NCBI RefSeq assembly: GCF_002973595.1
Contig: NZ_PVEO01000005.1
Span: 62,001 to 126,000 of the forward strand
Direction: 5' to 3'
Length of the DNA stretch: 64,000 bases
Origin: Jejuia pallidilutea
GTDB lineage: Bacteria; Bacteroidota; Bacteroidia; Flavobacteriales; Flavobacteriaceae
Shown: in pieces, positions 1 through 64,000 of the stretch
How the letters are laid out: the number at the start of each line of letters is the position of its first letter
Position numbering within the stretch: the stretch's first letter is position 1
Position numbers and translations under genes: made by a program
Notes under the pieces: generated by a model
Seen by the model: only the letters and a program-made list of their open reading frames with translations
The model's database searches: none
Told to the model about the DNA's origin: nothing

Positions 1-1400
1 TTAAAACGGTGTGCCATAATGGCTTCTCCAGCAGTGGCGGTTAACAATTGGTTACGTAAGCCAATAATCCCTCTAGACGGAATGATAAATTCGCATACCA
101 TACGCTCGCCCTTAGCTTCCATACTTAGCATTTCTCCTTTTCTCATGGTTACCATTTCTATGGCCTTACCCGAAACGTGTTCTGGTAAATCAATCGTCAT
201 TTCTTCAACAGGCTCGCATTTTACACCATCAATTTCTTTAATAATTACCTGAGGTTGACCAATTTGAAGCTCGTACCCTTCGCGACGCATAGTTTCTATT
301 AATACAGATAAATGCAATACACCACGGCCAAATACCATAAATTTATCGGCACTATCGGTTTCTTCAACTCTTAACGCAAGATTTTTTTCTAGCTCTTTGG
401 TTAAACGCTCTTTTATATGTCTAGACGTTACATATTTTCCATCTTTTCCAAAGAAAGGCGAATCGTTAATAGTAAACAACATACTCATTGTGGGCTCATC
501 AATAGCAATAGTTTTAAGGCCTTCGGGGTTTTCCCAATCGGCAACAGTATCACCAATTTCAAAACCTTCTAAACCAACAATGGCACAAATATCGCCAGTT
601 TGTACTTCATCTACCTTTTTACGACCTAACCCTTCAAACGTATGTAATTCCTTAATTCTCGATTTTACTATAGAGCCATCTCTCTTTACTAAAGATATGT
701 TCTGACCAACTTTTAACGTGCCTCTTGTTAATCTTCCAATAGCAATTCGTCCTGTAAACGACGAAAAATCTAACGATGTAATAAGCATTTGTGTTGTTCC
801 TTCTTCAATTTTTGGTGAAGGTATATGCGCTATTACCATATCTAATAAAGGCTCAATGTTTTCTGTTTCGTTTTTCCAATCCTCACTCATCCAATTGTTC
901 TTGGCAGAACCATACACCGTTGGAAAATCTAACTGCCACTCTTCTGCTCCTAATTCAAACATTAAATCGAACACCTTTTCATGTACCTCATCGGGCGTGC
1001 AATTTTCTTTATCTACTTTATTTATTACTACACATGGTTTTAAACCCAAATTAATAGCTTTTTGTAATACAAAACGTGTTTGTGGCATTGGCCCCTCAAA
1101 GGCATCAACTAATAACAATACGCCATCAGCCATATTTAAAACACGCTCTACTTCTCCCCCAAAATCGGCGTGACCAGGCGTGTCTATTATATTAATTTTT
1201 GTGTCCTTGTATATTACAGAAACGTTCTTAGAGGTTATGGTTATACCTCTTTCGCGTTCTAAGTCATTATTATCTAAAATTAAATCACCTGTATTTTCGT
1301 TTTCACGAAATAGTTGGCAATGGTACATAATTTTATCAACCAAAGTAGTCTTACCGTGGTCTACGTGAGCAATTATAGCAATGTTTTTTATATTGTTCAT
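1..1400 (-). CDS. typA: Translational GTPase TypA/BipA (3' end lies outside the window)
   Basis: This is a ribosome-associated translational GTPase of the TypA/BipA family, which acts in the cytoplasm in ribosome assembly and stress adaptation. Translating the minus strand from the ATG at 1400 gives an open frame to the window edge. It contains the G1 loop AHVDHGKTTL (residues 11-20), switch II DTPGHADFGGEVERVL, G4 NKVDKEN and G5 GSAKN. About 466 residues are present; the family is usually about 600, so roughly the last 130 residues lie to the left. The plus-strand open frames here are antisense shadows. Identity is secure at family level; EF-G and LepA are less likely because the DFGGEVERVL segment and spacing are typical of TypA. 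Confidence 0.95.
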   Translation of the reverse strand, partial: MNNIKNIAIIAHVDHGKTTLVDKIMYHCQLFRENENTGDLILDNNDLERERGITITSKNVSVIYKDTKINIIDTPGHADFGGEVERVLNMADGVLLLVDAFEGPMPQTRFVLQKAINLGLKPCVVINKVDKENCTPDEVHEKVFDLMFELGAEEWQLDFPTVYGSAKNNWMSEDWKNETENIEPLLDMVIAHIPSPKIEEGTTQMLITSLDFSSFTGRIAIGRLTRGTLKVGQNISLVKRDGSIVKSRIKELHTFEGLGRKKVDEVQTGDICAIVGLEGFEIGDTVADWENPEGLKTIAIDEPTMSMLFTINDSPFFGKDGKYVTSRHIKERLTKELEKNLALRVEETDSADKFMVFGRGVLHLSVLIETMRREGYELQIGQPQVIIKEIDGVKCEPVEEMTIDLPEHVSGKAIEMVTMRKGEMLSMEAKGERMVCEFIIPSRGIIGLRNQLLTATAGEAIMAHRF

Positions 1401-1559
1401 AATGAGTGCCTTATTTTAAGCGTGCAAATGTACTGCTTATTTTATTATTAAGTTAAAAATATGTTATAATTAAAAGTCCAAATAATATGGCATATCCCTT
1501 TTCGTTATCTTTACTAAGCTATACCATCCCAAACTCTCAAATCCTTAAAATACAGAATT

Positions 1560-1919
1560 ATGTCTCTAATTAGCAAATACTCTAAGTATTTACCCTACCT
1601 ATACTTTATTGCTATTACAATATATTGGTTTACAAGCGTTAATAAAAGTCAAGGCTTAACTGCATACCCCATTTTACTCTTTGCTATCCCTTTTTTGTGG
1701 CAACTCATTAAACCTAATAAAAATTTAAACTTTACTTTGGGCATAACCTTTGTTTGCTTATCGTCGTATATGATTTTAGCTTACATTTCAGAAATGCTAA
1801 ATTTAATATCTATTTCTAGCGCTACAAAACAGCTAATGCTGTATGGTGGCGTATTCTTTATTCTAAACTTTTTTATGGCACTTTGGATTATAAAGAATAG
1901 CCTAAATAAAAGATTTTAA
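1560..1919 (+). CDS. Small four-helix membrane protein, unknown function
   Basis: A 119-residue protein with about four hydrophobic stretches (roughly residues 9-25, 34-50, 58-78 and 90-110) and a basic C-terminus (KNSLNKRF). No signal peptide or catalytic motif is visible, and I do not recognise a family. It starts about 160 bases from the divergent typA start, so the two probably share an upstream control region. A dispersed repeat follows directly after its stop. Confidence 0.6.
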   Translation: MSLISKYSKYLPYLYFIAITIYWFTSVNKSQGLTAYPILLFAIPFLWQLIKPNKNLNFTLGITFVCLSSYMILAYISEMLNLISISSATKQLMLYGGVFFILNFFMALWIIKNSLNKRF

Positions 1920-1925
1920 AATTTT

Positions 1926-2017
1926 GGCGTTCCCACGCTAAGGCGTGGTCAGGCTTTCCGTTACAAGTCCTCGCTCGTCCCTCGCTGTGGGCTTTCCTCT
2001 GCAATCCTTAACGCGGG
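1926..2017 (+). repeat. Dispersed intergenic repeat, family R1, copy 1
   Basis: A GC-richer block that begins GGCGTTCCCACGC and ends AATCCTTAACGCGGG. The same begin and end motifs, with variable middles, recur at 6021-6170, 8368-8467 (reverse orientation) and 61204-61282. It lies in the gap before kdsA and appears non-coding. Confidence 0.6.
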
Positions 2018-2115
2018 CATGTTTGCAAATAACATAAAACACCTCAAAGGGCAGTGTAAATTTGCAAAAAACATTAAAACTCCTTTTTGTAACTTTACAG
2101 CCTAAATTTTTATAA

Positions 2116-2934
2116 ATGCAACTTTCCGAAATTCCTAAAATAAAACACACCAACTCCAACAACTTTTTTTTATTATGTGGCCCTTGCGCCATAGAAGGCG
2201 AAGATATGGCTCTTCGCATTGCTGAAAAAGTGGTTTCTATAACTAGTAAATTAGAAATTCCTTATGTGTTTAAAGGCAGTTTTAAAAAGGCCAACCGCAG
2301 TAGAATAGACAGTTTTACTGGTATTGGAGACGAAAAAGCTTTAAAAATTCTAAGAAAGGTATCCGAAACTTTTGATGTACCAACAGTAACGGATATTCAT
2401 GAAGTTTCTGATGCCCAAAAAGCTGCCGAATATGTTGATGTTCTGCAAATTCCAGCTTTTTTAGTAAGACAAACCGATTTGGTAGTTGCTGCAGCCGAAA
2501 CTGGCAAAGTGGTAAATTTAAAAAAAGGACAATTTATGAGTCCTGAAGCCATGAAACACGCTGTACAAAAAGTTAAAGATGCAGGTAGCGAAAAAGCTTG
2601 GATCACCGACAGAGGTACGATGTTTGGTTACCAAGATATGATTGTAGATTTTCGAGGTATCCCAACAATGAGACAATTTGCACCTGTAATATTAGATGTT
2701 ACACACTCTTTACAACAGCCTAACCAATCGGCAGGGGTTACTGGTGGACGTCCGGATATGATTGAAACTATAGCGCGTGCTGGTGTAGTAAATAATGTTA
2801 ACGGTTTATTTATTGAAACACATTTCGATCCTGCAAATGCGAAAAGTGATGGTGCAAACATGTTACATTTAGATAATTTGGAAGGCTTGCTAACAAGATT
2901 GGTTGCTATTAGAAAATTAGTTACTTCCTTTTAG
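2116..2934 (+). CDS. kdsA: 3-deoxy-8-phosphooctulonate (Kdo-8-P) synthase
   Basis: KdsA condenses phosphoenolpyruvate with D-arabinose 5-phosphate to Kdo 8-phosphate, the committed step towards the Kdo of lipopolysaccharide. The 272-residue protein has the full family pattern: GPCAIE (22-27), KGSFKKANRS, TDIHE, LQIPAFLVRQTDL, KKGQFMSP, TDRGTMFGY and FIETHFDP. Cys24 in GPCAIE is the position that binds the metal in metal-dependent KdsA; the metal-free E. coli type has Asn there, so this is probably a metal-dependent enzyme. Length is normal. The last 14 bases overlap the convergent DUF1801 gene. Confidence 0.95.
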   Translation: MQLSEIPKIKHTNSNNFFLLCGPCAIEGEDMALRIAEKVVSITSKLEIPYVFKGSFKKANRSRIDSFTGIGDEKALKILRKVSETFDVPTVTDIHEVSDAQKAAEYVDVLQIPAFLVRQTDLVVAAAETGKVVNLKKGQFMSPEAMKHAVQKVKDAGSEKAWITDRGTMFGYQDMIVDFRGIPTMRQFAPVILDVTHSLQQPNQSAGVTGGRPDMIETIARAGVVNNVNGLFIETHFDPANAKSDGANMLHLDNLEGLLTRLVAIRKLVTSF

Positions 2935-3301
2935 GTTTTAAAATTAACTTAAACGGATTGGTATTAATTTCCAGCTGTTTTTTAAGAACATATACAACCA
3001 CCTCATCATTAATATCTTCAACACACTTGTAGCGTAGAGAGCGTATCGATTTTCTATTGGCATCCACAAAATACTCGGTATAGTGTTCCATATGTTCAAA
3101 ATGCCAAAACGCTAAATCCACATAATCTTTAGATTGATTAAGGAAGCAAATAGGAATACCATTACTGTAAAAAAATGGAATGCGCCATTTATATAGCAAT
3201 TCACAATCTGGAACAACAGCCTCAATAATAGCCTGCAATTGTAGCAATATAGTTTTATAAGGCTCTTGTTGCTTTAGGATATAAGCTTCCGCAGGATTCA
3301 T
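2921..3301 (-). CDS. DUF1801 (YdhG-like) domain protein
   Basis: A 126-residue soluble protein with the pattern of DUF1801/YdhG proteins: an N-terminal helical YILKQQEPYKTILLQL segment, a central YKWRIPFFY motif, a hydrophobic strand (DYVDLAFWHFEH) and a C-terminal basic tail (KLILKPKRK). The domain has an iron-chaperone/frataxin-like fold in characterised relatives, but function is not established. It is transcribed convergently to kdsA with a 14-base overlap of the coding ends. Confidence 0.75.
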   Translation of the reverse strand: MNPAEAYILKQQEPYKTILLQLQAIIEAVVPDCELLYKWRIPFFYSNGIPICFLNQSKDYVDLAFWHFEHMEHYTEYFVDANRKSIRSLRYKCVEDINDEVVVYVLKKQLEINTNPFKLILKPKRK

Positions 3302-3365
3302 GCTAACATTTTAATTTTTATAAAATTAACAAAAATTTATTCTCACAAATTAAATAAAATTTATT

Positions 3366-3388
3366 TACTTTGTATTTCAAAGTACTTT
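3366..3388 (+). promoter_or_regulatory. Candidate operator/promoter, copy 1 (ACTTTGtatttCAAAGT palindrome)
   Basis: The 23-base sequence TACTTTGTATTTCAAAGTACTTT lies directly before the membrane-protein gene at 3392. It contains the inverted repeat ACTTTG-5-CAAAGT and overlaps a weak -7-like TACTTTG. An almost identical copy (22 of 23) stands before creD at 4587-4609. It is a likely binding site for the winged-helix regulator encoded between them. Confidence 0.6.
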
Positions 3389-3391
3389 TAT

Positions 3392-4003
3392 ATGGAATCC
3401 AAAGATTATCTAAAAGACATTAGCGAGATTAAAAATATGATGCATAAATCCTCTCGCTTTATTTCATTAAGTGGTTTATCAGGCATTTTAGCTGGAGTTT
3501 ATGCCTTAATAGGTGCTGCTATAGCTTACGTGCTGGTAACAGATTACAGTTACGGCGTACTAAAACTTGACGGTTACATATTTAGGCTATGCCTGTTTAC
3601 CTTATTTATGGTAGCACTATTAAGTGTACTTACAGGTATATATTTAACCACGCGCAAAGCAAAAAAACACGGTGCTAAAATTTGGGATGCCACTTCTAAG
3701 CGATTGGTTTTTAATTTTTTAATTCCCCTTGTAGTTGGCGGACTTTACATTTTAATCATTTTAAGTCAGGGTAAATACGGGCAATCTGGTGGATTAATGC
3801 TTATTTTTTACGGATTAGCATTGGTAAATGCATCAAAATATAGCATAGGCGATATTAGGTATTTGGGTTATATTCAAATCATTCTGGGATTAATTGGCTC
3901 TTGGAAACCTGGTTACGGTTTTTGGCTTTGGGTGTTAGGTTTTGGCATTATGCATATTGTATATGGCACTTGGATGCATTTTAAATATGATGTGAAAAAG
4001 TAA
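3392..4003 (+). CDS. Multi-pass membrane protein of the regulator/CreD cluster
   Basis: A 203-residue protein with a short charged N-terminus (ESKDYLKDISEIKNMM) and about six hydrophobic segments. No enzyme motif is visible. It is first in a co-directional run: small membrane protein, winged-helix regulator, CreD. It carries the same putative operator in front as creD, which suggests joint control by the regulator. Similar membrane proteins next to such regulators and creD are familiar in Bacteroidetes, but the role is unknown. Confidence 0.75.
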   Translation: MESKDYLKDISEIKNMMHKSSRFISLSGLSGILAGVYALIGAAIAYVLVTDYSYGVLKLDGYIFRLCLFTLFMVALLSVLTGIYLTTRKAKKHGAKIWDATSKRLVFNFLIPLVVGGLYILIILSQGKYGQSGGLMLIFYGLALVNASKYSIGDIRYLGYIQIILGLIGSWKPGYGFWLWVLGFGIMHIVYGTWMHFKYDVKK

Positions 4004-4014
4004 GCAGCGTTCAG

Positions 4015-4245
4015 TTGCAGTATTCAGTAATTTTGAATTCAATTAATTTGTCATTTTTTAGTTTGGAAACTATCATATTTTATTTACTTGCAGCTTTATT
4101 CTACTTAGTAGTTTTTGGTATTCCATTATTATTAAGTTTTACAATCTATAAACTAATAAAAAACTATGCTTCAAATAGATGGTTTAGATTATTAGCATTA
4201 ATTCCAATAGCTTGTTTTGGTTATTGGATAATATTTTATAACTAA
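4015..4245 (+). CDS. Small two-helix membrane protein, unknown function
   Basis: A 76-residue open frame with two hydrophobic helices (about residues 17-42 and 59-74). It would begin with TTG, and this start falls inside a short CAGTTGCAGT-type intergenic repeat (4004-4027), so the real start may be a later TTG near 4048 or 4060. It lies 11 bases after the preceding membrane gene and before the winged-helix regulator. No family is recognised and it could be non-functional. Confidence 0.4.
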   Translation: MQYSVILNSINLSFFSLETIIFYLLAALFYLVVFGIPLLLSFTIYKLIKNYASNRWFRLLALIPIACFGYWIIFYN

Positions 4246-4251
4246 AAATAG

Positions 4252-4271
4252 ATTCCCGCCTTCGCGGGAAT
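4252..4271. repeat. Solo CTTC-loop hairpin repeat (REP-like)
   Basis: ATTCCCGC-CTTC-GCGGGAAT is a perfect 8-bp stem with a CTTC tetraloop, immediately before the winged-helix regulator start at 4277. The same stem type with CTTC loop is found at 54904-54919 and, inverted with a GAAG loop, at 54566-54579, where the two flank a GIY-YIG gene. It may also act as a weak stem-loop between the two genes. Confidence 0.65.
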
Positions 4272-4276
4272 AAAAT

Positions 4277-4570
4277 ATGAGTATTATAAACAACATAAAT
4301 AAACTATTCGATCATCGTATTAGACTGGGCATTATGTCTGTTCTTATGGTAAACGAATATGCCGATTTTAATATGTTGAAAGACCTCTTAGGAGCTACCG
4401 ATGGCAATTTAGCAAGCCACACCAAAGCCTTGGAAAATGCGGAATATATAAAAGTTGAAAAACAATTTATAGGACGAAAACCCAATACCCGCTACTCTAC
4501 CACGGCATTGGGTCGCGAAGCATTTAAAAAACATATTGACGCACTTGAAAAATTAATTAACAAAATATAA
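4277..4570 (+). CDS. Winged-helix transcriptional regulator (ArsR/MarR-like, HTH_27 type)
   Basis: A 97-residue single-domain winged-helix protein. DHRIRLGIMSVLMVNEYADFNMLKDLLGATDGNLASHTKALENAEYIKVEKQFIGRKPNTRYSTTALGREAF shows the helix-turn-helix at about residues 30-55 and the wing (FIGRKPNTRYSTT) at 63-75. Proteins of this kind are stand-alone DNA-binding repressors. Its likely targets are the paired ACTTTG/CAAAGT palindromes upstream of 3392 and 4625; this is inferred from proximity. Confidence 0.85.
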   Translation: MSIINNINKLFDHRIRLGIMSVLMVNEYADFNMLKDLLGATDGNLASHTKALENAEYIKVEKQFIGRKPNTRYSTTALGREAFKKHIDALEKLINKI

Positions 4571-4586
4571 TATTTTTTTATCAATC

Positions 4587-4609
4587 TACTTTGTTTTTCA
4601 AAGTACTTT
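4587..4609 (+). promoter_or_regulatory. Candidate operator/promoter, copy 2, before creD
   Basis: TACTTTGTTTTTCAAAGTACTTT differs from the copy at 3366-3388 at one position and keeps the ACTTTG/CAAAGT arms. It ends 15 bases before the creD start, where a repressor could block initiation. Confidence 0.6.
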
Positions 4610-4624
4610 AAAATCAAATAATGC

Positions 4625-5995
4625 ATGGAAACTCAAAACAACAACGCACCCCAAAACAAATTTGGCAATTGGTTAAAAACCTCAATAACAGCAAGAATGC
4701 TCATGGTAGGATTTTTGGTAATCATATTACTCGTTCCGCTATCATTCATTAATAGTTTAATAAACGAGCGAGCCTTTAGGCAACAGGATGTGGTAAACGA
4801 AATCAACGAAAAATGGGGAAATGATGTACTGGTTTACGGTCCTGTTTTAAAATTACCTTATAAAACCTATACCGAAACCAAAACATTTAACGAAAAAACC
4901 AAAACCTATTTTAAAGAAACCCAAACACACATAAATTATGCTTATGTCTTTCCAGAAGAGTTACACGCTCATGTAGATGTAAACTCTAAAACTTTAAAAC
5001 GAGGCAATTTTGAATCGGCCGTATTTACAACTCAAATGGATTTTTCGGGACATTACGTTCCAGTTCACCTAACTTCAAAAGGCATTAAAACAGAAGACAT
5101 TATTTGGGATAAAGCATCCATCATCATAAAAACATCAAACTTAAAAGGCATAAAAAGCGAAGTACAAATTAAACTAAGCGATACAACCTATAGTTTTGAA
5201 ACTAACTTCAACCAAAACAACAACAGCAGCTTAGACGTTTTAGAATCTAGCTTTATAAACGGTGAAACACTATTTACCGATACACCAACAAACTTTACTT
5301 TTTCTATAACGTTTAATGGTAGCCGACAAATAGAACTGATCCCCATAGGAAAAACCACTACAATGCAAATGGCATCAAATTGGGCAGACCCTAGTTTTAT
5401 GGGCAACTATTTACCCAACGACGAAACCAAACAAATTACGAAAGATGGATTTAAAGCCGACTGGAAAGTACTGCACATTAACAGAGCATTTTCGCAACAA
5501 CATTTAAAAAGTATTCCAAACTTAAATCAATTTGCATTTGGCACCAAGTTTATGGTCATGGTAGACGAATATCAAAAAAGTGAACGTTCTGCCAAATACG
5601 GATTCTTAGTAATAGGACTTACATTTCTAATATTTTTCCTTATTCAAACCCTAAGTAAAATACATATTCACCCATTTCAGTATTTAATGATTGGGTTGGC
5701 ACTTACCATGTTTTACACACTATTAGTGTCCATTTCAGAGCACAGTAACTTTTTAAAAGCATATTTAATAGCAGGAATATCGGTAATTGTTCTTATCACC
5801 TTATACTCAAAATCCATTTTAAAAACTATTAAGTTTCCCTTATTTATCGGGGCCTCGTTAAGCGCATTGTATGCGTTTATCTATGTTATTATACAACTAG
5901 AAAATTATGCGCTACTTGTAGGCAGTATAGGTTTGTTCCTCATACTCGCCATCGTCATGTTCGTATCTCGAAAAATAGATTGGAACAATGGTTAA
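4625..5995 (+). CDS. creD: Cell envelope integrity / inner membrane protein CreD
   Basis: A 456-residue CreD-family protein. It has one N-terminal transmembrane helix (about residues 24-45) after a charged start, a large periplasmic region (about 50-315) with family segments such as GPVLKLPY, YAYVFPEELH and DFSGHYVPVH, and about five C-terminal membrane helices (about 318-448) with the HPFQYLMIGLALTMFYTLLVSISEH region typical of CreD. CreD is linked to envelope stress and beta-lactam or colicin tolerance in Proteobacteria; its role in Bacteroidetes is not known. The upstream palindrome suggests control by the neighbouring winged-helix protein. Confidence 0.93.
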   Translation: METQNNNAPQNKFGNWLKTSITARMLMVGFLVIILLVPLSFINSLINERAFRQQDVVNEINEKWGNDVLVYGPVLKLPYKTYTETKTFNEKTKTYFKETQTHINYAYVFPEELHAHVDVNSKTLKRGNFESAVFTTQMDFSGHYVPVHLTSKGIKTEDIIWDKASIIIKTSNLKGIKSEVQIKLSDTTYSFETNFNQNNNSSLDVLESSFINGETLFTDTPTNFTFSITFNGSRQIELIPIGKTTTMQMASNWADPSFMGNYLPNDETKQITKDGFKADWKVLHINRAFSQQHLKSIPNLNQFAFGTKFMVMVDEYQKSERSAKYGFLVIGLTFLIFFLIQTLSKIHIHPFQYLMIGLALTMFYTLLVSISEHSNFLKAYLIAGISVIVLITLYSKSILKTIKFPLFIGASLSALYAFIYVIIQLENYALLVGSIGLFLILAIVMFVSRKIDWNNG

Positions 5996-6020
5996 TGGTA
6001 TTGGTTAGTGTTTTTTTCAG

Positions 6021-6170
6021 GGCGCCTGCCACGCTATAAGCGTGGTTTCCCCCGCCCAAAAGCGGGGGTAGCGCTTTACTCAAAGCTCCTAGTTTATATC
6101 AATGAATTCGTGAATATAAATATTTCACTACTCGCTCCCTCCTACGTTAGGGAGCTCAAATCCCTAACGC
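6021..6170 (+). repeat. Dispersed intergenic repeat, family R1, copy 2
   Basis: Begins GGCGCCTGCCACGC and ends CTCAAATCCCTAACGC, with internal hairpins (CACGCTATAAGCGTG and CCCCCGCCCAAAAGCGGGGG) and an AT-rich insertion in the middle. It fills the gap after creD and is read through in frame by the next open frame, which is why the start of that gene is placed downstream at 6182. Confidence 0.55.
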
Positions 6171-6181
6171 AAAAGACACCT

Positions 6182-6493
6182 ATGAAAAATTTAATTACAA
6201 CCAGTAAATCCATTGCATTTATGAGCTTTATAATTGGTACTATATTGTTTACTCTAAAGCTATATAACCCATATTTAAGTAAGCTAACTATAATTGGTGC
6301 TTTATTTGTAATAGTAGCACTTGCGATTAATTCAATATTACTTTTTGGTTTGGTATTCAAACTCTGTTTTGGAATGCTATTAAAGACGCTAAACCATGAA
6401 ACAATAATTCAATTAGCAACAACAATAGGTATCGTTTTGGCAAACATCCCCATAGCAATATTGTATTTCTATATTCTAATTGAATCTCTATGA
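6182..6493 (+). CDS. Three-helix membrane protein, unknown function
   Basis: The open frame runs from 6008, but the part before 6182 is the dispersed repeat, so I use the ATG at 6182 (MKNLITTSKSIAFMSF), giving 103 residues. It has about three hydrophobic helices (roughly 10-28, 35-63 and 76-100). It overlaps the next gene by ATGA, which indicates translational coupling with the DUF2809 protein. No family is recognised. Confidence 0.6.
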   Translation: MKNLITTSKSIAFMSFIIGTILFTLKLYNPYLSKLTIIGALFVIVALAINSILLFGLVFKLCFGMLLKTLNHETIIQLATTIGIVLANIPIAILYFYILIESL

Positions 6494-6873
6494 AACTAAA
6501 ATTCAACAAAACATACGCATTACTAACACTGCTTTTATTTCTAACAGAAGCATGTATCGCAGTCTACTTAAAATCAGGCTTTATTCGTTACACCGTTGGA
6601 GATTTTTTAGTTGTAATACTTATTTATAGTTTTTTTAAAATTTTTATTGAAGACAACCACTTTAAAATAGCCGTTTCCGTTTTAGCATTTGCCTTTATTA
6701 TAGAGTTTTTACAACTCACCAATTATCTAGAGCTATTCAATTTACAGGATAATTATTACGCTAATTTAATTTTAGGAAGCTCATTTCATATCTCAGATTT
6801 AGTGGCTTATACTTTAGGAACTATTACCATAATAGCTTTAGAATACAAAATTTACAAACTATGGTTGTCATAA
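6490..6873 (+). CDS. DUF2809 family membrane protein
   Basis: A 127-residue integral membrane protein with about four hydrophobic helices. The segment RYTVGDFLVVILIYSFFK, the charged turn after it, FIIEFLQLTNYL and the C-terminal SDLVAYTLGTI match the DUF2809 family. Function is unknown. It starts at the ATGA overlap with the preceding small membrane protein, so the two are probably one transcription unit. Confidence 0.8.
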   Translation: MKLKFNKTYALLTLLLFLTEACIAVYLKSGFIRYTVGDFLVVILIYSFFKIFIEDNHFKIAVSVLAFAFIIEFLQLTNYLELFNLQDNYYANLILGSSFHISDLVAYTLGTITIIALEYKIYKLWLS

Positions 6874-7036
6874 AACACCTCTTTTTGTCCCAATTTAAAA
6901 CCATAGCGCTAGTATGCTTTTCCATACTATATTGGAGACATTTTCACCGTCCTTTTTCATCCGTTATAGCATTTAGAAACTTGGTTAGTTACCCTTCTTT
7001 TTTTTATATGTTTAAGATTTTTGGGGTTCAACATCC

Positions 7037-8245
7037 CTACTCTAAACCATCCACATAGTCTTGAAGGTAGCTAAAACGTTCCGTAAGTTTTCCGTTTTCG
7101 GTAATTTTTGCACGTTGTAAAACACCATCGTTATCGTTATTAAAGAAAGCAGGTAATACATGTTTTAAAAACATCTCCCCAAAACCTTCGCTAGCATCTT
7201 GTGGAAGCTCGCATGGGAGATTATCTACTGCCATCACAGTTATGGCGTTATCGTCTTTATAATCCACTTCAGATTCGGTTTCAGGATCGTAACCATAAAT
7301 GGGGTCTGCAATGGTTGAAGCTTTTAAAGTTGTAGCTACCGGACCATCTACATCGCAGCTTATATCTGCAACTACTTTAATATTAAAATCCGGTGATTTT
7401 ACGTCTTCTCTAGTATATAAATACGGTGCACCATCGCCATAAAAATGTCCTGCAATGTAAAAATCGGTTACTTTGGCAAAACGCATAAAGTTAGACTCGT
7501 ACTGTTCCGGGTGATTGAAAAAATCAAACACATCGGTTACTTGTGTCCCGTCTAATCGCTTGTTATAATCTAGCACATCTATTTTACAATACACGGGTGT
7601 ATCAAAACTCTTATTCAAGTAGTCCTCAACCGAAACGGATTGAATTTGCATTGCATCCAGCATTTCTTGAGCACCACTAGCTACTTTACCACTTCCAGTG
7701 AGTAATATTTTAATGTTTGGAACTTCGATGTTATGCAACTCATTAATTAAAGCAGCTTGATTGGGTAAAGGGCCTGCTTTAGGTAGTTGCCATGTATTGT
7801 ATTTTAAGCCCCAAGCTCTAAATCCGTTATAGGCGCCAACTATACCTGCGTAACGTCCAAAACCTATTAAACGAAATCCTTTTTCGTTAACTATGGTTTC
7901 ATGGTCGTACAATTCTATATTTTTTTCTAAAATAGCTTGTAACAACTTGCGATTATAAGGTTGCTTTTTTATGGTATGCGAAAAGAAAAAATATGTTTTA
8001 TTTGGTATAAGAGCGCTAATTGGCACTTCCTTTACGCCAATAAGTACATCACAATCGGACACATCGGTTGAGACTTCAAAACCTAATGCGGTATATGCAG
8101 CATCTGGAAATACACGAATATCTGATGATTCTACCTTAAAACTGGCTTGTGGAAATTGTAGTTTTGCTTCTTTTAATTTTGAAGGAGAAAACACCACACG
8201 GCGGTCTGGTGGATTTTTGCGTTCTTTAATGATGGCGAATTTCAT
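7037..8245 (-). CDS. NAD(P)-dependent dehydrogenase, AlaDH/PNT-like (saccharopine dehydrogenase-like)
   Basis: A 402-residue soluble protein. The N-terminus MKFAIIKERKNPPDRRVVFSP is the alanine dehydrogenase / transhydrogenase N-terminal signature (KERKNPPDRRV), and the central KILLTGSGKVASGAQEML is a Rossmann nucleotide-binding loop (about residues 180-197). The overall arrangement resembles the lysine-forming saccharopine dehydrogenase branch of the AlaDH/PNT superfamily. Substrate cannot be assigned. It is a single gene transcribed towards the DUF2809 unit, with the ssrA gene divergent beyond its start. Confidence 0.8.
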   Translation of the reverse strand: MKFAIIKERKNPPDRRVVFSPSKLKEAKLQFPQASFKVESSDIRVFPDAAYTALGFEVSTDVSDCDVLIGVKEVPISALIPNKTYFFFSHTIKKQPYNRKLLQAILEKNIELYDHETIVNEKGFRLIGFGRYAGIVGAYNGFRAWGLKYNTWQLPKAGPLPNQAALINELHNIEVPNIKILLTGSGKVASGAQEMLDAMQIQSVSVEDYLNKSFDTPVYCKIDVLDYNKRLDGTQVTDVFDFFNHPEQYESNFMRFAKVTDFYIAGHFYGDGAPYLYTREDVKSPDFNIKVVADISCDVDGPVATTLKASTIADPIYGYDPETESEVDYKDDNAITVMAVDNLPCELPQDASEGFGEMFLKHVLPAFFNNDNDGVLQRAKITENGKLTERFSYLQDYVDGLE

Positions 8246-8367
8246 GTTTAGGCTTTATTTTATTATGGTTGTGCCAATATGTGACATTTATATTTTTGGA
8301 ATAATTTTTGTTCTAAATTACTTGGATTTGGCATGATTTGCAAAAGATTTTGGTAAATTTGCCATCC

Positions 8368-8467
8368 GCGTTAGGGATGGAGGCATTTGTTGAAGCTCTT
8401 TTTGTGTTGTTGCACCTATGCAACACAAAAAAGCGACTGCCGAGAGCCCGACCCTTTGGGGAACGCC
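8368..8467 (-). repeat. Dispersed intergenic repeat, family R1, copy 3 (reverse)
   Basis: Read on the plus strand it begins GCGTTAGGGATGG and ends GCCCGACCCTTTGGGGAACGCC, the reverse complement of the ends of copy 4 at 61204. It carries a strong internal hairpin (TTTTGTGTTG ... CAACACAAAA, loop 11). It ends 29 bases before the 5' end of the tmRNA gene. Confidence 0.65.
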
Positions 8468-8496
8468 CTAATGCAGATTACTATTGTATTGATAAC

Positions 8497-8889
8497 GGGG
8501 TCGACTGGTTTTGACAGCGAGATTAATTAAACGGTAAGCACGTCGTGTAATGGTTTTGAGACACGTAAAAGGCTAGACCAAACTTTAAACGGCGAGAATA
8601 ACTACGCTTTAGCTGCATAATCTGAATTATAGTAAGATTCGTGCTAGTTCCTACTAGGTAGGAAGGCTAAATGTCTCCAGAAAGCCTTGGTTAGTGGCGT
8701 TCTTTTTAGAGGCATCGTAAAAATTAACTAAGATGTGGTAGCGCTTTGATGCCACATCGAGATTTAAAAGCTAAGTTATAAGTAGGTTGTCTTTAGCCAG
8801 CTTATAATCGAAAAAACAAGAAAAGACTAAACGTGTAGAACCCCCTTTGGTTACTTGTTTGGACGAGAGTTCGATTCTCTCCGACTCCA
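8497..8889 (+). ncRNA. ssrA: Transfer-messenger RNA (tmRNA)
   Basis: tmRNA rescues stalled ribosomes by adding a degradation tag. The 5' end GGGGTCG (8497-8503) pairs with CGACTCC near the 3' end (8882-8888), and the T-arm GAGAG-TTCGATT-CTCTC precedes it. The early motif ACTGGTTTTGACA is typical of tmRNA. The tag frame GGC-GAG-...-GCA TAA at 8591-8620 encodes GENNYALAA. Discriminator A is at 8889 and CCA is not encoded. The final bases form the left attachment repeat of the genomic island, which leaves the gene intact. Confidence 0.97.
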
Positions 8890-8890
8890 C
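8875..8890 (+). other. Left attachment site (attL) of the island
   Basis: TTCTCTCCGACTCCAC is the 3' part of the T-arm and acceptor strand of ssrA. An exact copy lies at 43578-43593. The flanking bases differ on both sides, so the identity is limited to these 16 bases. Confidence 0.85.
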
Positions 8891-8913
8891 TTTTAGAGTA
8901 TCAAAACTCTTCA

Positions 8914-8946
8914 AAAACCCTGTAAATTTATGATTTACTGGGTTTT
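8914..8946 (+). terminator. Rho-independent terminator after ssrA (island side)
   Basis: AAAACCC(T)GTAAAT / loop TTATG / ATTTAC(T)GGGTTTT forms a 13-bp stem with one T-T mismatch, 24 bases after the tmRNA end. It lies on the island side of attL, so the island supplies a replacement terminator for ssrA. Confidence 0.7.
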
Positions 8947-8990
8947 ACATTTTATATAATATCATATAATATCATTTAAAATCATCTCCA

Positions 8991-9010
8991 TCGAGACCAA
9001 TTCGGTTACC
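8991..9010 (+). repeat. Terminal 20-bp repeat, left copy (putative integrase arm site)
   Basis: TCGAGACCAATTCGGTTACC, 19 of 20 identical to 43500-43519, lies 100 bases inside attL. The shared core CGAGACC also occurs in the inverted pair at 9031 and 9126. Confidence 0.7.
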
Positions 9011-9030
9011 CCTTTTGAATTTTACAAATA

Positions 9031-9040
9031 GGTCTCGCTA
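9031..9040 (-). promoter_or_regulatory. GCGAGACC site, inverted (putative recombinase or regulator site)
   Basis: GGTCTCGCTA is the reverse complement of TAGCGAGACC at 9126-9135. The pair brackets the region upstream of the integrase gene. Confidence 0.45.
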
Positions 9041-9125
9041 AGCACAATATTTTACTGATTTTCAATAGTTTACAATATTTACAACTTAGGTTATTTAATA
9101 TTAATTTACTACCTTTTTAGTGAAT

Positions 9126-9135
9126 TAGCGAGACC
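9126..9135 (+). promoter_or_regulatory. GCGAGACC site, direct, just before the integrase gene
   Basis: TAGCGAGACC ends 16 bases before the integrase ATG and forms a 10-bp inverted repeat with 9031-9040. Binding here could couple integrase expression to the state of the att region. Confidence 0.45.
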
Positions 9136-9151
9136 TAAAAACTATATAATT

Positions 9152-10390
9152 ATGAAAACAGACTTTTCTATCCATTTTCACTTAGTCAATTCTAAGATAA
9201 ATACTAGAGGCTTAGCACCTATTTATCTTCGGCTTACAGTTGACAATAAGCGCACTGAATACAGCATTAGTAGAAGGATTGAGCCAAAATTTTGGAATAC
9301 TAAATCCCAGAAAGTTATGGGTACAAATCGTGAGGCTGTCGAAATTAATAACCACATTGATAATTTAAAACATAAGCTATATAAAATTCATCAAAGATGC
9401 ATGGACGAGAATAATTTGATATCTGCCAAGTCTATGATGAATCTTTTAAAAGGTGGTGGAAAGAAAATTAGATTTATTCTTGAAGTATTCAAAGCACATA
9501 ATGAAAGAACCGATTTATTGGCAGGAAAAGACATTTCTATAAGTACTGCAAAACGATATTGGACTTGTTATGACCATGTGAAACAATTTATTGAAGAAGA
9601 ATATAAATTGGAAGATTATAAGCTAAAAGATATTGATTATAAGTTTATTATGAAGTTTGAGTTCTTTTTAAAAACGGTTAGGAAATGTAACCACAATTCG
9701 TCTTTAAAATATATTAATAACTTCAAAAAAATCATTCGTATCGCTTTAGCAAACCAATGGATGGATGTAGACCCTTTTTACAACTATAAAGTAAAATTTG
9801 AAGCTGTAGAAAGAGAATTTTTGACTGCCGAAGAAATAGAAACTTTATACAATAAAGAATTACATTTTGATAGGCTGAAAGTGGTTAGAGATATGTTTGT
9901 GTTTTCTTGTTATACAGGTCTTGCCTATTCCGACGTGGAAAAACTTTCAAAATCAGATATTACCATTGGCATTGATGGTAAGCAATGGATAAATATTAAA
10001 CGCACCAAAACAAATACGCGAAGTAGTATTCCGTTATTACCCATAGCAAAAGAGATTTTAAGTCGTTATGCTTACGATCCAAAAGTTATAAAAAGTGAGC
10101 GTTTAATTCCAGTCTTTAGCAATCAAAAATCTAATGCTTATTTAAAAGAAATAGCGATGCTCTGCGGCATCACAAAACCACTAACTACACATTTAGCGCG
10201 ACATACTTTTGCAACTACTGTAACCTTGACTAATGGAGTACCTATTGAAACCGTTAGTAAAATGCTTGGTCATAAATCATTAAGAACTACACAACATTAT
10301 GCAAAAATAGTAGACCGTAAAGTTAGCGATGATATGAATATTCTTGAAGAGAAACTGAAAACCCAAAGAAAAGACCAAAAAGAAAACTAA
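9152..10390 (+). CDS. Tyrosine recombinase / site-specific integrase of the island
   Basis: A 412-residue Bacteroidetes-type integrase with an N-terminal arm-DNA-binding domain (about 1-95, with GLAPIYLRLTVDNKRTEYS), a core-binding SAM-like domain (about 105-205) and a C-terminal catalytic domain (about 222-395). Catalytic positions seen are Lys286 (KRTKTNTR), His347 and Arg350 (THLARHTFA), His374 (LGHKS) and Tyr383 (TTQHYAKI). The box I position that usually holds Arg reads TGLAYSDV, with Ala258; loss of this Arg is known in IntDOT-like integrases. It lies 260 bases from attL and is the likely enzyme for island integration at ssrA. Confidence 0.93.
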   Translation: MKTDFSIHFHLVNSKINTRGLAPIYLRLTVDNKRTEYSISRRIEPKFWNTKSQKVMGTNREAVEINNHIDNLKHKLYKIHQRCMDENNLISAKSMMNLLKGGGKKIRFILEVFKAHNERTDLLAGKDISISTAKRYWTCYDHVKQFIEEEYKLEDYKLKDIDYKFIMKFEFFLKTVRKCNHNSSLKYINNFKKIIRIALANQWMDVDPFYNYKVKFEAVEREFLTAEEIETLYNKELHFDRLKVVRDMFVFSCYTGLAYSDVEKLSKSDITIGIDGKQWINIKRTKTNTRSSIPLLPIAKEILSRYAYDPKVIKSERLIPVFSNQKSNAYLKEIAMLCGITKPLTTHLARHTFATTVTLTNGVPIETVSKMLGHKSLRTTQHYAKIVDRKVSDDMNILEEKLKTQRKDQKEN

Positions 10391-10819
10391 TAATATATTA
10401 AATTTTAAACCTCAAATTTATAGTGCTTTATACATTCATTAGTTTTGCTATTAAATGATTCATTTTGCGATTTGATAGGAACATACTCAAAATCGATACA
10501 ACCTCTGAACAAGTAGTGGACAAGTAGTAAACAAGTACTGGTACGTATATATAAACATTAACAAACAAAAGAAAACATTTATAAACTAAGCTAACAAAAA
10601 AATTAAAAATTATTTTTCTTTTTAAAAAAATATAAATTAATTATCTGGGTAAAAATGCAATTCAGAATCAAAAATGAGGCTGTTTACAAATGGTTTAATG
10701 AACTATCTCCTCATTCTGGATGAACTATCGTTTTAGGTCTTAAAAAATGATTTTAAAGTCCTTAAAATCAATAAAATAATAGTATTCATAGGCACTCTTA
10801 GTATTTAATGCTAATTGAT
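10391..10819. other. Non-coding gap after the integrase
   Basis: No convincing gene is seen. The stretch is very AT-rich and contains three 11-bp tandem repeats at 10508-10540, annotated separately. The rest shows poly-A/T runs only. Confidence 0.5.
10508..10540 (+). repeat. Three 11-bp tandem iterons (ACAAGTA core)
   Basis: AACAAGTAGTG, GACAAGTAGTA and AACAAGTACTG follow each other without a gap, at one helical turn per repeat. Such an array in phase with the helix is typical of a cooperative protein-binding site. On a mobile island it could serve an excisionase, a replication protein or a regulator; which one is unknown. Confidence 0.5.
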
Positions 10820-11275
10820 TTAATTTGGTGTTTTCTCTCCGTTATTTAAATCTCTGTTGTCTTTTTTAAACTGAAATTCATTTCTTTCTTGAAGTTTCAG
10901 TTTAAACTCTTTATTTATTCTTTCTCGTTCTAACTCTTCAAAACTTTTCTCAATTAATATTTTTGGCTTTGGCTCAACATTCATAAAAAGAGATTGCAAC
11001 ATTGCTAAAGTCGGTTTGGTTTGATTCTTTTCTATATTTTTTATGATAGCTATAACCGCATTAATTCTTTTCTTAATTCGATTTTCAGTTTCCATTAGTC
11101 CTGGTTTTAAATCATCTTCTGGAGAAAGTTCATTACGCTCAAAAAATTCTACCATTAAAAGTAAAGTCATTGAGTTTGATTTTGAAATTGATTTGGAATA
11201 TTTTCTAAATTTCTTCACTACAGAACGCTTTATACTCAAGCTTTCAAAACGCTCTTTTTCATATCCTTTATCCAT
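10820..11275 (-). CDS. BfmA/BtgA-like mobilization protein
   Basis: A 151-residue basic protein. The segment SIKRSVVKKFRKYSKSISKSNSMTLLLMVEFFERN, followed by IKKRINAVIAIIKNIEKNQTKPTLAMLQSLF, matches what I know of the BfmA/BtgA mobilization family of Bacteroidetes elements, which carry a ribbon-helix-helix-like DNA-binding start and a helical middle. The C-terminal third is highly charged and coiled-coil-like (FEELERERINKEFKLKLQERNEF). In complete elements such proteins assist a relaxase at oriT. Here no relaxase follows, so it is probably a remnant or part of an element mobilised in trans. Confidence 0.7.
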   Translation of the reverse strand: MDKGYEKERFESLSIKRSVVKKFRKYSKSISKSNSMTLLLMVEFFERNELSPEDDLKPGLMETENRIKKRINAVIAIIKNIEKNQTKPTLAMLQSLFMNVEPKPKILIEKSFEELERERINKEFKLKLQERNEFQFKKDNRDLNNGEKTPN

Positions 11276-11788
11276 TTTTCCTTTTCTTTTGGTATTGATT
11301 TCTATGTGCTTTAATAATTACTAGGTTTATTTGTAGTAAAATGATATAGATAGCGTTTATTTGAATTTCATTCACTTATTCGTATAGCGTCATCGCCATA
11401 ATCTTTTCGGCAACTGAAATTAAATTTTGAAAGTGTAAGAACTCATAAAGTGAATGAGCAAAGGGTTTTGCAGTTCGTCTCGAGCAGAATTATAAACTTT
11501 TTGTAAAAAATGTTGTGGTATCTTTTAATTTGGTGAACGCTTTCTTTTTTCTGATACTGGGTTCAAGGCAGCTAAGTGAAACGCTTTTCTCATAATCAAA
11601 CTTTTCGTGAAATGTAGAGGAATGGGGTGGAACGATTTATGAAAATTTAATGTAAATGACCATAAAAATACAATTATTACTTATCCTGATTAAGATTGAA
11701 ACTGATTCCAATAAATACAAACAGATTCAATTTTAATAAATTTTCGAGGTATATGTAAATATTACTTTTTCTTAAAAATTTACCAATA
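11276..11788. other. Non-coding gap, possible oriT-like region
   Basis: No gene is seen in 513 bases between the mobilization gene and the first GH30 gene. A 9-bp inverted repeat CATTCACTT (11369-11377) / AAGTGAATG (11448-11456) is the most visible structure, with a smaller CTCAT/ATGAG hairpin overlapping its right arm. Position next to a mobilization gene makes an oriT possible, but no nic motif could be recognised. Confidence 0.35.
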
Positions 11789-13573
11789 TTAATTTACAAC
11801 AAGAGCTCCTTTAGAGATAAGCTTATTGTTTTCTGAGAGCTTGTAGAAATAAATACCACTCAATAAATTATTCCTTTTAAGAGCAAACTCGCTCCCAACA
11901 ATATGTTCTAGCCGTTTCACCTCCTTTCCATTAACATCATAAAGGGTTAATATACCATCGTTGATAAAATTTGAAAGTTGAAATATGGTTTCGCCCGAAA
12001 ATGGAACTGTGTAAATTTTAAGCACTTGGTTTTTAACTAACCCTTCCTGAGATAAAGCTCCTGCAATATCAATAACAAAAGTAGAGATAGAATATGCTGG
12101 TGCATTATATGATATGTTTTTACCGTTTAATATTCCTTTTTCAGTAATTGACACAATGGTTTTCTCTGTGGTATCTTCTCCTAAGCCAGAAACACCCCCT
12201 GACGTTCTATAGGTTTTAAAATCATTAATAACTGGAAAATTACTTAAATCAAAATTATAAGTTGTAGCAGTATCATAGGGATTAACCACTACTAAAACCA
12301 CCTCTCCATCGTCTGGACTTAAAGCTGCCAAAGTATTACCATTGTTTGATCTGATAATTTGATATCCTACTTTTATAAAATTAGTCACATTTTTTCGGCA
12401 ATAGAAACCTCGCGTTTTATTTAAAATTGGTGTATTGTAGGGATTGTTTTCATTCCAGTTGGTTTGGTGCAGCATACCCCATCCATCATCAATAGACATA
12501 AGCTGCCAATCGCACCAAACTGTAGATTTTAAATTGCGCATGTCCTCTATTAAGCGATAAGCCATGTCGTAATGCCTTATCCACCAATCTGTTTTACCAG
12601 GTGGTAAATTCCAGCCCAAAGGCCCTGTTTCGGTTTGCCAAACAGGTTTGTTTCCGTTGCTTTTGGCAAACGCTGCTAAATTTGCCTTGTCTTGCCATGT
12701 CCCACTATAACTATGAGTATTAATTTTGGCTATACCATTATATTCATTAGGATTATTATTTTTAATATCAGTTAGATTAGATAAAGCCCATGTTACTTTA
12801 GAATTGTCAGCAGCCGCTATTTTAATATTAGAAATACCATAAGCATTTTTTCTTTGCCATAAACGCCATAACACTTGAGCCTGTGTAGCTGCGTATATGG
12901 CAGAACCCTCTTGATTTCCACCTTTTTTCCAATACCCAGATATGGGTTCATTAAAAGGCTCAATGTATTGGATGTTCCAAGATGGATATGAGGTGTTTAA
13001 ACCTGAAGCCACAGAAGCCAAATAATCGGCAAAATCATCTACAAATTCTGGCTTAAGGTTTTCTGAGGTTCCACTAACATTACCAGCAGAGCACTCCCCA
13101 TGGGTCATCCACCAAGGCGGCGAATACGATATTAGTTCTGTAATAATATCGTTTTTAGAAGCTCTTAAGGTTGCCAACTTATCCATAACAATAATTTGTC
13201 GTAAATCATTCGATAAATTATAAGTACCCCAACCTTCGTTATTATTTTGAAGATTTCTATACCCAGGCATTTTAGCTCCATCCCTTCTAAAATGATCTCC
13301 ACTTGTACAATTGGGGTTTTCTCCACCTCCAATATTAAATCTGAATACATTAAAATTTAAATCATTGACCGCATAATCAGCCAATTCATCTATCGTTGAT
13401 TGAGGCATACCTCCGACAAGATTAGCCCACCAAGCTAATGACACGCCCCAACCTTCAACACTTTGATATTTTGTTTCAGGAAATAAAGTAACCGTAGTTT
13501 GCCCGTAAAAATCGGTACAGAAATTCGATAGTGTAAGTGTTAATATAAGCTTGACTTTAATAAGTTTTTTCAT
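11789..13573 (-). CDS. Secreted GH30 glycoside hydrolase with T9SS sorting domain (GH30_5-like, beta-1,6-galactanase type)
   Basis: A 594-residue protein with a signal peptide (about 1-24, ending DFYGQ), a GH30 TIM barrel plus beta-domain (about 28-500), and a C-terminal type IX secretion sorting domain (about 515-594, with LYDVNGKEVKRL and LLSGIYFYKL). Catalytic residues are clear: acid/base Glu209 in IEPFNEP and nucleophile Glu315 in WQTETG. The VEGWGVSLAWWANLVGG start and SYSPPWWMTHGECSAG segment resemble subfamily 5, which includes endo-beta-1,6-galactanases. It is the last PUL gene, separated from the others by a terminator-like hairpin, and is probably exported to the surface. Exact linkage is inferred. 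Confidence 0.88.
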   Translation of the reverse strand: MKKLIKVKLILTLTLSNFCTDFYGQTTVTLFPETKYQSVEGWGVSLAWWANLVGGMPQSTIDELADYAVNDLNFNVFRFNIGGGENPNCTSGDHFRRDGAKMPGYRNLQNNNEGWGTYNLSNDLRQIIVMDKLATLRASKNDIITELISYSPPWWMTHGECSAGNVSGTSENLKPEFVDDFADYLASVASGLNTSYPSWNIQYIEPFNEPISGYWKKGGNQEGSAIYAATQAQVLWRLWQRKNAYGISNIKIAAADNSKVTWALSNLTDIKNNNPNEYNGIAKINTHSYSGTWQDKANLAAFAKSNGNKPVWQTETGPLGWNLPPGKTDWWIRHYDMAYRLIEDMRNLKSTVWCDWQLMSIDDGWGMLHQTNWNENNPYNTPILNKTRGFYCRKNVTNFIKVGYQIIRSNNGNTLAALSPDDGEVVLVVVNPYDTATTYNFDLSNFPVINDFKTYRTSGGVSGLGEDTTEKTIVSITEKGILNGKNISYNAPAYSISTFVIDIAGALSQEGLVKNQVLKIYTVPFSGETIFQLSNFINDGILTLYDVNGKEVKRLEHIVGSEFALKRNNLLSGIYFYKLSENNKLISKGALVVN

Positions 13574-13651
13574 GGTTAATTTACTTTTTAAATGTACTTC
13601 TTATTTATTGATATTATAATTAAACATCTTTAGTAGTAATCCCACTAAAAA

Positions 13652-13676
13652 AAACAGAAGCACAAAACTTCTGTTT
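13652..13676. terminator. Terminator-like hairpin between PUL genes
   Basis: AAACAGAAG / loop CACAAAA / CTTCTGTTT is a perfect 9-bp stem flanked by A and T runs, so it can work on either strand. It lies between the T9SS protein gene at 13733 and the last GH30 gene and would reduce read-through from the main PUL transcript. Confidence 0.7.
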
Positions 13677-13732
13677 TTTAACTTTTTTAAAAAAAAGCAG
13701 TGTACTTTACTCTAATTCAAACTAGTAGAATA

Positions 13733-14563
13733 CTACTGCTTCATTAGTCGTTTAGTAACTGAATTTCCCTTGTCATCAGTAATTCTTACCATGTATAATC
13801 CTGAAGACATATTACTTATATCGTAGGTGTTTCTACTTATTTCATTAGCGCTTTTAACGATTGTTTTTCCTAATAAATCGTAAAAAGAAATGTTTGCTAT
13901 TTTTGTGTTATTATCAGTTTTTATTTGGAATGTAGATTTTACTGGATTAGGAAAAACCGAAATAGAATTTTCAAATTCAAACTTAGTATTACTAAGTGTT
14001 GGTGTGCTACTGCTGCTAAAAGTAAATTCATCTACATAACCAAATAAACTTGTATTGTTTAGCACTAAACCAACAGGATCATTTTGAAATCCAATATCGC
14101 CATGCATTAAAATAGCATTAACAGTTAAACCCGAAGCACCACCATCCACCTCAAAAACCATATCCTGCCACTCGCCAAAGTTAGTATAGTCATTAGAAGA
14201 TCTAACTACCACACTACCGTCATTAGAGCTATCAGTTGCATCAAAACGCACACCAAGATCTGGTTGAGCAGGATAGTTTACCAAAACATGTAAGTATCTT
14301 TTTTCTCCTGCTGGAACATTGTAAGGCACGGCAAGATCAAAGGCGATAAGCTCATACCATAGCGAAGTAGTTCTTCCTATTCTACCACAATTTGTAGTAG
14401 TGTTACCTGTTGTATTTGGATTAGCAACTACTGAAAAAGTTGTTCCGTAACGAACTACCGTTGCTGGAGCACCAGTTTCAAAATCGTTAATCTCAGTTTG
14501 CCCAAAAACCGAACAAACGCTACAGAGTACTGCAAAACATAAAAAAGTAATTTTTTTAATCAT
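13733..14563 (-). CDS. Secreted T9SS-sorted protein with beta-sandwich (CBM-like) domain
   Basis: A 276-residue protein with a signal peptide (about 1-21, VCSVFGQ), an all-beta domain (about 22-180, beginning INDFETGAPATVVRYG and ending GYVDEFTFSS) and a type IX sorting domain (about 200-276, FENSISVFPNPVKSTFQI ... LYMVRITDDKGNSVTKRLMKQ). The N-terminal domain looks like a jelly-roll glycan-binding module, judging by its ...YVDEF ending, but no catalytic motif is seen. It may bind the target polysaccharide at the cell surface. Family assignment is uncertain. Confidence 0.7.
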   Translation of the reverse strand: MIKKITFLCFAVLCSVCSVFGQTEINDFETGAPATVVRYGTTFSVVANPNTTGNTTTNCGRIGRTTSLWYELIAFDLAVPYNVPAGEKRYLHVLVNYPAQPDLGVRFDATDSSNDGSVVVRSSNDYTNFGEWQDMVFEVDGGASGLTVNAILMHGDIGFQNDPVGLVLNNTSLFGYVDEFTFSSSSTPTLSNTKFEFENSISVFPNPVKSTFQIKTDNNTKIANISFYDLLGKTIVKSANEISRNTYDISNMSSGLYMVRITDDKGNSVTKRLMKQ

Positions 14564-14683
14564 AATATCTTATTTTAAAATTAGTTATGATTTAAAGATA
14601 TTAATTAAAACACCTTTTTAAATAGACGATATTTATGATTACATGGACTATAATACTTTTTTACAAACTGATTTTATAAGCTG

Positions 14684-17479
14684 TTAATTATAAATATCTT
14701 TTGTAGAAAAACCATTTTGTTTTTTGTTAAGCTCCAAATCATTTAAACTTTTGATTTTTAATGTTTTAGACGGTGTAAAATTTGTACCCTCCATATACTG
14801 CAACAAACTGTGACGCAATTGTCTAGCCACGGGTCTTTTATCTAAATCTGAAGTGATATCTATGGAAGAAAACACTAAATTTCCTTTGCCACATTTCGCT
14901 TCAAAAACATTAGCCAAATGGTGGTTCGTTACAAAGTTATCTATAACGCGAACTATAGGTGTTACTTCTAAAGAATCTGTAATTATTGATTTAGAATTTA
15001 TACATAAATCCCACCATTGCCAATCGGAATGTGTACTGGTTGGAAAACTATTAAACGCAGGGTGATTATCATCTAGTAAAACGCCCATAGTTGCAGGCTG
15101 ATTAGGAAAATGTACAGGACTCCAAAATACGGGTACAAAACGACCTTCAATACCACTTAATGTTTTAGGGTCGGGGCTTAGCAATACTTTTTTTCCTTCG
15201 TTTAACATTTTTAAAGCTGAATCGAAAGAATTAGTTATCTCTATATCTTTTGCAGTAATGCTTACATTTTTAGGATACACCCAAATATGCCAACTGTTTT
15301 TATAAGGTGAATCTTGTAATGCCACTTTTATTGTTAACTTTTTGGCCTCATTAGTTACAATGGGAAAATTTATTGTTCCTAAATTGGTGTTGTGCCCTAT
15401 TTTAAGATTTACATTTTTAATACTTCCGTTTTTAAGGATATGCCCTGATTCGTCAGCTATTTCCCAATCTAAAACCTGATTTGTTTTTGGTTCAAAAAAA
15501 TTAGCAATTTCAATAGCAGCTTCAAACGTTTCTTCTGTTTCATATACTGCTTTTTCAAAACGAATTAATGGGACAAGTTCACTATTAAATTGTCTGAATT
15601 CTTCAGCAGAAATTACACCTTTAGATTCCCAAAATGCATTTAACAAACCTACCAATGCTGTTCCTTGTCCAGGGAAATCCTGAAGCTGTAATAATTGAAA
15701 CCCATCAAAACTGGGGGTTTTTAAAGCTCTTTCTATTTCTTCCTTATATAATAAAGCGGCTAATTTTCCTGAATTATAAGTGAATTCTGGAGCTAAATCC
15801 AAAAGACCTTTTCTCTCTAAATCCTCTTTTACGGCAATAAAATTAAGTGGTTTTAAAACTCCTGTATATTTTTCGATTTCACTCATATCTGGATATACCG
15901 AATACTGGCCAATTTCGTGAGAAATTAAAGGTATTTTAATATGTGCGCTACCAGAAGTAAAGTCGGCATTAAAATGAGGAGGTTTACTATTAAAAACTCC
16001 TTGTCCTCGAATCCACCCCTTATCCGTCCATTGCGCTACAAAAAAATCATCTTCGGGCTCTGGTCTTGTTCCCATAGGTTGTTGGAACGAAAATGCCGTT
16101 GTAGCATATAAATGCCTGTTGTCTTTAGTTTTTAATTCTGCCACCATGTTATTAAGCACTTCAGCACTACCCTGAAGTTCATTGCCCATAGCCATTAACA
16201 CAAACGATGGATGATTACCATAATCATTAATAATTTTATGCGCTTCAGATCTTAAAAACTCATTAGTTGCAGTATCCTCTCCCACTTTTAAACTCCAATG
16301 TGGCAACTCTACTTGATAATAAAAACCTGCCTCATCCGCAGCCTCAAATGCTGCTTTTGGTGGACACCATGAATGGAATCGTAAATGATTTAAGCCATAA
16401 TTTTTTGCTTGTGCAATTAATTTTGCCCAAGCTTCCTTTTTCATTGGCGGACGACCTGTTAACGGAAAAATAACACACTCTAAATTTCCTCGAAGAAAAA
16501 TACGTTTACCATTTAATGATAAATTTGCATTGGTATTATTAATAGTTTTAAAACCAAACCTTGAAACTATTTCCCCAGAATTTGTTTGAATTTCAACGTC
16601 ATAAAGTGCGGGGTTGAACTCATCCCAATACTCCAAATTTTTAGGCTTTTGTATACTAAAACTTATTTTATTTCCTTGAATTTCAGAATTACTAATAGTT
16701 TCACTATACAACAAATCGCCTGATATTGATGTAATCTTACACTGTAAAGCTGTAACATTTGGCGTTTTTTGTTCAAAAGAAATTCTTAGGGATTCCCCAC
16801 CAGAATTTGGATAAATTTGTAAATTTTTTGGAGCATTATCCTCATGAGCATATAATGCAATATCACCTAAAATACCATTCCATTTTATTTGCGTGTGGTT
16901 GGTGTATGCATGTGCCATATCTTGATTCACCTTATCGGGATACTTTGTGCCAGCAACATTAATATTTGGAAATTTATTTGAATTATCTACACAAATGGTT
17001 AACAAATGTTTACCTGTTGAAATATATGAGGTTAAATCAAAAACATGATTACCCACAAGACTATTGGAAGTACCAACCAATTTTCCATCTATAAAAACTG
17101 AAGACTCCCAAATGATACGTTCGAGATTTAGGGTTATGGTTTTAGATGCCCAATCCTTAGGAATATTTACTTCCTTTTGATACCATGCTTTTCCTATATA
17201 TTGATGCTTTCTTGTAAGATTAGACATTACATAATTATTAATAGCTGGCTTAAGTTGGTTTGGTTTTCCTATGCCTGCTTCGTCTAATGTTGCAGGTAAA
17301 GCTATTTTATTACCCTCTATTTTTTTGGAGGCCCATTTCTGATTAAACCCTACTTCTGCAGAGTCTAATTTAACCGTCCACTCTCCAGATAAATCAAGTT
17401 TTGTCTCTGTTGCCTTTTCACAACTATTTAAAAAAACGAGTGTGAATAATGTGAGCCATAAAACACTTAATTGTTTCAT
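14684..17479 (-). CDS. GH2-family glycoside hydrolase, lipoprotein
   Basis: A 931-residue protein with a lipoprotein signal (VFLNSC, Cys20). It has a GH2 sugar-binding domain (about 28-215, LDLSGEWTVKLD ... WNGILGDIALYA), an immunoglobulin-like domain (about 216-315) and a TIM barrel (about 318-620). The acid/base is Glu434 in MGNELQG and the nucleophile Glu522 in ISHEIGQY. A long C-terminal region (about 640-920) of beta type follows, shared with the second GH2 at 24260. Substrate could be a beta-galactoside or a related residue of the target glycan; GH2 does not fix it. It is separated by 19 bases from the sulfatase upstream. Confidence 0.88.
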   Translation of the reverse strand: MKQLSVLWLTLFTLVFLNSCEKATETKLDLSGEWTVKLDSAEVGFNQKWASKKIEGNKIALPATLDEAGIGKPNQLKPAINNYVMSNLTRKHQYIGKAWYQKEVNIPKDWASKTITLNLERIIWESSVFIDGKLVGTSNSLVGNHVFDLTSYISTGKHLLTICVDNSNKFPNINVAGTKYPDKVNQDMAHAYTNHTQIKWNGILGDIALYAHEDNAPKNLQIYPNSGGESLRISFEQKTPNVTALQCKITSISGDLLYSETISNSEIQGNKISFSIQKPKNLEYWDEFNPALYDVEIQTNSGEIVSRFGFKTINNTNANLSLNGKRIFLRGNLECVIFPLTGRPPMKKEAWAKLIAQAKNYGLNHLRFHSWCPPKAAFEAADEAGFYYQVELPHWSLKVGEDTATNEFLRSEAHKIINDYGNHPSFVLMAMGNELQGSAEVLNNMVAELKTKDNRHLYATTAFSFQQPMGTRPEPEDDFFVAQWTDKGWIRGQGVFNSKPPHFNADFTSGSAHIKIPLISHEIGQYSVYPDMSEIEKYTGVLKPLNFIAVKEDLERKGLLDLAPEFTYNSGKLAALLYKEEIERALKTPSFDGFQLLQLQDFPGQGTALVGLLNAFWESKGVISAEEFRQFNSELVPLIRFEKAVYETEETFEAAIEIANFFEPKTNQVLDWEIADESGHILKNGSIKNVNLKIGHNTNLGTINFPIVTNEAKKLTIKVALQDSPYKNSWHIWVYPKNVSITAKDIEITNSFDSALKMLNEGKKVLLSPDPKTLSGIEGRFVPVFWSPVHFPNQPATMGVLLDDNHPAFNSFPTSTHSDWQWWDLCINSKSIITDSLEVTPIVRVIDNFVTNHHLANVFEAKCGKGNLVFSSIDITSDLDKRPVARQLRHSLLQYMEGTNFTPSKTLKIKSLNDLELNKKQNGFSTKDIYN

Positions 17480-17498
17480 ATTTTTTATTTTAGTTTTA

Positions 17499-19388
17499 CT
17501 AGTTTTCTGTTTTACTGGTATTTTCTACTATGTTTAAAATGCCCAAAAAGTCCATGCATCCAGCCTTAACGTTGTAATTCCTATTAGGCATATCATGTAC
17601 TTTTTTTATAGTCTCTATAAATGGGGCTTTATCATCAACATAAAGCAAATAATTAATGGTCATAAGCGCCAAGTCCATATTATCGCTTTTACAATATTGC
17701 TTTAATAATTGAGTAGATTCTTCAGTTTTAAAATTTTCATGAACAATGGCTGCCACTGTAATAGCTACAGGCGGATATTTATCATGTAATGCGACCATCA
17801 ATTTGTTTTTAAAAGATTCTAAAGTGGTTTTATTTTGACTCATTAAACCTACGGCAGCCCAATATCTTACAATTTCATTTTTACTTTTTAGAAGTTTGAT
17901 TTGTTCCTTAGCTGTTTTTTTGCTTTTCAAACCAGATAATGAAGCTACATTATATATATCTTGAAATGGATATTTTGCATCATCTAATCGATACAAATAG
18001 GGGGTTTGGTTTTTCGAGATCAAACCAATTTCGTATTCTGGTGCAAAAAGTATATCTCGTGCCTGCAAAACCTTTGTATCTAATTGGTTTCTCATTTTCT
18101 TTAAAATGGCATTGTATTCTGAATTATACACCAAATTATTAGTTTCCCAAATATCGTTTTCAACATCATAAAGTACTTCGTGAGGTCGTGTTTTAAAGAT
18201 CTTTTCCTGTAGGGTATTTAGCTTTTTTAGTTTAAAGTCTGAACGCATGTGTTTGGTAATATCTGCTATTTCAATGTAGCGGATATAGCGCATCTCGGGC
18301 ATAAAGGGCATAAAATTTCTGGAATAAACAAACCTGCCGTCGGTAATTGTTCGCACCAAGTCTGGCCCATTATCTGCACGATCTGAGGACAGCAATAAGT
18401 AATCTTTTGGCTGGGAGCGATTTTCACCTATTAAAATGCGTCCGTTAAGATAATCTGGCACTTTTCCACCAGCTAGACTTATCATTGTTGGTGCTAAATC
18501 TTCAAAACTAATCAATTCATCAGTAACCGAACCAGCTTCTCCCCAAGGCGATAAATGTTTATACTTTTCAGGAAACCAAACTATAAAAGGCACACGGTAT
18601 CCCAAATTTATACCATTAGTTTTTCCCCTAGGCATCCCTTCACCATGGTCAGCATAAAAGAAAATAATCGTATTATCTCTTAAGCCATCTTTGTCCAATT
18701 TTTCTAATAATTCGCCAATACGGTTATCTGTTAGTTTAATAGAGTTGTAAACCCTAGCAAATTGCTTTCGCATTTCAGGCGTATCGTTGTAAAATGGTGG
18801 CATTTCAAAAGCGTCGTCTGCAATTTTATCATCCTCTGGAAGATAATTCCAAACATTTTTAACGTACCAATCAAAAGACATGCTCATTGTTCGGGATTGG
18901 TGTGATTCAGCAAAATTAAACACAGAGAAAAATGGTTGTTCTTTTGAACGCCCTCTCCAACTTGCAGTTCTAGAACTTTCGTTCCAAGCTTCTTTTATAA
19001 AATCCTTTTCGTTGGCAATATTGTAATCGGTTTTTACATTGTTAGATGTGTAATAGCCCTGTTGCTGTAAATAATCGGGAAAGCCATGAATAAAATCTGG
19101 AATTGGGTAATTACTACGGTGGTTTCCCGTGCCCATTTTAAAAGTGGGCACACCTGTAATAATTGTTGACCTACTAGGCGAACACACTGTACCGGTGGAA
19201 AATGCATTGGTAAATCTTATACCCTGTTCAGCTAATTTATCAATAACTGGTGTACTTGCATCCTTATTGCCATAGCAACCTATAAACTGCGGTGAGGTGT
19301 CCTCGATAGTAATCCATAGAATATTGGGTTTATCTTGTGCATGAACCACAGTAAAAGTCAATAAAAAAAAATATAAAAGGTTTTTCAT
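17499..19388 (-). CDS. Sulfatase (family S1, heparan N-sulfatase-like) with C-terminal repeats
   Basis: A 629-residue secreted or periplasmic sulfatase with signal peptide (about 1-17, VVHAQ). The formylglycine motif is Cys69 in CSPSR, and metal-ligand segments include LWITIEDTSPQ near the start and FYADHGEG. After the S1 domain (about 20-460) comes a helical stretch (about 490-620) with HEAT-like repeats, seen in some marine S1 sulfatases. Cys69 must be oxidised to formylglycine by a maturase encoded elsewhere. It removes sulfate esters from the PUL glycan. It lies 15 bases from the next sulfatase gene. Confidence 0.9.
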   Translation of the reverse strand: MKNLLYFFLLTFTVVHAQDKPNILWITIEDTSPQFIGCYGNKDASTPVIDKLAEQGIRFTNAFSTGTVCSPSRSTIITGVPTFKMGTGNHRSNYPIPDFIHGFPDYLQQQGYYTSNNVKTDYNIANEKDFIKEAWNESSRTASWRGRSKEQPFFSVFNFAESHQSRTMSMSFDWYVKNVWNYLPEDDKIADDAFEMPPFYNDTPEMRKQFARVYNSIKLTDNRIGELLEKLDKDGLRDNTIIFFYADHGEGMPRGKTNGINLGYRVPFIVWFPEKYKHLSPWGEAGSVTDELISFEDLAPTMISLAGGKVPDYLNGRILIGENRSQPKDYLLLSSDRADNGPDLVRTITDGRFVYSRNFMPFMPEMRYIRYIEIADITKHMRSDFKLKKLNTLQEKIFKTRPHEVLYDVENDIWETNNLVYNSEYNAILKKMRNQLDTKVLQARDILFAPEYEIGLISKNQTPYLYRLDDAKYPFQDIYNVASLSGLKSKKTAKEQIKLLKSKNEIVRYWAAVGLMSQNKTTLESFKNKLMVALHDKYPPVAITVAAIVHENFKTEESTQLLKQYCKSDNMDLALMTINYLLYVDDKAPFIETIKKVHDMPNRNYNVKAGCMDFLGILNIVENTSKTEN

Positions 19389-19403
19389 AAAATATATATC
19401 ACT

Positions 19404-20912
19404 CTATTTTAAAATTTTATTTAATTCTTGTTCCATTTTAGCCACTATTACTGGGTAATCTTTATAGACATTAATGGTTTCTGAGGGATCTATTTCTAAA
19501 TTAAATAGTTGTGGTTTTTTTCTAAATCCTGGATCAACAAACTTATTTTTTATCCAATTAGGAACAACTTCATCTTTTGGTTTTATATATTTCCAGTTAT
19601 CCATACGCAGTCCGAAGGTAAACGCCTCTTCAAGCATAAGTGTACGTCCGTTTTGTGTTTTTCCTAACCAAGCATCCAAATGGTTTTCACTATCTGGAGC
19701 AGTTTCCTTTTGAATATCATTACCTAACAAACTAGCCAAAGACGCATACAAATCTACTTGTGATAACAATGCAGAACTTGTACCAGGTTTTACCTGCTTA
19801 GGCCAATGTACAATTGTTGGCACACGCGTACCAGCCTCGTAAATTGAGTATTTACCACCTCGATAAACCCCTCCTGGATTATGATCTCCAACCAATTCTT
19901 TGGCGTAATCCAAATAACCATCATCTAAAATAGGGCCATTATCGCTTGAAAATATAATTAGTGTATCTTCTAGGATTTCAGACTTCTGTAATTGCTCTAC
20001 AATCTGTCCAACACACCAATCCATTTGCGCTATAACATCTCCACGGGGTCCCATGGTACTACTTTCAACAAATTTTATATTAGCTATTCTAGGTTGATGA
20101 ATGTCATGTAACGAAAAATATAAAAAGAACCTATTGTTTCTGTTTTCCTTTATAAAAGTATTTGCTTTTTCAGTTAGCATGAAAGGAAAATCCTCATCTA
20201 CCCATAATGCGTCTTTGCCACCACTCATATAACCTATTCTACTTATACCATTTATAATTGCACCTTGATGATAGGGGTCTGTATGCATTTTTAAAAGTTC
20301 TGGGTGTTTAAAACCCCATGGATAACCTTCTATACGAGTACCATAACTCACCATTATAGGATCGTTTGGATTTAATCCTACAACTTTTTGATTTTCAAGA
20401 AAAACACATGGCACCCTATCTCCTGTTGCTGGAATTAGAAAACTATAATCGAACCCAACTTCTTTTGGACCTGGCGCTACCCTTTTGTTCCAATCTATCT
20501 TTCCGCTTCCCAACCCTAAATGCCACTTGCCTACAACCCCTGTTTTATAACCAGCCGATTGTAGCATGGTAGGTAGCGTTTCTATATTAGGGTCAATAAT
20601 TAGTGGTGCATCCCCTTCTAAGATTTCAGCGTTATTTCTAAACGCATAACTACCCGTTAATAGTGAATAGCGCGACGGCGTACATGTTGATGCACTACTG
20701 TGGGCATCTGTAAAATTCAAACCATTTTTAGCCAATTTATCAATATTTGGCGTTTTTACGCCTATGGCTCCATTAACACCAATATCTCCAAACCCAAGAT
20801 CATCTACATAAATAATTACAATATTTGGTTTTTTATTTTGTGCAGACACGACAAATCCCATAGCCATAAAAACAGCTAACATTAAATATTTAAAATAGAC
20901 TTTTGAACTCAC
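19404..20912 (-). CDS. Sulfatase (family S1, arylsulfatase-like)
   Basis: A 502-residue sulfatase with signal peptide (about 1-25, VVSAQ). The formylglycine motif is Cys77 in CTPSRYSLLTG. Other family features are IVIIYVDDLGFGD (metal-binding Asp pair), VGKWHLG, FSSDNGP and the C-terminal subdomain with LFNLEIDPSE. Length is normal for S1 arylsulfatases. It sits between a second sulfatase and the DUF5107-TPR gene in the PUL transcript, with a gap of 6 bases upstream. Confidence 0.92.
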   Translation of the reverse strand: MSSKVYFKYLMLAVFMAMGFVVSAQNKKPNIVIIYVDDLGFGDIGVNGAIGVKTPNIDKLAKNGLNFTDAHSSASTCTPSRYSLLTGSYAFRNNAEILEGDAPLIIDPNIETLPTMLQSAGYKTGVVGKWHLGLGSGKIDWNKRVAPGPKEVGFDYSFLIPATGDRVPCVFLENQKVVGLNPNDPIMVSYGTRIEGYPWGFKHPELLKMHTDPYHQGAIINGISRIGYMSGGKDALWVDEDFPFMLTEKANTFIKENRNNRFFLYFSLHDIHQPRIANIKFVESSTMGPRGDVIAQMDWCVGQIVEQLQKSEILEDTLIIFSSDNGPILDDGYLDYAKELVGDHNPGGVYRGGKYSIYEAGTRVPTIVHWPKQVKPGTSSALLSQVDLYASLASLLGNDIQKETAPDSENHLDAWLGKTQNGRTLMLEEAFTFGLRMDNWKYIKPKDEVVPNWIKNKFVDPGFRKKPQLFNLEIDPSETINVYKDYPVIVAKMEQELNKILK

Positions 20913-20918
20913 AATATA

Positions 20919-23900
20919 TTATTTATTAAAAACCTCAACATGCTTTGTATGAATGTGAGCTGGTATGTGGTACAAGTTAGTAGTTAAAACCTTATCAAAA
21001 GCTTCAATGGCCTTAGAGTGATTCCCTTTACCCAACTGTCCTAAACCAATTAAAAAATTACAATGGATTTTGTTGATTACATTCAAGTCTTCTTCCCAAA
21101 TTAATAAATCGGGGAGGGATATAGCAAAATAATCCAGCTTTACATCATCATTAATATGGGTTTTACCATAATTCAATAAATTGTCAAACCGGGTATTTGC
21201 TTCTTCAATTTTACCTAATTTTTGCAATGCCAAACCTTGATAAAAAATCTTATCGGGTTGTTGGTCGTTATAGAAAATAGCTGGACTTGGATCGCTTAGC
21301 CCCTTAGACGCTTTTTCAAAATAAAACTTTGCATCTATATCATTTCCTAAACCTTCATGAGCACAACCCAACCAATAATCAATATCATTTTCTACGGTAC
21401 CGTGAAGTTTTCCTTCACCTAAATTATGAGGATAAATTTTTGCTTGCTCCAATAATTCTATAGCTTCATTGTAGCTGTTTAAGTTGATGTGTTTTTTTGC
21501 TAGTTCAATATGGCATGTTAAATATTGAAACGGCACTTTGCCCTCGCCGCCTTCCCACGGGTGAAACTGCCTGTTCACCATCAATTCCTTAGCCTTTTCA
21601 TACTCTCCCTTAATATTGTACAAAGCAGCTCGTTCCAGGTACAGGTCATCTCTTGAATTGGTTAGACTTATATGCTTTTCTAGCAACTCCAAACGGTCGT
21701 CAACGGACACGTTCATTTTTTTGTATAATTGATCTAATTCCATGAGCAAGCGTGCGTCAGTACTATCCAGTGAAAATGCTTTTTCCAGATGTTCTCTTGC
21801 CAAATCTTTTTGATTGGTTTTATTGTAATACAGTAATGCCAAATTACGATGTGTAATGGCGTGTGCACCATCCAATTTTACGGCAGTTTCCCAGCAGTTT
21901 TGAGCTTCATCATATTGCCTTGAAGCATACCAAAAGTTTCCTAAATAGTAAAATGACCTAGCATCTGTTGGGTTTGCTTTACATGCAGCCTGTAGTGCTA
22001 AAACCTCCTCTATCTTATTTGGAAAACAATAATCATCAGGCATTAGTGATGCGCTTTTGTAGCAGTCCAAGGCTTTTTCGGTATCGCCCTTTTGGTCAAA
22101 GTACCATCCCATGAAATAATATACCATTGGATATACGTTTTCATTGTCTTCAGCATGCGCTTTTAAAAGTGAAATTGCTTCATCAAATTGGCCTGCCATA
22201 GCATAATCCAATGAAAACTCAATATAGTTATGGGCGTAATTACGAAGAATCTCCTTAAAGGCTTTTATATCATCTGGATTATTTGTTAAAACATAACGCT
22301 CGTATAGTACACCAAAATTAAATTTATCGATTGCTAACGAATCCTCAACCAGCGCTTTGGCTGCTTTAGCTTTACCCAATTTCCTTAGAATAATAACTTT
22401 TAAATGTCGTGCTTTATGATTGTGCCAATTTTTAATTAAAGCGCGATCCACTAAATCTAAAGCTTTTACCAAATCACCTCTAAAACAGTCAATTTGTGCT
22501 AAATTAAAATAACCTGCATCTTGCCATTGCGCATTCCAGCAGGATTTGAAGAAACTTGCATACGCCTCATCTTTTTTTCCTAAGAAACTAAGAGCTAAAC
22601 CTTTATTAAAATAAGGCTCTCCATTGTAAGGGTTTGGATTGTGCCTTGTAAGTGTTTCTATTGCAGTTTCAAAATAAGCCAAAGATTTTTCTAACTGCCC
22701 TTTTCTTAAATACCAGAGCCCCATAGCGTTGTTATTACGCACGTCTTTTGGCGACCTTTTTAATGCCTCATTGTAATAATCGGTTGGACTAAACGTAGCA
22801 TGCCTGTACTGTTCTAAGTGTAACCCTTGAAGATATAAATCCTCTACCGTATCGATATCTTTGGGTGCTTTGGCTGCTTTTGCAGGTTCAGGGATTTCTT
22901 GTGACAAATTTTTATCAGGCTCCCAAGCCACCAATATACTGCCTGTTTTATCGGTTACTGAAATATGTAAATCCTCGAATGTATTGGAATCTATATCTAT
23001 TAGTTGTTCAAACCCTTGTTCAGGAGATAGGTTTACGGTGTCTTGGAATAAAGTTTTATCTTTTCCCTTCAAGGTAATAACACTATCATCATAAACAGAA
23101 GTAACGTAAACCTTTACCAAAGCTTTTCCATCTTCCATTTCAAGATTTACCAGAGCTTCTTTTGTTGCATTTTTTACCACACCCACATTGTAATAGGGCA
23201 TAAAATATTGTTTGAAGCTTTTTTCTTCATAAGGATGCATCCAAGAAAAATCTGGTTGGTTATCAGTATAAACTCCACACATTAATTCTATGTATGGTCC
23301 ATCTTCATCGGTTAGGTTTCTATCCCAAGCTTTACCAAAATCACCACTGCCCCATGTCCATTGTTTTTTTCCAGGTGACACATTGTGGTCTGCAATATGG
23401 AGCAATCCGCCCTTAGAATCATTTTCGTAACCGCCAACAAAATCATATTCTGATGTTATGGCCATATAACTTGTTGGTACAGGAATATTTTTATACCTAG
23501 AGATGTCTGTCCCAGGTGAATAATCTACCTTATAATATTCTCCCTTTGCGATAGGGAACTCTGATACGTCTCGTTTTCCATGATCAAACACTGCATGTAC
23601 ATCTGGAGGGAATACTGATTGGTAATGATCGTTTACTGCTACCGCTGGGTTTGCCCACCATAAAAAAGTTTGTGGGTGCGGGGTGCGGTTATATAAATGT
23701 GCCTTAATTTCCAAATACGACTTATCTGGATGCAATGTAAAACCTGCCATTCCTTTAGTGCGGAACATACGCTCTAACTCGCTTACCCAAACTGTTTTAC
23801 TGCCATCTTCATTATCTTCAATGTAAAAATCGGTAGGATCGTAAGTACTTGGTCTATGGTGTTGCGGCCAATTAAACTCTATACCTCCAGAAATCCAAGG

Positions 23901-24224
23901 TCCTGTTAAGCCTACCAAAGCAGGTTTGATGACATGGTTATAATACACAAAATGACGTTCCCTAATTTTGTCATAAGCCATTTGTATTCTGCCCCCCAAA
24001 GCTGGCAATACCATGATTTTTATATATTTATTTTCGATAAATATAGCGTCCCATTCTTTATCTATCTTGGTATCGCTAATTTTTTCAATTACTGGATGCG
24101 GATATACAGAACCGCTGCTTGCTTGATATACGCGTTTTTCTAAAAAAACAGGGTATTTCTCTGGAGTTCCAACTTCGTAAGTAGGTATTACTACTTTTTC
24201 TTTCCAAGCTTTTACAGTCTTCAT
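20919..24224 (-). CDS. DUF5107 and tetratricopeptide-repeat protein
   Basis: A 1101-residue protein with no signal peptide, hence probably cytoplasmic. The N-terminal part (about 25-330) is a DUF5107 beta domain (YPVFLEKRVYQASSG, GGRIQMAYDKI, WISGGIEFNWPQHH, WWANPAVAVND), which is related to galactose-mutarotase-like folds. From about 440 to the end there are many tetratricopeptide repeats (for example NNAMGLWYLRKGQLEKSLAYFETAIE). Such proteins recur in PULs and are thought to act on or sense released sugars, but no activity is established here. Its unusual size and cytoplasmic location contrast with its secreted neighbours. Confidence 0.85.
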   Translation of the reverse strand: MKTVKAWKEKVVIPTYEVGTPEKYPVFLEKRVYQASSGSVYPHPVIEKISDTKIDKEWDAIFIENKYIKIMVLPALGGRIQMAYDKIRERHFVYYNHVIKPALVGLTGPWISGGIEFNWPQHHRPSTYDPTDFYIEDNEDGSKTVWVSELERMFRTKGMAGFTLHPDKSYLEIKAHLYNRTPHPQTFLWWANPAVAVNDHYQSVFPPDVHAVFDHGKRDVSEFPIAKGEYYKVDYSPGTDISRYKNIPVPTSYMAITSEYDFVGGYENDSKGGLLHIADHNVSPGKKQWTWGSGDFGKAWDRNLTDEDGPYIELMCGVYTDNQPDFSWMHPYEEKSFKQYFMPYYNVGVVKNATKEALVNLEMEDGKALVKVYVTSVYDDSVITLKGKDKTLFQDTVNLSPEQGFEQLIDIDSNTFEDLHISVTDKTGSILVAWEPDKNLSQEIPEPAKAAKAPKDIDTVEDLYLQGLHLEQYRHATFSPTDYYNEALKRSPKDVRNNNAMGLWYLRKGQLEKSLAYFETAIETLTRHNPNPYNGEPYFNKGLALSFLGKKDEAYASFFKSCWNAQWQDAGYFNLAQIDCFRGDLVKALDLVDRALIKNWHNHKARHLKVIILRKLGKAKAAKALVEDSLAIDKFNFGVLYERYVLTNNPDDIKAFKEILRNYAHNYIEFSLDYAMAGQFDEAISLLKAHAEDNENVYPMVYYFMGWYFDQKGDTEKALDCYKSASLMPDDYCFPNKIEEVLALQAACKANPTDARSFYYLGNFWYASRQYDEAQNCWETAVKLDGAHAITHRNLALLYYNKTNQKDLAREHLEKAFSLDSTDARLLMELDQLYKKMNVSVDDRLELLEKHISLTNSRDDLYLERAALYNIKGEYEKAKELMVNRQFHPWEGGEGKVPFQYLTCHIELAKKHINLNSYNEAIELLEQAKIYPHNLGEGKLHGTVENDIDYWLGCAHEGLGNDIDAKFYFEKASKGLSDPSPAIFYNDQQPDKIFYQGLALQKLGKIEEANTRFDNLLNYGKTHINDDVKLDYFAISLPDLLIWEEDLNVINKIHCNFLIGLGQLGKGNHSKAIEAFDKVLTTNLYHIPAHIHTKHVEVFNK

Positions 24225-24259
24225 AATGTCATATTTTAATCTACTATAATGGCAGATGG

Positions 24260-27103
24260 TTATTTATAATTTAAAAATGCTTTTATCTGTTTTATATCTA
24301 ATACGGTTTTTGGATTAAAAGCATCACTAGCCATATAGTTTTTTAAACTATAAAGCAATTGTTGCGCCTCTAACCGTTCTTTTATATTTGTATGCAAATC
24401 GATACTGGAAAACAATAGTTTCCCGTTTCCAACCCTAGCTTCAAAAATGAGTGCTGTCTTTCTGTTTTCAAACCAATCGTCAACGATTCTAACAATAGGT
24501 TTTAAATCCTTCGGTAAATCGTCTAAAATAATAGCGTTTGAGTTACTCATGGCATCCCACCATTGCCAATTGGAGTGATATTCCGTTGGAAATTTTGCTA
24601 ATGCAGGATGTTCAGGGTTGCATAAAATACCCAAGGTATGCGGTTTTTGCCCTTTTGTCCACGAGGTATTCCAAAAAATACTTGAAAACCCAACACCAAT
24701 GTCTCCCCCTTTTTTAGAAACGATATCGCCCTTTGTAATATTTAAAAGTAAATTTCCACCTTTTTTAAGGTATGCTATAGCTGCCTCGTCTAATTTATCA
24801 ATAACTTTAACGGTCTCTTCGTTTTTTATTTTATCTTGTTTATTAGGATAGACCCAAACATCCCAAGAATTTTCAAAGTTTGATACTTCCACACTTAGTG
24901 TTAACTTTTGAGGAGTTTTAATATCCTTTAATGGCACGGTTATTTCTCCTAAATCAATACCATTACCTATTGAAATATCCAAAGTTTTAAAAGTTCCTTC
25001 ATTGATAATACTATCAGTACTAGATAACACCCACTTAGAGCTTACTTTTTTTAATGGTTTCTCTCCATAATGTGCAACTTCAACAGAAGCACGTAAGGTA
25101 TCTGTACTCCTGAAAATACGCTTTTCTAAACGAGCTAAAGGCACTGTTTCATTACAAAATCTACTAAATGCTTCTGGCGACACATAGCCCTTTTCGTCCC
25201 AAAAAGCATCCAGCACACCTACTAGTGCCGTACCTTGACCTGGAAAATCATGTAAATCCAATAATTGGAATCCAGCAAAATCCTTGGTTCTCAATGCTGC
25301 CTCAATATCTGCTTTATAACACAAGGTTTGTAATTTCCCTGAAGCCAACAACAAACTATCTGCTAAATGCCCCAGATTATTATGTTCGAGTGATTCCTTA
25401 AAAATTTCAAAATTTTTAGGCTTTAAAACACCAGTATATTTAGACATTTCCTTAAAGTTAGGAAATACACACCATTGTCCAGTTTCGTGACTCACGTAGG
25501 GCATGGGTGTTTTTTCTATAATATCGCTATAATCAAAAACAGTTTGCGGTGGTTTACTATTAATAATGCTATTTAGGTTTTGATTCCAACCTTGTATTCT
25601 TGGTTTAGAATTATTATAATAGTCCATATTATCTAAATACGGCCAACCCGCAGCACTAGTGTATAGTCTTCGATTGTCATAAGATTTAAAATAATTAATA
25701 AACTCTCGTAAATAGGCTTTGTGGTTTTCACCATGGGGTTCGTTTCCATAGGCCATCATCACAAAGGACGGATGATTGCCATAGTTATCAATAATAGCTT
25801 CAGCCTCTTTGTAAAGCCATTTATCAACAGGAGCTCCATCTCCAATAGTTGCCCATGCCGAGGCTTCTACTTGAAGGTAAACACCCATTTCATCGGCAGC
25901 CTTAAAAGCAGCTTCTGGCGGACACCAAGAATGAAAACGCATGTGGTTAAGTCCATGATTTTTAATGATTTTAAATATGCGCTTCCAAGAGCCCACATCG
26001 GTTGGTGGATAGCCCGTTAACGGAAATATGGCACACTCTAAAGTACCTCTTAAAAAAACAGGCCTTTCGTTTACGGTAAATACCGTTCCTTTTGCCTTAA
26101 AATCTCGCATACCAAAATCGATTTGCTTAGTATCGGTTCCTAAATCAGACTTTAAGGTAATTTGCATTTGGTAAAGATTTGGGTTAAACTCGTCCCATAA
26201 TTTAGGGTTGTTACCCATATTATACTTTACCACAATTTCATTAGAGTCGCTACTATCAATATTTCTCTTTAAGGTTTTTAGCTTTGTGCCCGATGCTGAT
26301 TTTTCTGCAACCTCAATTATTAATTCTCCTTTTTGATTTTTTTCTAAAATGTTTTCAATTTGAATGATTGTTTTTACGAACTTATTAGAAACATCTGGAC
26401 TAAGTTTAACATTGCCTATTGCCATTTTTGAAGTGGCGCTAAGGTATATATCTCCAACAATACCATTCCAATTGGTTTGTGTATTATCAGAAATACTATG
26501 TGCATCTAAACCAACGTTAATATCTTTCACCCGATTATCAACACGAATGCTTATGGTATGTTCACCCGTTGTTAGCACATTATTTAAATTATAATTATGA
26601 GGTGTAGCCAAACTGTTTTGCATACCAATTTTTTTGCCATCAACCCAAACGGTAGATTCCCAATGTACACGCTCTAGATATAAATTTATACTTTTATCGC
26701 TCCAAGATTCTGGGATAACCACGGTTTTTTGATACCATGCAGCGCCTTTATATTCTTTTACTGGCGTTAACCAAAAAGGTACTTTTACATTTCCATTCTG
26801 CCTGTATTTCTTCATTTCAGGATCCTTGTACCACAAACTGTCATTCCACATATTCCCTGTCCAATGCGTATTAACTTTTATGTCGTTACCCTTTCCGTTT
26901 TCTGCCATAGAAGCCGGTAAAGTTACAGTTCCACTTAGGTTTGAATTGAACCATTTTTCTTTTATACCTTTATCAGTTGAGTCAATTTTAAAACCCCAAT
27001 CGCCAGATAAATCCATGTGTAAATGGTTACTGTTTTTGCAAGCATTCAAGCTCAAAACAAAACAGCACAAAAGAGATAATATGAAGGTTTTAATATAATT
27101 CAC
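24260..27103 (-). CDS. GH2-family glycoside hydrolase, lipoprotein, paralogue of the one at 14684
   Basis: A 947-residue protein with lipoprotein signal (LSLNAC, Cys22) and the same order as the other GH2: sugar-binding domain (about 30-225), Ig-like domain, TIM barrel (about 340-640) and a long C-terminal beta region. Acid/base is Glu455 in AYGNEPHG and the nucleophile Glu540 in SHETGQW. Many blocks (RFHSWCPP, LLxLxDFPGQGTALVG, WQWWD) are shared with the first GH2, so they derive from one duplication, yet an extra segment WTGNMWNDSLWYKDPEMKKY marks a different active-site rim. It is followed by the SGNH gene 10 bases upstream. Confidence 0.88.
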   Translation of the reverse strand: MNYIKTFILSLLCCFVLSLNACKNSNHLHMDLSGDWGFKIDSTDKGIKEKWFNSNLSGTVTLPASMAENGKGNDIKVNTHWTGNMWNDSLWYKDPEMKKYRQNGNVKVPFWLTPVKEYKGAAWYQKTVVIPESWSDKSINLYLERVHWESTVWVDGKKIGMQNSLATPHNYNLNNVLTTGEHTISIRVDNRVKDINVGLDAHSISDNTQTNWNGIVGDIYLSATSKMAIGNVKLSPDVSNKFVKTIIQIENILEKNQKGELIIEVAEKSASGTKLKTLKRNIDSSDSNEIVVKYNMGNNPKLWDEFNPNLYQMQITLKSDLGTDTKQIDFGMRDFKAKGTVFTVNERPVFLRGTLECAIFPLTGYPPTDVGSWKRIFKIIKNHGLNHMRFHSWCPPEAAFKAADEMGVYLQVEASAWATIGDGAPVDKWLYKEAEAIIDNYGNHPSFVMMAYGNEPHGENHKAYLREFINYFKSYDNRRLYTSAAGWPYLDNMDYYNNSKPRIQGWNQNLNSIINSKPPQTVFDYSDIIEKTPMPYVSHETGQWCVFPNFKEMSKYTGVLKPKNFEIFKESLEHNNLGHLADSLLLASGKLQTLCYKADIEAALRTKDFAGFQLLDLHDFPGQGTALVGVLDAFWDEKGYVSPEAFSRFCNETVPLARLEKRIFRSTDTLRASVEVAHYGEKPLKKVSSKWVLSSTDSIINEGTFKTLDISIGNGIDLGEITVPLKDIKTPQKLTLSVEVSNFENSWDVWVYPNKQDKIKNEETVKVIDKLDEAAIAYLKKGGNLLLNITKGDIVSKKGGDIGVGFSSIFWNTSWTKGQKPHTLGILCNPEHPALAKFPTEYHSNWQWWDAMSNSNAIILDDLPKDLKPIVRIVDDWFENRKTALIFEARVGNGKLLFSSIDLHTNIKERLEAQQLLYSLKNYMASDAFNPKTVLDIKQIKAFLNYK

Positions 27104-27113
27104 TTTTCAAATT

Positions 27114-27869
27114 TTAAAGTTTTGAATTAGTTACAAAATATTCGAAAATAGCATCTGCAACAAACTGATGCCCTTTTTGGTTAATATGATTATTTTGAGA
27201 CATATAGCCTATTAATTCTTCTGTTTCAGCCAATTTTTTAAACAGTGCAAAACTATCCACTAACCCTACATTGTACTTTTTTGCCAATGCTCTAATTTGA
27301 TTACTATACTTTGCAAGTTCTGCATCTTCAGAAGTTATATCTTCATTCAAGTCTGGCGTTGGAGTTAACAAAATAACTTTTGTGCCATATTCCAATGCTT
27401 CCTCAATCATTTGTTCCCAAGCAATTTTTGCCCTTTCCAAACCTATGCTTCTGTCGTTTAGCGCATAATCAATAAATAACACATCGGGCTTATGCATCAA
27501 CACCTCATCTTTAAAGCGCTTTGCACCTTGTTCTGACTGTTCTCCCCCAATAGATGTTGTGATACTATTAACTACAGAGTATGGATAAAAATCATTAATT
27601 TTTTTCAATGTTCTAAAAGGATAAGCATTTAAACGATCTACCACGCCTCTGGTGGTATAGCCAGTTGGTACAGAATGCCCATGAAACACTAAATTAATAG
27701 TTCGGTTTTTTGGCCATCTTACCTTTAATTCCAATTTAAGCGAATCTAAATAAGAAGGAGCTATGGCTTCTTTAGAATTTGAAGTATTGCTTTCCTGAGC
27801 CAAAACCATATTGAAACCAAACAAAGAAATAATTCCAAAAAATAAATATATTCTAACAATTGATTTCAT
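27114..27869 (-). CDS. SGNH/GDSL hydrolase, probable carbohydrate esterase
   Basis: A 251-residue exported protein with signal peptide (about 1-24, NMVLAQ). SGNH blocks are present: nucleophile Ser66 in FHGHSVPTG, Asn138 in DYALNDRS, and His228 in NNHINQKGH. The usual Asp three residues before this His is Gln225, so the enzyme may work with a Ser-His dyad. Relatives remove acetyl groups from polysaccharides. In this PUL it probably deacetylates the glycan before or during GH2/GH30 action; the ester type is inferred. Confidence 0.82.
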   Translation of the reverse strand: MKSIVRIYLFFGIISLFGFNMVLAQESNTSNSKEAIAPSYLDSLKLELKVRWPKNRTINLVFHGHSVPTGYTTRGVVDRLNAYPFRTLKKINDFYPYSVVNSITTSIGGEQSEQGAKRFKDEVLMHKPDVLFIDYALNDRSIGLERAKIAWEQMIEEALEYGTKVILLTPTPDLNEDITSEDAELAKYSNQIRALAKKYNVGLVDSFALFKKLAETEELIGYMSQNNHINQKGHQFVADAIFEYFVTNSKL

Positions 27870-27871
27870 TA

Positions 27872-29272
27872 CTATTTTTCTTTAGTAAACTCTAATTCTA
27901 TCTCCTCCAAGCTTTTCCCTTTGGTTTCTGGTAATTTGCGTTTTATGAATAAAAAGCCTGCTACACATATAAAACTGTAAACCCAGAATGTTCCTGAAGC
28001 ACCAAGCGCATCATTTAATAATGGAAACGTAAATGTTAACACAAAAGATGCCACCCAGAGAGAAAACGTAGCGATAGACATGGCCACACCTCTAATTTTA
28101 TTAGGAAAAATTTCAGATAAAACTACCCATGTAATTGGTGCTAAAGACATAGCGTAAATAGCTATAGCTGTAATAACTAAAAGTAATACGGGCCAGCCTG
28201 TAAACTTAAAAAAGTAAGCACCACCCAATATTAAATAAACTATCCCTAGACCGATTGACCCTAACAACATCAATTTTCTACGCCCCCAACTATCAACAGT
28301 TCGCATAGCAATTAAGGTAAATATTAAGTTAACACTACCTGTAATTACAATGTTGAACAGCATATCGCCAACACTGTAGCCAGCTGCGGTAAATATTTCT
28401 TCAGCATAATTGAAGATGATATTTATACCACACCATTGCTGAAAAACCGCCAATACAATCCCAATGATTAAAATGGGTTTAATTTTGTGATTCTTAAAAT
28501 CTGAAACATTTACTTTTGATGTACCACTTTCACTAAGAGTTACCTTAATGCCCTTTAATTCCTCTATAGCATAAGCTTCTCCTCCTATTTTTGCTAATAC
28601 ACTTTTTGCAGCAGAATCATTATTTATTTTCACTAAAAATCTTGGACTTTTAGGTACAATAAACATCAAAACAAAAAATAAAACAGCTGGAATAAGTTCT
28701 GCCCAAAACATCCATCGCCATCCTGTTTGTCCGTTCCATGAGCTTAGAATCATTTCTGACGAACTATTACCCGGGATGGCCTCGGCTATAAAATAATTAG
28801 CGACTTGTGCCGCCAAAATACCAATTACCAGCGTTAATTGATTGATAGCTACAAACTGACCACGGTATTTTGCTGGTGCAATTTCAGCAATATACATAGG
28901 CGACAATGTTGAAGCTAACCCTATACCTAAACCACCTATAAGGCGATATATTATAAAAGGTGTGAAACTATCAACATAACCTGTACCAAAAGCCGATATC
29001 GTGAATAAGGCAGCCGCTAAAATTAAAGGCAATTTTCTACCAAATCTATCAGCTACAAAACCAGATATTACAGCACCAAAAATACAACCTATTAAAGCAC
29101 TACTCATAGCCCAACCTTGAAGTGTAGGCTGCGTGCTAATGTCAAAAAACAGTTCGTAAAACGGTTTTGCACCGCCAATAACCACCCAATCGTAGCCAAA
29201 TAAAAACCCGCCCATAGCAGACACTAAGGCTAAAAAAAGTAAATATGAAAAATTAAATTTTGTATGTTCCAT
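27872..29272 (-). CDS. MFS sugar porter (XylE/GalP-like proton symporter)
   Basis: A 466-residue inner-membrane transporter with 12 predicted helices. Sugar-porter signatures are visible: FLFGYDWVVIGGAKPFYE in helix 1, DRFGRK after helix 2, IYRLIGGLGIGLAS, PKSPRFLV before the central loop, DSWGRRK and PETKGKSLEEIE at the end. It would take up the monosaccharide released in the periplasm by the PUL enzymes. It begins 32 bases after the sulfatase gene and is separated by 2 bases from the SGNH gene. Confidence 0.93.
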   Translation of the reverse strand: MEHTKFNFSYLLFLALVSAMGGFLFGYDWVVIGGAKPFYELFFDISTQPTLQGWAMSSALIGCIFGAVISGFVADRFGRKLPLILAAALFTISAFGTGYVDSFTPFIIYRLIGGLGIGLASTLSPMYIAEIAPAKYRGQFVAINQLTLVIGILAAQVANYFIAEAIPGNSSSEMILSSWNGQTGWRWMFWAELIPAVLFFVLMFIVPKSPRFLVKINNDSAAKSVLAKIGGEAYAIEELKGIKVTLSESGTSKVNVSDFKNHKIKPILIIGIVLAVFQQWCGINIIFNYAEEIFTAAGYSVGDMLFNIVITGSVNLIFTLIAMRTVDSWGRRKLMLLGSIGLGIVYLILGGAYFFKFTGWPVLLLVITAIAIYAMSLAPITWVVLSEIFPNKIRGVAMSIATFSLWVASFVLTFTFPLLNDALGASGTFWVYSFICVAGFLFIKRKLPETKGKSLEEIELEFTKEK

Positions 29273-29304
29273 GGTTTGGTTTGTTTGCTTTTAGTACTGC
29301 TCTT

Positions 29305-30912
29305 TTAGTCTTTAGTTAAACTACTGTTGTACCAGTCTTCATTTGGTCTAAAATTTTTACTTAAAAAGTCCATGCGCTGTTTTTCTAGTCTCGGTAACAT
29401 ATTATTTTTTCTGTTTTCACGGAGTTTTATAGATTTAGCTTCATCAAAATTTGGATTTATCTCAGGTACATTAGCATTTGTATTTACTAAATAGGCATCT
29501 AATTCCCTTCGTAATTTTCTAGCTAGTTTTAGGTTATTTTGATAAACATTATTTTGCTCACTTGGGTCTTTTTCTAGGTTATACAATTCATCTACACCAT
29601 TTTCCCAATAATGAATCAATTTCCAAGCACCTTTTCTTATAATACTAACGGGTTCCCCGCCTTGATTTCCATAATGTGGATAATGCCAAAACAAAGCTCT
29701 TGTGCTTAAGCTTCCACCTTTTAGTAAAGGCAACAAACTAACCCCATCTATGGTTTGATTTGGTTTACTTTCTATACCAGCCAAATCCAGTAAAGTTGGA
29801 TAAAAATCAATACCTGAAACTGGATAGTCGATAGTTTTAGGTGTGTTTTTAAGCATGGGTGCTTTGATTAAGTAAGGCTCTCTTATACCGCCTTCCCATT
29901 GGTAACCTTTACCACCCCTTAGAGGAATATTGGTAGTTGAAAACGCATCGCCACTAGCTACCCCACCATTATCGGAGGTAAACACAATGATAGTATTTTC
30001 TTCCAACCCAAGTTCTTTCAATGTATGTAACACCACACCGACTGCATCATCCATGGATTCTACCAATCCAGCATATACAGGATTATCCTGTACGGTACGA
30101 ATAGGCAAGATGCGTTCCATTTCAAAACCAGATTCTGGAACACCTAGGGATATTGCCTTATATCTATACTTTTCCCATTTTTGCTGTGTGGTTTCTATGG
30201 GACCGTGTACTGCGTAAAAAGATAGATACGCAAAAAATGGTTCTTTTTGGTTTTTTGTAATGAAACTTGCCGTTTCTTTTGCTAATCGCATTGTAAGGTT
30301 TTCACCTGGATATTTATAATCAAGTTTAGGGTTATTCCATGGTGCATAATACCCGCCTTTAGGACTACCAACTTCCCAACCGCCAACATTAATATCAAAA
30401 CCATTATTTTCAGGCGTATTGGGCTCATCTCCAAGATGCCACTTTCCTGCAAAAAATGTTTTATAACCATTTTGTTTTAATGCTTCAGCTATGGTAGTAT
30501 GTCCATCAGGAATGGCATGTTTATATTCTGGGGGCATAACTTTGGTGTTATGAGCGTTTGTCCAAGTTTTTCCAGTTGTAGCTCCAATCCAATCGGTAAT
30601 ACCGTGTCGCGCTGTACTTTGCCCAGTTAAAAGGCTCGCCCTTGAAGGGCTGCAAACTTGACAAGCTGCATAACCTTGTGTAAACTCAACCCCTGTTTTA
30701 GCCAGAGCATCTATATTTGGGGTCTCGTAATAATTGCTACCAGCATAGCTTAAATCGTGCGCTCCTAGATCGTCGGCAAGTATAAATACAATATTTGGTT
30801 TTGTATTTAGATGTGTTGCATGTGCATCTTTGTTTTTACAACCGCCCAACAAAGCGGTTGTAAAACAAAGCACTACAACTAAACTAAACAAATAACTATA
30901 ACTAACTTTCAT
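29305..30912 (-). CDS. Sulfatase (family S1), lipoprotein
   Basis: A 535-residue sulfatase with lipoprotein signal (LLGGC, Cys25). The formylglycine motif is Cys87 in CSPSRASLLTG. Metal and active-site blocks are FILADDLGAHDLSY, FAGKWHLGD, FTSDNGG and LYNLEKDPSEQNN. This arrangement is close to the S1 group that includes many marine galactan and carrageenan sulfatases, although the subfamily cannot be fixed by eye. It is 7 bases downstream of the GH30 gene at 30920 and is the third sulfatase of the island. Confidence 0.92.
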   Translation of the reverse strand: MKVSYSYLFSLVVVLCFTTALLGGCKNKDAHATHLNTKPNIVFILADDLGAHDLSYAGSNYYETPNIDALAKTGVEFTQGYAACQVCSPSRASLLTGQSTARHGITDWIGATTGKTWTNAHNTKVMPPEYKHAIPDGHTTIAEALKQNGYKTFFAGKWHLGDEPNTPENNGFDINVGGWEVGSPKGGYYAPWNNPKLDYKYPGENLTMRLAKETASFITKNQKEPFFAYLSFYAVHGPIETTQQKWEKYRYKAISLGVPESGFEMERILPIRTVQDNPVYAGLVESMDDAVGVVLHTLKELGLEENTIIVFTSDNGGVASGDAFSTTNIPLRGGKGYQWEGGIREPYLIKAPMLKNTPKTIDYPVSGIDFYPTLLDLAGIESKPNQTIDGVSLLPLLKGGSLSTRALFWHYPHYGNQGGEPVSIIRKGAWKLIHYWENGVDELYNLEKDPSEQNNVYQNNLKLARKLRRELDAYLVNTNANVPEINPNFDEAKSIKLRENRKNNMLPRLEKQRMDFLSKNFRPNEDWYNSSLTKD

Positions 30913-30919
30913 TTTTCAC

Positions 30920-32485
30920 TTAATATGTACCTGTAAATGTGTTTACAGACCTCGCTTTAATAAGCATATGTTTTTTATCCTTAATTGATATTTTTTGCAA
31001 ATTTTCTTCTTTTGAAGTTCTATATTGTGCGTTAATAGAATAATTTGAAAGGTCTATTATTTTATCTTTATCTGCGTAATTAATTGCTACAATTACCATT
31101 TTTGATGTTTTGCTATCCTCGTAAGCAGATAGCATTACACTATTGTAACGCTCCTTTACGGACTTGTTTTGATTTAAACTAATTTGAACCCGAACCATTC
31201 CTGGCCTAACAAAACGCGCATAATTCCCAAAAGCCCATAATAGTTTTGAATCGTTATAATCTCCATTGGTTTTCATAGCATCCAAATTGAATAAATCATC
31301 AGATAAACCAGAATCCAAATAAATAAGACCATCCTTAAAATCGGCATTTGTTAAAGCTGTCCACCATTGCCACGAACTGGCATTGGCTAGGGATAAATCG
31401 GCGTGAATTAAACGCGCTACGTATAACGCCGTATTCATTCCTAAATCTCTTTTATGCCCACTTCCTATATCATCAGTTTTCTCAAGGATGCAAAATTCAC
31501 TTTGCCAATAATCGATATTATGATTCTCTAACTTTTTATTTAGCTTTTGACGGATTGCAATTAAACTATCTACAGGCCAAGTAGTGAAATAACTATGACC
31601 AGATATGGTTTTTTTAATATGGTCTAAATCTTTTACCGTGCCATTTTTACCGAAAAAATATTCTATTTGGTTACCACGTTTTGGCTTGTTAAAATTTGAG
31701 TACAACCATCGTAAGTCAGCAGCTTCCGCTAAAACTATTTTAGTATCTAAATTGCTCGCTTCAATTTCAGTGTTAAGTAACTGAGTTAATTTTACAATAT
31801 TTTCATTGGTTGCTGGAGTACCTTCTTGGGTTTTCTTTTCCCATTCCCATTGTGGTTCGTTAATTGGGCTTATATAATCAAAATGTATATTTTGTGATTT
31901 AAAATATTCCAATACTCTAACCATAAATGCTGCGTAGTCATCATATTTATCTTCCTTTAGATTTAATTCACCACTAACAATATCATCATTATAGCCTTTC
32001 CCATTCAAGGTCCAATGTACTGGAGCAGAAATTGAAAATGCCAATAACTTATCCACACCATAGGATTTTGCTTTGTTTAAAAACCATTGTTGCCCTTTTT
32101 GTTTGTTCCAATCGTAATTACCTTTTACATCTATAAACGATTCCGCTCTACGCCATTCATTTTTAATACCAGAACCCTCACCCTGCTCAGATGTACCCGA
32201 ACCTATGTAAAAACGCCAAATTGAAAGCCCTATACCTTTAGGGCTTCCATTAGCATCAACTTCTTTACTGAATAAAAGCTCAGCTATACGTTCTTTTTTT
32301 TCCTCTGGCCAATATTCTCCAACAAATTGGCATCGCCATGCATCAGAGGCCCCAAAACCATCTATTGTTTGATAGGTAATATCTCGATCTATGTTTACCT
32401 TAAGAACATCTTGCTTTTGAGCATTACATACTAGAATAACACCTACAAATAAAAAACTGATATGAAGGATTTTTCTTTTTAACAT
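30920..32485 (-). CDS. GH30-family glycoside hydrolase, exported
   Basis: The frame is open from 32539, but the ATG at 32485 gives a proper signal peptide (MLKRKILHISFLFVGVILVCNAQ), so I use it; the protein then has 521 residues. It is a GH30 enzyme: DGFGASDAWRCQFVGEYW start, acid/base Glu210 in SPINEPQWEW, and nucleophile Glu330 in YWQSEF. A C-terminal beta-domain (about 400-521) follows. It resembles the GH30 at 32608 more than the T9SS one. Activity within GH30 cannot be set from sequence; a beta-linked hexose or xylose side is possible. Confidence 0.87.
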   Translation of the reverse strand: MLKRKILHISFLFVGVILVCNAQKQDVLKVNIDRDITYQTIDGFGASDAWRCQFVGEYWPEEKKERIAELLFSKEVDANGSPKGIGLSIWRFYIGSGTSEQGEGSGIKNEWRRAESFIDVKGNYDWNKQKGQQWFLNKAKSYGVDKLLAFSISAPVHWTLNGKGYNDDIVSGELNLKEDKYDDYAAFMVRVLEYFKSQNIHFDYISPINEPQWEWEKKTQEGTPATNENIVKLTQLLNTEIEASNLDTKIVLAEAADLRWLYSNFNKPKRGNQIEYFFGKNGTVKDLDHIKKTISGHSYFTTWPVDSLIAIRQKLNKKLENHNIDYWQSEFCILEKTDDIGSGHKRDLGMNTALYVARLIHADLSLANASSWQWWTALTNADFKDGLIYLDSGLSDDLFNLDAMKTNGDYNDSKLLWAFGNYARFVRPGMVRVQISLNQNKSVKERYNSVMLSAYEDSKTSKMVIVAINYADKDKIIDLSNYSINAQYRTSKEENLQKISIKDKKHMLIKARSVNTFTGTY

Positions 32486-32607
32486 TCTTGAAACACTATT
32501 TTTTTCGCTGATTTGTAAAACACAGATACAATAGGGCAATAAAATTTTAAGCTCTGCAATATGAAAACATAATTACAGGGAAATTCCACACAACTATCGA
32601 TTGATTA

Positions 32608-34242
32608 TTATTTAAGTTTTGCTTTTAAGGTTACTATAGATTTTTCAGGTATTGCCACTGCATCATAAGCTATAGAACTCTTTTTTAAATTACTAGATGA
32701 TGATGTGGTGTACATATCAAAAGTCCCGTCTTCAATCTCAAAGTCTACAGCATAGTTTTCAAAGGAAATATCCCTTTTATCATTTGTATTGTTTACACAT
32801 ACCAAAACTATTTCATTGGCGGTAGTATCCATAAAACCAGAAATCATAAAGTTTTCTACAGAAGTAGCTTCATTGTAATCAGGATCTACAACTTCAAAAC
32901 GTACCATACCAGGTCTTACAAATCTGCTATAATTACCGAGTGCCCAAAGTGGTTTAACGTCGGTAAAGGTACCATCTGTATGGGATGGACTATTAGAATT
33001 TGGCTGGTATAGGATAAGATTAAACCTAAACGGATGATCTCCAAAAGTAGATTGGTTTAAGGCAGTCCAATAACTCCAACCTGTTGCATCTCCAAACACT
33101 AAATCTGTATGAATAATTCTACTTAACCAAAGTGCATAATCAATTTCTTCTAAAGTGGAAACATCACGTCCTTGCTGGTATGCAGTACCTAATAAACTAT
33201 ATTCTGTTTGCCAATAATCTAAACCACTTCCGTTTAGTCTAGTACGCAATGATTTACGTTGCCTTAAAGATTCGCTTGTTGTACCATTGCTGAAATAACT
33301 ATGTCCTGCGATATGATTAGACAAATTTGGTAAATCACCTATATAATTTGGACTAGTTGCATTAAAGAAATCATTTATCTGATTCGTAGTATTTTGCGAA
33401 CCTTCAAAAAGATAAGTTAACTGACCAGCTTCAGGAATCATGATTTTAGCATTTACACCTTCATCGGTAAACTTTTGACCGATTATTCGAGTTACTGCTG
33501 CCACTTCTGAATTTAACGCTTTTGTACCTGACTGACTGACTTCACCAACACTACCAGACCATTCGTATTGTGTTTCATTAAATGGACAAACCACTTCGAA
33601 ATTATAGCCTTTATTCTCATAGTTTTTCATCACCTCTGCCAAAAATGATGCATAAGCTTCATAGTTACTTTCTGGACAATTAAATCCATTAGGCAATCCT
33701 GGTGTTCTAAAAGTATAACCATTTCTTGTCATAAAGTATGGCGGTGTTGTGGCCCAAGCTGTAAATTTTTGTACGCCATATTCTTTTGCTTTAGATAAAA
33801 ACCATTGTTCGCCAGCTTGCTTTGTCCAGTCGTAAACACCATTTTCATCTAAATAGCATTCCGTTTCCCTAAACCAAGATCCAGACCTAAACCCACTATC
33901 AGCTTGATCTGCGGCACCATCACCAATAATTGTTCGCCACATTGACAGTCCTATACCTTCTGGGTTACCCTGCGCATCTGTCTCGGTACTAAAAAGTAGT
34001 TTAGCTACTGGCTCTCTAGATGCATCTGGCCATTGACCAACCCATTGGTCTTGAAACCCTCCTGAAGCACCAAAGTGATCAATAGTTTGGAATTTATTGT
34101 TTAAATTTAAAACTATTCCTTGTTCTACAGACCCAAATTTAGGATCATTAGGATCGGTAAAATTATCTGTATCACAACTTAACATCAATCCAAATACAAT
34201 TGCAGGAATAAATAAAGTTTTTATTTGCTTAATATAATTCAT
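32608..34242 (-). CDS. GH30-family glycoside hydrolase, lipoprotein
   Basis: The frame is open from 34329, but that would overlap susD; the ATG at 34242 gives a lipoprotein signal with Cys23 (GLMLSC), so the protein has 544 residues. It has the GH30 blocks DHFGASGGFQDQWVGQWP, PFNETQYEW (acid/base Glu223) and YWQTEY (nucleophile Glu347). The acid/base motif is NET instead of the common NEP. It follows susD by 20 bases, so it is probably translated from the SusCD transcript and anchored on the outer membrane. Confidence 0.87.
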   Translation of the reverse strand: MNYIKQIKTLFIPAIVFGLMLSCDTDNFTDPNDPKFGSVEQGIVLNLNNKFQTIDHFGASGGFQDQWVGQWPDASREPVAKLLFSTETDAQGNPEGIGLSMWRTIIGDGAADQADSGFRSGSWFRETECYLDENGVYDWTKQAGEQWFLSKAKEYGVQKFTAWATTPPYFMTRNGYTFRTPGLPNGFNCPESNYEAYASFLAEVMKNYENKGYNFEVVCPFNETQYEWSGSVGEVSQSGTKALNSEVAAVTRIIGQKFTDEGVNAKIMIPEAGQLTYLFEGSQNTTNQINDFFNATSPNYIGDLPNLSNHIAGHSYFSNGTTSESLRQRKSLRTRLNGSGLDYWQTEYSLLGTAYQQGRDVSTLEEIDYALWLSRIIHTDLVFGDATGWSYWTALNQSTFGDHPFRFNLILYQPNSNSPSHTDGTFTDVKPLWALGNYSRFVRPGMVRFEVVDPDYNEATSVENFMISGFMDTTANEIVLVCVNNTNDKRDISFENYAVDFEIEDGTFDMYTTSSSSNLKKSSIAYDAVAIPEKSIVTLKAKLK

Positions 34243-34262
34243 TTCTTTTTTTGTTATAAAAA

Positions 34263-35843
34263 TTAATAACCAGGGTTTTGCACAATATTTCCACGAGATA
34301 GTTGAATTTCCTCTGGTGGAATTGGCCATAATAAATGTACGTTAGGATCAAAAAAGATGCCTTTTTCTTGTGGTTCACCTAGGTTTGTAGTTTCAAAAGG
34401 ATCATCACTTTCCTCAGTATTATACTTTACGAATGAACCGTTTGGCCCCATTATTAATGCAATTCTTGGCACACCATTAATTTTTTGCCTTCTAAGATCA
34501 AAAAGTCGGTGTTGCTCTAACGCCAACTCTAATCGTCTTTCTTTCCAAATAGCATCCCTAAGAGCTGTACCAGATAACGACATATTCGTTTCTAATTGAC
34601 CCCTATCTCTAATACGTTTTAATGATAACTTAGCAGTTCCTTCATCCCCATTAAAATAAGCAGCTTCAGCATGCATTAAAATTACATCTGCTAACCTTAA
34701 ATGAATATATGGTAATGGAAGTTGCCCTCTTTGATATGGCACAGGACGCTTAGCAACTGGCACATAATATTTCCTATTAGTACGGCCAGATTTGTTTTCA
34801 CTAGGCTTGCCATCAAATTCTGGCACGTCTGGATCACCGTAAACAGGCTCTCCATGCTTAATGATAGTAGAGCGTAAACGAATATTATCACCCTCACTTA
34901 AAAAAGCATTTTCCAAATCGCTTGTTGGTGTTCCCCAACCCCAGCCTTGATCTCCACGACTTCCATTTGTGATTGGAAAGTGGTTACCAATTTCAGAAAA
35001 AACAGGGTCGTTTATGTAACCAATCTCAAAAATAGACTCTACGCCATAAGGATTATCTACACTGTAAATATTTTCAAATTCCGGCTCTAAACTATATTCT
35101 CCAGATACTATTACGTTGTTAGCCATTGCCTGTGCCATGTCCCACTTTTCTTGAGTTAAATACACTTTTGCCAATAAAGATTGTGCCGCACCTTTTGTGG
35201 CTCTTCCTGCATCAGTTGCAGCATATTCACTTTTTAATGGTAGTACATTTATAGCTTTTTGCAAATCTGCCTCAATAAGTTCATATACTTCCTCTACAGT
35301 TGCTCGTGTCTTATCGTTTATTGCAGGCTCTAATAGTTCTGTATAAGTAGTAACTATGGGAACACCACCAAAACTACGTACTAAATCGAAATAGAAAAAA
35401 GCACGTAAAAAACTGGCTTCTCCTAGCAGCCGTTGCTTTAAATCCTCCTCTATTTCAACATCTGGTATTCTCTCAAGAGATATATTTGCCCTTGTTATAC
35501 CTATGTAATGATTTTCCCAAAACGAATTAAAATATGTAGATCCCGGAAAAACATTATATGCAGCAATACCCGTTATATCTGGTCTTGGCTGTATAGTATT
35601 CCCTGACCAATTATCATCTGTTGCCATTTCATTAATTTGACGTGGAAAATTGGCCTGCCACCAGCTTTCGCCATTTATTTTTTTATAAATACCATTTACA
35701 AAACTTTCAGCACTTTCAGGCGATGAGAAAAAATCATCCAATTGCTGTCTTCCTTTTAATGGTTGGTCTAAAAACTCTTCTTTATTACAGCTTACATTAA
35801 GCAATGCCGTAAAAATGATTAATAATAAAACTAACTTTTTCAT
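34263..35843 (-). CDS. susD: SusD/RagB-family outer-membrane glycan-binding lipoprotein
   Basis: A 526-residue surface lipoprotein with lipobox Cys19 (LLNVSC). SusD features are EEFLDQPLKG near the start, helical TPR-like pairs in the first half (LLGEASFLRAFFYFDLVRSFGGVPIVT), and the C-terminal ERRLELALEQHRLFDLRR and HLLWPIPPEEIQLSRGNIVQNPGY. It caps the SusC transporter and helps capture glycan chains. It lies 6 bases after susC. Confidence 0.95.
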   Translation of the reverse strand: MKKLVLLLIIFTALLNVSCNKEEFLDQPLKGRQQLDDFFSSPESAESFVNGIYKKINGESWWQANFPRQINEMATDDNWSGNTIQPRPDITGIAAYNVFPGSTYFNSFWENHYIGITRANISLERIPDVEIEEDLKQRLLGEASFLRAFFYFDLVRSFGGVPIVTTYTELLEPAINDKTRATVEEVYELIEADLQKAINVLPLKSEYAATDAGRATKGAAQSLLAKVYLTQEKWDMAQAMANNVIVSGEYSLEPEFENIYSVDNPYGVESIFEIGYINDPVFSEIGNHFPITNGSRGDQGWGWGTPTSDLENAFLSEGDNIRLRSTIIKHGEPVYGDPDVPEFDGKPSENKSGRTNRKYYVPVAKRPVPYQRGQLPLPYIHLRLADVILMHAEAAYFNGDEGTAKLSLKRIRDRGQLETNMSLSGTALRDAIWKERRLELALEQHRLFDLRRQKINGVPRIALIMGPNGSFVKYNTEESDDPFETTNLGEPQEKGIFFDPNVHLLWPIPPEEIQLSRGNIVQNPGY

Positions 35844-35849
35844 GATTTT

Positions 35850-38800
35850 TTATAGTGTTAAATTAAGTCCTAGTAAATATGTTTTGGTTATTGGATTTCT
35901 TGCGTAATCCACACCAAAATCATTAATAACATTTCCTCCTGCTGCCACTTCTGGATCGAAACCAGAATAATTAGTTATGGTGATAAGGTTTTGTCCTGAC
36001 ACATATAGTCTACATTTTTGAAATCCTTTAATATTAAAATTGTAACCTAACTGAACGTTACGAAGCCTTAGATAAGAACCATCTTCAATGAACAAATCTG
36101 AAGGACGCAAATAGTTTCCATTTCTGTCTGTTTGTGTAAGTCTAGGAAAACTAGCTCCAGGATTTTCTGGAGACCAAACTTTATTTAAAGTGCCTGCTGC
36201 AACGTTTACGTCCTGTATACCAGAATATAAGAATGTTGTAGGATAGTTAAACACATCGTTACCAAATGTACCATACCATTGCATTGAAAAATCGAATTTC
36301 TTATAACTTAGGTTTGCTGTAAGTCCACCATAAAAATCGGCAAAAGGATCTCCCATTATTTGTAAATCCTCATCATTTAATTGCCCGTCTTCATTGGTAT
36401 CAACAAATCGTATGTCCCCTACTTGGGCATTTGGCTGTATAACAGTTCCATCTTCAGAAGTATGAGAATTTAACTCTGTTTGATTTTGAAAAATTCCATC
36501 TGTTTTAAACCCATAAAACAAACCAACAGTTTGTCCCACTTCAGTAATTTTAATAAACCTATTTCCCAAATCTTCTCTTTTTTGCCCTAATAGTTGTTCA
36601 TTACCAGGCGCCAAAGATTTAGCTTTACTCTCATTAGTAGAAACGTTAAGATTTAAACCTAATGTAAAATCTCCCATTTGTTTATTAAAGCCAACTTGAA
36701 AATCAAAACCTTCAGATTCAAAACTTCCAACGTTTTGTGCTACTAGACCAGGAACACCTGTATAATTAGGTAATTCTACATTAAATAATAAATCCTCTGA
36801 TGTTTTTTTATAGTATTCAACAGAAAAATCTAATGCATTATTGAACATACTCATCTCTAAACCAATATTTTGATCGCGTACTGTCTCCCATTGCAAATTG
36901 GTGTTACCAAATCTAGACAAGAAGTTAGTAACGACTCTATCTCCACCAAAAACATAATCGCCAGACCCTACTGAGAAGAATTGTCCCTCTCTACTTATAT
37001 TCTGATTTCCAACTTCACCTACCCCCACTTTTAAACGCATATTATTGATTTTCTCACTTTTGAAAAATTTCTCAGAATCAATATCCCAAGCAAAAGATAC
37101 ACTAGAAAAAATACCAGTTCTATTATCCTTAGGAAATCTAGAAGACTGATCTACCCTTACAGAACCAGTAACAAAATATTTATTATCAAATCCATAGATA
37201 GTTCTAAATATACCTGACAAAATATTGTCTGTTGCCTCGTTGCTATTTACCGAAATCCCTTCACCGACAGCGGCGTCTATGTACCACAAATCTGGATTTT
37301 CACTATCTGGAACACCCTCTCTAGAACCATTGATATAATTGAAGTGTTGGGAATCATATAAGATCCCTCCCAATACATTAAGATAATGTTTTTCGTTAAT
37401 GGTTTTAGTAAAGTTTATTGTATTATTTACAACATAGTCTATGTCCTGTCTCGTATTTCTAAAAACCCTATTTACCTCTCTTTGTTGATTGGGGTTTGTA
37501 AAATATTCTGGATTGAAAGCATCTGTTCCAGAATTAGATATGTTGAAACCAAACTGCGACGTAAACGTTAATTCTGGTGTAATTTTAAAATCAAGTTGCG
37601 TATTTGAGAAAAAACCAAAGAAAAAAGATTCATTAAAACTACGGGCTATACCACCGACCGGATTTGGCACATTATTATTACTAGCTTCATAAATACTGTA
37701 AATATTTCTACCTACACGTTCGCTTTGTGGCAAATATACTTCCGTTAATGGATCTATTCTTAGCAAACTGTACAAAGCACTAGGTGTGTTTTCCCAACGC
37801 TCTATTCTTGGACTTAAATCTTGTTTTAATTTTATTTTATCAGATATTTTAAAGTCTACATTAAAACGCCCCGTAACTCTTTGGTACCAGCCTTTCGTGT
37901 AGTTAGATTGCTGGTCGAAAAAACTTAAACTTCCTGCATAATTAATTTTTTCCGAACCGCCTGACGCTCTAATATTAGCATTAGTAATTGGTGCATAATC
38001 CTCTATTACTTCTTCCCACCAATCCGTATCTGTATTGAAATCATCCGCATTGTAAAGAGGGGCGTTTCCATCGTTAGTTCTTCTTAAATTAGTTACAGCA
38101 ATATATTCATCTGCACCTGCCATTTGAATTTTTTCTAATTGCTGCATACCATAAGATACATCTACATCTATGGTTGTTTTACCTTCCTTACCTCTTTTTG
38201 TCGTAATTAAAACTACGCCATTGGATGCTCTAGAGCCGTAAATTGCAGATGCAGATGCATCTTTAAGTATTTGAAAACTTTCTATATCAGCAGGATTTAA
38301 AAAGTTTAAAGATGTTCCGCTAGGAAGCATTACCCCATCAATTACAATTAAGGGTTGACTTCCATTGTTTGTAGTAATACCCCGAACCAGTATTTGAGGT
38401 GAAGCACCAGGACTTCCCCCAGAAGAAAGTACTTGCACTCCTGCTGCCTTTCCCTGTAAAGCTTCTGCTGGGTTACTGGCTACCATTTTGGTAAGTTCCT
38501 CTCCATCTACAGTAGATATAGAACTTGTAATTTTATCTCTTTTAACCGCCCCATAACCTATAACAACAACTTCATCTAATTGCGCATTATCTGTTTGTAA
38601 CACCAAAGAAATATTTGTTCTGCCTGCTACTTGTATTTCTTGAGTTTTATAGCCTACGTAACTAAATGCTAAAGTTGCATTTGCACCCACATTGATAGAA
38701 TAGCCGCCATCAAAATCAGACACAGCACCATTAGTGGTATTTTTCTCCAGAATATTTACTCCAGGAATAGGCTGACCCTCTTCATCAGTTATGGTTCCTG

Positions 38801-38870
38801 TAACTATATTTTGAGCTATTGTTGTAAAACTAATTAGTAATAAGCTCAGTATTAATATTGAATGTTTCAT
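35850..38870 (-). CDS. susC: SusC/RagA-family TonB-dependent outer-membrane transporter
   Basis: A 1006-residue TonB-dependent transporter with signal peptide (about 1-19), a CarboxypepD_reg-like domain (about 20-105, VTGTITDEEGQPIPGVNI), a TonB box and plug (about 98-225, DEVVVIGYGAVKRD, LQGKAAGVQV, LKDASASAIYGSRASNGVVLITTK) and a 22-strand barrel ending in an aromatic-poor LGLNLTL. It imports oligosaccharides across the outer membrane with SusD. The N-terminal domain is of the standard SusC kind; no SusC-like signalling (STN) domain is seen, so control is through AraC rather than anti-sigma. Confidence 0.96.
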   Translation of the reverse strand: MKHSILILSLLLISFTTIAQNIVTGTITDEEGQPIPGVNILEKNTTNGAVSDFDGGYSINVGANATLAFSYVGYKTQEIQVAGRTNISLVLQTDNAQLDEVVVIGYGAVKRDKITSSISTVDGEELTKMVASNPAEALQGKAAGVQVLSSGGSPGASPQILVRGITTNNGSQPLIVIDGVMLPSGTSLNFLNPADIESFQILKDASASAIYGSRASNGVVLITTKRGKEGKTTIDVDVSYGMQQLEKIQMAGADEYIAVTNLRRTNDGNAPLYNADDFNTDTDWWEEVIEDYAPITNANIRASGGSEKINYAGSLSFFDQQSNYTKGWYQRVTGRFNVDFKISDKIKLKQDLSPRIERWENTPSALYSLLRIDPLTEVYLPQSERVGRNIYSIYEASNNNVPNPVGGIARSFNESFFFGFFSNTQLDFKITPELTFTSQFGFNISNSGTDAFNPEYFTNPNQQREVNRVFRNTRQDIDYVVNNTINFTKTINEKHYLNVLGGILYDSQHFNYINGSREGVPDSENPDLWYIDAAVGEGISVNSNEATDNILSGIFRTIYGFDNKYFVTGSVRVDQSSRFPKDNRTGIFSSVSFAWDIDSEKFFKSEKINNMRLKVGVGEVGNQNISREGQFFSVGSGDYVFGGDRVVTNFLSRFGNTNLQWETVRDQNIGLEMSMFNNALDFSVEYYKKTSEDLLFNVELPNYTGVPGLVAQNVGSFESEGFDFQVGFNKQMGDFTLGLNLNVSTNESKAKSLAPGNEQLLGQKREDLGNRFIKITEVGQTVGLFYGFKTDGIFQNQTELNSHTSEDGTVIQPNAQVGDIRFVDTNEDGQLNDEDLQIMGDPFADFYGGLTANLSYKKFDFSMQWYGTFGNDVFNYPTTFLYSGIQDVNVAAGTLNKVWSPENPGASFPRLTQTDRNGNYLRPSDLFIEDGSYLRLRNVQLGYNFNIKGFQKCRLYVSGQNLITITNYSGFDPEVAAGGNVINDFGVDYARNPITKTYLLGLNLTL

Positions 38871-38907
38871 GTAATATTTCTTTAAGTTTGCTTGTTTGTT
38901 TAATGCA

Positions 38908-40320
38908 CTATCTACTAATTGCAGAAATTCTATTCAAATGGGTATCGAAAACAAAAGTGTAATCTTTACCTAAAGCAGAATCTGGAAAAATGTAGTTAGT
39001 TCCTCCGTTAGGCACAGTGGACTGAGGAGATGTAGGATCATCAATCCTCCAAAACGGTGACCACCCATCTGGATTCGCATTTAGAATAAAACCATTATTA
39101 CCATCATTATTTGGCTCATCATCAATAGTAACATCTATAGTCCATAAATACGGGTTGTTGCTATCTTGAGTAAACGGTTTTCCCGATCTAAAGTTCCAAC
39201 ACATTAAGCTACCGTCGATATTAGAAGTACATGTAGACGTATCTCCAACAAATATACCAGTGCCAATAATATACACTTGATCAAAAGCAGTATCGTTAGG
39301 AGAATATGGTGTTACAATATAGGTTTGATCCCGTAAATCCATTGTAATTTCATAATAACCCATATTTGGCAAAACTATGGGGCTTACCGTAGCATCTGTA
39401 CCCAATACTAATTTTCCAGAAACGTTTGGGTCTGCACCAAAGGCATAAGGCTCAAAAGATTCTTTTTGAGGTATAAACCGAACCTCTGTATTTGCAGTTG
39501 GAGCATAAAATCTAGCTGTAAATACATACCCGTCTTCACCTATTTCCGAACTAGCGGTTGTAGTATAAGGCACTCCAAAAATATCTGAAACTAAACCAGC
39601 ATTATCAGCGACATCTGTTACATACATTACATCAAATAGTAGCTCGTTAAGAATATTCACATTAACAGTCTGTGAGGCTTCGTTTCCTGAAACATCAGTA
39701 GCTGTAACTTTAAAAGAATAGTTACCTGCCGTATCAACATTTATGCTATTAGTGTAAGTGTAGGAAGTTCCCGTAACAGCAAAAACCTCAGTAAGGATAC
39801 TACTCTCAATTTTGAATTCTGCTAACTCAGCATCCGTTACCGTTATATTAAAATCGACTTCGTTTCCTGACCCAATTAGTATAGTAGCTCCATTTATTGG
39901 ACTAGTAATTTGTATTTCTGGACTTGCAATATCCTGATCTAAAGTTATGACCACATTCTCAACAGTTGATTTACCTCCAACATTAGTGAATGTAATAGGT
40001 ATTGTATGCACACTATTTTCTTGCTCATCTTCTGGGACTTTGAATTTGTAAGATAAATTATAGGATTCTGGAAGAGAATCTTTTACTATGGTTTTATCCA
40101 AAAACCATGGCTCGTATTTAATATTTACAGATTGAATACCCGCAGGATCGGACACAACACCCGTAAAAGTAAACGTTTGCCCCGGTAGAGAAGAAATCTC
40201 CCTTTCTAATGTTTGAACTTCTGGAATGGAATCCACACTTATGGAATCGTCATTATCACAATTAACTATTAATGCAAACACACTAATAATAAGTAATAAT
40301 TTTACTTTAATTGTTTTCAT
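38908..40320 (-). CDS. Surface glycan-binding lipoprotein (SusE/SusF-like position)
   Basis: A 470-residue lipoprotein (lipobox Cys21, LIVNC). It has two Ig-like or cadherin-like beta domains (about 35-130 and 130-225, with SPEIQITSPINGATI and NVDTAGNYSFKVTATDVSGNEAS) and a C-terminal region (about 230-470) with SusE/F-like binding features (VYIIGTGIFVGD, NPYLWTIDVTIDD, GWSPFWRIDD). It is the first gene of the minus-strand PUL transcript, directly before susC, and probably binds the polysaccharide at the surface. Confidence 0.8.
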   Translation of the reverse strand: MKTIKVKLLLIISVFALIVNCDNDDSISVDSIPEVQTLEREISSLPGQTFTFTGVVSDPAGIQSVNIKYEPWFLDKTIVKDSLPESYNLSYKFKVPEDEQENSVHTIPITFTNVGGKSTVENVVITLDQDIASPEIQITSPINGATILIGSGNEVDFNITVTDAELAEFKIESSILTEVFAVTGTSYTYTNSINVDTAGNYSFKVTATDVSGNEASQTVNVNILNELLFDVMYVTDVADNAGLVSDIFGVPYTTTASSEIGEDGYVFTARFYAPTANTEVRFIPQKESFEPYAFGADPNVSGKLVLGTDATVSPIVLPNMGYYEITMDLRDQTYIVTPYSPNDTAFDQVYIIGTGIFVGDTSTCTSNIDGSLMCWNFRSGKPFTQDSNNPYLWTIDVTIDDEPNNDGNNGFILNANPDGWSPFWRIDDPTSPQSTVPNGGTNYIFPDSALGKDYTFVFDTHLNRISAISR

Positions 40321-40707
40321 CTTATTTAGTTTTTAATTTTTAGTTATTTGAGTTTAAGTTGTTGGTCTTTTTTAAGTTATGTTCAATATTTTTAAGTTTT
40401 TTTTGATTAATCAATAACACAGAAACATAGATGATTATTCTGTATTTTTCAAGAGCTAATAGACTAGAATTAAGGCTAATTTTTACATTTTTAACAAAAT
40501 GTGATAGATATTTTACTAATGATTTAACATTTAAACTGCTTTACTACAAAAATAATAGTATAATTTTGAAATATAAATAGACATAAAAACCTAAAACATG
40601 GACAATATTACTTAATAAACGAACTGTTCCAAAACAACCTTAAATCTAGGAACTATGATGAAGATATATTTTATATATTCCTACATAATACAATTAATAT
40701 TATAAAA
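40321..40707. promoter_or_regulatory. Divergent control region of PUL and AraC gene
   Basis: This 387-base gap holds the promoters of the SusE-like/susC operon (minus) and of the AraC gene (plus). TAATTTTG at 40561-40568 fits the plus -7 consensus TANNTTTG. CAAAAATA at about 40547-40554 is TATTTTTG on the minus strand. No clear -33 partners were found, and no inducer-binding motif could be defined by eye. Confidence 0.4.
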
Positions 40708-41595
40708 ATGGACTCAATAACAGTAAAAGAAGGATTTCTTGGTCAAAAAATGATTGCATTCCCCAAATCCATCATTAATGTTATGAAAAATAACGACATC
40801 ACTAAGAAGTTTTACATAAGTGATTTAGGGTACTACCCAATGGCACACAACCATTATCGTTTCAGAAAAAAAGGTGCTGATGAATATATTTTTATTTATT
40901 GCACAAAGGGAAAAGGTGAAATTATTTTAAACGACGCTAAGACTGAAATTACCCCTAATCAACTTTTTATAATCCCTAGAAAAGTGAAACATGAATATAA
41001 AGCAGACCTCTTAGACCCATGGAGCATTTATTGGTTTCATTTCAATGGTACAATTGCTCCTGAATTGTACAACAGGTATATCACTACAAAATACAATAAT
41101 TATAGAGATGTATCTTTTTCAAATGACAAAATTGACTTATTTGAAAAAATATTTAATTTATTCAACAAAAACTATCTAGAAAAACAAATAGAATACGCCA
41201 ATATACTTAGTTTAGGCCTCATAAGTTCGTTTGTATATCATGATTTTGATTCTAGTGCGCAAACCAACCAACACGACACATTGGTAGACCAAGTAAAAAA
41301 TTTTTTATTAAATAGCCTGGAAACAAATTTTACTCTAAGTGATATTGCTAATAAATTTAATTATTCTAAATCTTACCTACACACTAAGTTCAAAACAGAA
41401 ACTGGTTATTCAATAATGGTTTTTTTTAATTTAAAAAAAATACAAAAAGCTTGTGAATACCTAAATTACACTGACTTAAGCATCAAGGAAATAAGCTTTA
41501 AAACTGGGTTTGATGACCCTTTATACTTTTCAAGATTGTTTAAAAACTTTATGGGAAAATCCCCTAGAAACTATAGGCAAAGTAAAAGGAAATAA
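40708..41595 (+). CDS. AraC-family transcriptional regulator of the PUL
   Basis: A 295-residue regulator with an N-terminal cupin-like sensor (about 40-135, EYIFIYCTKGKGEIIL ... LFIIPRKVKHEYKA ... PWSIYWFHFNG) and a C-terminal AraC DNA-binding domain (about 190-292) with two helix-turn-helix motifs (FTLSDIANKFNYSKSYLHTKFKTETG and LSIKEISFKTGFDDPLYFSRLFKNFMGKSPRNYR). It is divergent from the SusE/susC operon and is likely its sugar-responsive activator. It ends about 950 bases before the next gene. Confidence 0.92.
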   Translation: MDSITVKEGFLGQKMIAFPKSIINVMKNNDITKKFYISDLGYYPMAHNHYRFRKKGADEYIFIYCTKGKGEIILNDAKTEITPNQLFIIPRKVKHEYKADLLDPWSIYWFHFNGTIAPELYNRYITTKYNNYRDVSFSNDKIDLFEKIFNLFNKNYLEKQIEYANILSLGLISSFVYHDFDSSAQTNQHDTLVDQVKNFLLNSLETNFTLSDIANKFNYSKSYLHTKFKTETGYSIMVFFNLKKIQKACEYLNYTDLSIKEISFKTGFDDPLYFSRLFKNFMGKSPRNYRQSKRK

Positions 41596-42490
41596 CTTAT
41601 TACCCTGTTAATATATCAACACATCGCCACGTCATTTTACTTTAAAAAACTAACTTCAACTAAAACCATCCTCAATGACAAGTGCTAAAACAGAATTAAA
41701 GAGGGAATAATTGTACATAACTAAATTTTGAGAAGCATAACAAGCCATTAAAAATCTTTAAAAGTGAGAATTTGGATAGTTTCACTTTATTAAACTCTTT
41801 ATTCATTTTTTCAGAAAAAAATCATTGATTTTACCGCCTTATAAGGGTTTTTTCAGAAAAAAATGTTACATATACTAATTCCACAAACACTAATTGACTA
41901 TAAACCAACAACTTGAAAAATGTAACATCGCGAAGCGTGTTACCCTCTTGCTATACATTTTTTTTCGATACATCTTCAAAAAATCCATACTTGAATTTAA
42001 GATAATTTACTAATCGAATCAAACACTAGAATCATAAGAATTTAAAAATCTACAATCCCAACTCTTAAATCACATTAACTTAATCCAACATATGATTGCA
42101 TTATTGTTAAAATCATTTACTTATTATATCTTGAACGTTTTCCTTTTTCTTCTATCTTATTTAGTAGAATTTTCAAAAGAAAATAAATATTAGGTAAAAC
42201 CCTAGTAGTTCATTAACTCATTTACTTCCCATAGCGCCCTCACTGTTACCTTTTCCAAATTAATAATCCTGAAATTTGAAGCTCATAAAGATTTATAAAA
42301 AGCGTGAGGAACGAGCCTGATTATGCAATCTGTTGAGAAACAAATTTCATAGCTTTTAATGGAAAAGTTAATAAGGAAACAACTAAGATGTTATTTCCCA
42401 CTTTAATATGAATTAAAAATCAATTTGGTGGTTACTAAAAAGAGAGTCTTTAATTTAAAGTTTAAATTAAGTGCTCTAAAGAATCCGCAC
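41596..42490. other. Long non-coding AT-rich stretch in the island
   Basis: No reliable gene is seen in about 900 bases. A 17-nt sequence TTTTTTCAGAAAAAAAT occurs twice (41807-41823 and 41849-41865), 42 bases apart. The rest is AT-rich with many stops in all frames, consistent with decayed DNA near the right end of the island. Confidence 0.45.
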
Positions 42491-42526
42491 AAAAGCCTGT
42501 AAACTAAAAATCACAGGCTTTTTTTG
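42491..42526. terminator. Bidirectional hairpin terminator before the M16 fragment
   Basis: AAAAGCCTGT / loop 12 / ACAGGCTTTT is a perfect 10-bp stem followed by T residues, with A residues on the other side. It lies downstream of the broken M16 gene and may be its original terminator. Confidence 0.75.
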
Positions 42527-42551
42527 GTTAATTTTATTTATAAGAATGATT

Positions 42552-43159
42552 TTATTGCTTAACAAAACTTTCTGGAACTAATATAAATTCTGCATAGTTG
42601 CTCATATCAAAGTAAGTATTCGCAGCATCTTGAAACATTTTTGAGTTGATTTTATTAATATCTGCTTTATAATCTAAAATAGATTCAGGACTTATGCCGT
42701 ATTGGCAGGCATCTTTTAATTTATACATCCAATAGCCGTTTATTTCTATATACTCTTCGGCATTGGCTAATTCTGCTTCCTTGATTTTATTGAGGTCTTC
42801 TTTGGTAGCGCCATTGGCTTTGATTTTATTGATTTCCTCAAAAACCTTGTTTATTAATTTTTCTACGTTATCGGGGTCGCAAGGAAACCTAACATTCAAT
42901 CGACACCAATTGTAAGGCCTATCGGAAGCAAAGCCAGAAACTCGCACACCATAAACACCTGCCATTTTTTCACGCATCTCTTCAGTTAATTTAATTTTTA
43001 ACAATTTACCTAATAAGTTGAGTTTCTTTTGTTCTTCAAGAGAGAAATCTAGAGTACCCGTAAAACGCATATCCACCTGACTTTTATCGTCAACGCCCTT
43101 TACAATAGTTTCCTTTATTTTTCCGTTGGTATAGCGTAATCCAATATCGCTCCAAGCGC
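42552..43159 (-). pseudogene. C-terminal fragment of an M16 (pitrilysin/insulinase) zinc peptidase
   Basis: About 200 residues of the C-terminal M16 domain are readable on the minus strand: IGLRYTNGKIKETIVKGVDDKSQV before the ATG at 43076, then MRFTGTLDFSLEEQKKLNLLGKLLKIKLTEEMREKMAGVYGVRVSGFASDRP. The frame ends at a TAA next to SAW at about 43159 and the rest of the peptidase is absent; the zinc-binding HxxEH half is missing. Family members are about 900 residues. The gene ends exactly where the ECF fragment on the other strand begins, pointing to a recombination joint. Confidence 0.8.
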
Positions 43160-43162
43160 TTT

Positions 43163-43413
43163 AAAACCTACCACCAAAGTGTAAACAAACATTTTTATTG
43201 AGCAAACAAGAACGACTAACAAATATTGAAATTGCTGAGTATTTAAACATATCTATAAAAACTGTTGAAGCGCATATTATTAAAGCATTCTCTATTATCC
43301 GTAAAAGAGCAGGTAATAAAACCAACAATATTATATTTTTACTTTTTAGAAAAAACAAAGAAATTTTTTATTTGGGTAACTGGATCATCAATATAAGACT
43401 CTTCTCATCCTAA
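43163..43413 (+). pseudogene. C-terminal fragment of an ECF sigma factor (sigma region 4)
   Basis: The frame reads LPPKCKQTFLLSKQERLTNIEIAEYLNISIKTVEAHIIKAFSIIRKRAGN, the sigma-4 helix-turn-helix of a Bacteroidetes ECF sigma factor, including the PPKC motif that begins this region. An in-frame TAA stands just upstream and sigma region 2 is missing. The distal part (FLLFRKNKEIFYLGN) is unlike typical ends. It starts a few bases from the break of the M16 fragment. Confidence 0.75.
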
Positions 43414-43499
43414 GAATTAATCTATATGGTAAACATATTTTGGTATAGTTTGGAATGTTTTGACCTGACCTAAAAATAAAACTGTTAAAGTTTGTTAAA

Positions 43500-43519
43500 T
43501 CGAGACCAATTCGGTGACC
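43500..43519 (+). repeat. Terminal 20-bp repeat, right copy (putative integrase arm site)
   Basis: TCGAGACCAATTCGGTGACC matches 8991-9010 at 19 of 20 positions and lies 59 bases inside the right attachment repeat. In a circular form both copies would flank the joined att core. Confidence 0.7.
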
Positions 43520-43577
43520 ACTAAAAACAACACCATTTGGAAGCCCTGTAAACATAAGTAAGATGAAATTATGGTCG

Positions 43578-43593
43578 TTCTCTCCGACTCCAC
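43578..43593 (+). other. Right attachment site (attR) of the island
   Basis: TTCTCTCCGACTCCAC is identical to the end of ssrA at 8875-8890. The tmRNA sequence before the T-loop is not present here, so this is a partial 3'-end copy, as expected for an att site. Confidence 0.85.
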
Positions 43594-43600
43594 AATAAAT

Positions 43601-43632
43601 CCCTTGAATTAGTAATAAATTCAAGGGTTTTA
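43601..43632 (+). terminator. Rho-independent terminator after attR (probable original ssrA terminator)
   Basis: CCCTTGAATT / loop AGTAATA / AATTCAAGGG followed by TTTTA is a perfect 10-bp stem 8 bases after the right ssrA end copy. Its position matches that of the island-side terminator after intact ssrA, so it was probably the terminator of ssrA before island insertion. Confidence 0.7.
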
Positions 43633-44117
43633 CTTTTTAGTTGACTAAAAAGTTGACAATTTACAGTGTTTTTCTAAAACATTACTCATCCTTCAAGTTA
43701 ACCTGAACTTAACGGATGTTTTTCATTTAAACCCCTAAAATACAAGTTCACAATAAATGGGTTCTCGCTACAATTTTAGTTCCTCAAATTCACTCGAACG
43801 GGCATATTGACATTTTTCTCATTAAAAATGCACAATACGCAAAACCATATAAATAACTACGCCGCAGCAATACCTGTTATTGTTGGAAGTTTAACGCTTG
43901 TTCATGGTATTAAATGTAACACCTTGACATACTTTTGTAACACTCGTGCATATGCTTTTTTCAGCTTCTAATAAACTTTGCCGTAGTAATTAATTTTTAC
44001 AGCAATACCACCATTAAACATGTTTGCATTTCAGTACTACGAACCACACCACAAACGTGGTTTAAAACCATATAAAATAGTCACTATCTAAAAACTTAAA
44101 TACTAAAAATAATAATT
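43633..44117. other. Non-coding gap, chromosome side of the island
   Basis: No gene is seen. Features noticed are a 9-bp stem CTTTTTAGT/ACTAAAAAG just after the terminator and a weak hairpin (CCACACCACAAACGTGG) before the lipocalin gene. It presumably contains the promoter for the lipoprotein gene at 44118. Confidence 0.4.
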
Positions 44118-44624
44118 ATGAGATCAATACTATCCATACTTTGCATACTAGTTATATTTTCTTGTTCTGGCGCAAAATCTACAACTACCGCTAATAAACC
44201 CAATAAAAGAAACTTAAAAGGCACTTGGGAAGTTACCAATATTCGCTTTGTGGGCGAAGAGGGACTATACAAAGCTATGCTTTTTGATAGTGCCGATTCT
44301 GCTTGTTTTAAAAACAGCGAATGGGTATTTATACCCAACAACGCTACCGGTAAATTCACATTGAACCAAACAAGCAATTGTAAAGCCATGACCCAGCGTA
44401 TTATATGGTCCTTCTTTGAATCTGGAGACAGCACCTACGATTTTCAATTTAAACTTGTAGACGAAAAAAACAAGCCCCTAGCAGATAAAAAAACAGGCTA
44501 TCGCCTAAAAATCACAGAGCTAACGAACTCTGAAATGGAAACTAGACTAAAAACCACATACCAAGGGCAAGCTTTTGATGTTGTGTTAAAGTTTCAAAAA
44601 ACATCAGACGACATTAATTTATAA
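44118..44624 (+). CDS. Lipocalin-like lipoprotein
   Basis: A 168-residue lipoprotein with lipobox Cys16 (VIFSC). The mature part begins with a short Lys/Thr-rich linker and NLKGTWEVTNIRFVG, the GxW start of lipocalin-like beta barrels; the remaining segments are beta-strand-rich (SEWVFIPNN, TYDFQFKLVDEK, YRLKITEL). Function is unknown; related proteins are often co-expressed with OmpA-like lipoproteins. The OmpA gene follows after 24 bases, so the pair is probably an operon. Confidence 0.8.
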   Translation: MRSILSILCILVIFSCSGAKSTTTANKPNKRNLKGTWEVTNIRFVGEEGLYKAMLFDSADSACFKNSEWVFIPNNATGKFTLNQTSNCKAMTQRIIWSFFESGDSTYDFQFKLVDEKNKPLADKKTGYRLKITELTNSEMETRLKTTYQGQAFDVVLKFQKTSDDINL

Positions 44625-44648
44625 ACCCTAACCTTAAAAACAAAAATC

Positions 44649-45317
44649 ATGAAAAAACTAATAAGTATACTTTGTATTTGCTCGGTGTTATCGCTTAACT
44701 ACAACTGCAAAGCCATACAAAACGCCAACAAATCGCAAAAAGGCACTGGCATTGGTGTTGCTGGTGGCGCATTAATTGGCGGACTAATTGGAGGCAACAT
44801 AAAAGGCGCATTAATTGGCGCTGCAATTGGTGGCGCAGGTGGCGCTATTATTGGAAGACAAATGGATAAACAAGCACAAAAAATAGAAACGGTATTACCG
44901 GGTGCGGAAGTAAAGCGTGTGGGCGAGGGTATTCAAGTTATTTTTGATGATAAAAGCGGGGTTACGTTTGCTTTTAACAGTGCAGACCTTACCACGGCAT
45001 CCCAACAAAATTTAGATAAAATTGCAGAAATATTTTTAGAGTTTCCTGATACCGAGCTTATGTTAGAAGGGCATACCGATAGTGTTGGTGATGAAAATTA
45101 TAACATGAAGCTCTCTACCAATCGTGCAAATGCGGTTTCTAAATATTTACAGTCTAAAGGTGTAGCAGCCTCTAGAATGAGCGTAAAAGGTTATGGTGAA
45201 ACTGCGCCACGATTTGACAATGCAACTAAGGAAGGACAAGCAAAAAACAGACGTGTAGAAATTGGTATAGCTGCCAACGAGGACATGATAAACGATGCTA
45301 AAGCTCAAAAAAACTAA
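44649..45317 (+). CDS. OmpA-family peptidoglycan-binding lipoprotein with glycine zipper
   Basis: A 222-residue lipoprotein (lipobox Cys20, LNYNC). A glycine-zipper region (about 33-75, GIGVAGGALIGGLIGG ...) precedes a C-terminal OmpA domain (about 95-212) with the peptidoglycan-binding blocks LEGHTDSVGDENYNMKLSTNRANAV and GYGETAPRFDNATKEGQAKNRRVEI. The layout resembles YiaD. It likely tethers the outer membrane to peptidoglycan. Confidence 0.9.
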   Translation: MKKLISILCICSVLSLNYNCKAIQNANKSQKGTGIGVAGGALIGGLIGGNIKGALIGAAIGGAGGAIIGRQMDKQAQKIETVLPGAEVKRVGEGIQVIFDDKSGVTFAFNSADLTTASQQNLDKIAEIFLEFPDTELMLEGHTDSVGDENYNMKLSTNRANAVSKYLQSKGVAASRMSVKGYGETAPRFDNATKEGQAKNRRVEIGIAANEDMINDAKAQKN

Positions 45318-45496
45318 TAATATTTTGAAATTCAAGTGGTTTGTTTTTACATTACAGGAAACATAATTATTTTAGGCTAAACAAATCAGCTTATTAATAC
45401 TATAGTATCAGTAGAGTTGAATTCAAAACATCAAAATATAACGATTTTAATAATTGGGTGTGCAATAAACACTTTTCTTAATACAACAACTTAACA

Positions 45497-46300
45497 ATGA
45501 AAACAAAAATTTATTTATTATCACTTTTATTTTTAGCGTTTAACTGCAAAGACAAAACCGAAACAAAAGATGCTTCTCCTAGCCCAGAATTACAAAACAG
45601 CAGTGAAACGGTACCAGATAGCGCCCATAATAGTAGAAACGCTGTAGATTATAATGGTACTTACGAAGGTATTCTACCCTGTGCCGATTGCGAAGGCATA
45701 AAAACTACTGTAACACTTTTAGAGGATGGAACTTTTAGCAGAACCATACAGTATTTAGGTAAAGAAAATGAAGGAACAACCAACGAGGGGAAGTTTACAT
45801 GGAACGATGAAGGCTCTGTAATTACCTTAACTACAAGCCCTAATGAGACACAAATGTATAAGGTTGGTGAAAATATTCTTTTTCATTTAGATAAAGAAGG
45901 CAACCGAATAGAGGGAGATTTAGCAGAACGCTACACCCTGAAAAAAGCCTCAGAAAATGAGGCTATAGAAAATAAAAAATGGGTGCTATTTGAACTTTTA
46001 GGGAAAGAAATTAATACCGAAGACACCCCTAAACAAGCTTTTATGCTTTTTAATAGTGAGCAATCTAAAGTTTCGGGCAATAATAGCTGTAATTCATTTA
46101 GCGGTAGTTACGAACTAAAGGGCAACGGACAAATAGCTTTGGGCAATATAGCCACAACTAAAATGGCTTGTCTCAATATGGAAATTGCTGCAAGTTTTAA
46201 CGACGTATTAAATAAGATAGATAATTACACGGTTAAAGATGGTGTGCTGCACTTAAACAAGTCGAAAATGGCAACATTGGCAAAATTTAAACTGCAATAA
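45497..46300 (+). CDS. NlpE-like N-terminal plus META-domain lipoprotein
   Basis: A 267-residue lipoprotein (lipobox Cys17, LAFNC). An NlpE-type domain (about 50-150) contains the CXXC motif in YEGILPCADCEGIKTTVTLLEDGTF, and a META domain (about 157-266, similar to HslJ) contains NNSCNSFSGSYEL and ATTKMACLNME. NlpE in E. coli senses envelope stress and copper; whether that holds here is not known. It is probably a single gene, ending in a terminator at 46332. Confidence 0.88.
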   Translation: MKTKIYLLSLLFLAFNCKDKTETKDASPSPELQNSSETVPDSAHNSRNAVDYNGTYEGILPCADCEGIKTTVTLLEDGTFSRTIQYLGKENEGTTNEGKFTWNDEGSVITLTTSPNETQMYKVGENILFHLDKEGNRIEGDLAERYTLKKASENEAIENKKWVLFELLGKEINTEDTPKQAFMLFNSEQSKVSGNNSCNSFSGSYELKGNGQIALGNIATTKMACLNMEIAASFNDVLNKIDNYTVKDGVLHLNKSKMATLAKFKLQ

Positions 46301-46331
46301 TTAGGCTACATCTTTTAACATACTGTTTGAC

Positions 46332-46362
46332 AAACTCAGGTTATTTTAATCTGAGTTTTTTT
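46332..46362 (+). terminator. Rho-independent terminator after the NlpE/META gene
   Basis: AAACTCAG / loop 11 / CTGAGTTT followed by a run of T residues, 32 bases after the stop. Confidence 0.75.
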
Positions 46363-46572
46363 TATGATCTACTCAGGTATTTTACACCTTACTTTAAATT
46401 GTTGAAAGGCTTAAATATAAACCGTTGAACATTTTTAACCATAAAAATAATATATCTGTTCGCGTAATTTTGAGGTTATCAAAATCAAAATATAGTTTTA
46501 TTGAAGATTCCGAGCGGAGTTAAAAATTTTATCGAGAATTAATGTATAACTAAAATTAAAGCTTTAAATATA

Positions 46573-48297
46573 TTATTCTACACATTTTAGCTTATCCATG
46601 AAAAAGGTGTTGTAAGTAATATTTGTTATTTCTTTAGAGCCTTCTGTTCCCCTAAGTAATATAGATTGTATTGGTGATGTTTCTAAACTAGAAATTTTGG
46701 CTTTGTTTAAATTTGCTTTAAACAGGAATTCACCACAGTGAATATCCCAAGAATGGTAAAACGAAACTATTTGTCCATTTTCTAAGGTTATTTTAACACT
46801 AGAGCGTTGGTTGGGTAAATAACTAGCACACCCTAAGCTCTCCGATAAATTAAAAAATACATTTGTTTTTAAGCCTTGTTTGTAGAGTTCTACAGTTAAA
46901 TGTTCTGCTATATTGTAAGCATCGGTTCTTATAGTTCTAATATTATAAAACCTATCATATTCATTAATTTGATAATGACAAGAATCTCTAAATTTAAGTG
47001 ATGCACTAACATCAGCTTTTTGTTTTTGCAAGACTTCCTGAGCTTTCGATGTCTTAGTGTTTTTGTTAATACTTATATCTTCTTCTTGTTTAGATTCTAA
47101 CAAGCGTTTACTTGCTTCTAATTTAGCAATAGAATCTTTAATTCGCTTAGCCTTTAATTCTTCAACTTGCTTTCTGGCTAACTCTAATTCTCTTGCTAAT
47201 TTTTGCTTTTCTGCTTCTTTAGCTTTTGCAATAGAATCTAATTTCTTTTTAGCTTCTAGGGCTTCTTGTTTTTGCTGTTCTAAGGCTTTTTTTAATTCTA
47301 TTTCGCGTTTTGCTTCGGCTGCTTGTATTTCTGCAATGGAATCTTTTTTTCGCTGTGCCGCTAGTGCTGCTATACGTTGCTGCTCCAACTCCTGCTGTTT
47401 AGCCAATGCCTTGGCTTCAGCTGCTTGTATTTCTGCAATGGAATCCTTTTTTCGCTGTGCCGCTAGTGCTGCTATACGTTGCTGCTCCAACTCCTGCTGG
47501 CGAGCCAATGCCTTGGCTTCGGCTGCTCGTACTTCTGCAATGGAATCCTTTTTTCGCTGTGCGGCTAGTGCTGCTATACGTTGCTGCTCCAACTCCTGTT
47601 GTTTAGCCAATGCCTTGGCTTCAGCTGCTCGTACTTCTGCAATGGAATCCTTTTTTCGCTGTGCGGCTAGTGCTGCTAAACGTTGCTGCTCCAACTCCTG
47701 TTGTTTAGCCAATGCCTTGGCTTCGGCCGCTTGTATTTTGGAAATAGAGTCTTGTTTACGTTTTAAAGCCATCTCTTCTAAACGCTTAATTTCCAAAGCC
47801 TTTAGTTGTGTTTCCTTTTCTAGTTTCGCTATGGAATCTTGTCTTTGTTTTTCCAGAAGTTCTTTTGCGCGTAGTAGGGCTAATGCTTTTTGACGCTTAG
47901 CTTCTTCTAGTTTCGCTATGGAATCGCGTTTACGTTTTTCAGTTTGCTCAACAATATCCTGAATTTTTTTCTTTCTATTTTCTTCCTCCGCTATTAGCTT
48001 ACGCATTTCTCGTTCTTCGTACTCATAGAACAAATCCATCATATCATCATTAATCTCCAAAAAATTATCGCTAACAAAGCCTACAGCTTCTTCATATTGA
48101 ATTTTATATATGTTTTGTCCTGAATACTCTAAAACGGTACATTTTTGATTGCTTTTGAATTGAGCGACAACCTTAGAATTAGTGTCAACAGTTTGGTGAA
48201 TATTGCCATTTTCAATAAACTTGGTCTTCACAAGTTCTTCTTGAGAAAAAGACGTATTTATTAATATTAAGAATAGAAAGATTAAATAGTGTTTCAC
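46573..48297 (-). CDS. Secreted coiled-coil protein with 34-residue tandem repeats
   Basis: A 574-residue protein with a signal peptide (about 1-18, NTSFSQ). The N-terminal part (about 20-85, ...VDTNSKVVAQFKSNQKCTVLEYSGQN...VGFVSDNFLEIND) looks like a bacterial SH3 domain. The centre (about 90-420) is a long charged coiled coil with KKDSIA heptad phrases, including at least four near-identical 34-residue units EVRAAEAKALAKQQELEQQR. The C-terminal part (about 430-574) is a globular domain of unknown fold with Cys residues (DSCHY, LGCASYL, IHCGEF, LKCVE). It may be an envelope scaffold. Confidence 0.75.
   Translation of the reverse strand: MKHYLIFLFLILINTSFSQEELVKTKFIENGNIHQTVDTNSKVVAQFKSNQKCTVLEYSGQNIYKIQYEEAVGFVSDNFLEINDDMMDLFYEYEEREMRKLIAEEENRKKKIQDIVEQTEKRKRDSIAKLEEAKRQKALALLRAKELLEKQRQDSIAKLEKETQLKALEIKRLEEMALKRKQDSISKIQAAEAKALAKQQELEQQRLAALAAQRKKDSIAEVRAAEAKALAKQQELEQQRIAALAAQRKKDSIAEVRAAEAKALARQQELEQQRIAALAAQRKKDSIAEIQAAEAKALAKQQELEQQRIAALAAQRKKDSIAEIQAAEAKREIELKKALEQQKQEALEAKKKLDSIAKAKEAEKQKLARELELARKQVEELKAKRIKDSIAKLEASKRLLESKQEEDISINKNTKTSKAQEVLQKQKADVSASLKFRDSCHYQINEYDRFYNIRTIRTDAYNIAEHLTVELYKQGLKTNVFFNLSESLGCASYLPNQRSSVKITLENGQIVSFYHSWDIHCGEFLFKANLNKAKISSLETSPIQSILLRGTEGSKEITNITYNTFFMDKLKCVE
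47330..47739 (-). repeat. Four-copy 102-bp tandem repeat inside the coiled-coil gene
   Basis: CTGCAATGGA recurs at 47331, 47433, 47535 and 47637, a strict period of 102 bases (34 codons), with very few differences between copies. A fifth unit (from about 47739) is more diverged. The high identity suggests recent duplication and a copy number that may vary between strains. Confidence 0.85.
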
Positions 48298-48412
48298 TTT
48301 AAGAAATTTGGGGTTCTTTTTGTATGCAAAAATAGTATTTTTAAGACATTTGAATTCTTAAAATTGCGCCTATAATTTCTGCAAAGTATAAAAGTTTTGG
48401 AGTCAATACCAA

Positions 48413-48457
48413 AAAAAAGCTATTAACCACCTTTTTAGGGCGACTAATAGCTTTTTT
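48413..48457 (-). terminator. Rho-independent terminator of the kdgK-eda unit
   Basis: On either strand the sequence AAAAAAGCTATTA / loop 19 / TAATAGCTTTTTT forms a 13-bp stem with a T run. It lies just after the eda stop, so it ends the kdgK-eda transcript on the minus strand. Confidence 0.75.
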
Positions 48458-48474
48458 GTACATAATAATTATTA

Positions 48475-49143
48475 TTACTTTCTAACCTTTTTAACTATAG
48501 CTAGTGCATTTTTAACATCTTGCTCTAGTTTAGCATAATCTTTATTTGCAATAATATCTTTAGAGATGAGTTTAGATCCCATACCTACACAAGTTACACC
48601 AGCATCAAACCAACCTTTTAAGTTTTCTTCGGTTGGAGATACACCACCGGTAGGCATAATAGAGGTCCATGGTTGTGGGCCTTTAACGCCTTTAACAAAT
48701 TGAGGTCCGTAAATATCCCCAGGGAATAATTTAACGATTTCGCAACCTAGTTCTTCCGCTCTCGTAATTTCTGTTAAGGTGCCGCAACCTGGAGACCATA
48801 ATACTTTTTTACGATTGCAAGCAATTGCTATGTCTTCCCTTAAAACAGGTGTTACTATAAAATTTGCGCCTAAGGACATAAATAATGAAGCTTGTCCTGC
48901 ATCGGTAACAGAGCCAACGCCCATAATCATTCCCGGTAATTCTGCAACTGCATATTTGGTTAATTCCCCAAATACTTCGTGAGCAAAATCGCCACGGGCA
49001 GTGAACTCCATTAAACGAGCGCCACCATCGTAACATGCTTTTAGTACCTTTTTACTTAATTCTATATCTTGATTAAAAAACAAAGGAATCATCCCTGTTT
49101 CTTTCATTGCTGCTGCAACTTCTAATCTTGAAAATTGTGCCAT
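48475..49143 (-). CDS. eda: 2-keto-3-deoxy-6-phosphogluconate (KDPG) aldolase
   Basis: Eda cleaves KDPG to pyruvate and glyceraldehyde 3-phosphate. The 222-residue class I aldolase has the conserved Glu47 in LMEFTAR, the PGC of SPGCGTLTE (118-120), and the Schiff-base Lys138 in EIVKLFPGD. It is 90 bases after the kdgK stop and transcribed in the same direction, so the two form the lower uronate / Entner-Doudoroff branch: 2-keto-3-deoxygluconate to KDPG to C3 units. Product of upstream uronic-acid lyases may feed it. Confidence 0.95.
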   Translation of the reverse strand: MAQFSRLEVAAAMKETGMIPLFFNQDIELSKKVLKACYDGGARLMEFTARGDFAHEVFGELTKYAVAELPGMIMGVGSVTDAGQASLFMSLGANFIVTPVLREDIAIACNRKKVLWSPGCGTLTEITRAEELGCEIVKLFPGDIYGPQFVKGVKGPQPWTSIMPTGGVSPTEENLKGWFDAGVTCVGMGSKLISKDIIANKDYAKLEQDVKNALAIVKKVRK

Positions 49144-49233
49144 TTTTTTTAAATGTTTAATTATTTATTCGTTTAATTATTGAACTGCGAAACGACATTA
49201 AACGCTTCAACAGTTCAATATTTAAACATTTTT

Positions 49234-50280
49234 TTATCTAGCTACTCTACCTGAAGCATCACCACCCATTAATTTTTCCACTTCGGAAACAGTCACTAAG
49301 TTGGCATCGCCTTTAATTGTATGCTTTAAGCAGGACGCTGCCACAGCAAAATCTAATGCATTTTGGTCGTCTTCTGGATATTTTAACAATCCGTAGATTA
49401 ATCCACCCATAAATGAATCGCCACCACCTACACGATCTACAATATCAGTAATTTGGTATTGGCGCGTTTGAAATAATGTTGTGCCATCGTACAATACCCC
49501 AGCCCAAGTGTTATGAGATGCAGAAATAGAACCTCTTAAAGTGGTAATTACTTTTTTAGCTCTTGGGAATTTTTTCATCATTTGCTCACATACAGATAAA
49601 AATGCCTCTGCTTTAACGTTGTGCCCTTCAGTTTGCACACTAATACCTTCTGGTTTAATTCCAAAGTGCATTTCGGCATCCTCTTCATTACCCAATATAA
49701 TATCGCAATAAGAAGTTAACTCTGTCATTACTGCCTCTCTGTGTGCATCATCACAATATTTCCAGAGTTTAGCACGGTAGTTTAAATCTGTAGAAATGGT
49801 TAATCCTTTTGCACTAGCCGCTTTTAAAGCCTCTAAACAAACATCAGCAGAACCCTGAGAAATTGCAGGTGTAATACCTGTCCAGTGGAACCACTCCGCA
49901 CCATCAAATACTTGATCCCAATCAATCATCCCAGATTTAATCTCAGACATAGCTGAATGTGCACGGTCGTAAACTACTTTAGAACCTCTAGAAACTGCAC
50001 CTGTTTCTAAAAAGTAAATCCCTAAACGGTCTCCACCCCAAACAATTTTATCTACGCCAACGCCTCTTTTTCGCATTTCCATCATCGCACATTCACCAAT
50101 ATCGTTTTTTGGTAATCGTGTTACGAAATCTACATCTACACCATAATTTGCTAATGATACCGCTACGTTAGATTCTCCTCCGCCGTAAACAACATCAAAG
50201 TTATTTGCTTGAGAAAATCTTAAAAATCCTTGAGGAGCTAATCTTAACATGATTTCTCCGAATGTAACTACTTTTGCCAT
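49234..50280 (-). CDS. kdgK: 2-keto-3-deoxygluconate kinase (PfkB family)
   Basis: A 348-residue PfkB sugar kinase. It has the N-terminal VVTFGEIMLRLAPQG and VVYGGGESNVAVSLANYG, and the C-terminal anion-hole motif DRVGGGDSFMGGL with catalytic Asp288. Adjacency to eda supports 2-keto-3-deoxygluconate as substrate. It phosphorylates KDG to KDPG. It is divergent from the LacI-type regulator, with two operator palindromes in the gap. Confidence 0.93.
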   Translation of the reverse strand: MAKVVTFGEIMLRLAPQGFLRFSQANNFDVVYGGGESNVAVSLANYGVDVDFVTRLPKNDIGECAMMEMRKRGVGVDKIVWGGDRLGIYFLETGAVSRGSKVVYDRAHSAMSEIKSGMIDWDQVFDGAEWFHWTGITPAISQGSADVCLEALKAASAKGLTISTDLNYRAKLWKYCDDAHREAVMTELTSYCDIILGNEEDAEMHFGIKPEGISVQTEGHNVKAEAFLSVCEQMMKKFPRAKKVITTLRGSISASHNTWAGVLYDGTTLFQTRQYQITDIVDRVGGGDSFMGGLIYGLLKYPEDDQNALDFAVAASCLKHTIKGDANLVTVSEVEKLMGGDASGRVAR

Positions 50281-50339
50281 TGTTTTTATTAATTAAAAAA
50301 TTGATTATTATTAAAATTTTAGTTTTAAAACCCAAAATC

Positions 50340-50355
50340 GTTCAAACGTTTGAAC
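50340..50355. promoter_or_regulatory. LacI-type operator 1
   Basis: GTTCAAACGTTTGAAC is a perfect 16-bp palindrome with the central CG typical of LacI-family sites. It lies 60 bases upstream of kdgK. Confidence 0.8.
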
Positions 50356-50488
50356 TAATTAAAACAAACAAATACTACACTTTATCTTTCCTAAAAATAT
50401 AATTGTGATTTAGTTTGAAAACTCAAACAAACAAAGGATTTCTTATAAAGTTATAGTTGGTTGTTAGTTAAAATTTGAATAAATACAC

Positions 50489-50511
50489 TATATTTGTTCA
50501 AACGTTGGAAC
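50489..50511 (+). promoter_or_regulatory. -7 box overlapped by LacI-type operator 2
   Basis: TATATTTG (50489-50496) fits the Bacteroidetes -7 consensus TANNTTTG. GTTCAAACGTTGGAAC (50496-50511), 15 of 16 identical to operator 1, begins at its last base and lies 15 bases before the regulator start, so the regulator probably represses itself. A possible -33 TTG lies at 50461-50463 with a somewhat long spacer. Confidence 0.7.
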
Positions 50512-50526
50512 AAAAGTATATAAAAA

Positions 50527-51573
50527 TTGGGACATAAAAAAAAAACTACGATAAAAGATATTGCTAATGTCTTAGGAATTACTCCTTCTGCTGTCTCTAA
50601 AGCTTTAAATAACCATCCTAGAATAAGCAAGCAAACTAAGGAAGCGGTTATACAAGTTGCTGCAAACTTAAACTACCAACCCAACCACCTAGCCTCTGCT
50701 TTAAGAAAGGGAAAAAGTAATTTGGTTGGTGTAATTATACCTAAAGCTAATAGCCACTTTTTTTCTTCTATAATTGAAAAAATTGAAGATATATTGAACG
50801 CCAAAGGCTACAACGTTATTATTGCCCAATCTAACGAATCTTATAAAAAAGAATGTAGAACTATTGATGCGCTGCTCTTTACACAGGTAGATGGTATTAT
50901 TGCATCTATGGCCAATGAAACTGTAAAACTAGATTATTACAACAAGATAAAAGCTAAAGGTATACCGTTAATTTTATTTGATAGAGGCGAAAACGATCTT
51001 AATGTTGATTATGTGGGGATTGATGACTATATGAGTAGCCATATAGTAATAGAACATTTGGTTGAGCAGGGGTGCAAACGTATTGCCCATATTGGTGGAT
51101 TTAGCCATACACGAATTTACAAAAACCGAATAAGAGGGTATATTGATGCGCTTAAAAAACACAATCTCCCTTTTGAAGATAGCTTAATTTACGAATGTAA
51201 CTTGAGAAAAAACGACGGTAGGGAAGTAATGAAAAAAATACTTGATTTACCAAACAGGCCCGATGGTGTATACATTTCGGGAGATTATGCTGCTTTGGGA
51301 GCCCTTGAGGTTATGAAAGAACAAAATATTAAAGTTCCCGAAGATATAGCTTTAGTTGGTTTTAGCAACGAACCCTTTTCGGCCATTGCCACACCCGGTA
51401 TTTCCTCTGTTGAGCAGCATAGTGAAAAAATTGGTGAACTTGCCGCTAACACGTTTTTAAGACGAATTGCTAATCCGGAAGAGGAAGTAACGCTAAATAA
51501 AATGATATTGAACCCTGAATTGATAGTAAGGGCTTCGTCTCTTAGAAAAAGTAAAGGGCACTTAACAAAATAA
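50527..51573 (+). CDS. LacI-family transcriptional regulator of kdgK-eda
   Basis: A 348-residue LacI-family repressor. The N-terminal helix-turn-helix is TTIKDIANVLGITPSAVSKALN (about 7-28), followed by hinge NYQPNHLASALRKGKSNLVGVI and a periplasmic-binding-like effector domain (about 60-340). It starts with TTG at 50527, since a TAA codon stands two codons before in frame and no ATG occurs until the effector domain. The C-terminal codons form part of a terminator stem. The effector is probably KDG or KDPG, by context. Confidence 0.92.
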   Translation: MGHKKKTTIKDIANVLGITPSAVSKALNNHPRISKQTKEAVIQVAANLNYQPNHLASALRKGKSNLVGVIIPKANSHFFSSIIEKIEDILNAKGYNVIIAQSNESYKKECRTIDALLFTQVDGIIASMANETVKLDYYNKIKAKGIPLILFDRGENDLNVDYVGIDDYMSSHIVIEHLVEQGCKRIAHIGGFSHTRIYKNRIRGYIDALKKHNLPFEDSLIYECNLRKNDGREVMKKILDLPNRPDGVYISGDYAALGALEVMKEQNIKVPEDIALVGFSNEPFSAIATPGISSVEQHSEKIGELAANTFLRRIANPEEEVTLNKMILNPELIVRASSLRKSKGHLTK

Positions 51574-51582
51574 GTGCCCTTT
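51553..51582 (+). terminator. Rho-independent terminator overlapping the regulator stop codon
   Basis: AAAGGGCACTTA / loop ACAAAA / TAAGTGCCCTTT is a perfect 12-bp stem, and the TAA stop is the first triplet of its right arm. The T run after it is short (TTTGG). Confidence 0.7.
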
Positions 51583-51619
51583 GGTAATTTTATGGTATTA
51601 AAGGATTTAAGAACTTTTT

Positions 51620-51949
51620 TTAACTAGCAGCTTGTTGCTTTTGCTCTATACGCTCCTTCATTTTTTCAACCTTTTTTTGGTCTTTGGTTGCTCTTTGTAG
51701 ATTAACTTTTTCTAATCTGTTCAACTCCAACCGTATTTCATCACTGCGCTTTTTAAGTTTAGCTAGCTTTTCTTCTCTAGCTTTTTGTCTTTGTAAACGC
51801 TCCTGCTTTTTTATTGCTTCTAAACGCTCTATCTCTTGTTGCTGTTTTTTTAGCCTCATTTTTTCTAGAGCTACTGTTCCGTATGCATAACCGTACATAC
51901 TTAAAAACAATAATCCTATTAATCCTAATATCAGTAAGCCATTTTCCAT
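51620..51949 (-). CDS. Membrane-anchored coiled-coil protein, unknown function
   Basis: A 109-residue protein with one N-terminal hydrophobic helix (about 4-24, LLILGLIGLLFLSMYGYAYG) followed by a continuous highly charged coiled coil (about 30-106, rich in KKQ, EE and KR). No family is recognised. It is monocistronic and lies between the LacI gene and the rhodanese pair in opposite orientation to LacI. Confidence 0.6.
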   Translation of the reverse strand: MENGLLILGLIGLLFLSMYGYAYGTVALEKMRLKKQQQEIERLEAIKKQERLQRQKAREEKLAKLKKRSDEIRLELNRLEKVNLQRATKDQKKVEKMKERIEQKQQAAS

Positions 51950-52117
51950 AATTCTAAGTTTTGAGGGTAAAATTTCTTAAAATCTCAAACACTTTTAGGG
52001 AGTATTTCAAAATTTTAAATAAAACTATAAAAAAGAACTAGTACGTTAAAAATTAAAAGGTGAAGTGCTTAAAAAAAAGTTAAACGCTTTAAAAACATAT
52101 TTTAAGACGACAAAACA

Positions 52118-52507
52118 CTAATTTGTATTAGCTTTAAAACCTTCACTCCTCCAATTTAACATACCGCCTTCTAATTCATAAATAGAATCGAAACCTACTG
52201 CTCTAAATTTCGAAACACTTTTTGCGCTTCGCTTTCCAGAACGGCAATATATATATACTGGCTTTTTAATATCTAATAACTTTAAGCTATCTTCAAAATT
52301 TTTAGAATAGTAATTAATGTTTATTGCATTTTCTATGTGGCCCTCGGCATATTCCTTTGGAGTTCTTACATCAATAAGTTGTACGCCCCCTTTATCAATT
52401 TTGGCACTGAACGCCTTAGGTTCTAGCAGAATAGCACTCGTATCTGTGTACCAATTACAGTTATAAAGCACTAGGCAACATATAAATGAGGCGAAAAAAA
52501 TTTTCAT
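52118..52507 (-). CDS. Exported rhodanese-like protein
   Basis: The frame is open from 52582, but that would overlap the next rhodanese gene; the ATG at 52507 (MKIFFASFICCLVLYNC) gives an export or lipoprotein signal and a 129-residue protein. The rhodanese domain has the active-site loop YCRSGKRS with catalytic Cys88 (numbering from this start), DVRTPKEYAEGHI and ELEGGMLNWR. It probably handles sulfur or thiol groups outside the cytoplasm. It follows the second rhodanese by 7 bases. Confidence 0.85.
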   Translation of the reverse strand: MKIFFASFICCLVLYNCNWYTDTSAILLEPKAFSAKIDKGGVQLIDVRTPKEYAEGHIENAININYYSKNFEDSLKLLDIKKPVYIYCRSGKRSAKSVSKFRAVGFDSIYELEGGMLNWRSEGFKANTN

Positions 52508-52514
52508 AAAAAAA

Positions 52515-52832
52515 TTATTCAAAATCAACAACATCTCCCGTCCATTGCAACATACCACCTTCAAGGTTATAGGCATTTTCAAAACCTAATTCTTCCATAA
52601 TTTGGCAGGCTTGTCCGCTTCTATTACCAGAACGACAATACACATAATAACTTTTGCTTTTGTCTAAATCTTCTAAAGCATCTATAAATTCTTGTCCTTT
52701 ATAGATATCTAAATGAACGGCATTGGGTATAATACCTTCAGCTATTTCGGCATCTGTTCTAACATCTAATACAACTGCATTATCATCATTTTTCAATTGC
52801 GCTACCCACTCTTCTTGTGTTAAATTTTCCAT
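52515..52832 (-). CDS. Rhodanese-like sulfurtransferase, cytoplasmic
   Basis: A 105-residue single-domain rhodanese with DVRTDAEIAEGIIPNAVHLD and the active loop YCRSGNRSG (Cys66). It has no signal peptide, in contrast to its paralogue directly downstream. The two form a tandem pair with cytoplasmic and exported versions. Confidence 0.9.
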   Translation of the reverse strand: MENLTQEEWVAQLKNDDNAVVLDVRTDAEIAEGIIPNAVHLDIYKGQEFIDALEDLDKSKSYYVYCRSGNRSGQACQIMEELGFENAYNLEGGMLQWTGDVVDFE

Positions 52833-52932
52833 TTTAATTTTTAAATTTCAACAAAAATAATATTTCTAAAAGTATAGGCGAAAAAAATCCGAAGTATTAC
52901 ACCTCCGGATATATGCTATGCCTATTTTAAAA

Positions 52933-53553
52933 TTAAACCTTAATACTACAACCTATGGCTTTGGTTTTTTTAAGTTCTACTTCTTTTCCTACCAATAAAG
53001 CATCAACAGCGTCTTCTAAATATGTTTTAGAAACCGCATCTGGGTTTCTAGAGCTATCATCAATGGCGCCAATGTATTTAACCACCATACCCTTTGGAGT
53101 TTTCTCAACCACATAATTATGTGGCGTTTTTGTTGCTCCAAATTTTGGATATATTTTTTGTCCTTCATCTACTAAGTAAGGAAACGTAAATCCTTTCTCT
53201 TTGGCTCTTTGTTGCATTTCCTCGTAACTATCTCCTGGTTTTGCATTAGGATTATTAGGATTTATTGCAATTACAGGATAGCCTTTTGGTGCATATTTTT
53301 TATCTAATACTATAATTCTATCTTCATAAGCTATAGCATAAGGGCATGTATTACACGTAAAGGTGATGATAAAGCCTTTTGCGTCTTTGTAATCTGACAA
53401 CGACACCATAGACCCATCGATATTTTTAAGCTTAAAATCTTCTATTACATCACCCACGTCGTAACCTTGATAATTAGTAATAGAGTTTGTAAAAGCACTT
53501 GCAAAAATTACTACTGCAAAAACTGAAATTAACTTAAGTATTTTTCTCATCAT
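52933..53553 (-). CDS. Exported thioredoxin-fold redoxin (AhpC/TSA-like)
   Basis: A 206-residue exported protein with signal peptide (about 1-23). The redoxin domain (about 33-175) has VGDVIEDFKLKNIDGSMVSLSDYK and the redox motif TCNTCPYA with Cys67 and Cys70, plus a C-terminal Cys (KAIGCSIKV). This CNTCPYA arrangement is typical of a group of thioredoxin-family proteins of Bacteroidetes. It is 3 bases after the TlpA-like gene, probably in one transcript. Confidence 0.85.
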   Translation of the reverse strand: MMRKILKLISVFAVVIFASAFTNSITNYQGYDVGDVIEDFKLKNIDGSMVSLSDYKDAKGFIITFTCNTCPYAIAYEDRIIVLDKKYAPKGYPVIAINPNNPNAKPGDSYEEMQQRAKEKGFTFPYLVDEGQKIYPKFGATKTPHNYVVEKTPKGMVVKYIGAIDDSSRNPDAVSKTYLEDAVDALLVGKEVELKKTKAIGCSIKV

Positions 53554-53556
53554 TTT

Positions 53557-54090
53557 TTATTTTAATTGTTTTACTTCTGCTTCTAGTTCTTCAAAAGTGA
53601 ACGATCTTTCAAAAAACTTGCGTTCGTTTTTATTATATATAATTGTAGCTGGTATTGATCCAGACCAAGATGGGTCTATTTCATTAATCCACGTATTTTC
53701 ATCGTCATCGTTTAATACAATAACCTTACTTTTTAAGTCTTTTTTCTCAATAAAAGGTTTTAGTTTAGAATCGTACATATGCGGAAAATCTAAACTTACC
53801 AAAATTACCTCAACACCTTTACTACTGTATTCAGCATTTAATTTTTCAAAATAGGGCAACTCCTTAACACATGGGCCACACCATGTTGCCCAAAAATTAA
53901 TAACATAGGTTTTATCGTCTTTTTTATTGAGAAAGGTTTTAAGACCTTCAAAATCATAGATTTCTAAATCTACATTAGATTGAAGGGTTTTCTCTTCCTC
54001 AACTTCAACATTTTTTAAAACTTTTTCACTCTTATTGTCCTTACAGGATATTGTGAATACTAAAATTAGTAATAAAAGTAAAATTCTCAT
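53557..54090 (-). CDS. TlpA-like thiol-disulfide oxidoreductase, lipoprotein
   Basis: A 177-residue lipoprotein (lipobox Cys16, FTISC) with a TlpA/ResA-type thioredoxin domain (about 45-175), active site WATWCGPC (Cys71, Cys74) and FDF/PATIIYN blocks. It likely reduces periplasmic disulfides, for example for cytochrome maturation or for the neighbouring redoxin. Confidence 0.9.
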   Translation of the reverse strand: MRILLLLLILVFTISCKDNKSEKVLKNVEVEEEKTLQSNVDLEIYDFEGLKTFLNKKDDKTYVINFWATWCGPCVKELPYFEKLNAEYSSKGVEVILVSLDFPHMYDSKLKPFIEKKDLKSKVIVLNDDDENTWINEIDPSWSGSIPATIIYNKNERKFFERSFTFEELEAEVKQLK

Positions 54091-54372
54091 TTGCTAAATT
54101 TAAGTTTAAAATTAAACATTACAACACAAGCAATATACTGTTTAACAAATATTTAAATAAAACTAACTAAAGTTGTTTGTTTTAGCTCTATGTGTTGATG
54201 GATACAAAGAAGCAAAATCGAAAGTCCTTCAACTTATAAAGCAACTAACCAACTCATTAAATTATTAGGTAAACTTAGTTTCTAATACAAACCAAACCCC
54301 AATAACACCTAGTTATCTTATAAAACTACCATTAAGACATGGCTAATTTTATTTAAAAAAATAAGCAAACAA

Positions 54373-54403
54373 TTGTGTATTTACATTTTCGTTTTTATAT
54401 TTG
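54373..54403 (+). promoter_or_regulatory. Promoter of the trp operon
   Basis: TTG at 54373-54375 and TATATTTG at 54396-54403 fit the Bacteroidetes -33 and -7 elements with a 20-base spacer. Transcription would begin about 54408, giving only about 15 bases before the leader-peptide ATG. Confidence 0.7.
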
Positions 54404-54421
54404 ACATTCAAAACAAAAAAA

Positions 54422-54469
54422 ATGAAATTTATTTTGAATAATACTTGGTGGTGGTGCTTTCGAAACTAA
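54422..54469 (+). CDS. trpL: Tryptophan operon leader peptide
   Basis: The short frame reads MKFILNNTWWWCFRN and stop. Three consecutive Trp codons (54446-54454) in a 15-residue peptide that starts just after the promoter, before a strong terminator and the trp genes, are the hallmark of an attenuation leader. An antiterminator pairing is visible between TCGTGAA (54473-54479) and TTCACGA (54528-54534); the latter forms part of the terminator loop and stem. CGAA (54461-54464) can pair with TTCG (54472-54475) to block it. Ribosome stalling at the Trp codons would free the antiterminator. Confidence 0.8.
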   Translation: MKFILNNTWWWCFRN

Positions 54470-54514
54470 CGTTCGTGAAGTAAAACCCTAGTATATTTAA
54501 AACTTAAAATATCC

Positions 54515-54546
54515 AAAAGGCTTGTCATTCACGACAAGCCTTTTTT
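54515..54546 (+). terminator. Attenuator terminator of the trp operon
   Basis: AAAAGGCTTGTC / loop ATTCAC / GACAAGCCTTTT followed by more T residues is a perfect 12-bp stem 45 bases after the leader stop. Part of loop and descending arm (TTCACGA) is complementary to the upstream TCGTGAA. Confidence 0.85.
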
Positions 54547-54565
54547 GCATATTTTTTTTGTCATT

Positions 54566-54919
54566 TTCGCGAAGGCGAATATCTCATAATTTATGAATGT
54601 TTAATTACGAAACATATTACATATACATCATAACAAAAAAAAAAGATGGTATTTTATATATAGGAATGACAGGAAATATAAAACAAAGAATAACACAATA
54701 TAAAAAGAAACATACTAGAGGATTTGCTAACAAATACGGGCTAGATATATTGATTTATTATGAAAAATTTAAATCTGCTACAGAAGCGATAAAAAGAGAA
54801 AAACAAATAAAGAAATGGAATAGACAATGGAAAATAAATCTTATTAATGATTTAAATCCAGATTGGAATGATTTATCACATTTCTTTATATAATTAAAAA
54901 AAATTCCGCCTTCGCGGAA
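54566..54919. mobile_element. Putative mobile unit: GIY-YIG gene between inverted hairpin repeats
   Basis: Left end TTCGC-GAAG-GCGAA (54566-54579) and right end TTCCGC-CTTC-GCGGAA (54904-54919) are inverted copies of one hairpin type; the left loop GAAG is the complement of the right loop CTTC. Between them lies only a small GIY-YIG gene. The 354-bp unit sits between the trp attenuator and trpE. A solo hairpin of the same kind stands at 4252-4271. It resembles REP-plus-nuclease arrangements; mobility is inferred. Confidence 0.65.
54597..54893 (+). CDS. Small GIY-YIG nuclease-domain protein
   Basis: A 98-residue protein that is essentially one GIY-YIG domain: YYIYIITKKKDGILYIGMTGNIKQRITQYKK, with the GIY variant YIY, the YIG of LYIGMT, the following Arg in NIKQRI, and catalytic-region Glu in AIKREKQIKKW. 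Stand-alone domains of this kind (UvrC-like, YhbQ-like) are often multicopy in Flavobacteria. It is bounded by inverted hairpins and interrupts the trp leader-trpE interval, so it would be cotranscribed with trp genes when attenuation is relieved. Confidence 0.9.
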   Translation: MFNYETYYIYIITKKKDGILYIGMTGNIKQRITQYKKKHTRGFANKYGLDILIYYEKFKSATEAIKREKQIKKWNRQWKINLINDLNPDWNDLSHFFI

Positions 54920-54936
54920 AAGACAGTAACTGATTT

Positions 54937-56343
54937 ATGAAAAAATACAGCCTTTATACGCATCACAAACGTATCTTAACAGATACCATCACGCCTGTTA
55001 CAGTTTACTATAAGATTCGTGATAAATACCCGAATAGTATCTTATTGGAAAGTGGTGATTATCATAAAAGTCAAAAAAACTTCTCATACATCTGTTTCAA
55101 CCCCATAGCAACTATAAAGGTTGAAAATGAGGTTATTTCTGAAACATTTCCCGATGGAAGCACTACTTCTATTGAAATAACTGGAGATGTAAATGTAGTT
55201 GATGAGATTTACAATTTTACCAAGAAATTTGATACTACATCCGAAGAAAACTTCAAATTCATCAATAATGGTATTTTTGGTTATACGGCCTATGATGCGG
55301 TTAGGTATTTTGAAGATATTAAAATAAGTAAGAAAGACGATTCTGTTGTAATTCCAGATATGTATTACGCGGTATACCAAAACATTATCGCCATTAACCA
55401 TTTTAAAAACGAGGCTTATATTTTTGCCCATTGTTTTGAAGGTGTTGAAAATAATATTGACGAAATAGATAAACTGATTAATGTACAGAATTTTGCGTCT
55501 TACAACTTCAAATCTAAAGGAGACATTATATCTAATTTAACTGACGATGAGTTTAGAGCAAATGTAGAAGTGGCCAAAAAACATTGCCAACGAGGTGATG
55601 TGTTTCAATTAGTTTTATCGAGACGTTTTTCTCAAGAATTCACAGGAGACGATTTTAACATCTATCGTGCCCTAAGAAGCATAAACCCATCGCCTTACCT
55701 TTTCTATTTCGATTATGGGGATTTTAAAATATTTGGAAGCTCACCTGAAGCGCAACTTATTGTAGATGAGGGTTTAGCAGAAATTCATCCAATAGCAGGC
55801 ACATTTAAGCGCACTGGTAATGATGAACAAGACGAAATTTTAGCTGAAAAACTTAAAAACGATGATAAAGAAAACGCTGAACACGTTATGCTTGTAGACC
55901 TGGCAAGAAACGATTTAAGTCGCCATGGTAGCCAAGTAAAAGTAGACACCTATCGCGAAGTTCAGTTCTTTTCGCACGTTATACATCTAGTTAGTAAAGT
56001 AACAGGGCAAAAACACAACACTACCTCGACTATGCAAGTTGTAGCAGACACATTTCCTGCAGGTACTTTAAGTGGCGCACCTAAACATATGGCTATGCAA
56101 CTTATTGATAAATACGAAAAAACAAGCCGAAGTTATTACGGTGGCGCTATTGGTTTTATGGATTTTAATGGCAATTTTAACCATGCTATTATGATTAGAA
56201 CGTTTTTAAGTAAAGACTATAGATTGTTTTGGCAAGCAGGTGCTGGCTTAGTATCAAAATCTAATAAAGAAGATGAGTTACAAGAAGTATATAATAAGTT
56301 AGGCGCATTAACCAAAGCTATTAAATTAGCAGAAGACATATAA
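54937..56343 (+). CDS. trpE: Anthranilate synthase component I
   Basis: TrpE makes anthranilate from chorismate, with ammonia from TrpG. The 468-residue protein has the chorismate-binding blocks GDVFQLVLSRRFSQEF, PSPYLFYFDYGDFKIFGSSPE, HPIAGTFKRTG, HVMLVDLARNDLSRHG and DTFPAGTLSGAPKHMAM. The N-terminal region (about 1-150) should hold the Trp feedback site; LLESGDYHKSQKNFSYICFNP corresponds to the ESxxxGR-type segment, with variation. It is the first biosynthetic gene after the leader and GIY-YIG insertion. Confidence 0.96.
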   Translation: MKKYSLYTHHKRILTDTITPVTVYYKIRDKYPNSILLESGDYHKSQKNFSYICFNPIATIKVENEVISETFPDGSTTSIEITGDVNVVDEIYNFTKKFDTTSEENFKFINNGIFGYTAYDAVRYFEDIKISKKDDSVVIPDMYYAVYQNIIAINHFKNEAYIFAHCFEGVENNIDEIDKLINVQNFASYNFKSKGDIISNLTDDEFRANVEVAKKHCQRGDVFQLVLSRRFSQEFTGDDFNIYRALRSINPSPYLFYFDYGDFKIFGSSPEAQLIVDEGLAEIHPIAGTFKRTGNDEQDEILAEKLKNDDKENAEHVMLVDLARNDLSRHGSQVKVDTYREVQFFSHVIHLVSKVTGQKHNTTSTMQVVADTFPAGTLSGAPKHMAMQLIDKYEKTSRSYYGGAIGFMDFNGNFNHAIMIRTFLSKDYRLFWQAGAGLVSKSNKEDELQEVYNKLGALTKAIKLAEDI

Positions 56344-56459
56344 GTAGCCCCACCTAGCCTCCCAAAAGGGGAGGGATTTCACTCAATCTCAAAGAGTAGA
56401 GAGTAGAGAGTAGAGAAAGTTGAATAAGAGTTTTGATATAAAATATAATTTAATAAAAA

Positions 56460-56741
56460 ACCAACACCCAAATCAATTCGATAGAATTGACCGTCAAGGT
56501 GCAGAATAGATGAAGAAAAGCTCCGAGAACAGGAGAACGGTAGTTCGACGCGGAGTTTTCAAATCGGTTTTCTTCTGACAAGAAGAAAAATTCCTCAGCT
56601 TGATATGATTTTTTGGTTTTGCTGCGCAATATACTTTCAATTAAAACAGTGTTTTAATTTCAGTAGTGCATCAAGGCAAAATGAAAAGAAATAAAAAAAA
56701 GTAGAACTTAAAAATATCCTGAAACAAGTTTAGGATGACAA
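56460..56741 (+). repeat. Structured dispersed repeat, family R2, copy A (before trpG)
   Basis: It contains CAATTC-GATA-GAATTG, the block GCAGAATAGATGAAGAAAAG, a nested stem around CTCCG...CGGAG, TTTTCTTCT-GACA-AGAAGAAAA, and at the end CCTGAAACAAGTTTAGG just before the trpG start. The same order occurs at 61326-61560, where the third hairpin is TTTTATTCCGAT...ATCGGAATAAAA: sequence differs but pairing is kept. Confidence 0.7.
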
Positions 56742-56744
56742 AAA

Positions 56745-57314
56745 ATGAGCAAAAAAGTATTAGTAATAGACAATTACGACAGTTTTACATACAATCTTGT
56801 GCATTATCTAGAAGATTTAAACTGTGATGTTACCGTTGTAAGAAACGATAAATTAGTTTTAGAGGACGTTGAACCGTTTAACAAAATCGTGTTATCACCA
56901 GGCCCAGGAATTCCAGACGAAGCTGGTTTATTAAAACCAATTATAGAAACGTATGCTGCTACTAAAAGTATTTTTGGCGTGTGTTTAGGTCAGCAAGCTA
57001 TAGGCGAAGTATTCGGCGGTTCTTTAGTAAATCTAGACGATGTTTATCACGGTGTTGCCACCAATGTAACCATAACTGTAGATGACGAATATATTTTTAA
57101 CGATTTAGAAAAACATATAGAAGTAGGCCGCTACCACTCTTGGGTTGTAAACCCGAAATTACCCGAGAGTTTAGAAGCGACTTCTTTTGATACAAACGGA
57201 CAAGTAATGTCCTTAAGGCATAAAACATACGATGTAAGAGGTGTACAATACCACCCAGAATCGGTATTAACACCCCACGGCAAAAAAATATTAGAAAATT
57301 GGGTTAACAATTAG
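56745..57314 (+). CDS. trpG: Anthranilate synthase component II (glutamine amidotransferase)
   Basis: TrpG supplies ammonia to TrpE by hydrolysing glutamine. The 189-residue protein has the class I amidotransferase triad: Cys80 in GVCLGQQAIG, His170 and Glu172 in VQYHPES. NYDSFTYNLVHYL at the start is typical. The trpE-trpG gap of 400 bases is filled by repeats rather than genes. Confidence 0.96.
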   Translation: MSKKVLVIDNYDSFTYNLVHYLEDLNCDVTVVRNDKLVLEDVEPFNKIVLSPGPGIPDEAGLLKPIIETYAATKSIFGVCLGQQAIGEVFGGSLVNLDDVYHGVATNVTITVDDEYIFNDLEKHIEVGRYHSWVVNPKLPESLEATSFDTNGQVMSLRHKTYDVRGVQYHPESVLTPHGKKILENWVNN

Positions 57315-57418
57315 GTCGCAGTTTACAGTTGCAGTAAGCAGTGTTTACTCGACTGAATAAAAAAAATTAAAAGTAACTAACAATCCCCTCTCCTTTGGAG
57401 AAGGTTAGGCAGAGGCTT

Positions 57419-58411
57419 ATGAAAGACATTCTTAACAGATTAATAAACCACGAAACCATCTCTACTGAAGAGGCAAAACAAGTTATTGTAAACATATCAA
57501 ACGATATGTATAACCCCAGCCAAATAGCATGTTTTCTATCGGTTTACATGATGCGCAGCATTACAATAGAAGAGCTTACAGGGTTTAGAAATGCTCTTTT
57601 AGAGCTTTGTGTACCAATTAACTTAGTAGATTTTAATGCTGTAGATATTGTAGGTACTGGTGGAGATGGTAAAAATACATTCAACATATCTACCCTATCA
57701 TCTTTTATAACCGCAGGAGCTGGTGTTAACGTAGCCAAACATGGTAATTATGGCGTATCATCAACATCAGGATCATCAAACGTTATGGAAAAACTAGGGG
57801 TGAAATTTTCAAACGATGAAGATTTTTTAAAACGCTGTTTAGATAAAGCTGGCATATGTATTTTACATGCCCCATTATTTCATCCAGCTATGAAAAATGT
57901 AGCTCCTATCCGAAGAGAATTAGGCGTTAAAACATTTTTTAATATGTTAGGCCCCATGGTAAACCCATCGTTTCCAAAACATCAAGTATTAGGCGTATTT
58001 AATTTAGAATTGTTGCGTTTGTACAGTTTTATTTATCAAAATACAACCACAAATTACAGCATTGTTTATGCGCTAGATGGTTATGACGAGATTTCCTTAA
58101 CAGGAAACGCTAAAATTGTGTCCAACCATTCTGAAAAACTATTTTCACCAGCAGATTTAGGATTAAAAACCATACAACAAGAAGCGATTTTTGGTGGAAA
58201 TACTGTTGAAGATGCTGCAAAAATTTTTGTAGATATTATTAGCGGAAAGGGTACAGAAGCACAAAACAATGTGGTTTGTGCCAATGCAGGATTAGCAATT
58301 GCTACCAGCAAACAAATATCGCATAAAGAAGGTTTTGAGTTGGCAAAAGCATCGCTATTCTCAGGAAAAGCAAAAGCGAGTTTGGATACGTTAATAGAGT
58401 TAAGTAAATAA
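57419..58411 (+). CDS. trpD: Anthranilate phosphoribosyltransferase
   Basis: TrpD transfers phosphoribose to anthranilate. I use the ATG at 57419 (MKDILNRLINHETIS; 330 residues); an in-frame TTG at 57395 lies in a repeat. Motifs are DIVGTGGDGKNTFNIST (PRPP-binding glycine-rich loop), KHGNYGVSSTSGSSNVMEKLG, and FNMLGPMVNP. The repeat CTCTCCTTTGGAGAAGG reaches almost to the start codon. Confidence 0.95.
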   Translation: MKDILNRLINHETISTEEAKQVIVNISNDMYNPSQIACFLSVYMMRSITIEELTGFRNALLELCVPINLVDFNAVDIVGTGGDGKNTFNISTLSSFITAGAGVNVAKHGNYGVSSTSGSSNVMEKLGVKFSNDEDFLKRCLDKAGICILHAPLFHPAMKNVAPIRRELGVKTFFNMLGPMVNPSFPKHQVLGVFNLELLRLYSFIYQNTTTNYSIVYALDGYDEISLTGNAKIVSNHSEKLFSPADLGLKTIQQEAIFGGNTVEDAAKIFVDIISGKGTEAQNNVVCANAGLAIATSKQISHKEGFELAKASLFSGKAKASLDTLIELSK

Positions 58412-58466
58412 AAAATTAACAGTCGCAGTCATAGTTTTCAGTTGATGATTGTTGTAAATATAAATT

Positions 58467-59246
58467 ATGGATATCCTAAAAAAAATAGTAGTCGATAAGC
58501 GTAAAGAAGTTAATTTTAAAAAAGAATTAATTCCAATTCAAGCATTTGAAATGATGCCCTTTTTTGACAGAAAAACTGTTTCATTATCAAAAAAGCTTAA
58601 AAAAAGTAATACGGGGATTATAGCAGAATTTAAAAGAAAATCGCCCTCAAAATCTATGATTAATGAAACTGCAAATATTGAAGACGTAGCTCTTGGGTAT
58701 GAAGAAGCTGGAGCTAGCGGAATGTCTGTCCTAACAGATGAAAAATATTTTGGTGGAACAATGGACGATTTATTATTAGCAAGAGAAAACTGTAATCTTC
58801 CTTTATTGCGTAAGGAATTTATTATCGACGAATATCAAATTATTGAAGCTAAAGCTATTGGTGCCGATGTTATACTTTTGATTGCTGCAATTCTAACTAG
58901 AGGTGAGATTAAACAATTTTCAGAATTTGCTAAAAGCTTAAATCTAGATGTGCTTTTAGAAGTACATAACGAAGAAGAATTACAAAAATCTATAATGCCA
59001 AGTTTAGATATGCTAGGTGTTAATAATAGAAACTTAAAAACCTTTGAGGTAAGTTTAGAAACTAGTAAAAGTTTAAGCCAAAGCATTCCAAACGATTTTG
59101 TAAAAGTATCAGAAAGCGGCATTAGTAATATTGAAGCTATAAAAGAACTAAAACTATACGGCTATCAAGGGTTTTTAATTGGGGAGAACTTTATGAAAAC
59201 GGATAATCCCGGAGCAAGTGCAAAAGATTTTATAAGCCTCCTCTAA
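58467..59246 (+). CDS. trpC: Indole-3-glycerol phosphate synthase
   Basis: A 259-residue TIM-barrel enzyme that closes the indole ring. Motifs are IIAEFKRKSPSK (catalytic Lys of the early strand), GASGMSVLTDEKYFGG, LPLLRKEFIIDEYQI, LGVNNRNLKTFEV and VSESGISN. It is a stand-alone TrpC, not fused to TrpF as in E. coli. Confidence 0.95.
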   Translation: MDILKKIVVDKRKEVNFKKELIPIQAFEMMPFFDRKTVSLSKKLKKSNTGIIAEFKRKSPSKSMINETANIEDVALGYEEAGASGMSVLTDEKYFGGTMDDLLLARENCNLPLLRKEFIIDEYQIIEAKAIGADVILLIAAILTRGEIKQFSEFAKSLNLDVLLEVHNEEELQKSIMPSLDMLGVNNRNLKTFEVSLETSKSLSQSIPNDFVKVSESGISNIEAIKELKLYGYQGFLIGENFMKTDNPGASAKDFISLL

Positions 59247-59314
59247 CCTGCCTGTCGTTAGGCAGGCTCCTCCAAAGGAAGTGGACGCTTACTTAAATAG
59301 AAAAAGAAAATATT

Positions 59315-61198
59315 ATGAAAAGAGATTTACAAAACACAATGCAACAAGCACCCACAGCTATGGAGGGTACTAAGCTTCGGCTTAAAGTTTGTGGTATGAA
59401 ATACCAAGATAATATTGAAAGTGTTGCAGCACTAAAACCAGATTATCTTGGATTTATTTTTTATGAAAAAACCCCTAGACATTTCGATACTAAAATTCCT
59501 AAGATTTCAGATAGCATCAAAAAAACTGGTGTTTTTGTAAATGCAGAAATAGGTACCATTGTTGAAAAAGTTAACGAATTTAAACTTGATGCAGTGCAAC
59601 TCCATGGCGAAGAGTCGCCATACTTCTGTAGCATATTACGTTCTACAAGTTTATTATCTAGACCCATTGAGATTATTAAAGTATTCTCAATAAAGGACGA
59701 ATTTAATTTTGAAGTTCTAGAAGCTTATGATAATGTGTGCGACTACTACTTATTTGACACCAAAGGAAAACTCCCAGGAGGCAATGGTTACAAGTTCGAT
59801 TGGAGCGTACTAAACAATTACCCTTCAACCAAACCCTTCTTTTTAAGTGGCGGTATTGGCTTAGACCAAATAGAAGATATTAAAAAATTCAAGAAAAGTA
59901 AAGCGTCAAAATACTGTTATGCTATTGATGTAAATAGTAAATTTGAAACCGAACCTGGATTAAAAAACATTTCAATATTAAGAGAATTCATTAATAAATT
60001 GCATAATAAAAAAACGATGAATTATAACGTAGATGAAAATGGATACTATGGTGAATTTGGTGGTGCATTTATCCCCGAAATGCTGTATCCTAATGTAGAA
60101 GAGTTACGCCAAAACTACTTAAAAGTTATGGCAGAACCAGATTTTCAAAAGCAATTTGATAAGCTTTTAAAAGATTACGTAGGCAGACCTTCGCCCCTAT
60201 ATTTCGCCAAACGCCTTTCTGAAAAATACAATACTAAAATTTACCTAAAGCGGGAGGATTTAAACCATACTGGTGCGCATAAAATTAACAATACAATTGG
60301 CCAGATTTTAATGGCGCAGCGCTTAGGCAAAACCAGAATTATTGCAGAAACTGGCGCAGGACAACATGGTGTGGCTACTGCTACAGTTTGCGCTTTAATG
60401 GGTATGGAGTGCATTGTTTACATGGGAGAGATAGACATTGCAAGACAAGCACCAAACGTAGCTAGAATGAAAATGCTGGGTGCTAAAGTAGTACCTGCGT
60501 TATCTGGAAGCCGTACACTAAAAGATGCTACAAATGAAGCCATTCGCGATTGGATAAACAATCCCGTAAACACACATTACATTATTGGTTCTGCCATTGG
60601 GCCACATCCATATCCAGATATGGTAACGCGTTTTCAAGCGGTAATTTCAGAAGAAATAAAATGGCAATTAAAAGAACAGGAAGGGCGTGAAAACCCAGAT
60701 TATGTGGTGGCTTGTATTGGTGGCGGTAGTAATGCGGCAGGCACCTATTACCACTATTTACACGAACCAGATGTTGGTATTATTGCCGTAGAAGCTGCTG
60801 GTTTGGGTATAGATTCTGGTGAGAGTGCTGCAACATCTGTACTTGGTAAAGAAGGCATTATTCATGGCTGTAAAACGCTATTGATGCAAACCAAAGACGG
60901 ACAAATTACAGAGCCCTACTCTATTTCGGCAGGTTTAGATTATCCTGGTGTTGGCCCTATGCATGCGCATTTATCTAAAACTGGTCGTGCCGAATTTTTA
61001 TCAATTACCGATAGTGATGCTATGGAAGCTGGTTTAGAATTATCTAAGCTCGAAGGTATTATTCCTGCTATTGAGACTTCTCATGCCTTTGCTATTTTTA
61101 AGCATAAAACTTTTAAACCAAACGATGTTGTGGTCATGAGTTTATCGGGGCGTGGCGATAAGGATTTACAGAATTATATAGATTATTTTAAAATTTAA
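59315..61198 (+). CDS. trpF-trpB: In-frame fusion of phosphoribosylanthranilate isomerase and tryptophan synthase beta chain
   Basis: One 627-residue frame. Residues about 20-230 are TrpF (LKVCGMKYQDNI with catalytic Cys, VQLHGEESPYFC, FFLSGGIG, AIDVNSKFETEPGLK). Residue 235 onward (MNYNVDENGYYGEFGGAFIPE) is a complete TrpB of 393 residues with PLP Lys in GAHKINNT (residue 323 of the fusion) and GGGSNAAG. The junction is GCATAAT followed by seven A and CGATGA. With six A the trpF frame would stop at TGA overlapping the trpB ATG (60017), a classical ATGA coupling. So this may be a recent fusion, a programmed slippage site or a sequencing error; trpB may also start on its own at 60017. Confidence 0.88.
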   Translation: MKRDLQNTMQQAPTAMEGTKLRLKVCGMKYQDNIESVAALKPDYLGFIFYEKTPRHFDTKIPKISDSIKKTGVFVNAEIGTIVEKVNEFKLDAVQLHGEESPYFCSILRSTSLLSRPIEIIKVFSIKDEFNFEVLEAYDNVCDYYLFDTKGKLPGGNGYKFDWSVLNNYPSTKPFFLSGGIGLDQIEDIKKFKKSKASKYCYAIDVNSKFETEPGLKNISILREFINKLHNKKTMNYNVDENGYYGEFGGAFIPEMLYPNVEELRQNYLKVMAEPDFQKQFDKLLKDYVGRPSPLYFAKRLSEKYNTKIYLKREDLNHTGAHKINNTIGQILMAQRLGKTRIIAETGAGQHGVATATVCALMGMECIVYMGEIDIARQAPNVARMKMLGAKVVPALSGSRTLKDATNEAIRDWINNPVNTHYIIGSAIGPHPYPDMVTRFQAVISEEIKWQLKEQEGRENPDYVVACIGGGSNAAGTYYHYLHEPDVGIIAVEAAGLGIDSGESAATSVLGKEGIIHGCKTLLMQTKDGQITEPYSISAGLDYPGVGPMHAHLSKTGRAEFLSITDSDAMEAGLELSKLEGIIPAIETSHAFAIFKHKTFKPNDVVVMSLSGRGDKDLQNYIDYFKI

Positions 61199-61203
61199 AA
61201 TTT

Positions 61204-61282
61204 GGGCGTTACCCAAAGGGTCGGGCTTTCACGAGTCGCTCTCTGCGAGGAGCTCCAACAATCGCTCAATCCCTAACGCGGG
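61204..61282 (+). repeat. Dispersed intergenic repeat, family R1, copy 4
   Basis: Begins GGGCGTTACCCAAAGGGTCG and ends CTCAATCCCTAACGCGGG. It is the best-preserved copy and follows the trpB stop by 5 bases. Confidence 0.7.
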
Positions 61283-61325
61283 TTGGGATAGTAAAAGAAA
61301 ATTTGAAGAATATAGTGAGCAGATA

Positions 61326-61560
61326 ACCAACTCCTATTTCAATTCGGTAGAATTGATTGTCAAGACGCAGAATAGATGAAGAAAAGCTCCGAAAACAGGA
61401 GAACGAAGTTCGACGCGGAGTTTTCAAATCGGTTTTATTCCGATAATAAATCGGAATAAAAATTCCTCGGCTTGATCTTGATTTTTTGGTTCGTTTTGTA
61501 TCAAGACAAAATGAACATAATTAAAATATAAGATCCTGAAACAAGTTCAGGATGACAAAA
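61326..61560 (+). repeat. Structured dispersed repeat, family R2, copy B (before trpA)
   Basis: CAATTC-GGTA-GAATTG, GCAGAATAGATGAAGAAAAG, a CTCCG...CGGAG nested stem with inner GAAC/GTTC, a 12-bp hairpin TTTTATTCCGAT-AATAA-ATCGGAATAAAA, TTTTGT...ACAAAA, and CCTGAA-ACAAG-TTCAGG directly before the trpA start. Confidence 0.7.
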
Positions 61561-61570
61561 CAAAATAAAA

Positions 61571-62335
61571 ATGAACAGAATAAACCTAAAGTTGCAAGAG
61601 GAAAAAAAACTATTGTCCATATATTTCACAGCAGGATATCCAAATATCGATGATACCGTTTCCATCATTCAAGACCTAGAAAAAAACGGTGTGGATATGA
61701 TAGAAATAGGCTTACCTTTTAGCGACCCGCTGGCTGATGGACCAACTATTCAGGACAGTTCTACCGCTGCTTTAAAAAACGGTATGACTACCGAAGTGCT
61801 TTTTAAACAACTAGAAGGTATTCGCGAAACGGTTTCCATTCCGTTAATTATTATGGGATATTTTAACCCAATGTTTCAATATGGCGTTGAAGCGTTTTGT
61901 AAGAAATGTAAAGACTTGGGCATAGACGGATTGATTATTCCAGATCTTCCTGTGGATGTGTACCATAATGAATACCAAGCCATTTTTGAAAAATACGGCT
62001 TAATAAATGTGTTTTTAATTACACCACAAACTAGCGATGAACGTATTCGGTACATAGATTCTGTTTCAAACGGCTTTATTTATATGGTAAGTAGCGCAAG
62101 TACTACTGGAGCACAATCTGGCTTTGGGGACGAACAAACCGCTTATTTTGAGCGTATTGGGAAAATGGATTTAAAAAACCCACAAGTTATAGGTTTTGGA
62201 ATTAGCAATAATGAAACTTTTACACAAGCTACAAAATATGCAAAAGGCGCAATTATAGGGAGTGCTTTTGTGAAGCATGTTACCAAAAAAGGTGTTGATG
62301 GTATTGAAGAATTTGTTAATTCAATTCTTAATTAA
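61571..62335 (+). CDS. trpA: Tryptophan synthase alpha chain
   Basis: TrpA releases indole from indole-3-glycerol phosphate and channels it to TrpB. The 254-residue TIM barrel has catalytic Glu45 (MIEIGLPFSDP) and Asp56 (ADGPTIQ), plus the MVSSASTTGAQ and GFGISNNET phosphate-binding segments. It is the last gene of the trp operon apart from a small membrane protein. Confidence 0.96.
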   Translation: MNRINLKLQEEKKLLSIYFTAGYPNIDDTVSIIQDLEKNGVDMIEIGLPFSDPLADGPTIQDSSTAALKNGMTTEVLFKQLEGIRETVSIPLIIMGYFNPMFQYGVEAFCKKCKDLGIDGLIIPDLPVDVYHNEYQAIFEKYGLINVFLITPQTSDERIRYIDSVSNGFIYMVSSASTTGAQSGFGDEQTAYFERIGKMDLKNPQVIGFGISNNETFTQATKYAKGAIIGSAFVKHVTKKGVDGIEEFVNSILN

Positions 62336-62339
62336 TAAA

Positions 62340-62555
62340 ATGAAATTACTTAACGATTGGAAACTTATTGTGTTACTATGCCTCACATTGGGTTTAGCGC
62401 CTTTTTTCCCCGAACCGCACCTTTGGGGTAAACTAAAATGGATTGCTGGCGGCGCTAATAATATGCAACCTATGGATTGGTTTGATACGCTTATGCATGG
62501 TTTCCCTTTCTTACTTTTAATACGCTTTGTAATTGTAAAATTTGCAAAAAAATGA
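62340..62555 (+). CDS. Small membrane protein after trpA, unknown function
   Basis: The frame is open further upstream, but the ATG at 62340, five bases after the trpA stop, gives MKLLNDWKLIVLLCLTLGLAPF and 71 residues, which avoids overlap with trpA. Two hydrophobic helices (about 8-22 and 50-66) are separated by a Gly/Asn/Trp-rich loop (GGANNMQPMDWFDTLMHG). No known family is recognised with confidence. It is probably cotranscribed with trpA. Confidence 0.65.
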   Translation: MKLLNDWKLIVLLCLTLGLAPFFPEPHLWGKLKWIAGGANNMQPMDWFDTLMHGFPFLLLIRFVIVKFAKK

Positions 62556-62697
62556 ACCTTAACCTTATGATGCTGTAACTTAAAATCCTTAATAAGGCAG
62601 ACATCGTTGTTATAAAAAATATTTAATCTTTCATTTAAACCTTTTTAATTTTTAATAGTCTTATTGGCTATTAATTAACACATTAAAAATTTAAAAA

Positions 62698-62997
62698 ATG
62701 AAATTAAATATTGTAAAACTAGGACTGTTAACGCTTGCGTTGTTTGCGTTTTCCTTATCAACTTCTGCTCAAGAAAAAAAGAAACCAAACCCAGAACAAG
62801 TTTTTAAACGCTCTGATCTTAATAAGGACGGATCTATAACTTTAGAAGAGTTTAAAAACACAAAGCGTAAAAAAGAAGTTGCAGAAGAAGTGCTTGAAAA
62901 AAGATTTAACAGAATGGATGCCGATAAAGACGGTTTAGTAACACTAGACGAGCTTAAAGCTAGTTTTGCTAAAGCTAAAAAGAAAAACAAGGACTAA
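62698..62997 (+). CDS. Exported EF-hand calcium-binding protein
   Basis: A 99-residue protein with signal peptide (about 1-24, LSTSAQ) and two EF-hands: DLNKDGSITLEEF (about 40-52) and DADKDGLVTLDEL (about 74-86), each with the acidic ligands of a calcium loop. The rest is Lys-rich. It is probably periplasmic. A hairpin terminator follows. Confidence 0.9.
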   Translation: MKLNIVKLGLLTLALFAFSLSTSAQEKKKPNPEQVFKRSDLNKDGSITLEEFKNTKRKKEVAEEVLEKRFNRMDADKDGLVTLDELKASFAKAKKKNKD

Positions 62998-63014
62998 GTT
63001 TTTTTAAAAAACAG

Positions 63015-63046
63015 AAAACCATTAATAAGCTTTTGTTAATGGTTTT
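63015..63046. terminator. Rho-independent terminator after the EF-hand gene
   Basis: AAAACCATTAA / loop 10 / TTAATGGTTTT plus T residues, 17 bases after the EF-hand stop; the flanking A and T runs let it work also for the convergent minus-strand gene. Confidence 0.75.
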
Positions 63047-63065
63047 TTTATACCGTAAGATAGTG

Positions 63066-63293
63066 CTAAGCATTTTTACGTTTTAACATCTTTAAATACA
63101 TAGTTTCCACCTTGGTTCTTGCCCAAGGTGTACGTCGCAAAAACTTTAAACTAGATTTCACAGAAGGATTATCTGTAAAACACTTAATTTTTACAATATA
63201 ACCCATGTATTCCCAACCGTAATGCGCTACTAAATCGTTAATAATCTGTTCAAGTTTTACACCATGAAGCGGATTGTTTGGTTGAGATTCCAT
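63066..63293 (-). CDS. VF530-family (DUF2132) protein
   Basis: A 75-residue protein with the family pattern [63 protein letters not shown]530 proteins are small, helical and putatively DNA-binding. Its start overlaps the stop of the DUF6500 gene (shared ATGA-like overlap at 63293). Confidence 0.85.
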
Positions 63294-63508
63294 TATAACT
63301 TTTCAACTAAATTTTTAATTTTTAAGGCCTTTTCAAAATGGTCCAGTTTATGGGTTTTAATCCACCAAGTGGCGGCTTCCATAAGTAGTTCTGAATTATC
63401 ATTTTTATTTTTAAAAAACGCGTAAAAAGACACACCAACATGCGCGCCTTTTGCAGCTATCTTTTTATCGCAAACTTCAATAATTTTTTCTTTTAAAACC
63501 TTCTGCAT
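63293..63508 (-). CDS. DUF6500-like small protein
   Basis: A 71-residue protein ([57 protein letters not shown]) that fits a small conserved family often listed as DUF6500. Function is unknown. It is 5 bases after the helicase stop and overlaps the VF530 gene, so the three minus-strand genes form an operon. Confidence 0.65.
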
Positions 63509-63513
63509 CTATG

Positions 63514-64000
63514 CTAATTGCGCCTATCACTATTACGCTTAGGACGTCTAGACTTATTGTTTCGGTTAGAGTTTCTATTAGAGTTGCGCGAATTATTTGA
63601 ATTGCCCCGGCTTCTATTCTGTCGCCCTTGCCCTTGTTTTATTGGGACTGTAGAGGCATTAGGGTCGGGTTCAAAACCTTCAACTACTTCAACAGGCAAT
63701 TTCATTTCAATTAACTTTTCAATATCCTTTAAAAAAGTTGTTTCGTCTGCACTAACCAACGACAACGCCTCACCACTGGCTCCTGCTCTACCAGTTCTGC
63801 CAATTCTATGTACATAATCTTCAGAAATATTAGGCAATTCAAAATTAATAACATGAGGCAATAACGGAATATCCAGTCCGCGAGCTGCAATATCAGTAGC
63901 TACTAAAACCCTAATCTTTGCAGTTTTAAAGCCTGCTAAAGCTTTTGTTCTAGCGCCTTGGCTTTTATTACCATGAATAGCTGCCGCTGTTATGCCAGAC
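63514..64000 (-). CDS. DEAD-box RNA helicase, C-terminal part (5' end outside the window)
   Basis: Translation from the window edge gives the helicase C domain: [20 protein letters not shown] (motif IV region), [13 protein letters not shown] (motif V) and [10 protein letters not shown] (motif VI), then a tail rich in Asn, Arg and Ser ([21 protein letters not shown]). It resembles RhlE-type helicases with a basic low-complexity tail that binds RNA. The DEAD motif and N-terminal domain lie to the right. Confidence 0.93.

Follow-up and report, generated by a model that had tools for sequence, protein, structure and literature searches.

A composite genomic island carrying a polysaccharide utilization locus at the tmRNA gene of Jejuia pallidilutea

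The 34.7-kb segment that follows the tmRNA gene ssrA in Jejuia pallidilutea is very probably a composite genomic island which its own tyrosine recombinase inserted at the 3′ end of ssrA and which carries a polysaccharide utilization locus (PUL) as cargo (Table 1). The window analyzed, a stretch of 64,000 nucleotides, contains no undetermined bases.

Table 1. Features of the ssrA island and its flanks (positions in the window)
Position	Strand	Feature	Basis or remark
8497..8890	+	ssrA (tmRNA) gene, intact, integration target	ARAGORN; Rfam RF00023, 146.9 bits
8875..8890	+	attL, 16-bp core repeat, 3′ end of ssrA	repeat search
8891..9150	+	left element end with terminator-like hairpin	common to sibling islands
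8991..9010	+	inner repeat copy 1, possible arm site	116 bp from attL core start; spacing same in five siblings
9152..10390	+	tyrosine recombinase, ssrA-specific group	domain search, relatives' loci, tree
10820..11275	-	BfmA/BtgA family mobilization protein	NF041200, 102.4 bits vs cut-off 24
11276..11560	.	G360-type element backbone segment	81.5% identical
11789..13573	-	protein with T9SS sorting tail	70% homologue beside PUL in G186
13733..14563	-	T9SS-tailed protein	41-46% homologues beside PUL in G371 and G013
14684..17479	-	GH2 enzyme	nearest NCBIfam model exo-beta-1,4-galactosidase BT4151 (below cut-off)
17499..19388	-	sulfatase 1
19404..20912	-	sulfatase 2
20919..24224	-	DUF5107-TPR protein
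24260..27103	-	GH2 enzyme	nearest NCBIfam model exo-beta-1,4-galactosidase BT4151 (below cut-off)
27114..27869	-	GDSL-type esterase
27872..29272	-	MFS sugar transporter
29305..30912	-	sulfatase 3
30920..32539	-	GH30 enzyme a
32608..34329	-	GH30 enzyme b
34263..35843	-	SusD-like protein
35850..38870	-	SusC-like TonB-dependent transporter
38908..40320	-	SusE/F-like surface protein
40708..41595	+	AraC-type regulator
41797..42400	.	second, truncated G070-type backbone (81%)	starts within first four codons of lost bfmA
42552..43158	-	M16 peptidase gene fragment	DNA homology 42571-43155
43160..43410	+	fragment like 3′ part of gene with sigma-70 region 4	adjoins M16 fragment; Pfam matches just below cut-off
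43470..43593	+	right element end	76-86% identical to six siblings
43500..43519	+	inner repeat copy 2	78 bp from attR core start; spacing same in six siblings
43578..43593	+	attR core repeat	repeat search
43594..43650	+	DNA right of attR	43602-43650 matches DNA directly 3′ of ssrA in same-genus G008
44118..46300	+	lipocalin-like, OmpA-like and NlpE-like genes outside island	no match in 11 same-genus ssrA stretches

Ends of the island, integrase and sibling elements

The intact tmRNA gene is accompanied by a 3′ fragment that recurs as a direct repeat at the far end of the island. This core, TTCTCTCCGACTCCAC, is exact in both copies, and a search of the window that allowed up to 3 mismatches gave no other (0.10 copies expected). 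Across the genome of 4,110,363 bases, with at most 1 mismatch allowed, no further copy was detected, where about 0.0008 copies are expected from the base composition, so that the 16-bp repeat reported by an earlier, sequence-only reading is the only such pair in the genome. The same reading had described a second repeat inside both ends, which was confirmed as TCGAGACCAATTCGGT[T/G]ACC with 19 of 20 positions in agreement, and a terminator on each side, which corresponds to the terminator-like hairpins seen by eye after both att copies.

The recombinase that it had placed beside the left end carries three integrase-type domains, Arm-DNA-bind_5, Phage_int_SAM_5 and Phage_integrase. Relatives of this protein at E 1e-60 or better were present in 169 of the 397 genomes of the family. 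Among 30 loci listed, all 16 with integrases of at least 64% identity (64–100%, window included) lie just 3′ of the tmRNA gene. Those at 52–56% identity are found there in 4 of 14 cases and at tRNA-Ser in the other 10, and these ten integrases form one group in the integrase tree (support 0.995).

Six ssrA islands of Flavobacteriaceae with integrases 74–95% identical have right-end sequence in common with the window. Both spacings of the inner repeats (116 and 78 bp) are repeated in G159, G070, G171, G242 and G181, with other cargo, and the right spacing in G360. The island ends are established because its relatives repeat the right end and the spacings. G070 and G171, members of different genera, are 99.1% identical along 9.0 kb, a stretch that takes in ssrA, and 99.95% identical along 8.4 kb; for the gene upstream of ssrA the figure is 69.9%. 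The integrase of the window is 95% identical to that of G159, as against 80% for the gene upstream of ssrA.

The bfmA gene was found in six of the nine islands with integrases of at least 74% identity (window included), and was absent from the G181 island and from the stretches covered in G354 and G427 (5.5 and 9 kb). Of the 11 islands whose right end is defined, 4 carry SusC/SusD loci, the window's among them, and those of the other three are unrelated to it. An enrichment of PULs in the family (4 of 11 against 1.2 expected, P 0.036) was discarded as weak, not being significant once the window was removed (3 of 10, P 0.10). Judged by sequence comparison, these islands are an ssrA-specific family of Flavobacteriaceae elements whose ends and integrase stay constant while the cargo varies; bfmA is often present.

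Cargo and composite structure

The repeats enclose a SusC/SusD pair with two GH30 and two GH2 enzymes, three sulfatases and a GDSL esterase; an MFS permease, a DUF5107-TPR protein and an AraC regulator are also present, and a similar gene order was found in other genomes. This confirms the sulfatase/GH30 PUL announced by the sequence-only reading. The solved structures nearest to sulfatase 3 are those of an N-acetylgalactosamine 6-sulfate sulfatase and a kappa-carrageenan S1_16 sulfatase. Together, the GH2 and sulfatase matches suggest a sulfated beta-galactan, and a substrate assignment is withheld because the matches to named activities are below cut-off or distant. An apparent extra gene between the GH30 genes of the G006 locus amounted only to a 38-residue match to GH30b.

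On both sides of this cargo, pieces of element backbone were recognized. The segments 11276-11560 and 42107-42420 match one and the same segment of G360 with scores of 305 and 55, compared with about 20 for shuffled sequences (0/500 each). Aligned directly with each other, the left and right segments scored barely above shuffles (11/300; unrelated control 19/300), and their relatedness is read only through G360. On these alignments, the island is a composite in which the PUL is flanked by backbone pieces of two element lineages. The bfmA-type gene, the second truncated backbone and the fused gene fragments (42571-43410) had no place in the sequence-only account.

Most likely, two members of the family were once stacked in tandem at ssrA, the one on the ssrA side carrying the PUL, and a deletion that began past the PUL and ended within bfmA of the second element would have fused the pair. 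Tandems are indicated in siblings, since G396, G017 and, less strongly, G242 show left-end sequence after a second copy of att. The bar of this test is low, as scores of 26–28 in G159 and in the window were likewise not reached in any of 100 shuffles, and G242 (score 50) is the least sure of the cases.

Alternatively, a block made of the G360-type backbone and the PUL could have been inserted into a single G070-type element just upstream of bfmA. This nested insertion is possible, though not probable. It would explain why the G070/G159 type is common to the integrase, bfmA and the right backbone, which adjoin one another in those elements, and it agrees with a stretch of about 35 bp of G070 sequence that has a match at either edge of the insert (11267-11301 and 41797-41831). 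However, these two copies are only partly alike, unlike a fresh target duplication, no recombinase was seen for such a block, and the sibling tandems speak for stacking.

A resident or separately acquired PUL might also have been captured by recombination into an element already integrated, without import by the ssrA integrase; this is considered somewhat unlikely. In its favor, neither a tmRNA gene, an integrase relative (E 1e-5), the att core nor the inner repeat was found near the PUL in any of the nine other genomes examined, which include the same-genus G006, and the extension and rescanning of the flanks of these nine PULs gave the same outcome. The position of the PUL between pieces of two backbones also agrees with a capture. 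Against it, the PUL occupies the position in which other members of the family have their cargo, unrelated SusC/SusD loci are found in three other islands, and in the PUL tree the window groups with Zunongwangia, G251 and G428, apart from the Hyunsoonleella copies (H. flava, H. pacifica and H. ulvae). This separation fits a separate acquisition.

The same PUL was not seen in another ssrA island, and because all nine PUL relatives examined lack a tmRNA gene, an integrase relative and element ends nearby, the travel of the PUL on an ssrA vehicle is what we infer and not what we observe. The earlier claim that the PUL was acquired as a unit has to be qualified: it sits in an island of a mobile family and the tree fits a separate acquisition, but the island is a composite of two elements and the same kind of PUL occurs elsewhere without them.

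Mobility and the insertion site

The recombinase would exchange strands in the core TCTCCGACTCCAC, which the element has in common with the tmRNA gene, so that ssrA stays intact, and the inner repeats at their fixed distances are probable arm sites that the Arm-DNA-bind_5 domain may bind. With both att sites and the integrase intact, the island could be excised as a single circle of 34.7 kb.

The BfmA/BtgA match supplies the mobilization accessory protein of a canonical integrative and mobilizable element (IME). Among the 19 island proteins scanned there was no relaxase, such as a canonical IME encodes for itself, no conjugation apparatus, by which an integrative and conjugative element is recognized, and no phage-type domain besides the integrase. 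The direct mechanism for PUL transfer that had been proposed was not borne out, as the genome contains no match to the relaxase family PF03432; transfer, if still occurring, would need helper functions in trans. A relaxase was detected within the G361 island and another in the decayed island of G177, enclosed by its ends. Because divergent members hold a relaxase, the island family probably goes back to integrative mobilizable elements.

Movement as a phage satellite or by transduction, rather than by conjugative mobilization, is a rather doubtful alternative. Its model is the Pseudomonas tmRNA island I55: islands of this type are described as lying just 3′ of tmRNA with a tyrosine integrase, a 14-bp repeat and no transfer genes (PMC12595487), and the lack of a PF03432 relaxase in the genome agrees with it. 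Nevertheless, the frequency of bfmA in the close siblings and the relaxases of G361 and G177 argue against a phage route, as do the integrase relatives on 121 phage records, all of them less than 60% identical, and the absence of relatives from viral contigs in a pattern scan. An origin of the family in phages or plasmids was likewise dropped, since no integrase match of at least 60% was obtained among the 121 phage and 132 plasmid records with matches.

The sequence-only reading had expected some related genomes to lack the segment 8890-43577 and to join ssrA directly to 43594. In all 11 same-genus ssrA stretches (5 to 16 kb downstream) the integrase was absent and no PUL gene exceeded 38% identity, in line with the first part. 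The join itself was approached only by G008, whose likeness at the right junction covers about 50 bp (0/200 shuffles); the other ten were negative or weak (the best, G003, 5/200). In G009, the closest relative by flanking identity, DNA homology ends at base 8890 and resumes only at 46563, and a VPS10-like gene found there in relatives is missing in the window. An exact empty site was thus not found among the 11 same-genus stretches.

That absence, and a G+C content equal to that of the surroundings (34.0% in the island and 34.4% in the rest of the window, for which foreign base composition was dropped as an island mark), agree with a coincidental repeat beside an integrase in ordinary chromosome, but this reading is practically refuted by the sibling islands, where ends and spacings recur, and a chance repeat was rejected for the same reason and for the uniqueness of the TTCTCTCCGACTCCAC pair in 4.1 Mb.

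Relation to known elements and meaning

The Islander tmRNA/tRNA islands, as described in PMC4383910, have the same tyrosine integrase, regenerated intact tmRNA gene and displaced 3′ fragment at the far end, and tandems are known there too; the present island differs in belonging to a Flavobacteriaceae family with its own ends, in its PUL cargo and in being a composite of two lineages. The Pseudomonas islands I23, I44 and I55 also lie just 3′ of tmRNA, with a short direct repeat, a tyrosine integrase, variable cargo and no genes for autonomous transfer, and transfer of I55 by a jumbo phage has been demonstrated (PMC12595487). Their account tells of AlpA and defence cargo and does not mention bfmA, in contrast to the PUL and bfmA found here. 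The Bacteroides IMEs NBU1 and Tn4555 are presented as combining a tyrosine integrase and mobilization genes without conjugation apparatus (PMC5704250), whereas here bfmA was found without a relaxase and the target is ssrA. In gut Bacteroidetes, 47 PULs with SusC and SusD are reported on mobile elements, so that SusC/SusD loci are likewise cargo of integrase-bearing elements; those come from gut bacteria, and the word tmRNA is absent from the main text (PMC6907783). The island adds one more case to the already known tmRNA-integrated islands. In a literature search of titles and abstract starts, no ssrA islands with PUL cargo in Flavobacteria appeared among the matches listed.

To our knowledge, the movement of whole PULs between marine Bacteroidota is mostly inferred from gene trees. 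The ends of this island are defined to the base, its integrase is intact and has a clear target, and it has siblings that are near-identical in two genera; therefore excision, circle formation and transfer are directly testable. Moreover, the mosaic of its backbone suggests how such cargo islands get built. Tentatively, the ssrA site of Flavobacteriaceae may be an assembly yard for carbohydrate islands, in which integrase-bfmA elements of one family stack in tandem and adjacent ones are fused by deletions, with the outer att sites and a single integrase being kept. If so, new PUL-bearing islands would be built at ssrA and would be able to leave as single units between genera.

Anatomy of the island and ends shared with its family

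The exact 16-bp repeat that the sequence-only reading had placed at the end of ssrA and at 43578 was confirmed as the sole such pair in the genome (4.11 Mb in 34 contigs), no other copy of the last 16 bases of ssrA being found with one mismatch or fewer. The tyrosine recombinase claimed beside the left end was also located, and the polysaccharide utilization locus (PUL) encodes three sulfatases, two GH30, two GH2, GDSL, MFS, DUF5107-TPR, SusE-, SusD- and SusC-type proteins and an AraC regulator. Between the truncated backbone and the right end, a piece of an M16 peptidase gene adjoins a piece of a sigma-factor-like gene. The 430-bp gap between the integrase gene and the BfmA/BtgA-type mobilization gene (bfmA), at 10391-10820, is 81-84% identical across four sibling islands and has no ORF of 80 aa or more; it is a candidate oriT or regulatory region.

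Features of the ssrA island and its right flank (window positions)
Feature	Position	Remark
ssrA (tmRNA)	8497-8890	intact
Integrase (tyrosine recombinase)	9152-10390	three family domains
BfmA/BtgA-type mobilization gene	10820-11275	
PUL	11789-41595	
Second backbone piece, truncated	41797-42400	beyond the PUL
Island right end	43470-43593	att core repeat at 43578-43593
Lipocalin-like, OmpA-like and NlpE-like genes	44118-46300	right of the island

Twenty ssrA loci, the window included, were read over longer stretches, and in nine of them (G354, G427, G065, G299, G151, G290, G402, G382 and G029) the stretch read did not show the far end; those of G354 and G427 end with the contig. Among the eight loci with an integrase 74-95% identical to that of the window, six showed the far end, giving islands of 41.3 kb (G159), 30.8 kb (G070), 17.0 kb (G171), 39.9 kb (G242), 23.7 kb (G181) and 23.9 kb (G360). 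The 19/20 repeat previously noted inside both ends recurs there at the spacing seen in the window, 116 bp from the start of the attL core in five of the six and 78 bp before the start of the attR core in all six, and the sibling right ends (110-130 bp) are 76-86% identical to that of the window. By this comparison, the ends of the window's island are those of one element family. Since position 3 of the attR core is G in all six siblings and C in ssrA, strand exchange likely occurs 3' of this position; the window has C there in both att copies.

A second, weak tmRNA-like gene (49.3 bits against a cut-off of 47, without an ARAGORN call) lies 3.9 kb past attR in G159 (L138:7762-8173) and is perhaps a decayed or displaced ssrA copy. 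A small ssrA island is suggested in G003, a same-genus genome, by another near-exact copy of the att core 4.3 kb past ssrA (L034 4834-9153 in the orientation analysed); two of its proteins resemble, by eye, a pair also present in the G070 and G171 islands, which we take to be HipA-like.

A search of 397 Flavobacteriaceae genomes for relatives of the integrase gave matches at E 1e-60 or better in 169. Among the 30 loci returned, all 16 with an integrase 64-100% identical (window included) had it directly 3' of tmRNA, while the 14 at 52-56% were found at tmRNA (four) or at tRNA-Ser(TGA) (ten); these ten form one group in the tree of the 30 integrases (support 0.995). The window's integrase carries the motifs TGLAYSD (residue 255), HLARH (347) and HYAKI (382) and lacks the first catalytic arginine, which is absent from Bacteroides IntDOT too. 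The sequence shows an intact ssrA, ends that agree with those of the family and an integrase with three family domains and no internal stop. The integrase would recombine at ssrA, with the inner repeats bound as arm sites, and the island could be excised and mobilized in trans. No PF03432 relaxase was detected in the window's genome; relaxases were found in two other islands, inside that of G361 and between the two ends of that of G177.

Two backbone copies in one island

In G070, G171 and G242, about 600 bp of backbone continue the integrase-bfmA stretch. The window has this backbone displaced past the PUL, with its start among the opening four codons of a lost bfmA. Its own bfmA is directly preceded instead by a segment (11276-11560) with 81.5% identity to the G360 backbone. 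Both window segments match one G360 segment (scores of 305 and 55, shuffles about 20, 0/500 each), and three window controls scored at or below shuffles; one backbone region is therefore present twice in the island, in copies of two lineages. Aligned directly, the two segments gave a weak match (11/300 shuffles; 19/300 for one control).

Left-end sequence was also detected after the second att copy in G396 (score 143), G017 (196) and G242 (50), with 0/100 shuffles each, a sign that elements of the family stack in tandem. The score used was the best among seven left ends; because G159 and the window itself reached 0/100 as well, at scores of 26-28, G242 is the least certain case. The simplest explanation of the composite island would be two elements stacked at ssrA, followed by a deletion; nested insertion would be the rival to stacking and deletion.

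The PUL in other genomes and as island cargo

Twelve of the 397 genomes, the window's included, contain a GH30 relative with an E value no higher than 1e-150, and the PUL was examined in nine of the other 11 (G161 and G350 were left out). Gene order was mostly that of the window: SusC, SusD, SusE and the second GH30 were not seen in G186, several sulfatase and GH2 genes were missing from the stretch read in G334, G013 was without one sulfatase, and the sulfatases of G251 and G428 were at different positions. Within 40 kb and further flank, none of the nine showed a tmRNA gene, an integrase relative (E 1e-5), the att core (up to two mismatches) or the inner repeat (up to three) near the PUL. 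In six genomes the flank read extended at least about 28 kb past the AraC end of the PUL and over 20 kb past the opposite end; it came to 11 kb (to the contig end) and 20 kb in G410 and to the entire 58-kb contig in G013 and G334. A bfmA relative (49%) lies 17 kb from the AraC gene in G334.

In an unrooted tree of nine joined proteins from 15 loci (each protein taken from 13 to 15 of them; L134 and L135 were too distant and left out), the window grouped with Zunongwangia, G251 and G428 (support 1.0), H. flava and H. pacifica stood apart from it and H. ulvae took yet another place. From this placement, the window's PUL was probably acquired separately from the Hyunsoonleella copies in the tree; no near-identical donor was found among the relatives examined. 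The proposal that the whole system arrived as a unit stands in part: separate acquisition is probable, but the island is composite and none of the nine PUL relatives lies near such an element in the flank read.

The right end was defined in eleven islands; ten of them had both att copies, and the right end of G177 was decayed. Four of the eleven contained SusC and SusD relatives: the window, G242, G396 and G177, the last three at 25-33% to those of the window. SusC or SusD relatives also lie 3' of ssrA in G151, G290 and G402, whose far ends were not found. PULs are recurrent cargo of ssrA islands. The SusD densities of the 11 genomes predict 1.2, and four give P 0.036; without the window, whose PUL was the reason for choosing it, three of ten against 1.1 give P 0.10, and enrichment was not borne out.

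Right flank and movement between genera

Eleven ssrA stretches from the same genus, covering 5 to 16 kb 3' of the gene, had neither an integrase relative nor a PUL gene above 38% identity. This agrees with the expectation that some relatives lack 8890-43577, but likeness at the predicted junction of ssrA with 43594 was limited to about 50 bp in G008 (43602-43650; score 44, shuffles 17.4, 0/200), the only match to DNA right of attR. Homology between G009 and the window stops at 8890 and restarts at 46563. A VPS10-like gene of about 1080 residues (domain from one) lies 3' of ssrA in five of seven relatives with ORFs listed, and the window's genome has no orthologue (best match 37%). The lipocalin-, OmpA- and NlpE-like genes had no match in the 11 stretches, nor the lipocalin-like protein anything above 34% in the 11 genomes. 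These differences point to a second change, right of the island.

Beside the right junction, 46573-48297 encodes a protein without a Pfam or NCBIfam match, whose length varies between about 500 and 785 residues across genomes of the genus and whose DNA matches are repeated. KDG aldolase and kinase genes (48475-50280), also downstream of ssrA in five same-genus genomes and, at 86-89% identity, inside the G242 island, may be former island cargo. A Bacteroid-trp leader RNA (54402-54526) lies upstream of the trp operon.

Published precedents for this kind of island, to which that of the window belongs, are genomic islands in tmRNA (PMC4383910), Pseudomonas islands at the same site that a phage moves (PMC12595487), integrative and mobilizable elements (PMC5704250) and, from gut bacteria, mobile elements bearing PULs (PMC6907783). 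Literature searches found no publication on a Flavobacteriaceae ssrA family with PUL cargo or composite build.

G070 and G171 come from different genera, and their genes upstream of ssrA are 69.9% identical. Yet from the first base of ssrA onward into the island they match at 99.1% across 9.0 kb, and a second block of 8.4 kb matches at 99.95%; the 13.8 kb lying between the blocks occur in G070 alone. Between the window and G159, the integrase is 95% identical and the gene upstream of ssrA 80%. Since SusC/SusD relatives were detected in neither the G070 nor the G171 island, their identity supports transfer of the vehicle, not of the window's PUL. Judging by these identities, the ssrA element family moves between genera.
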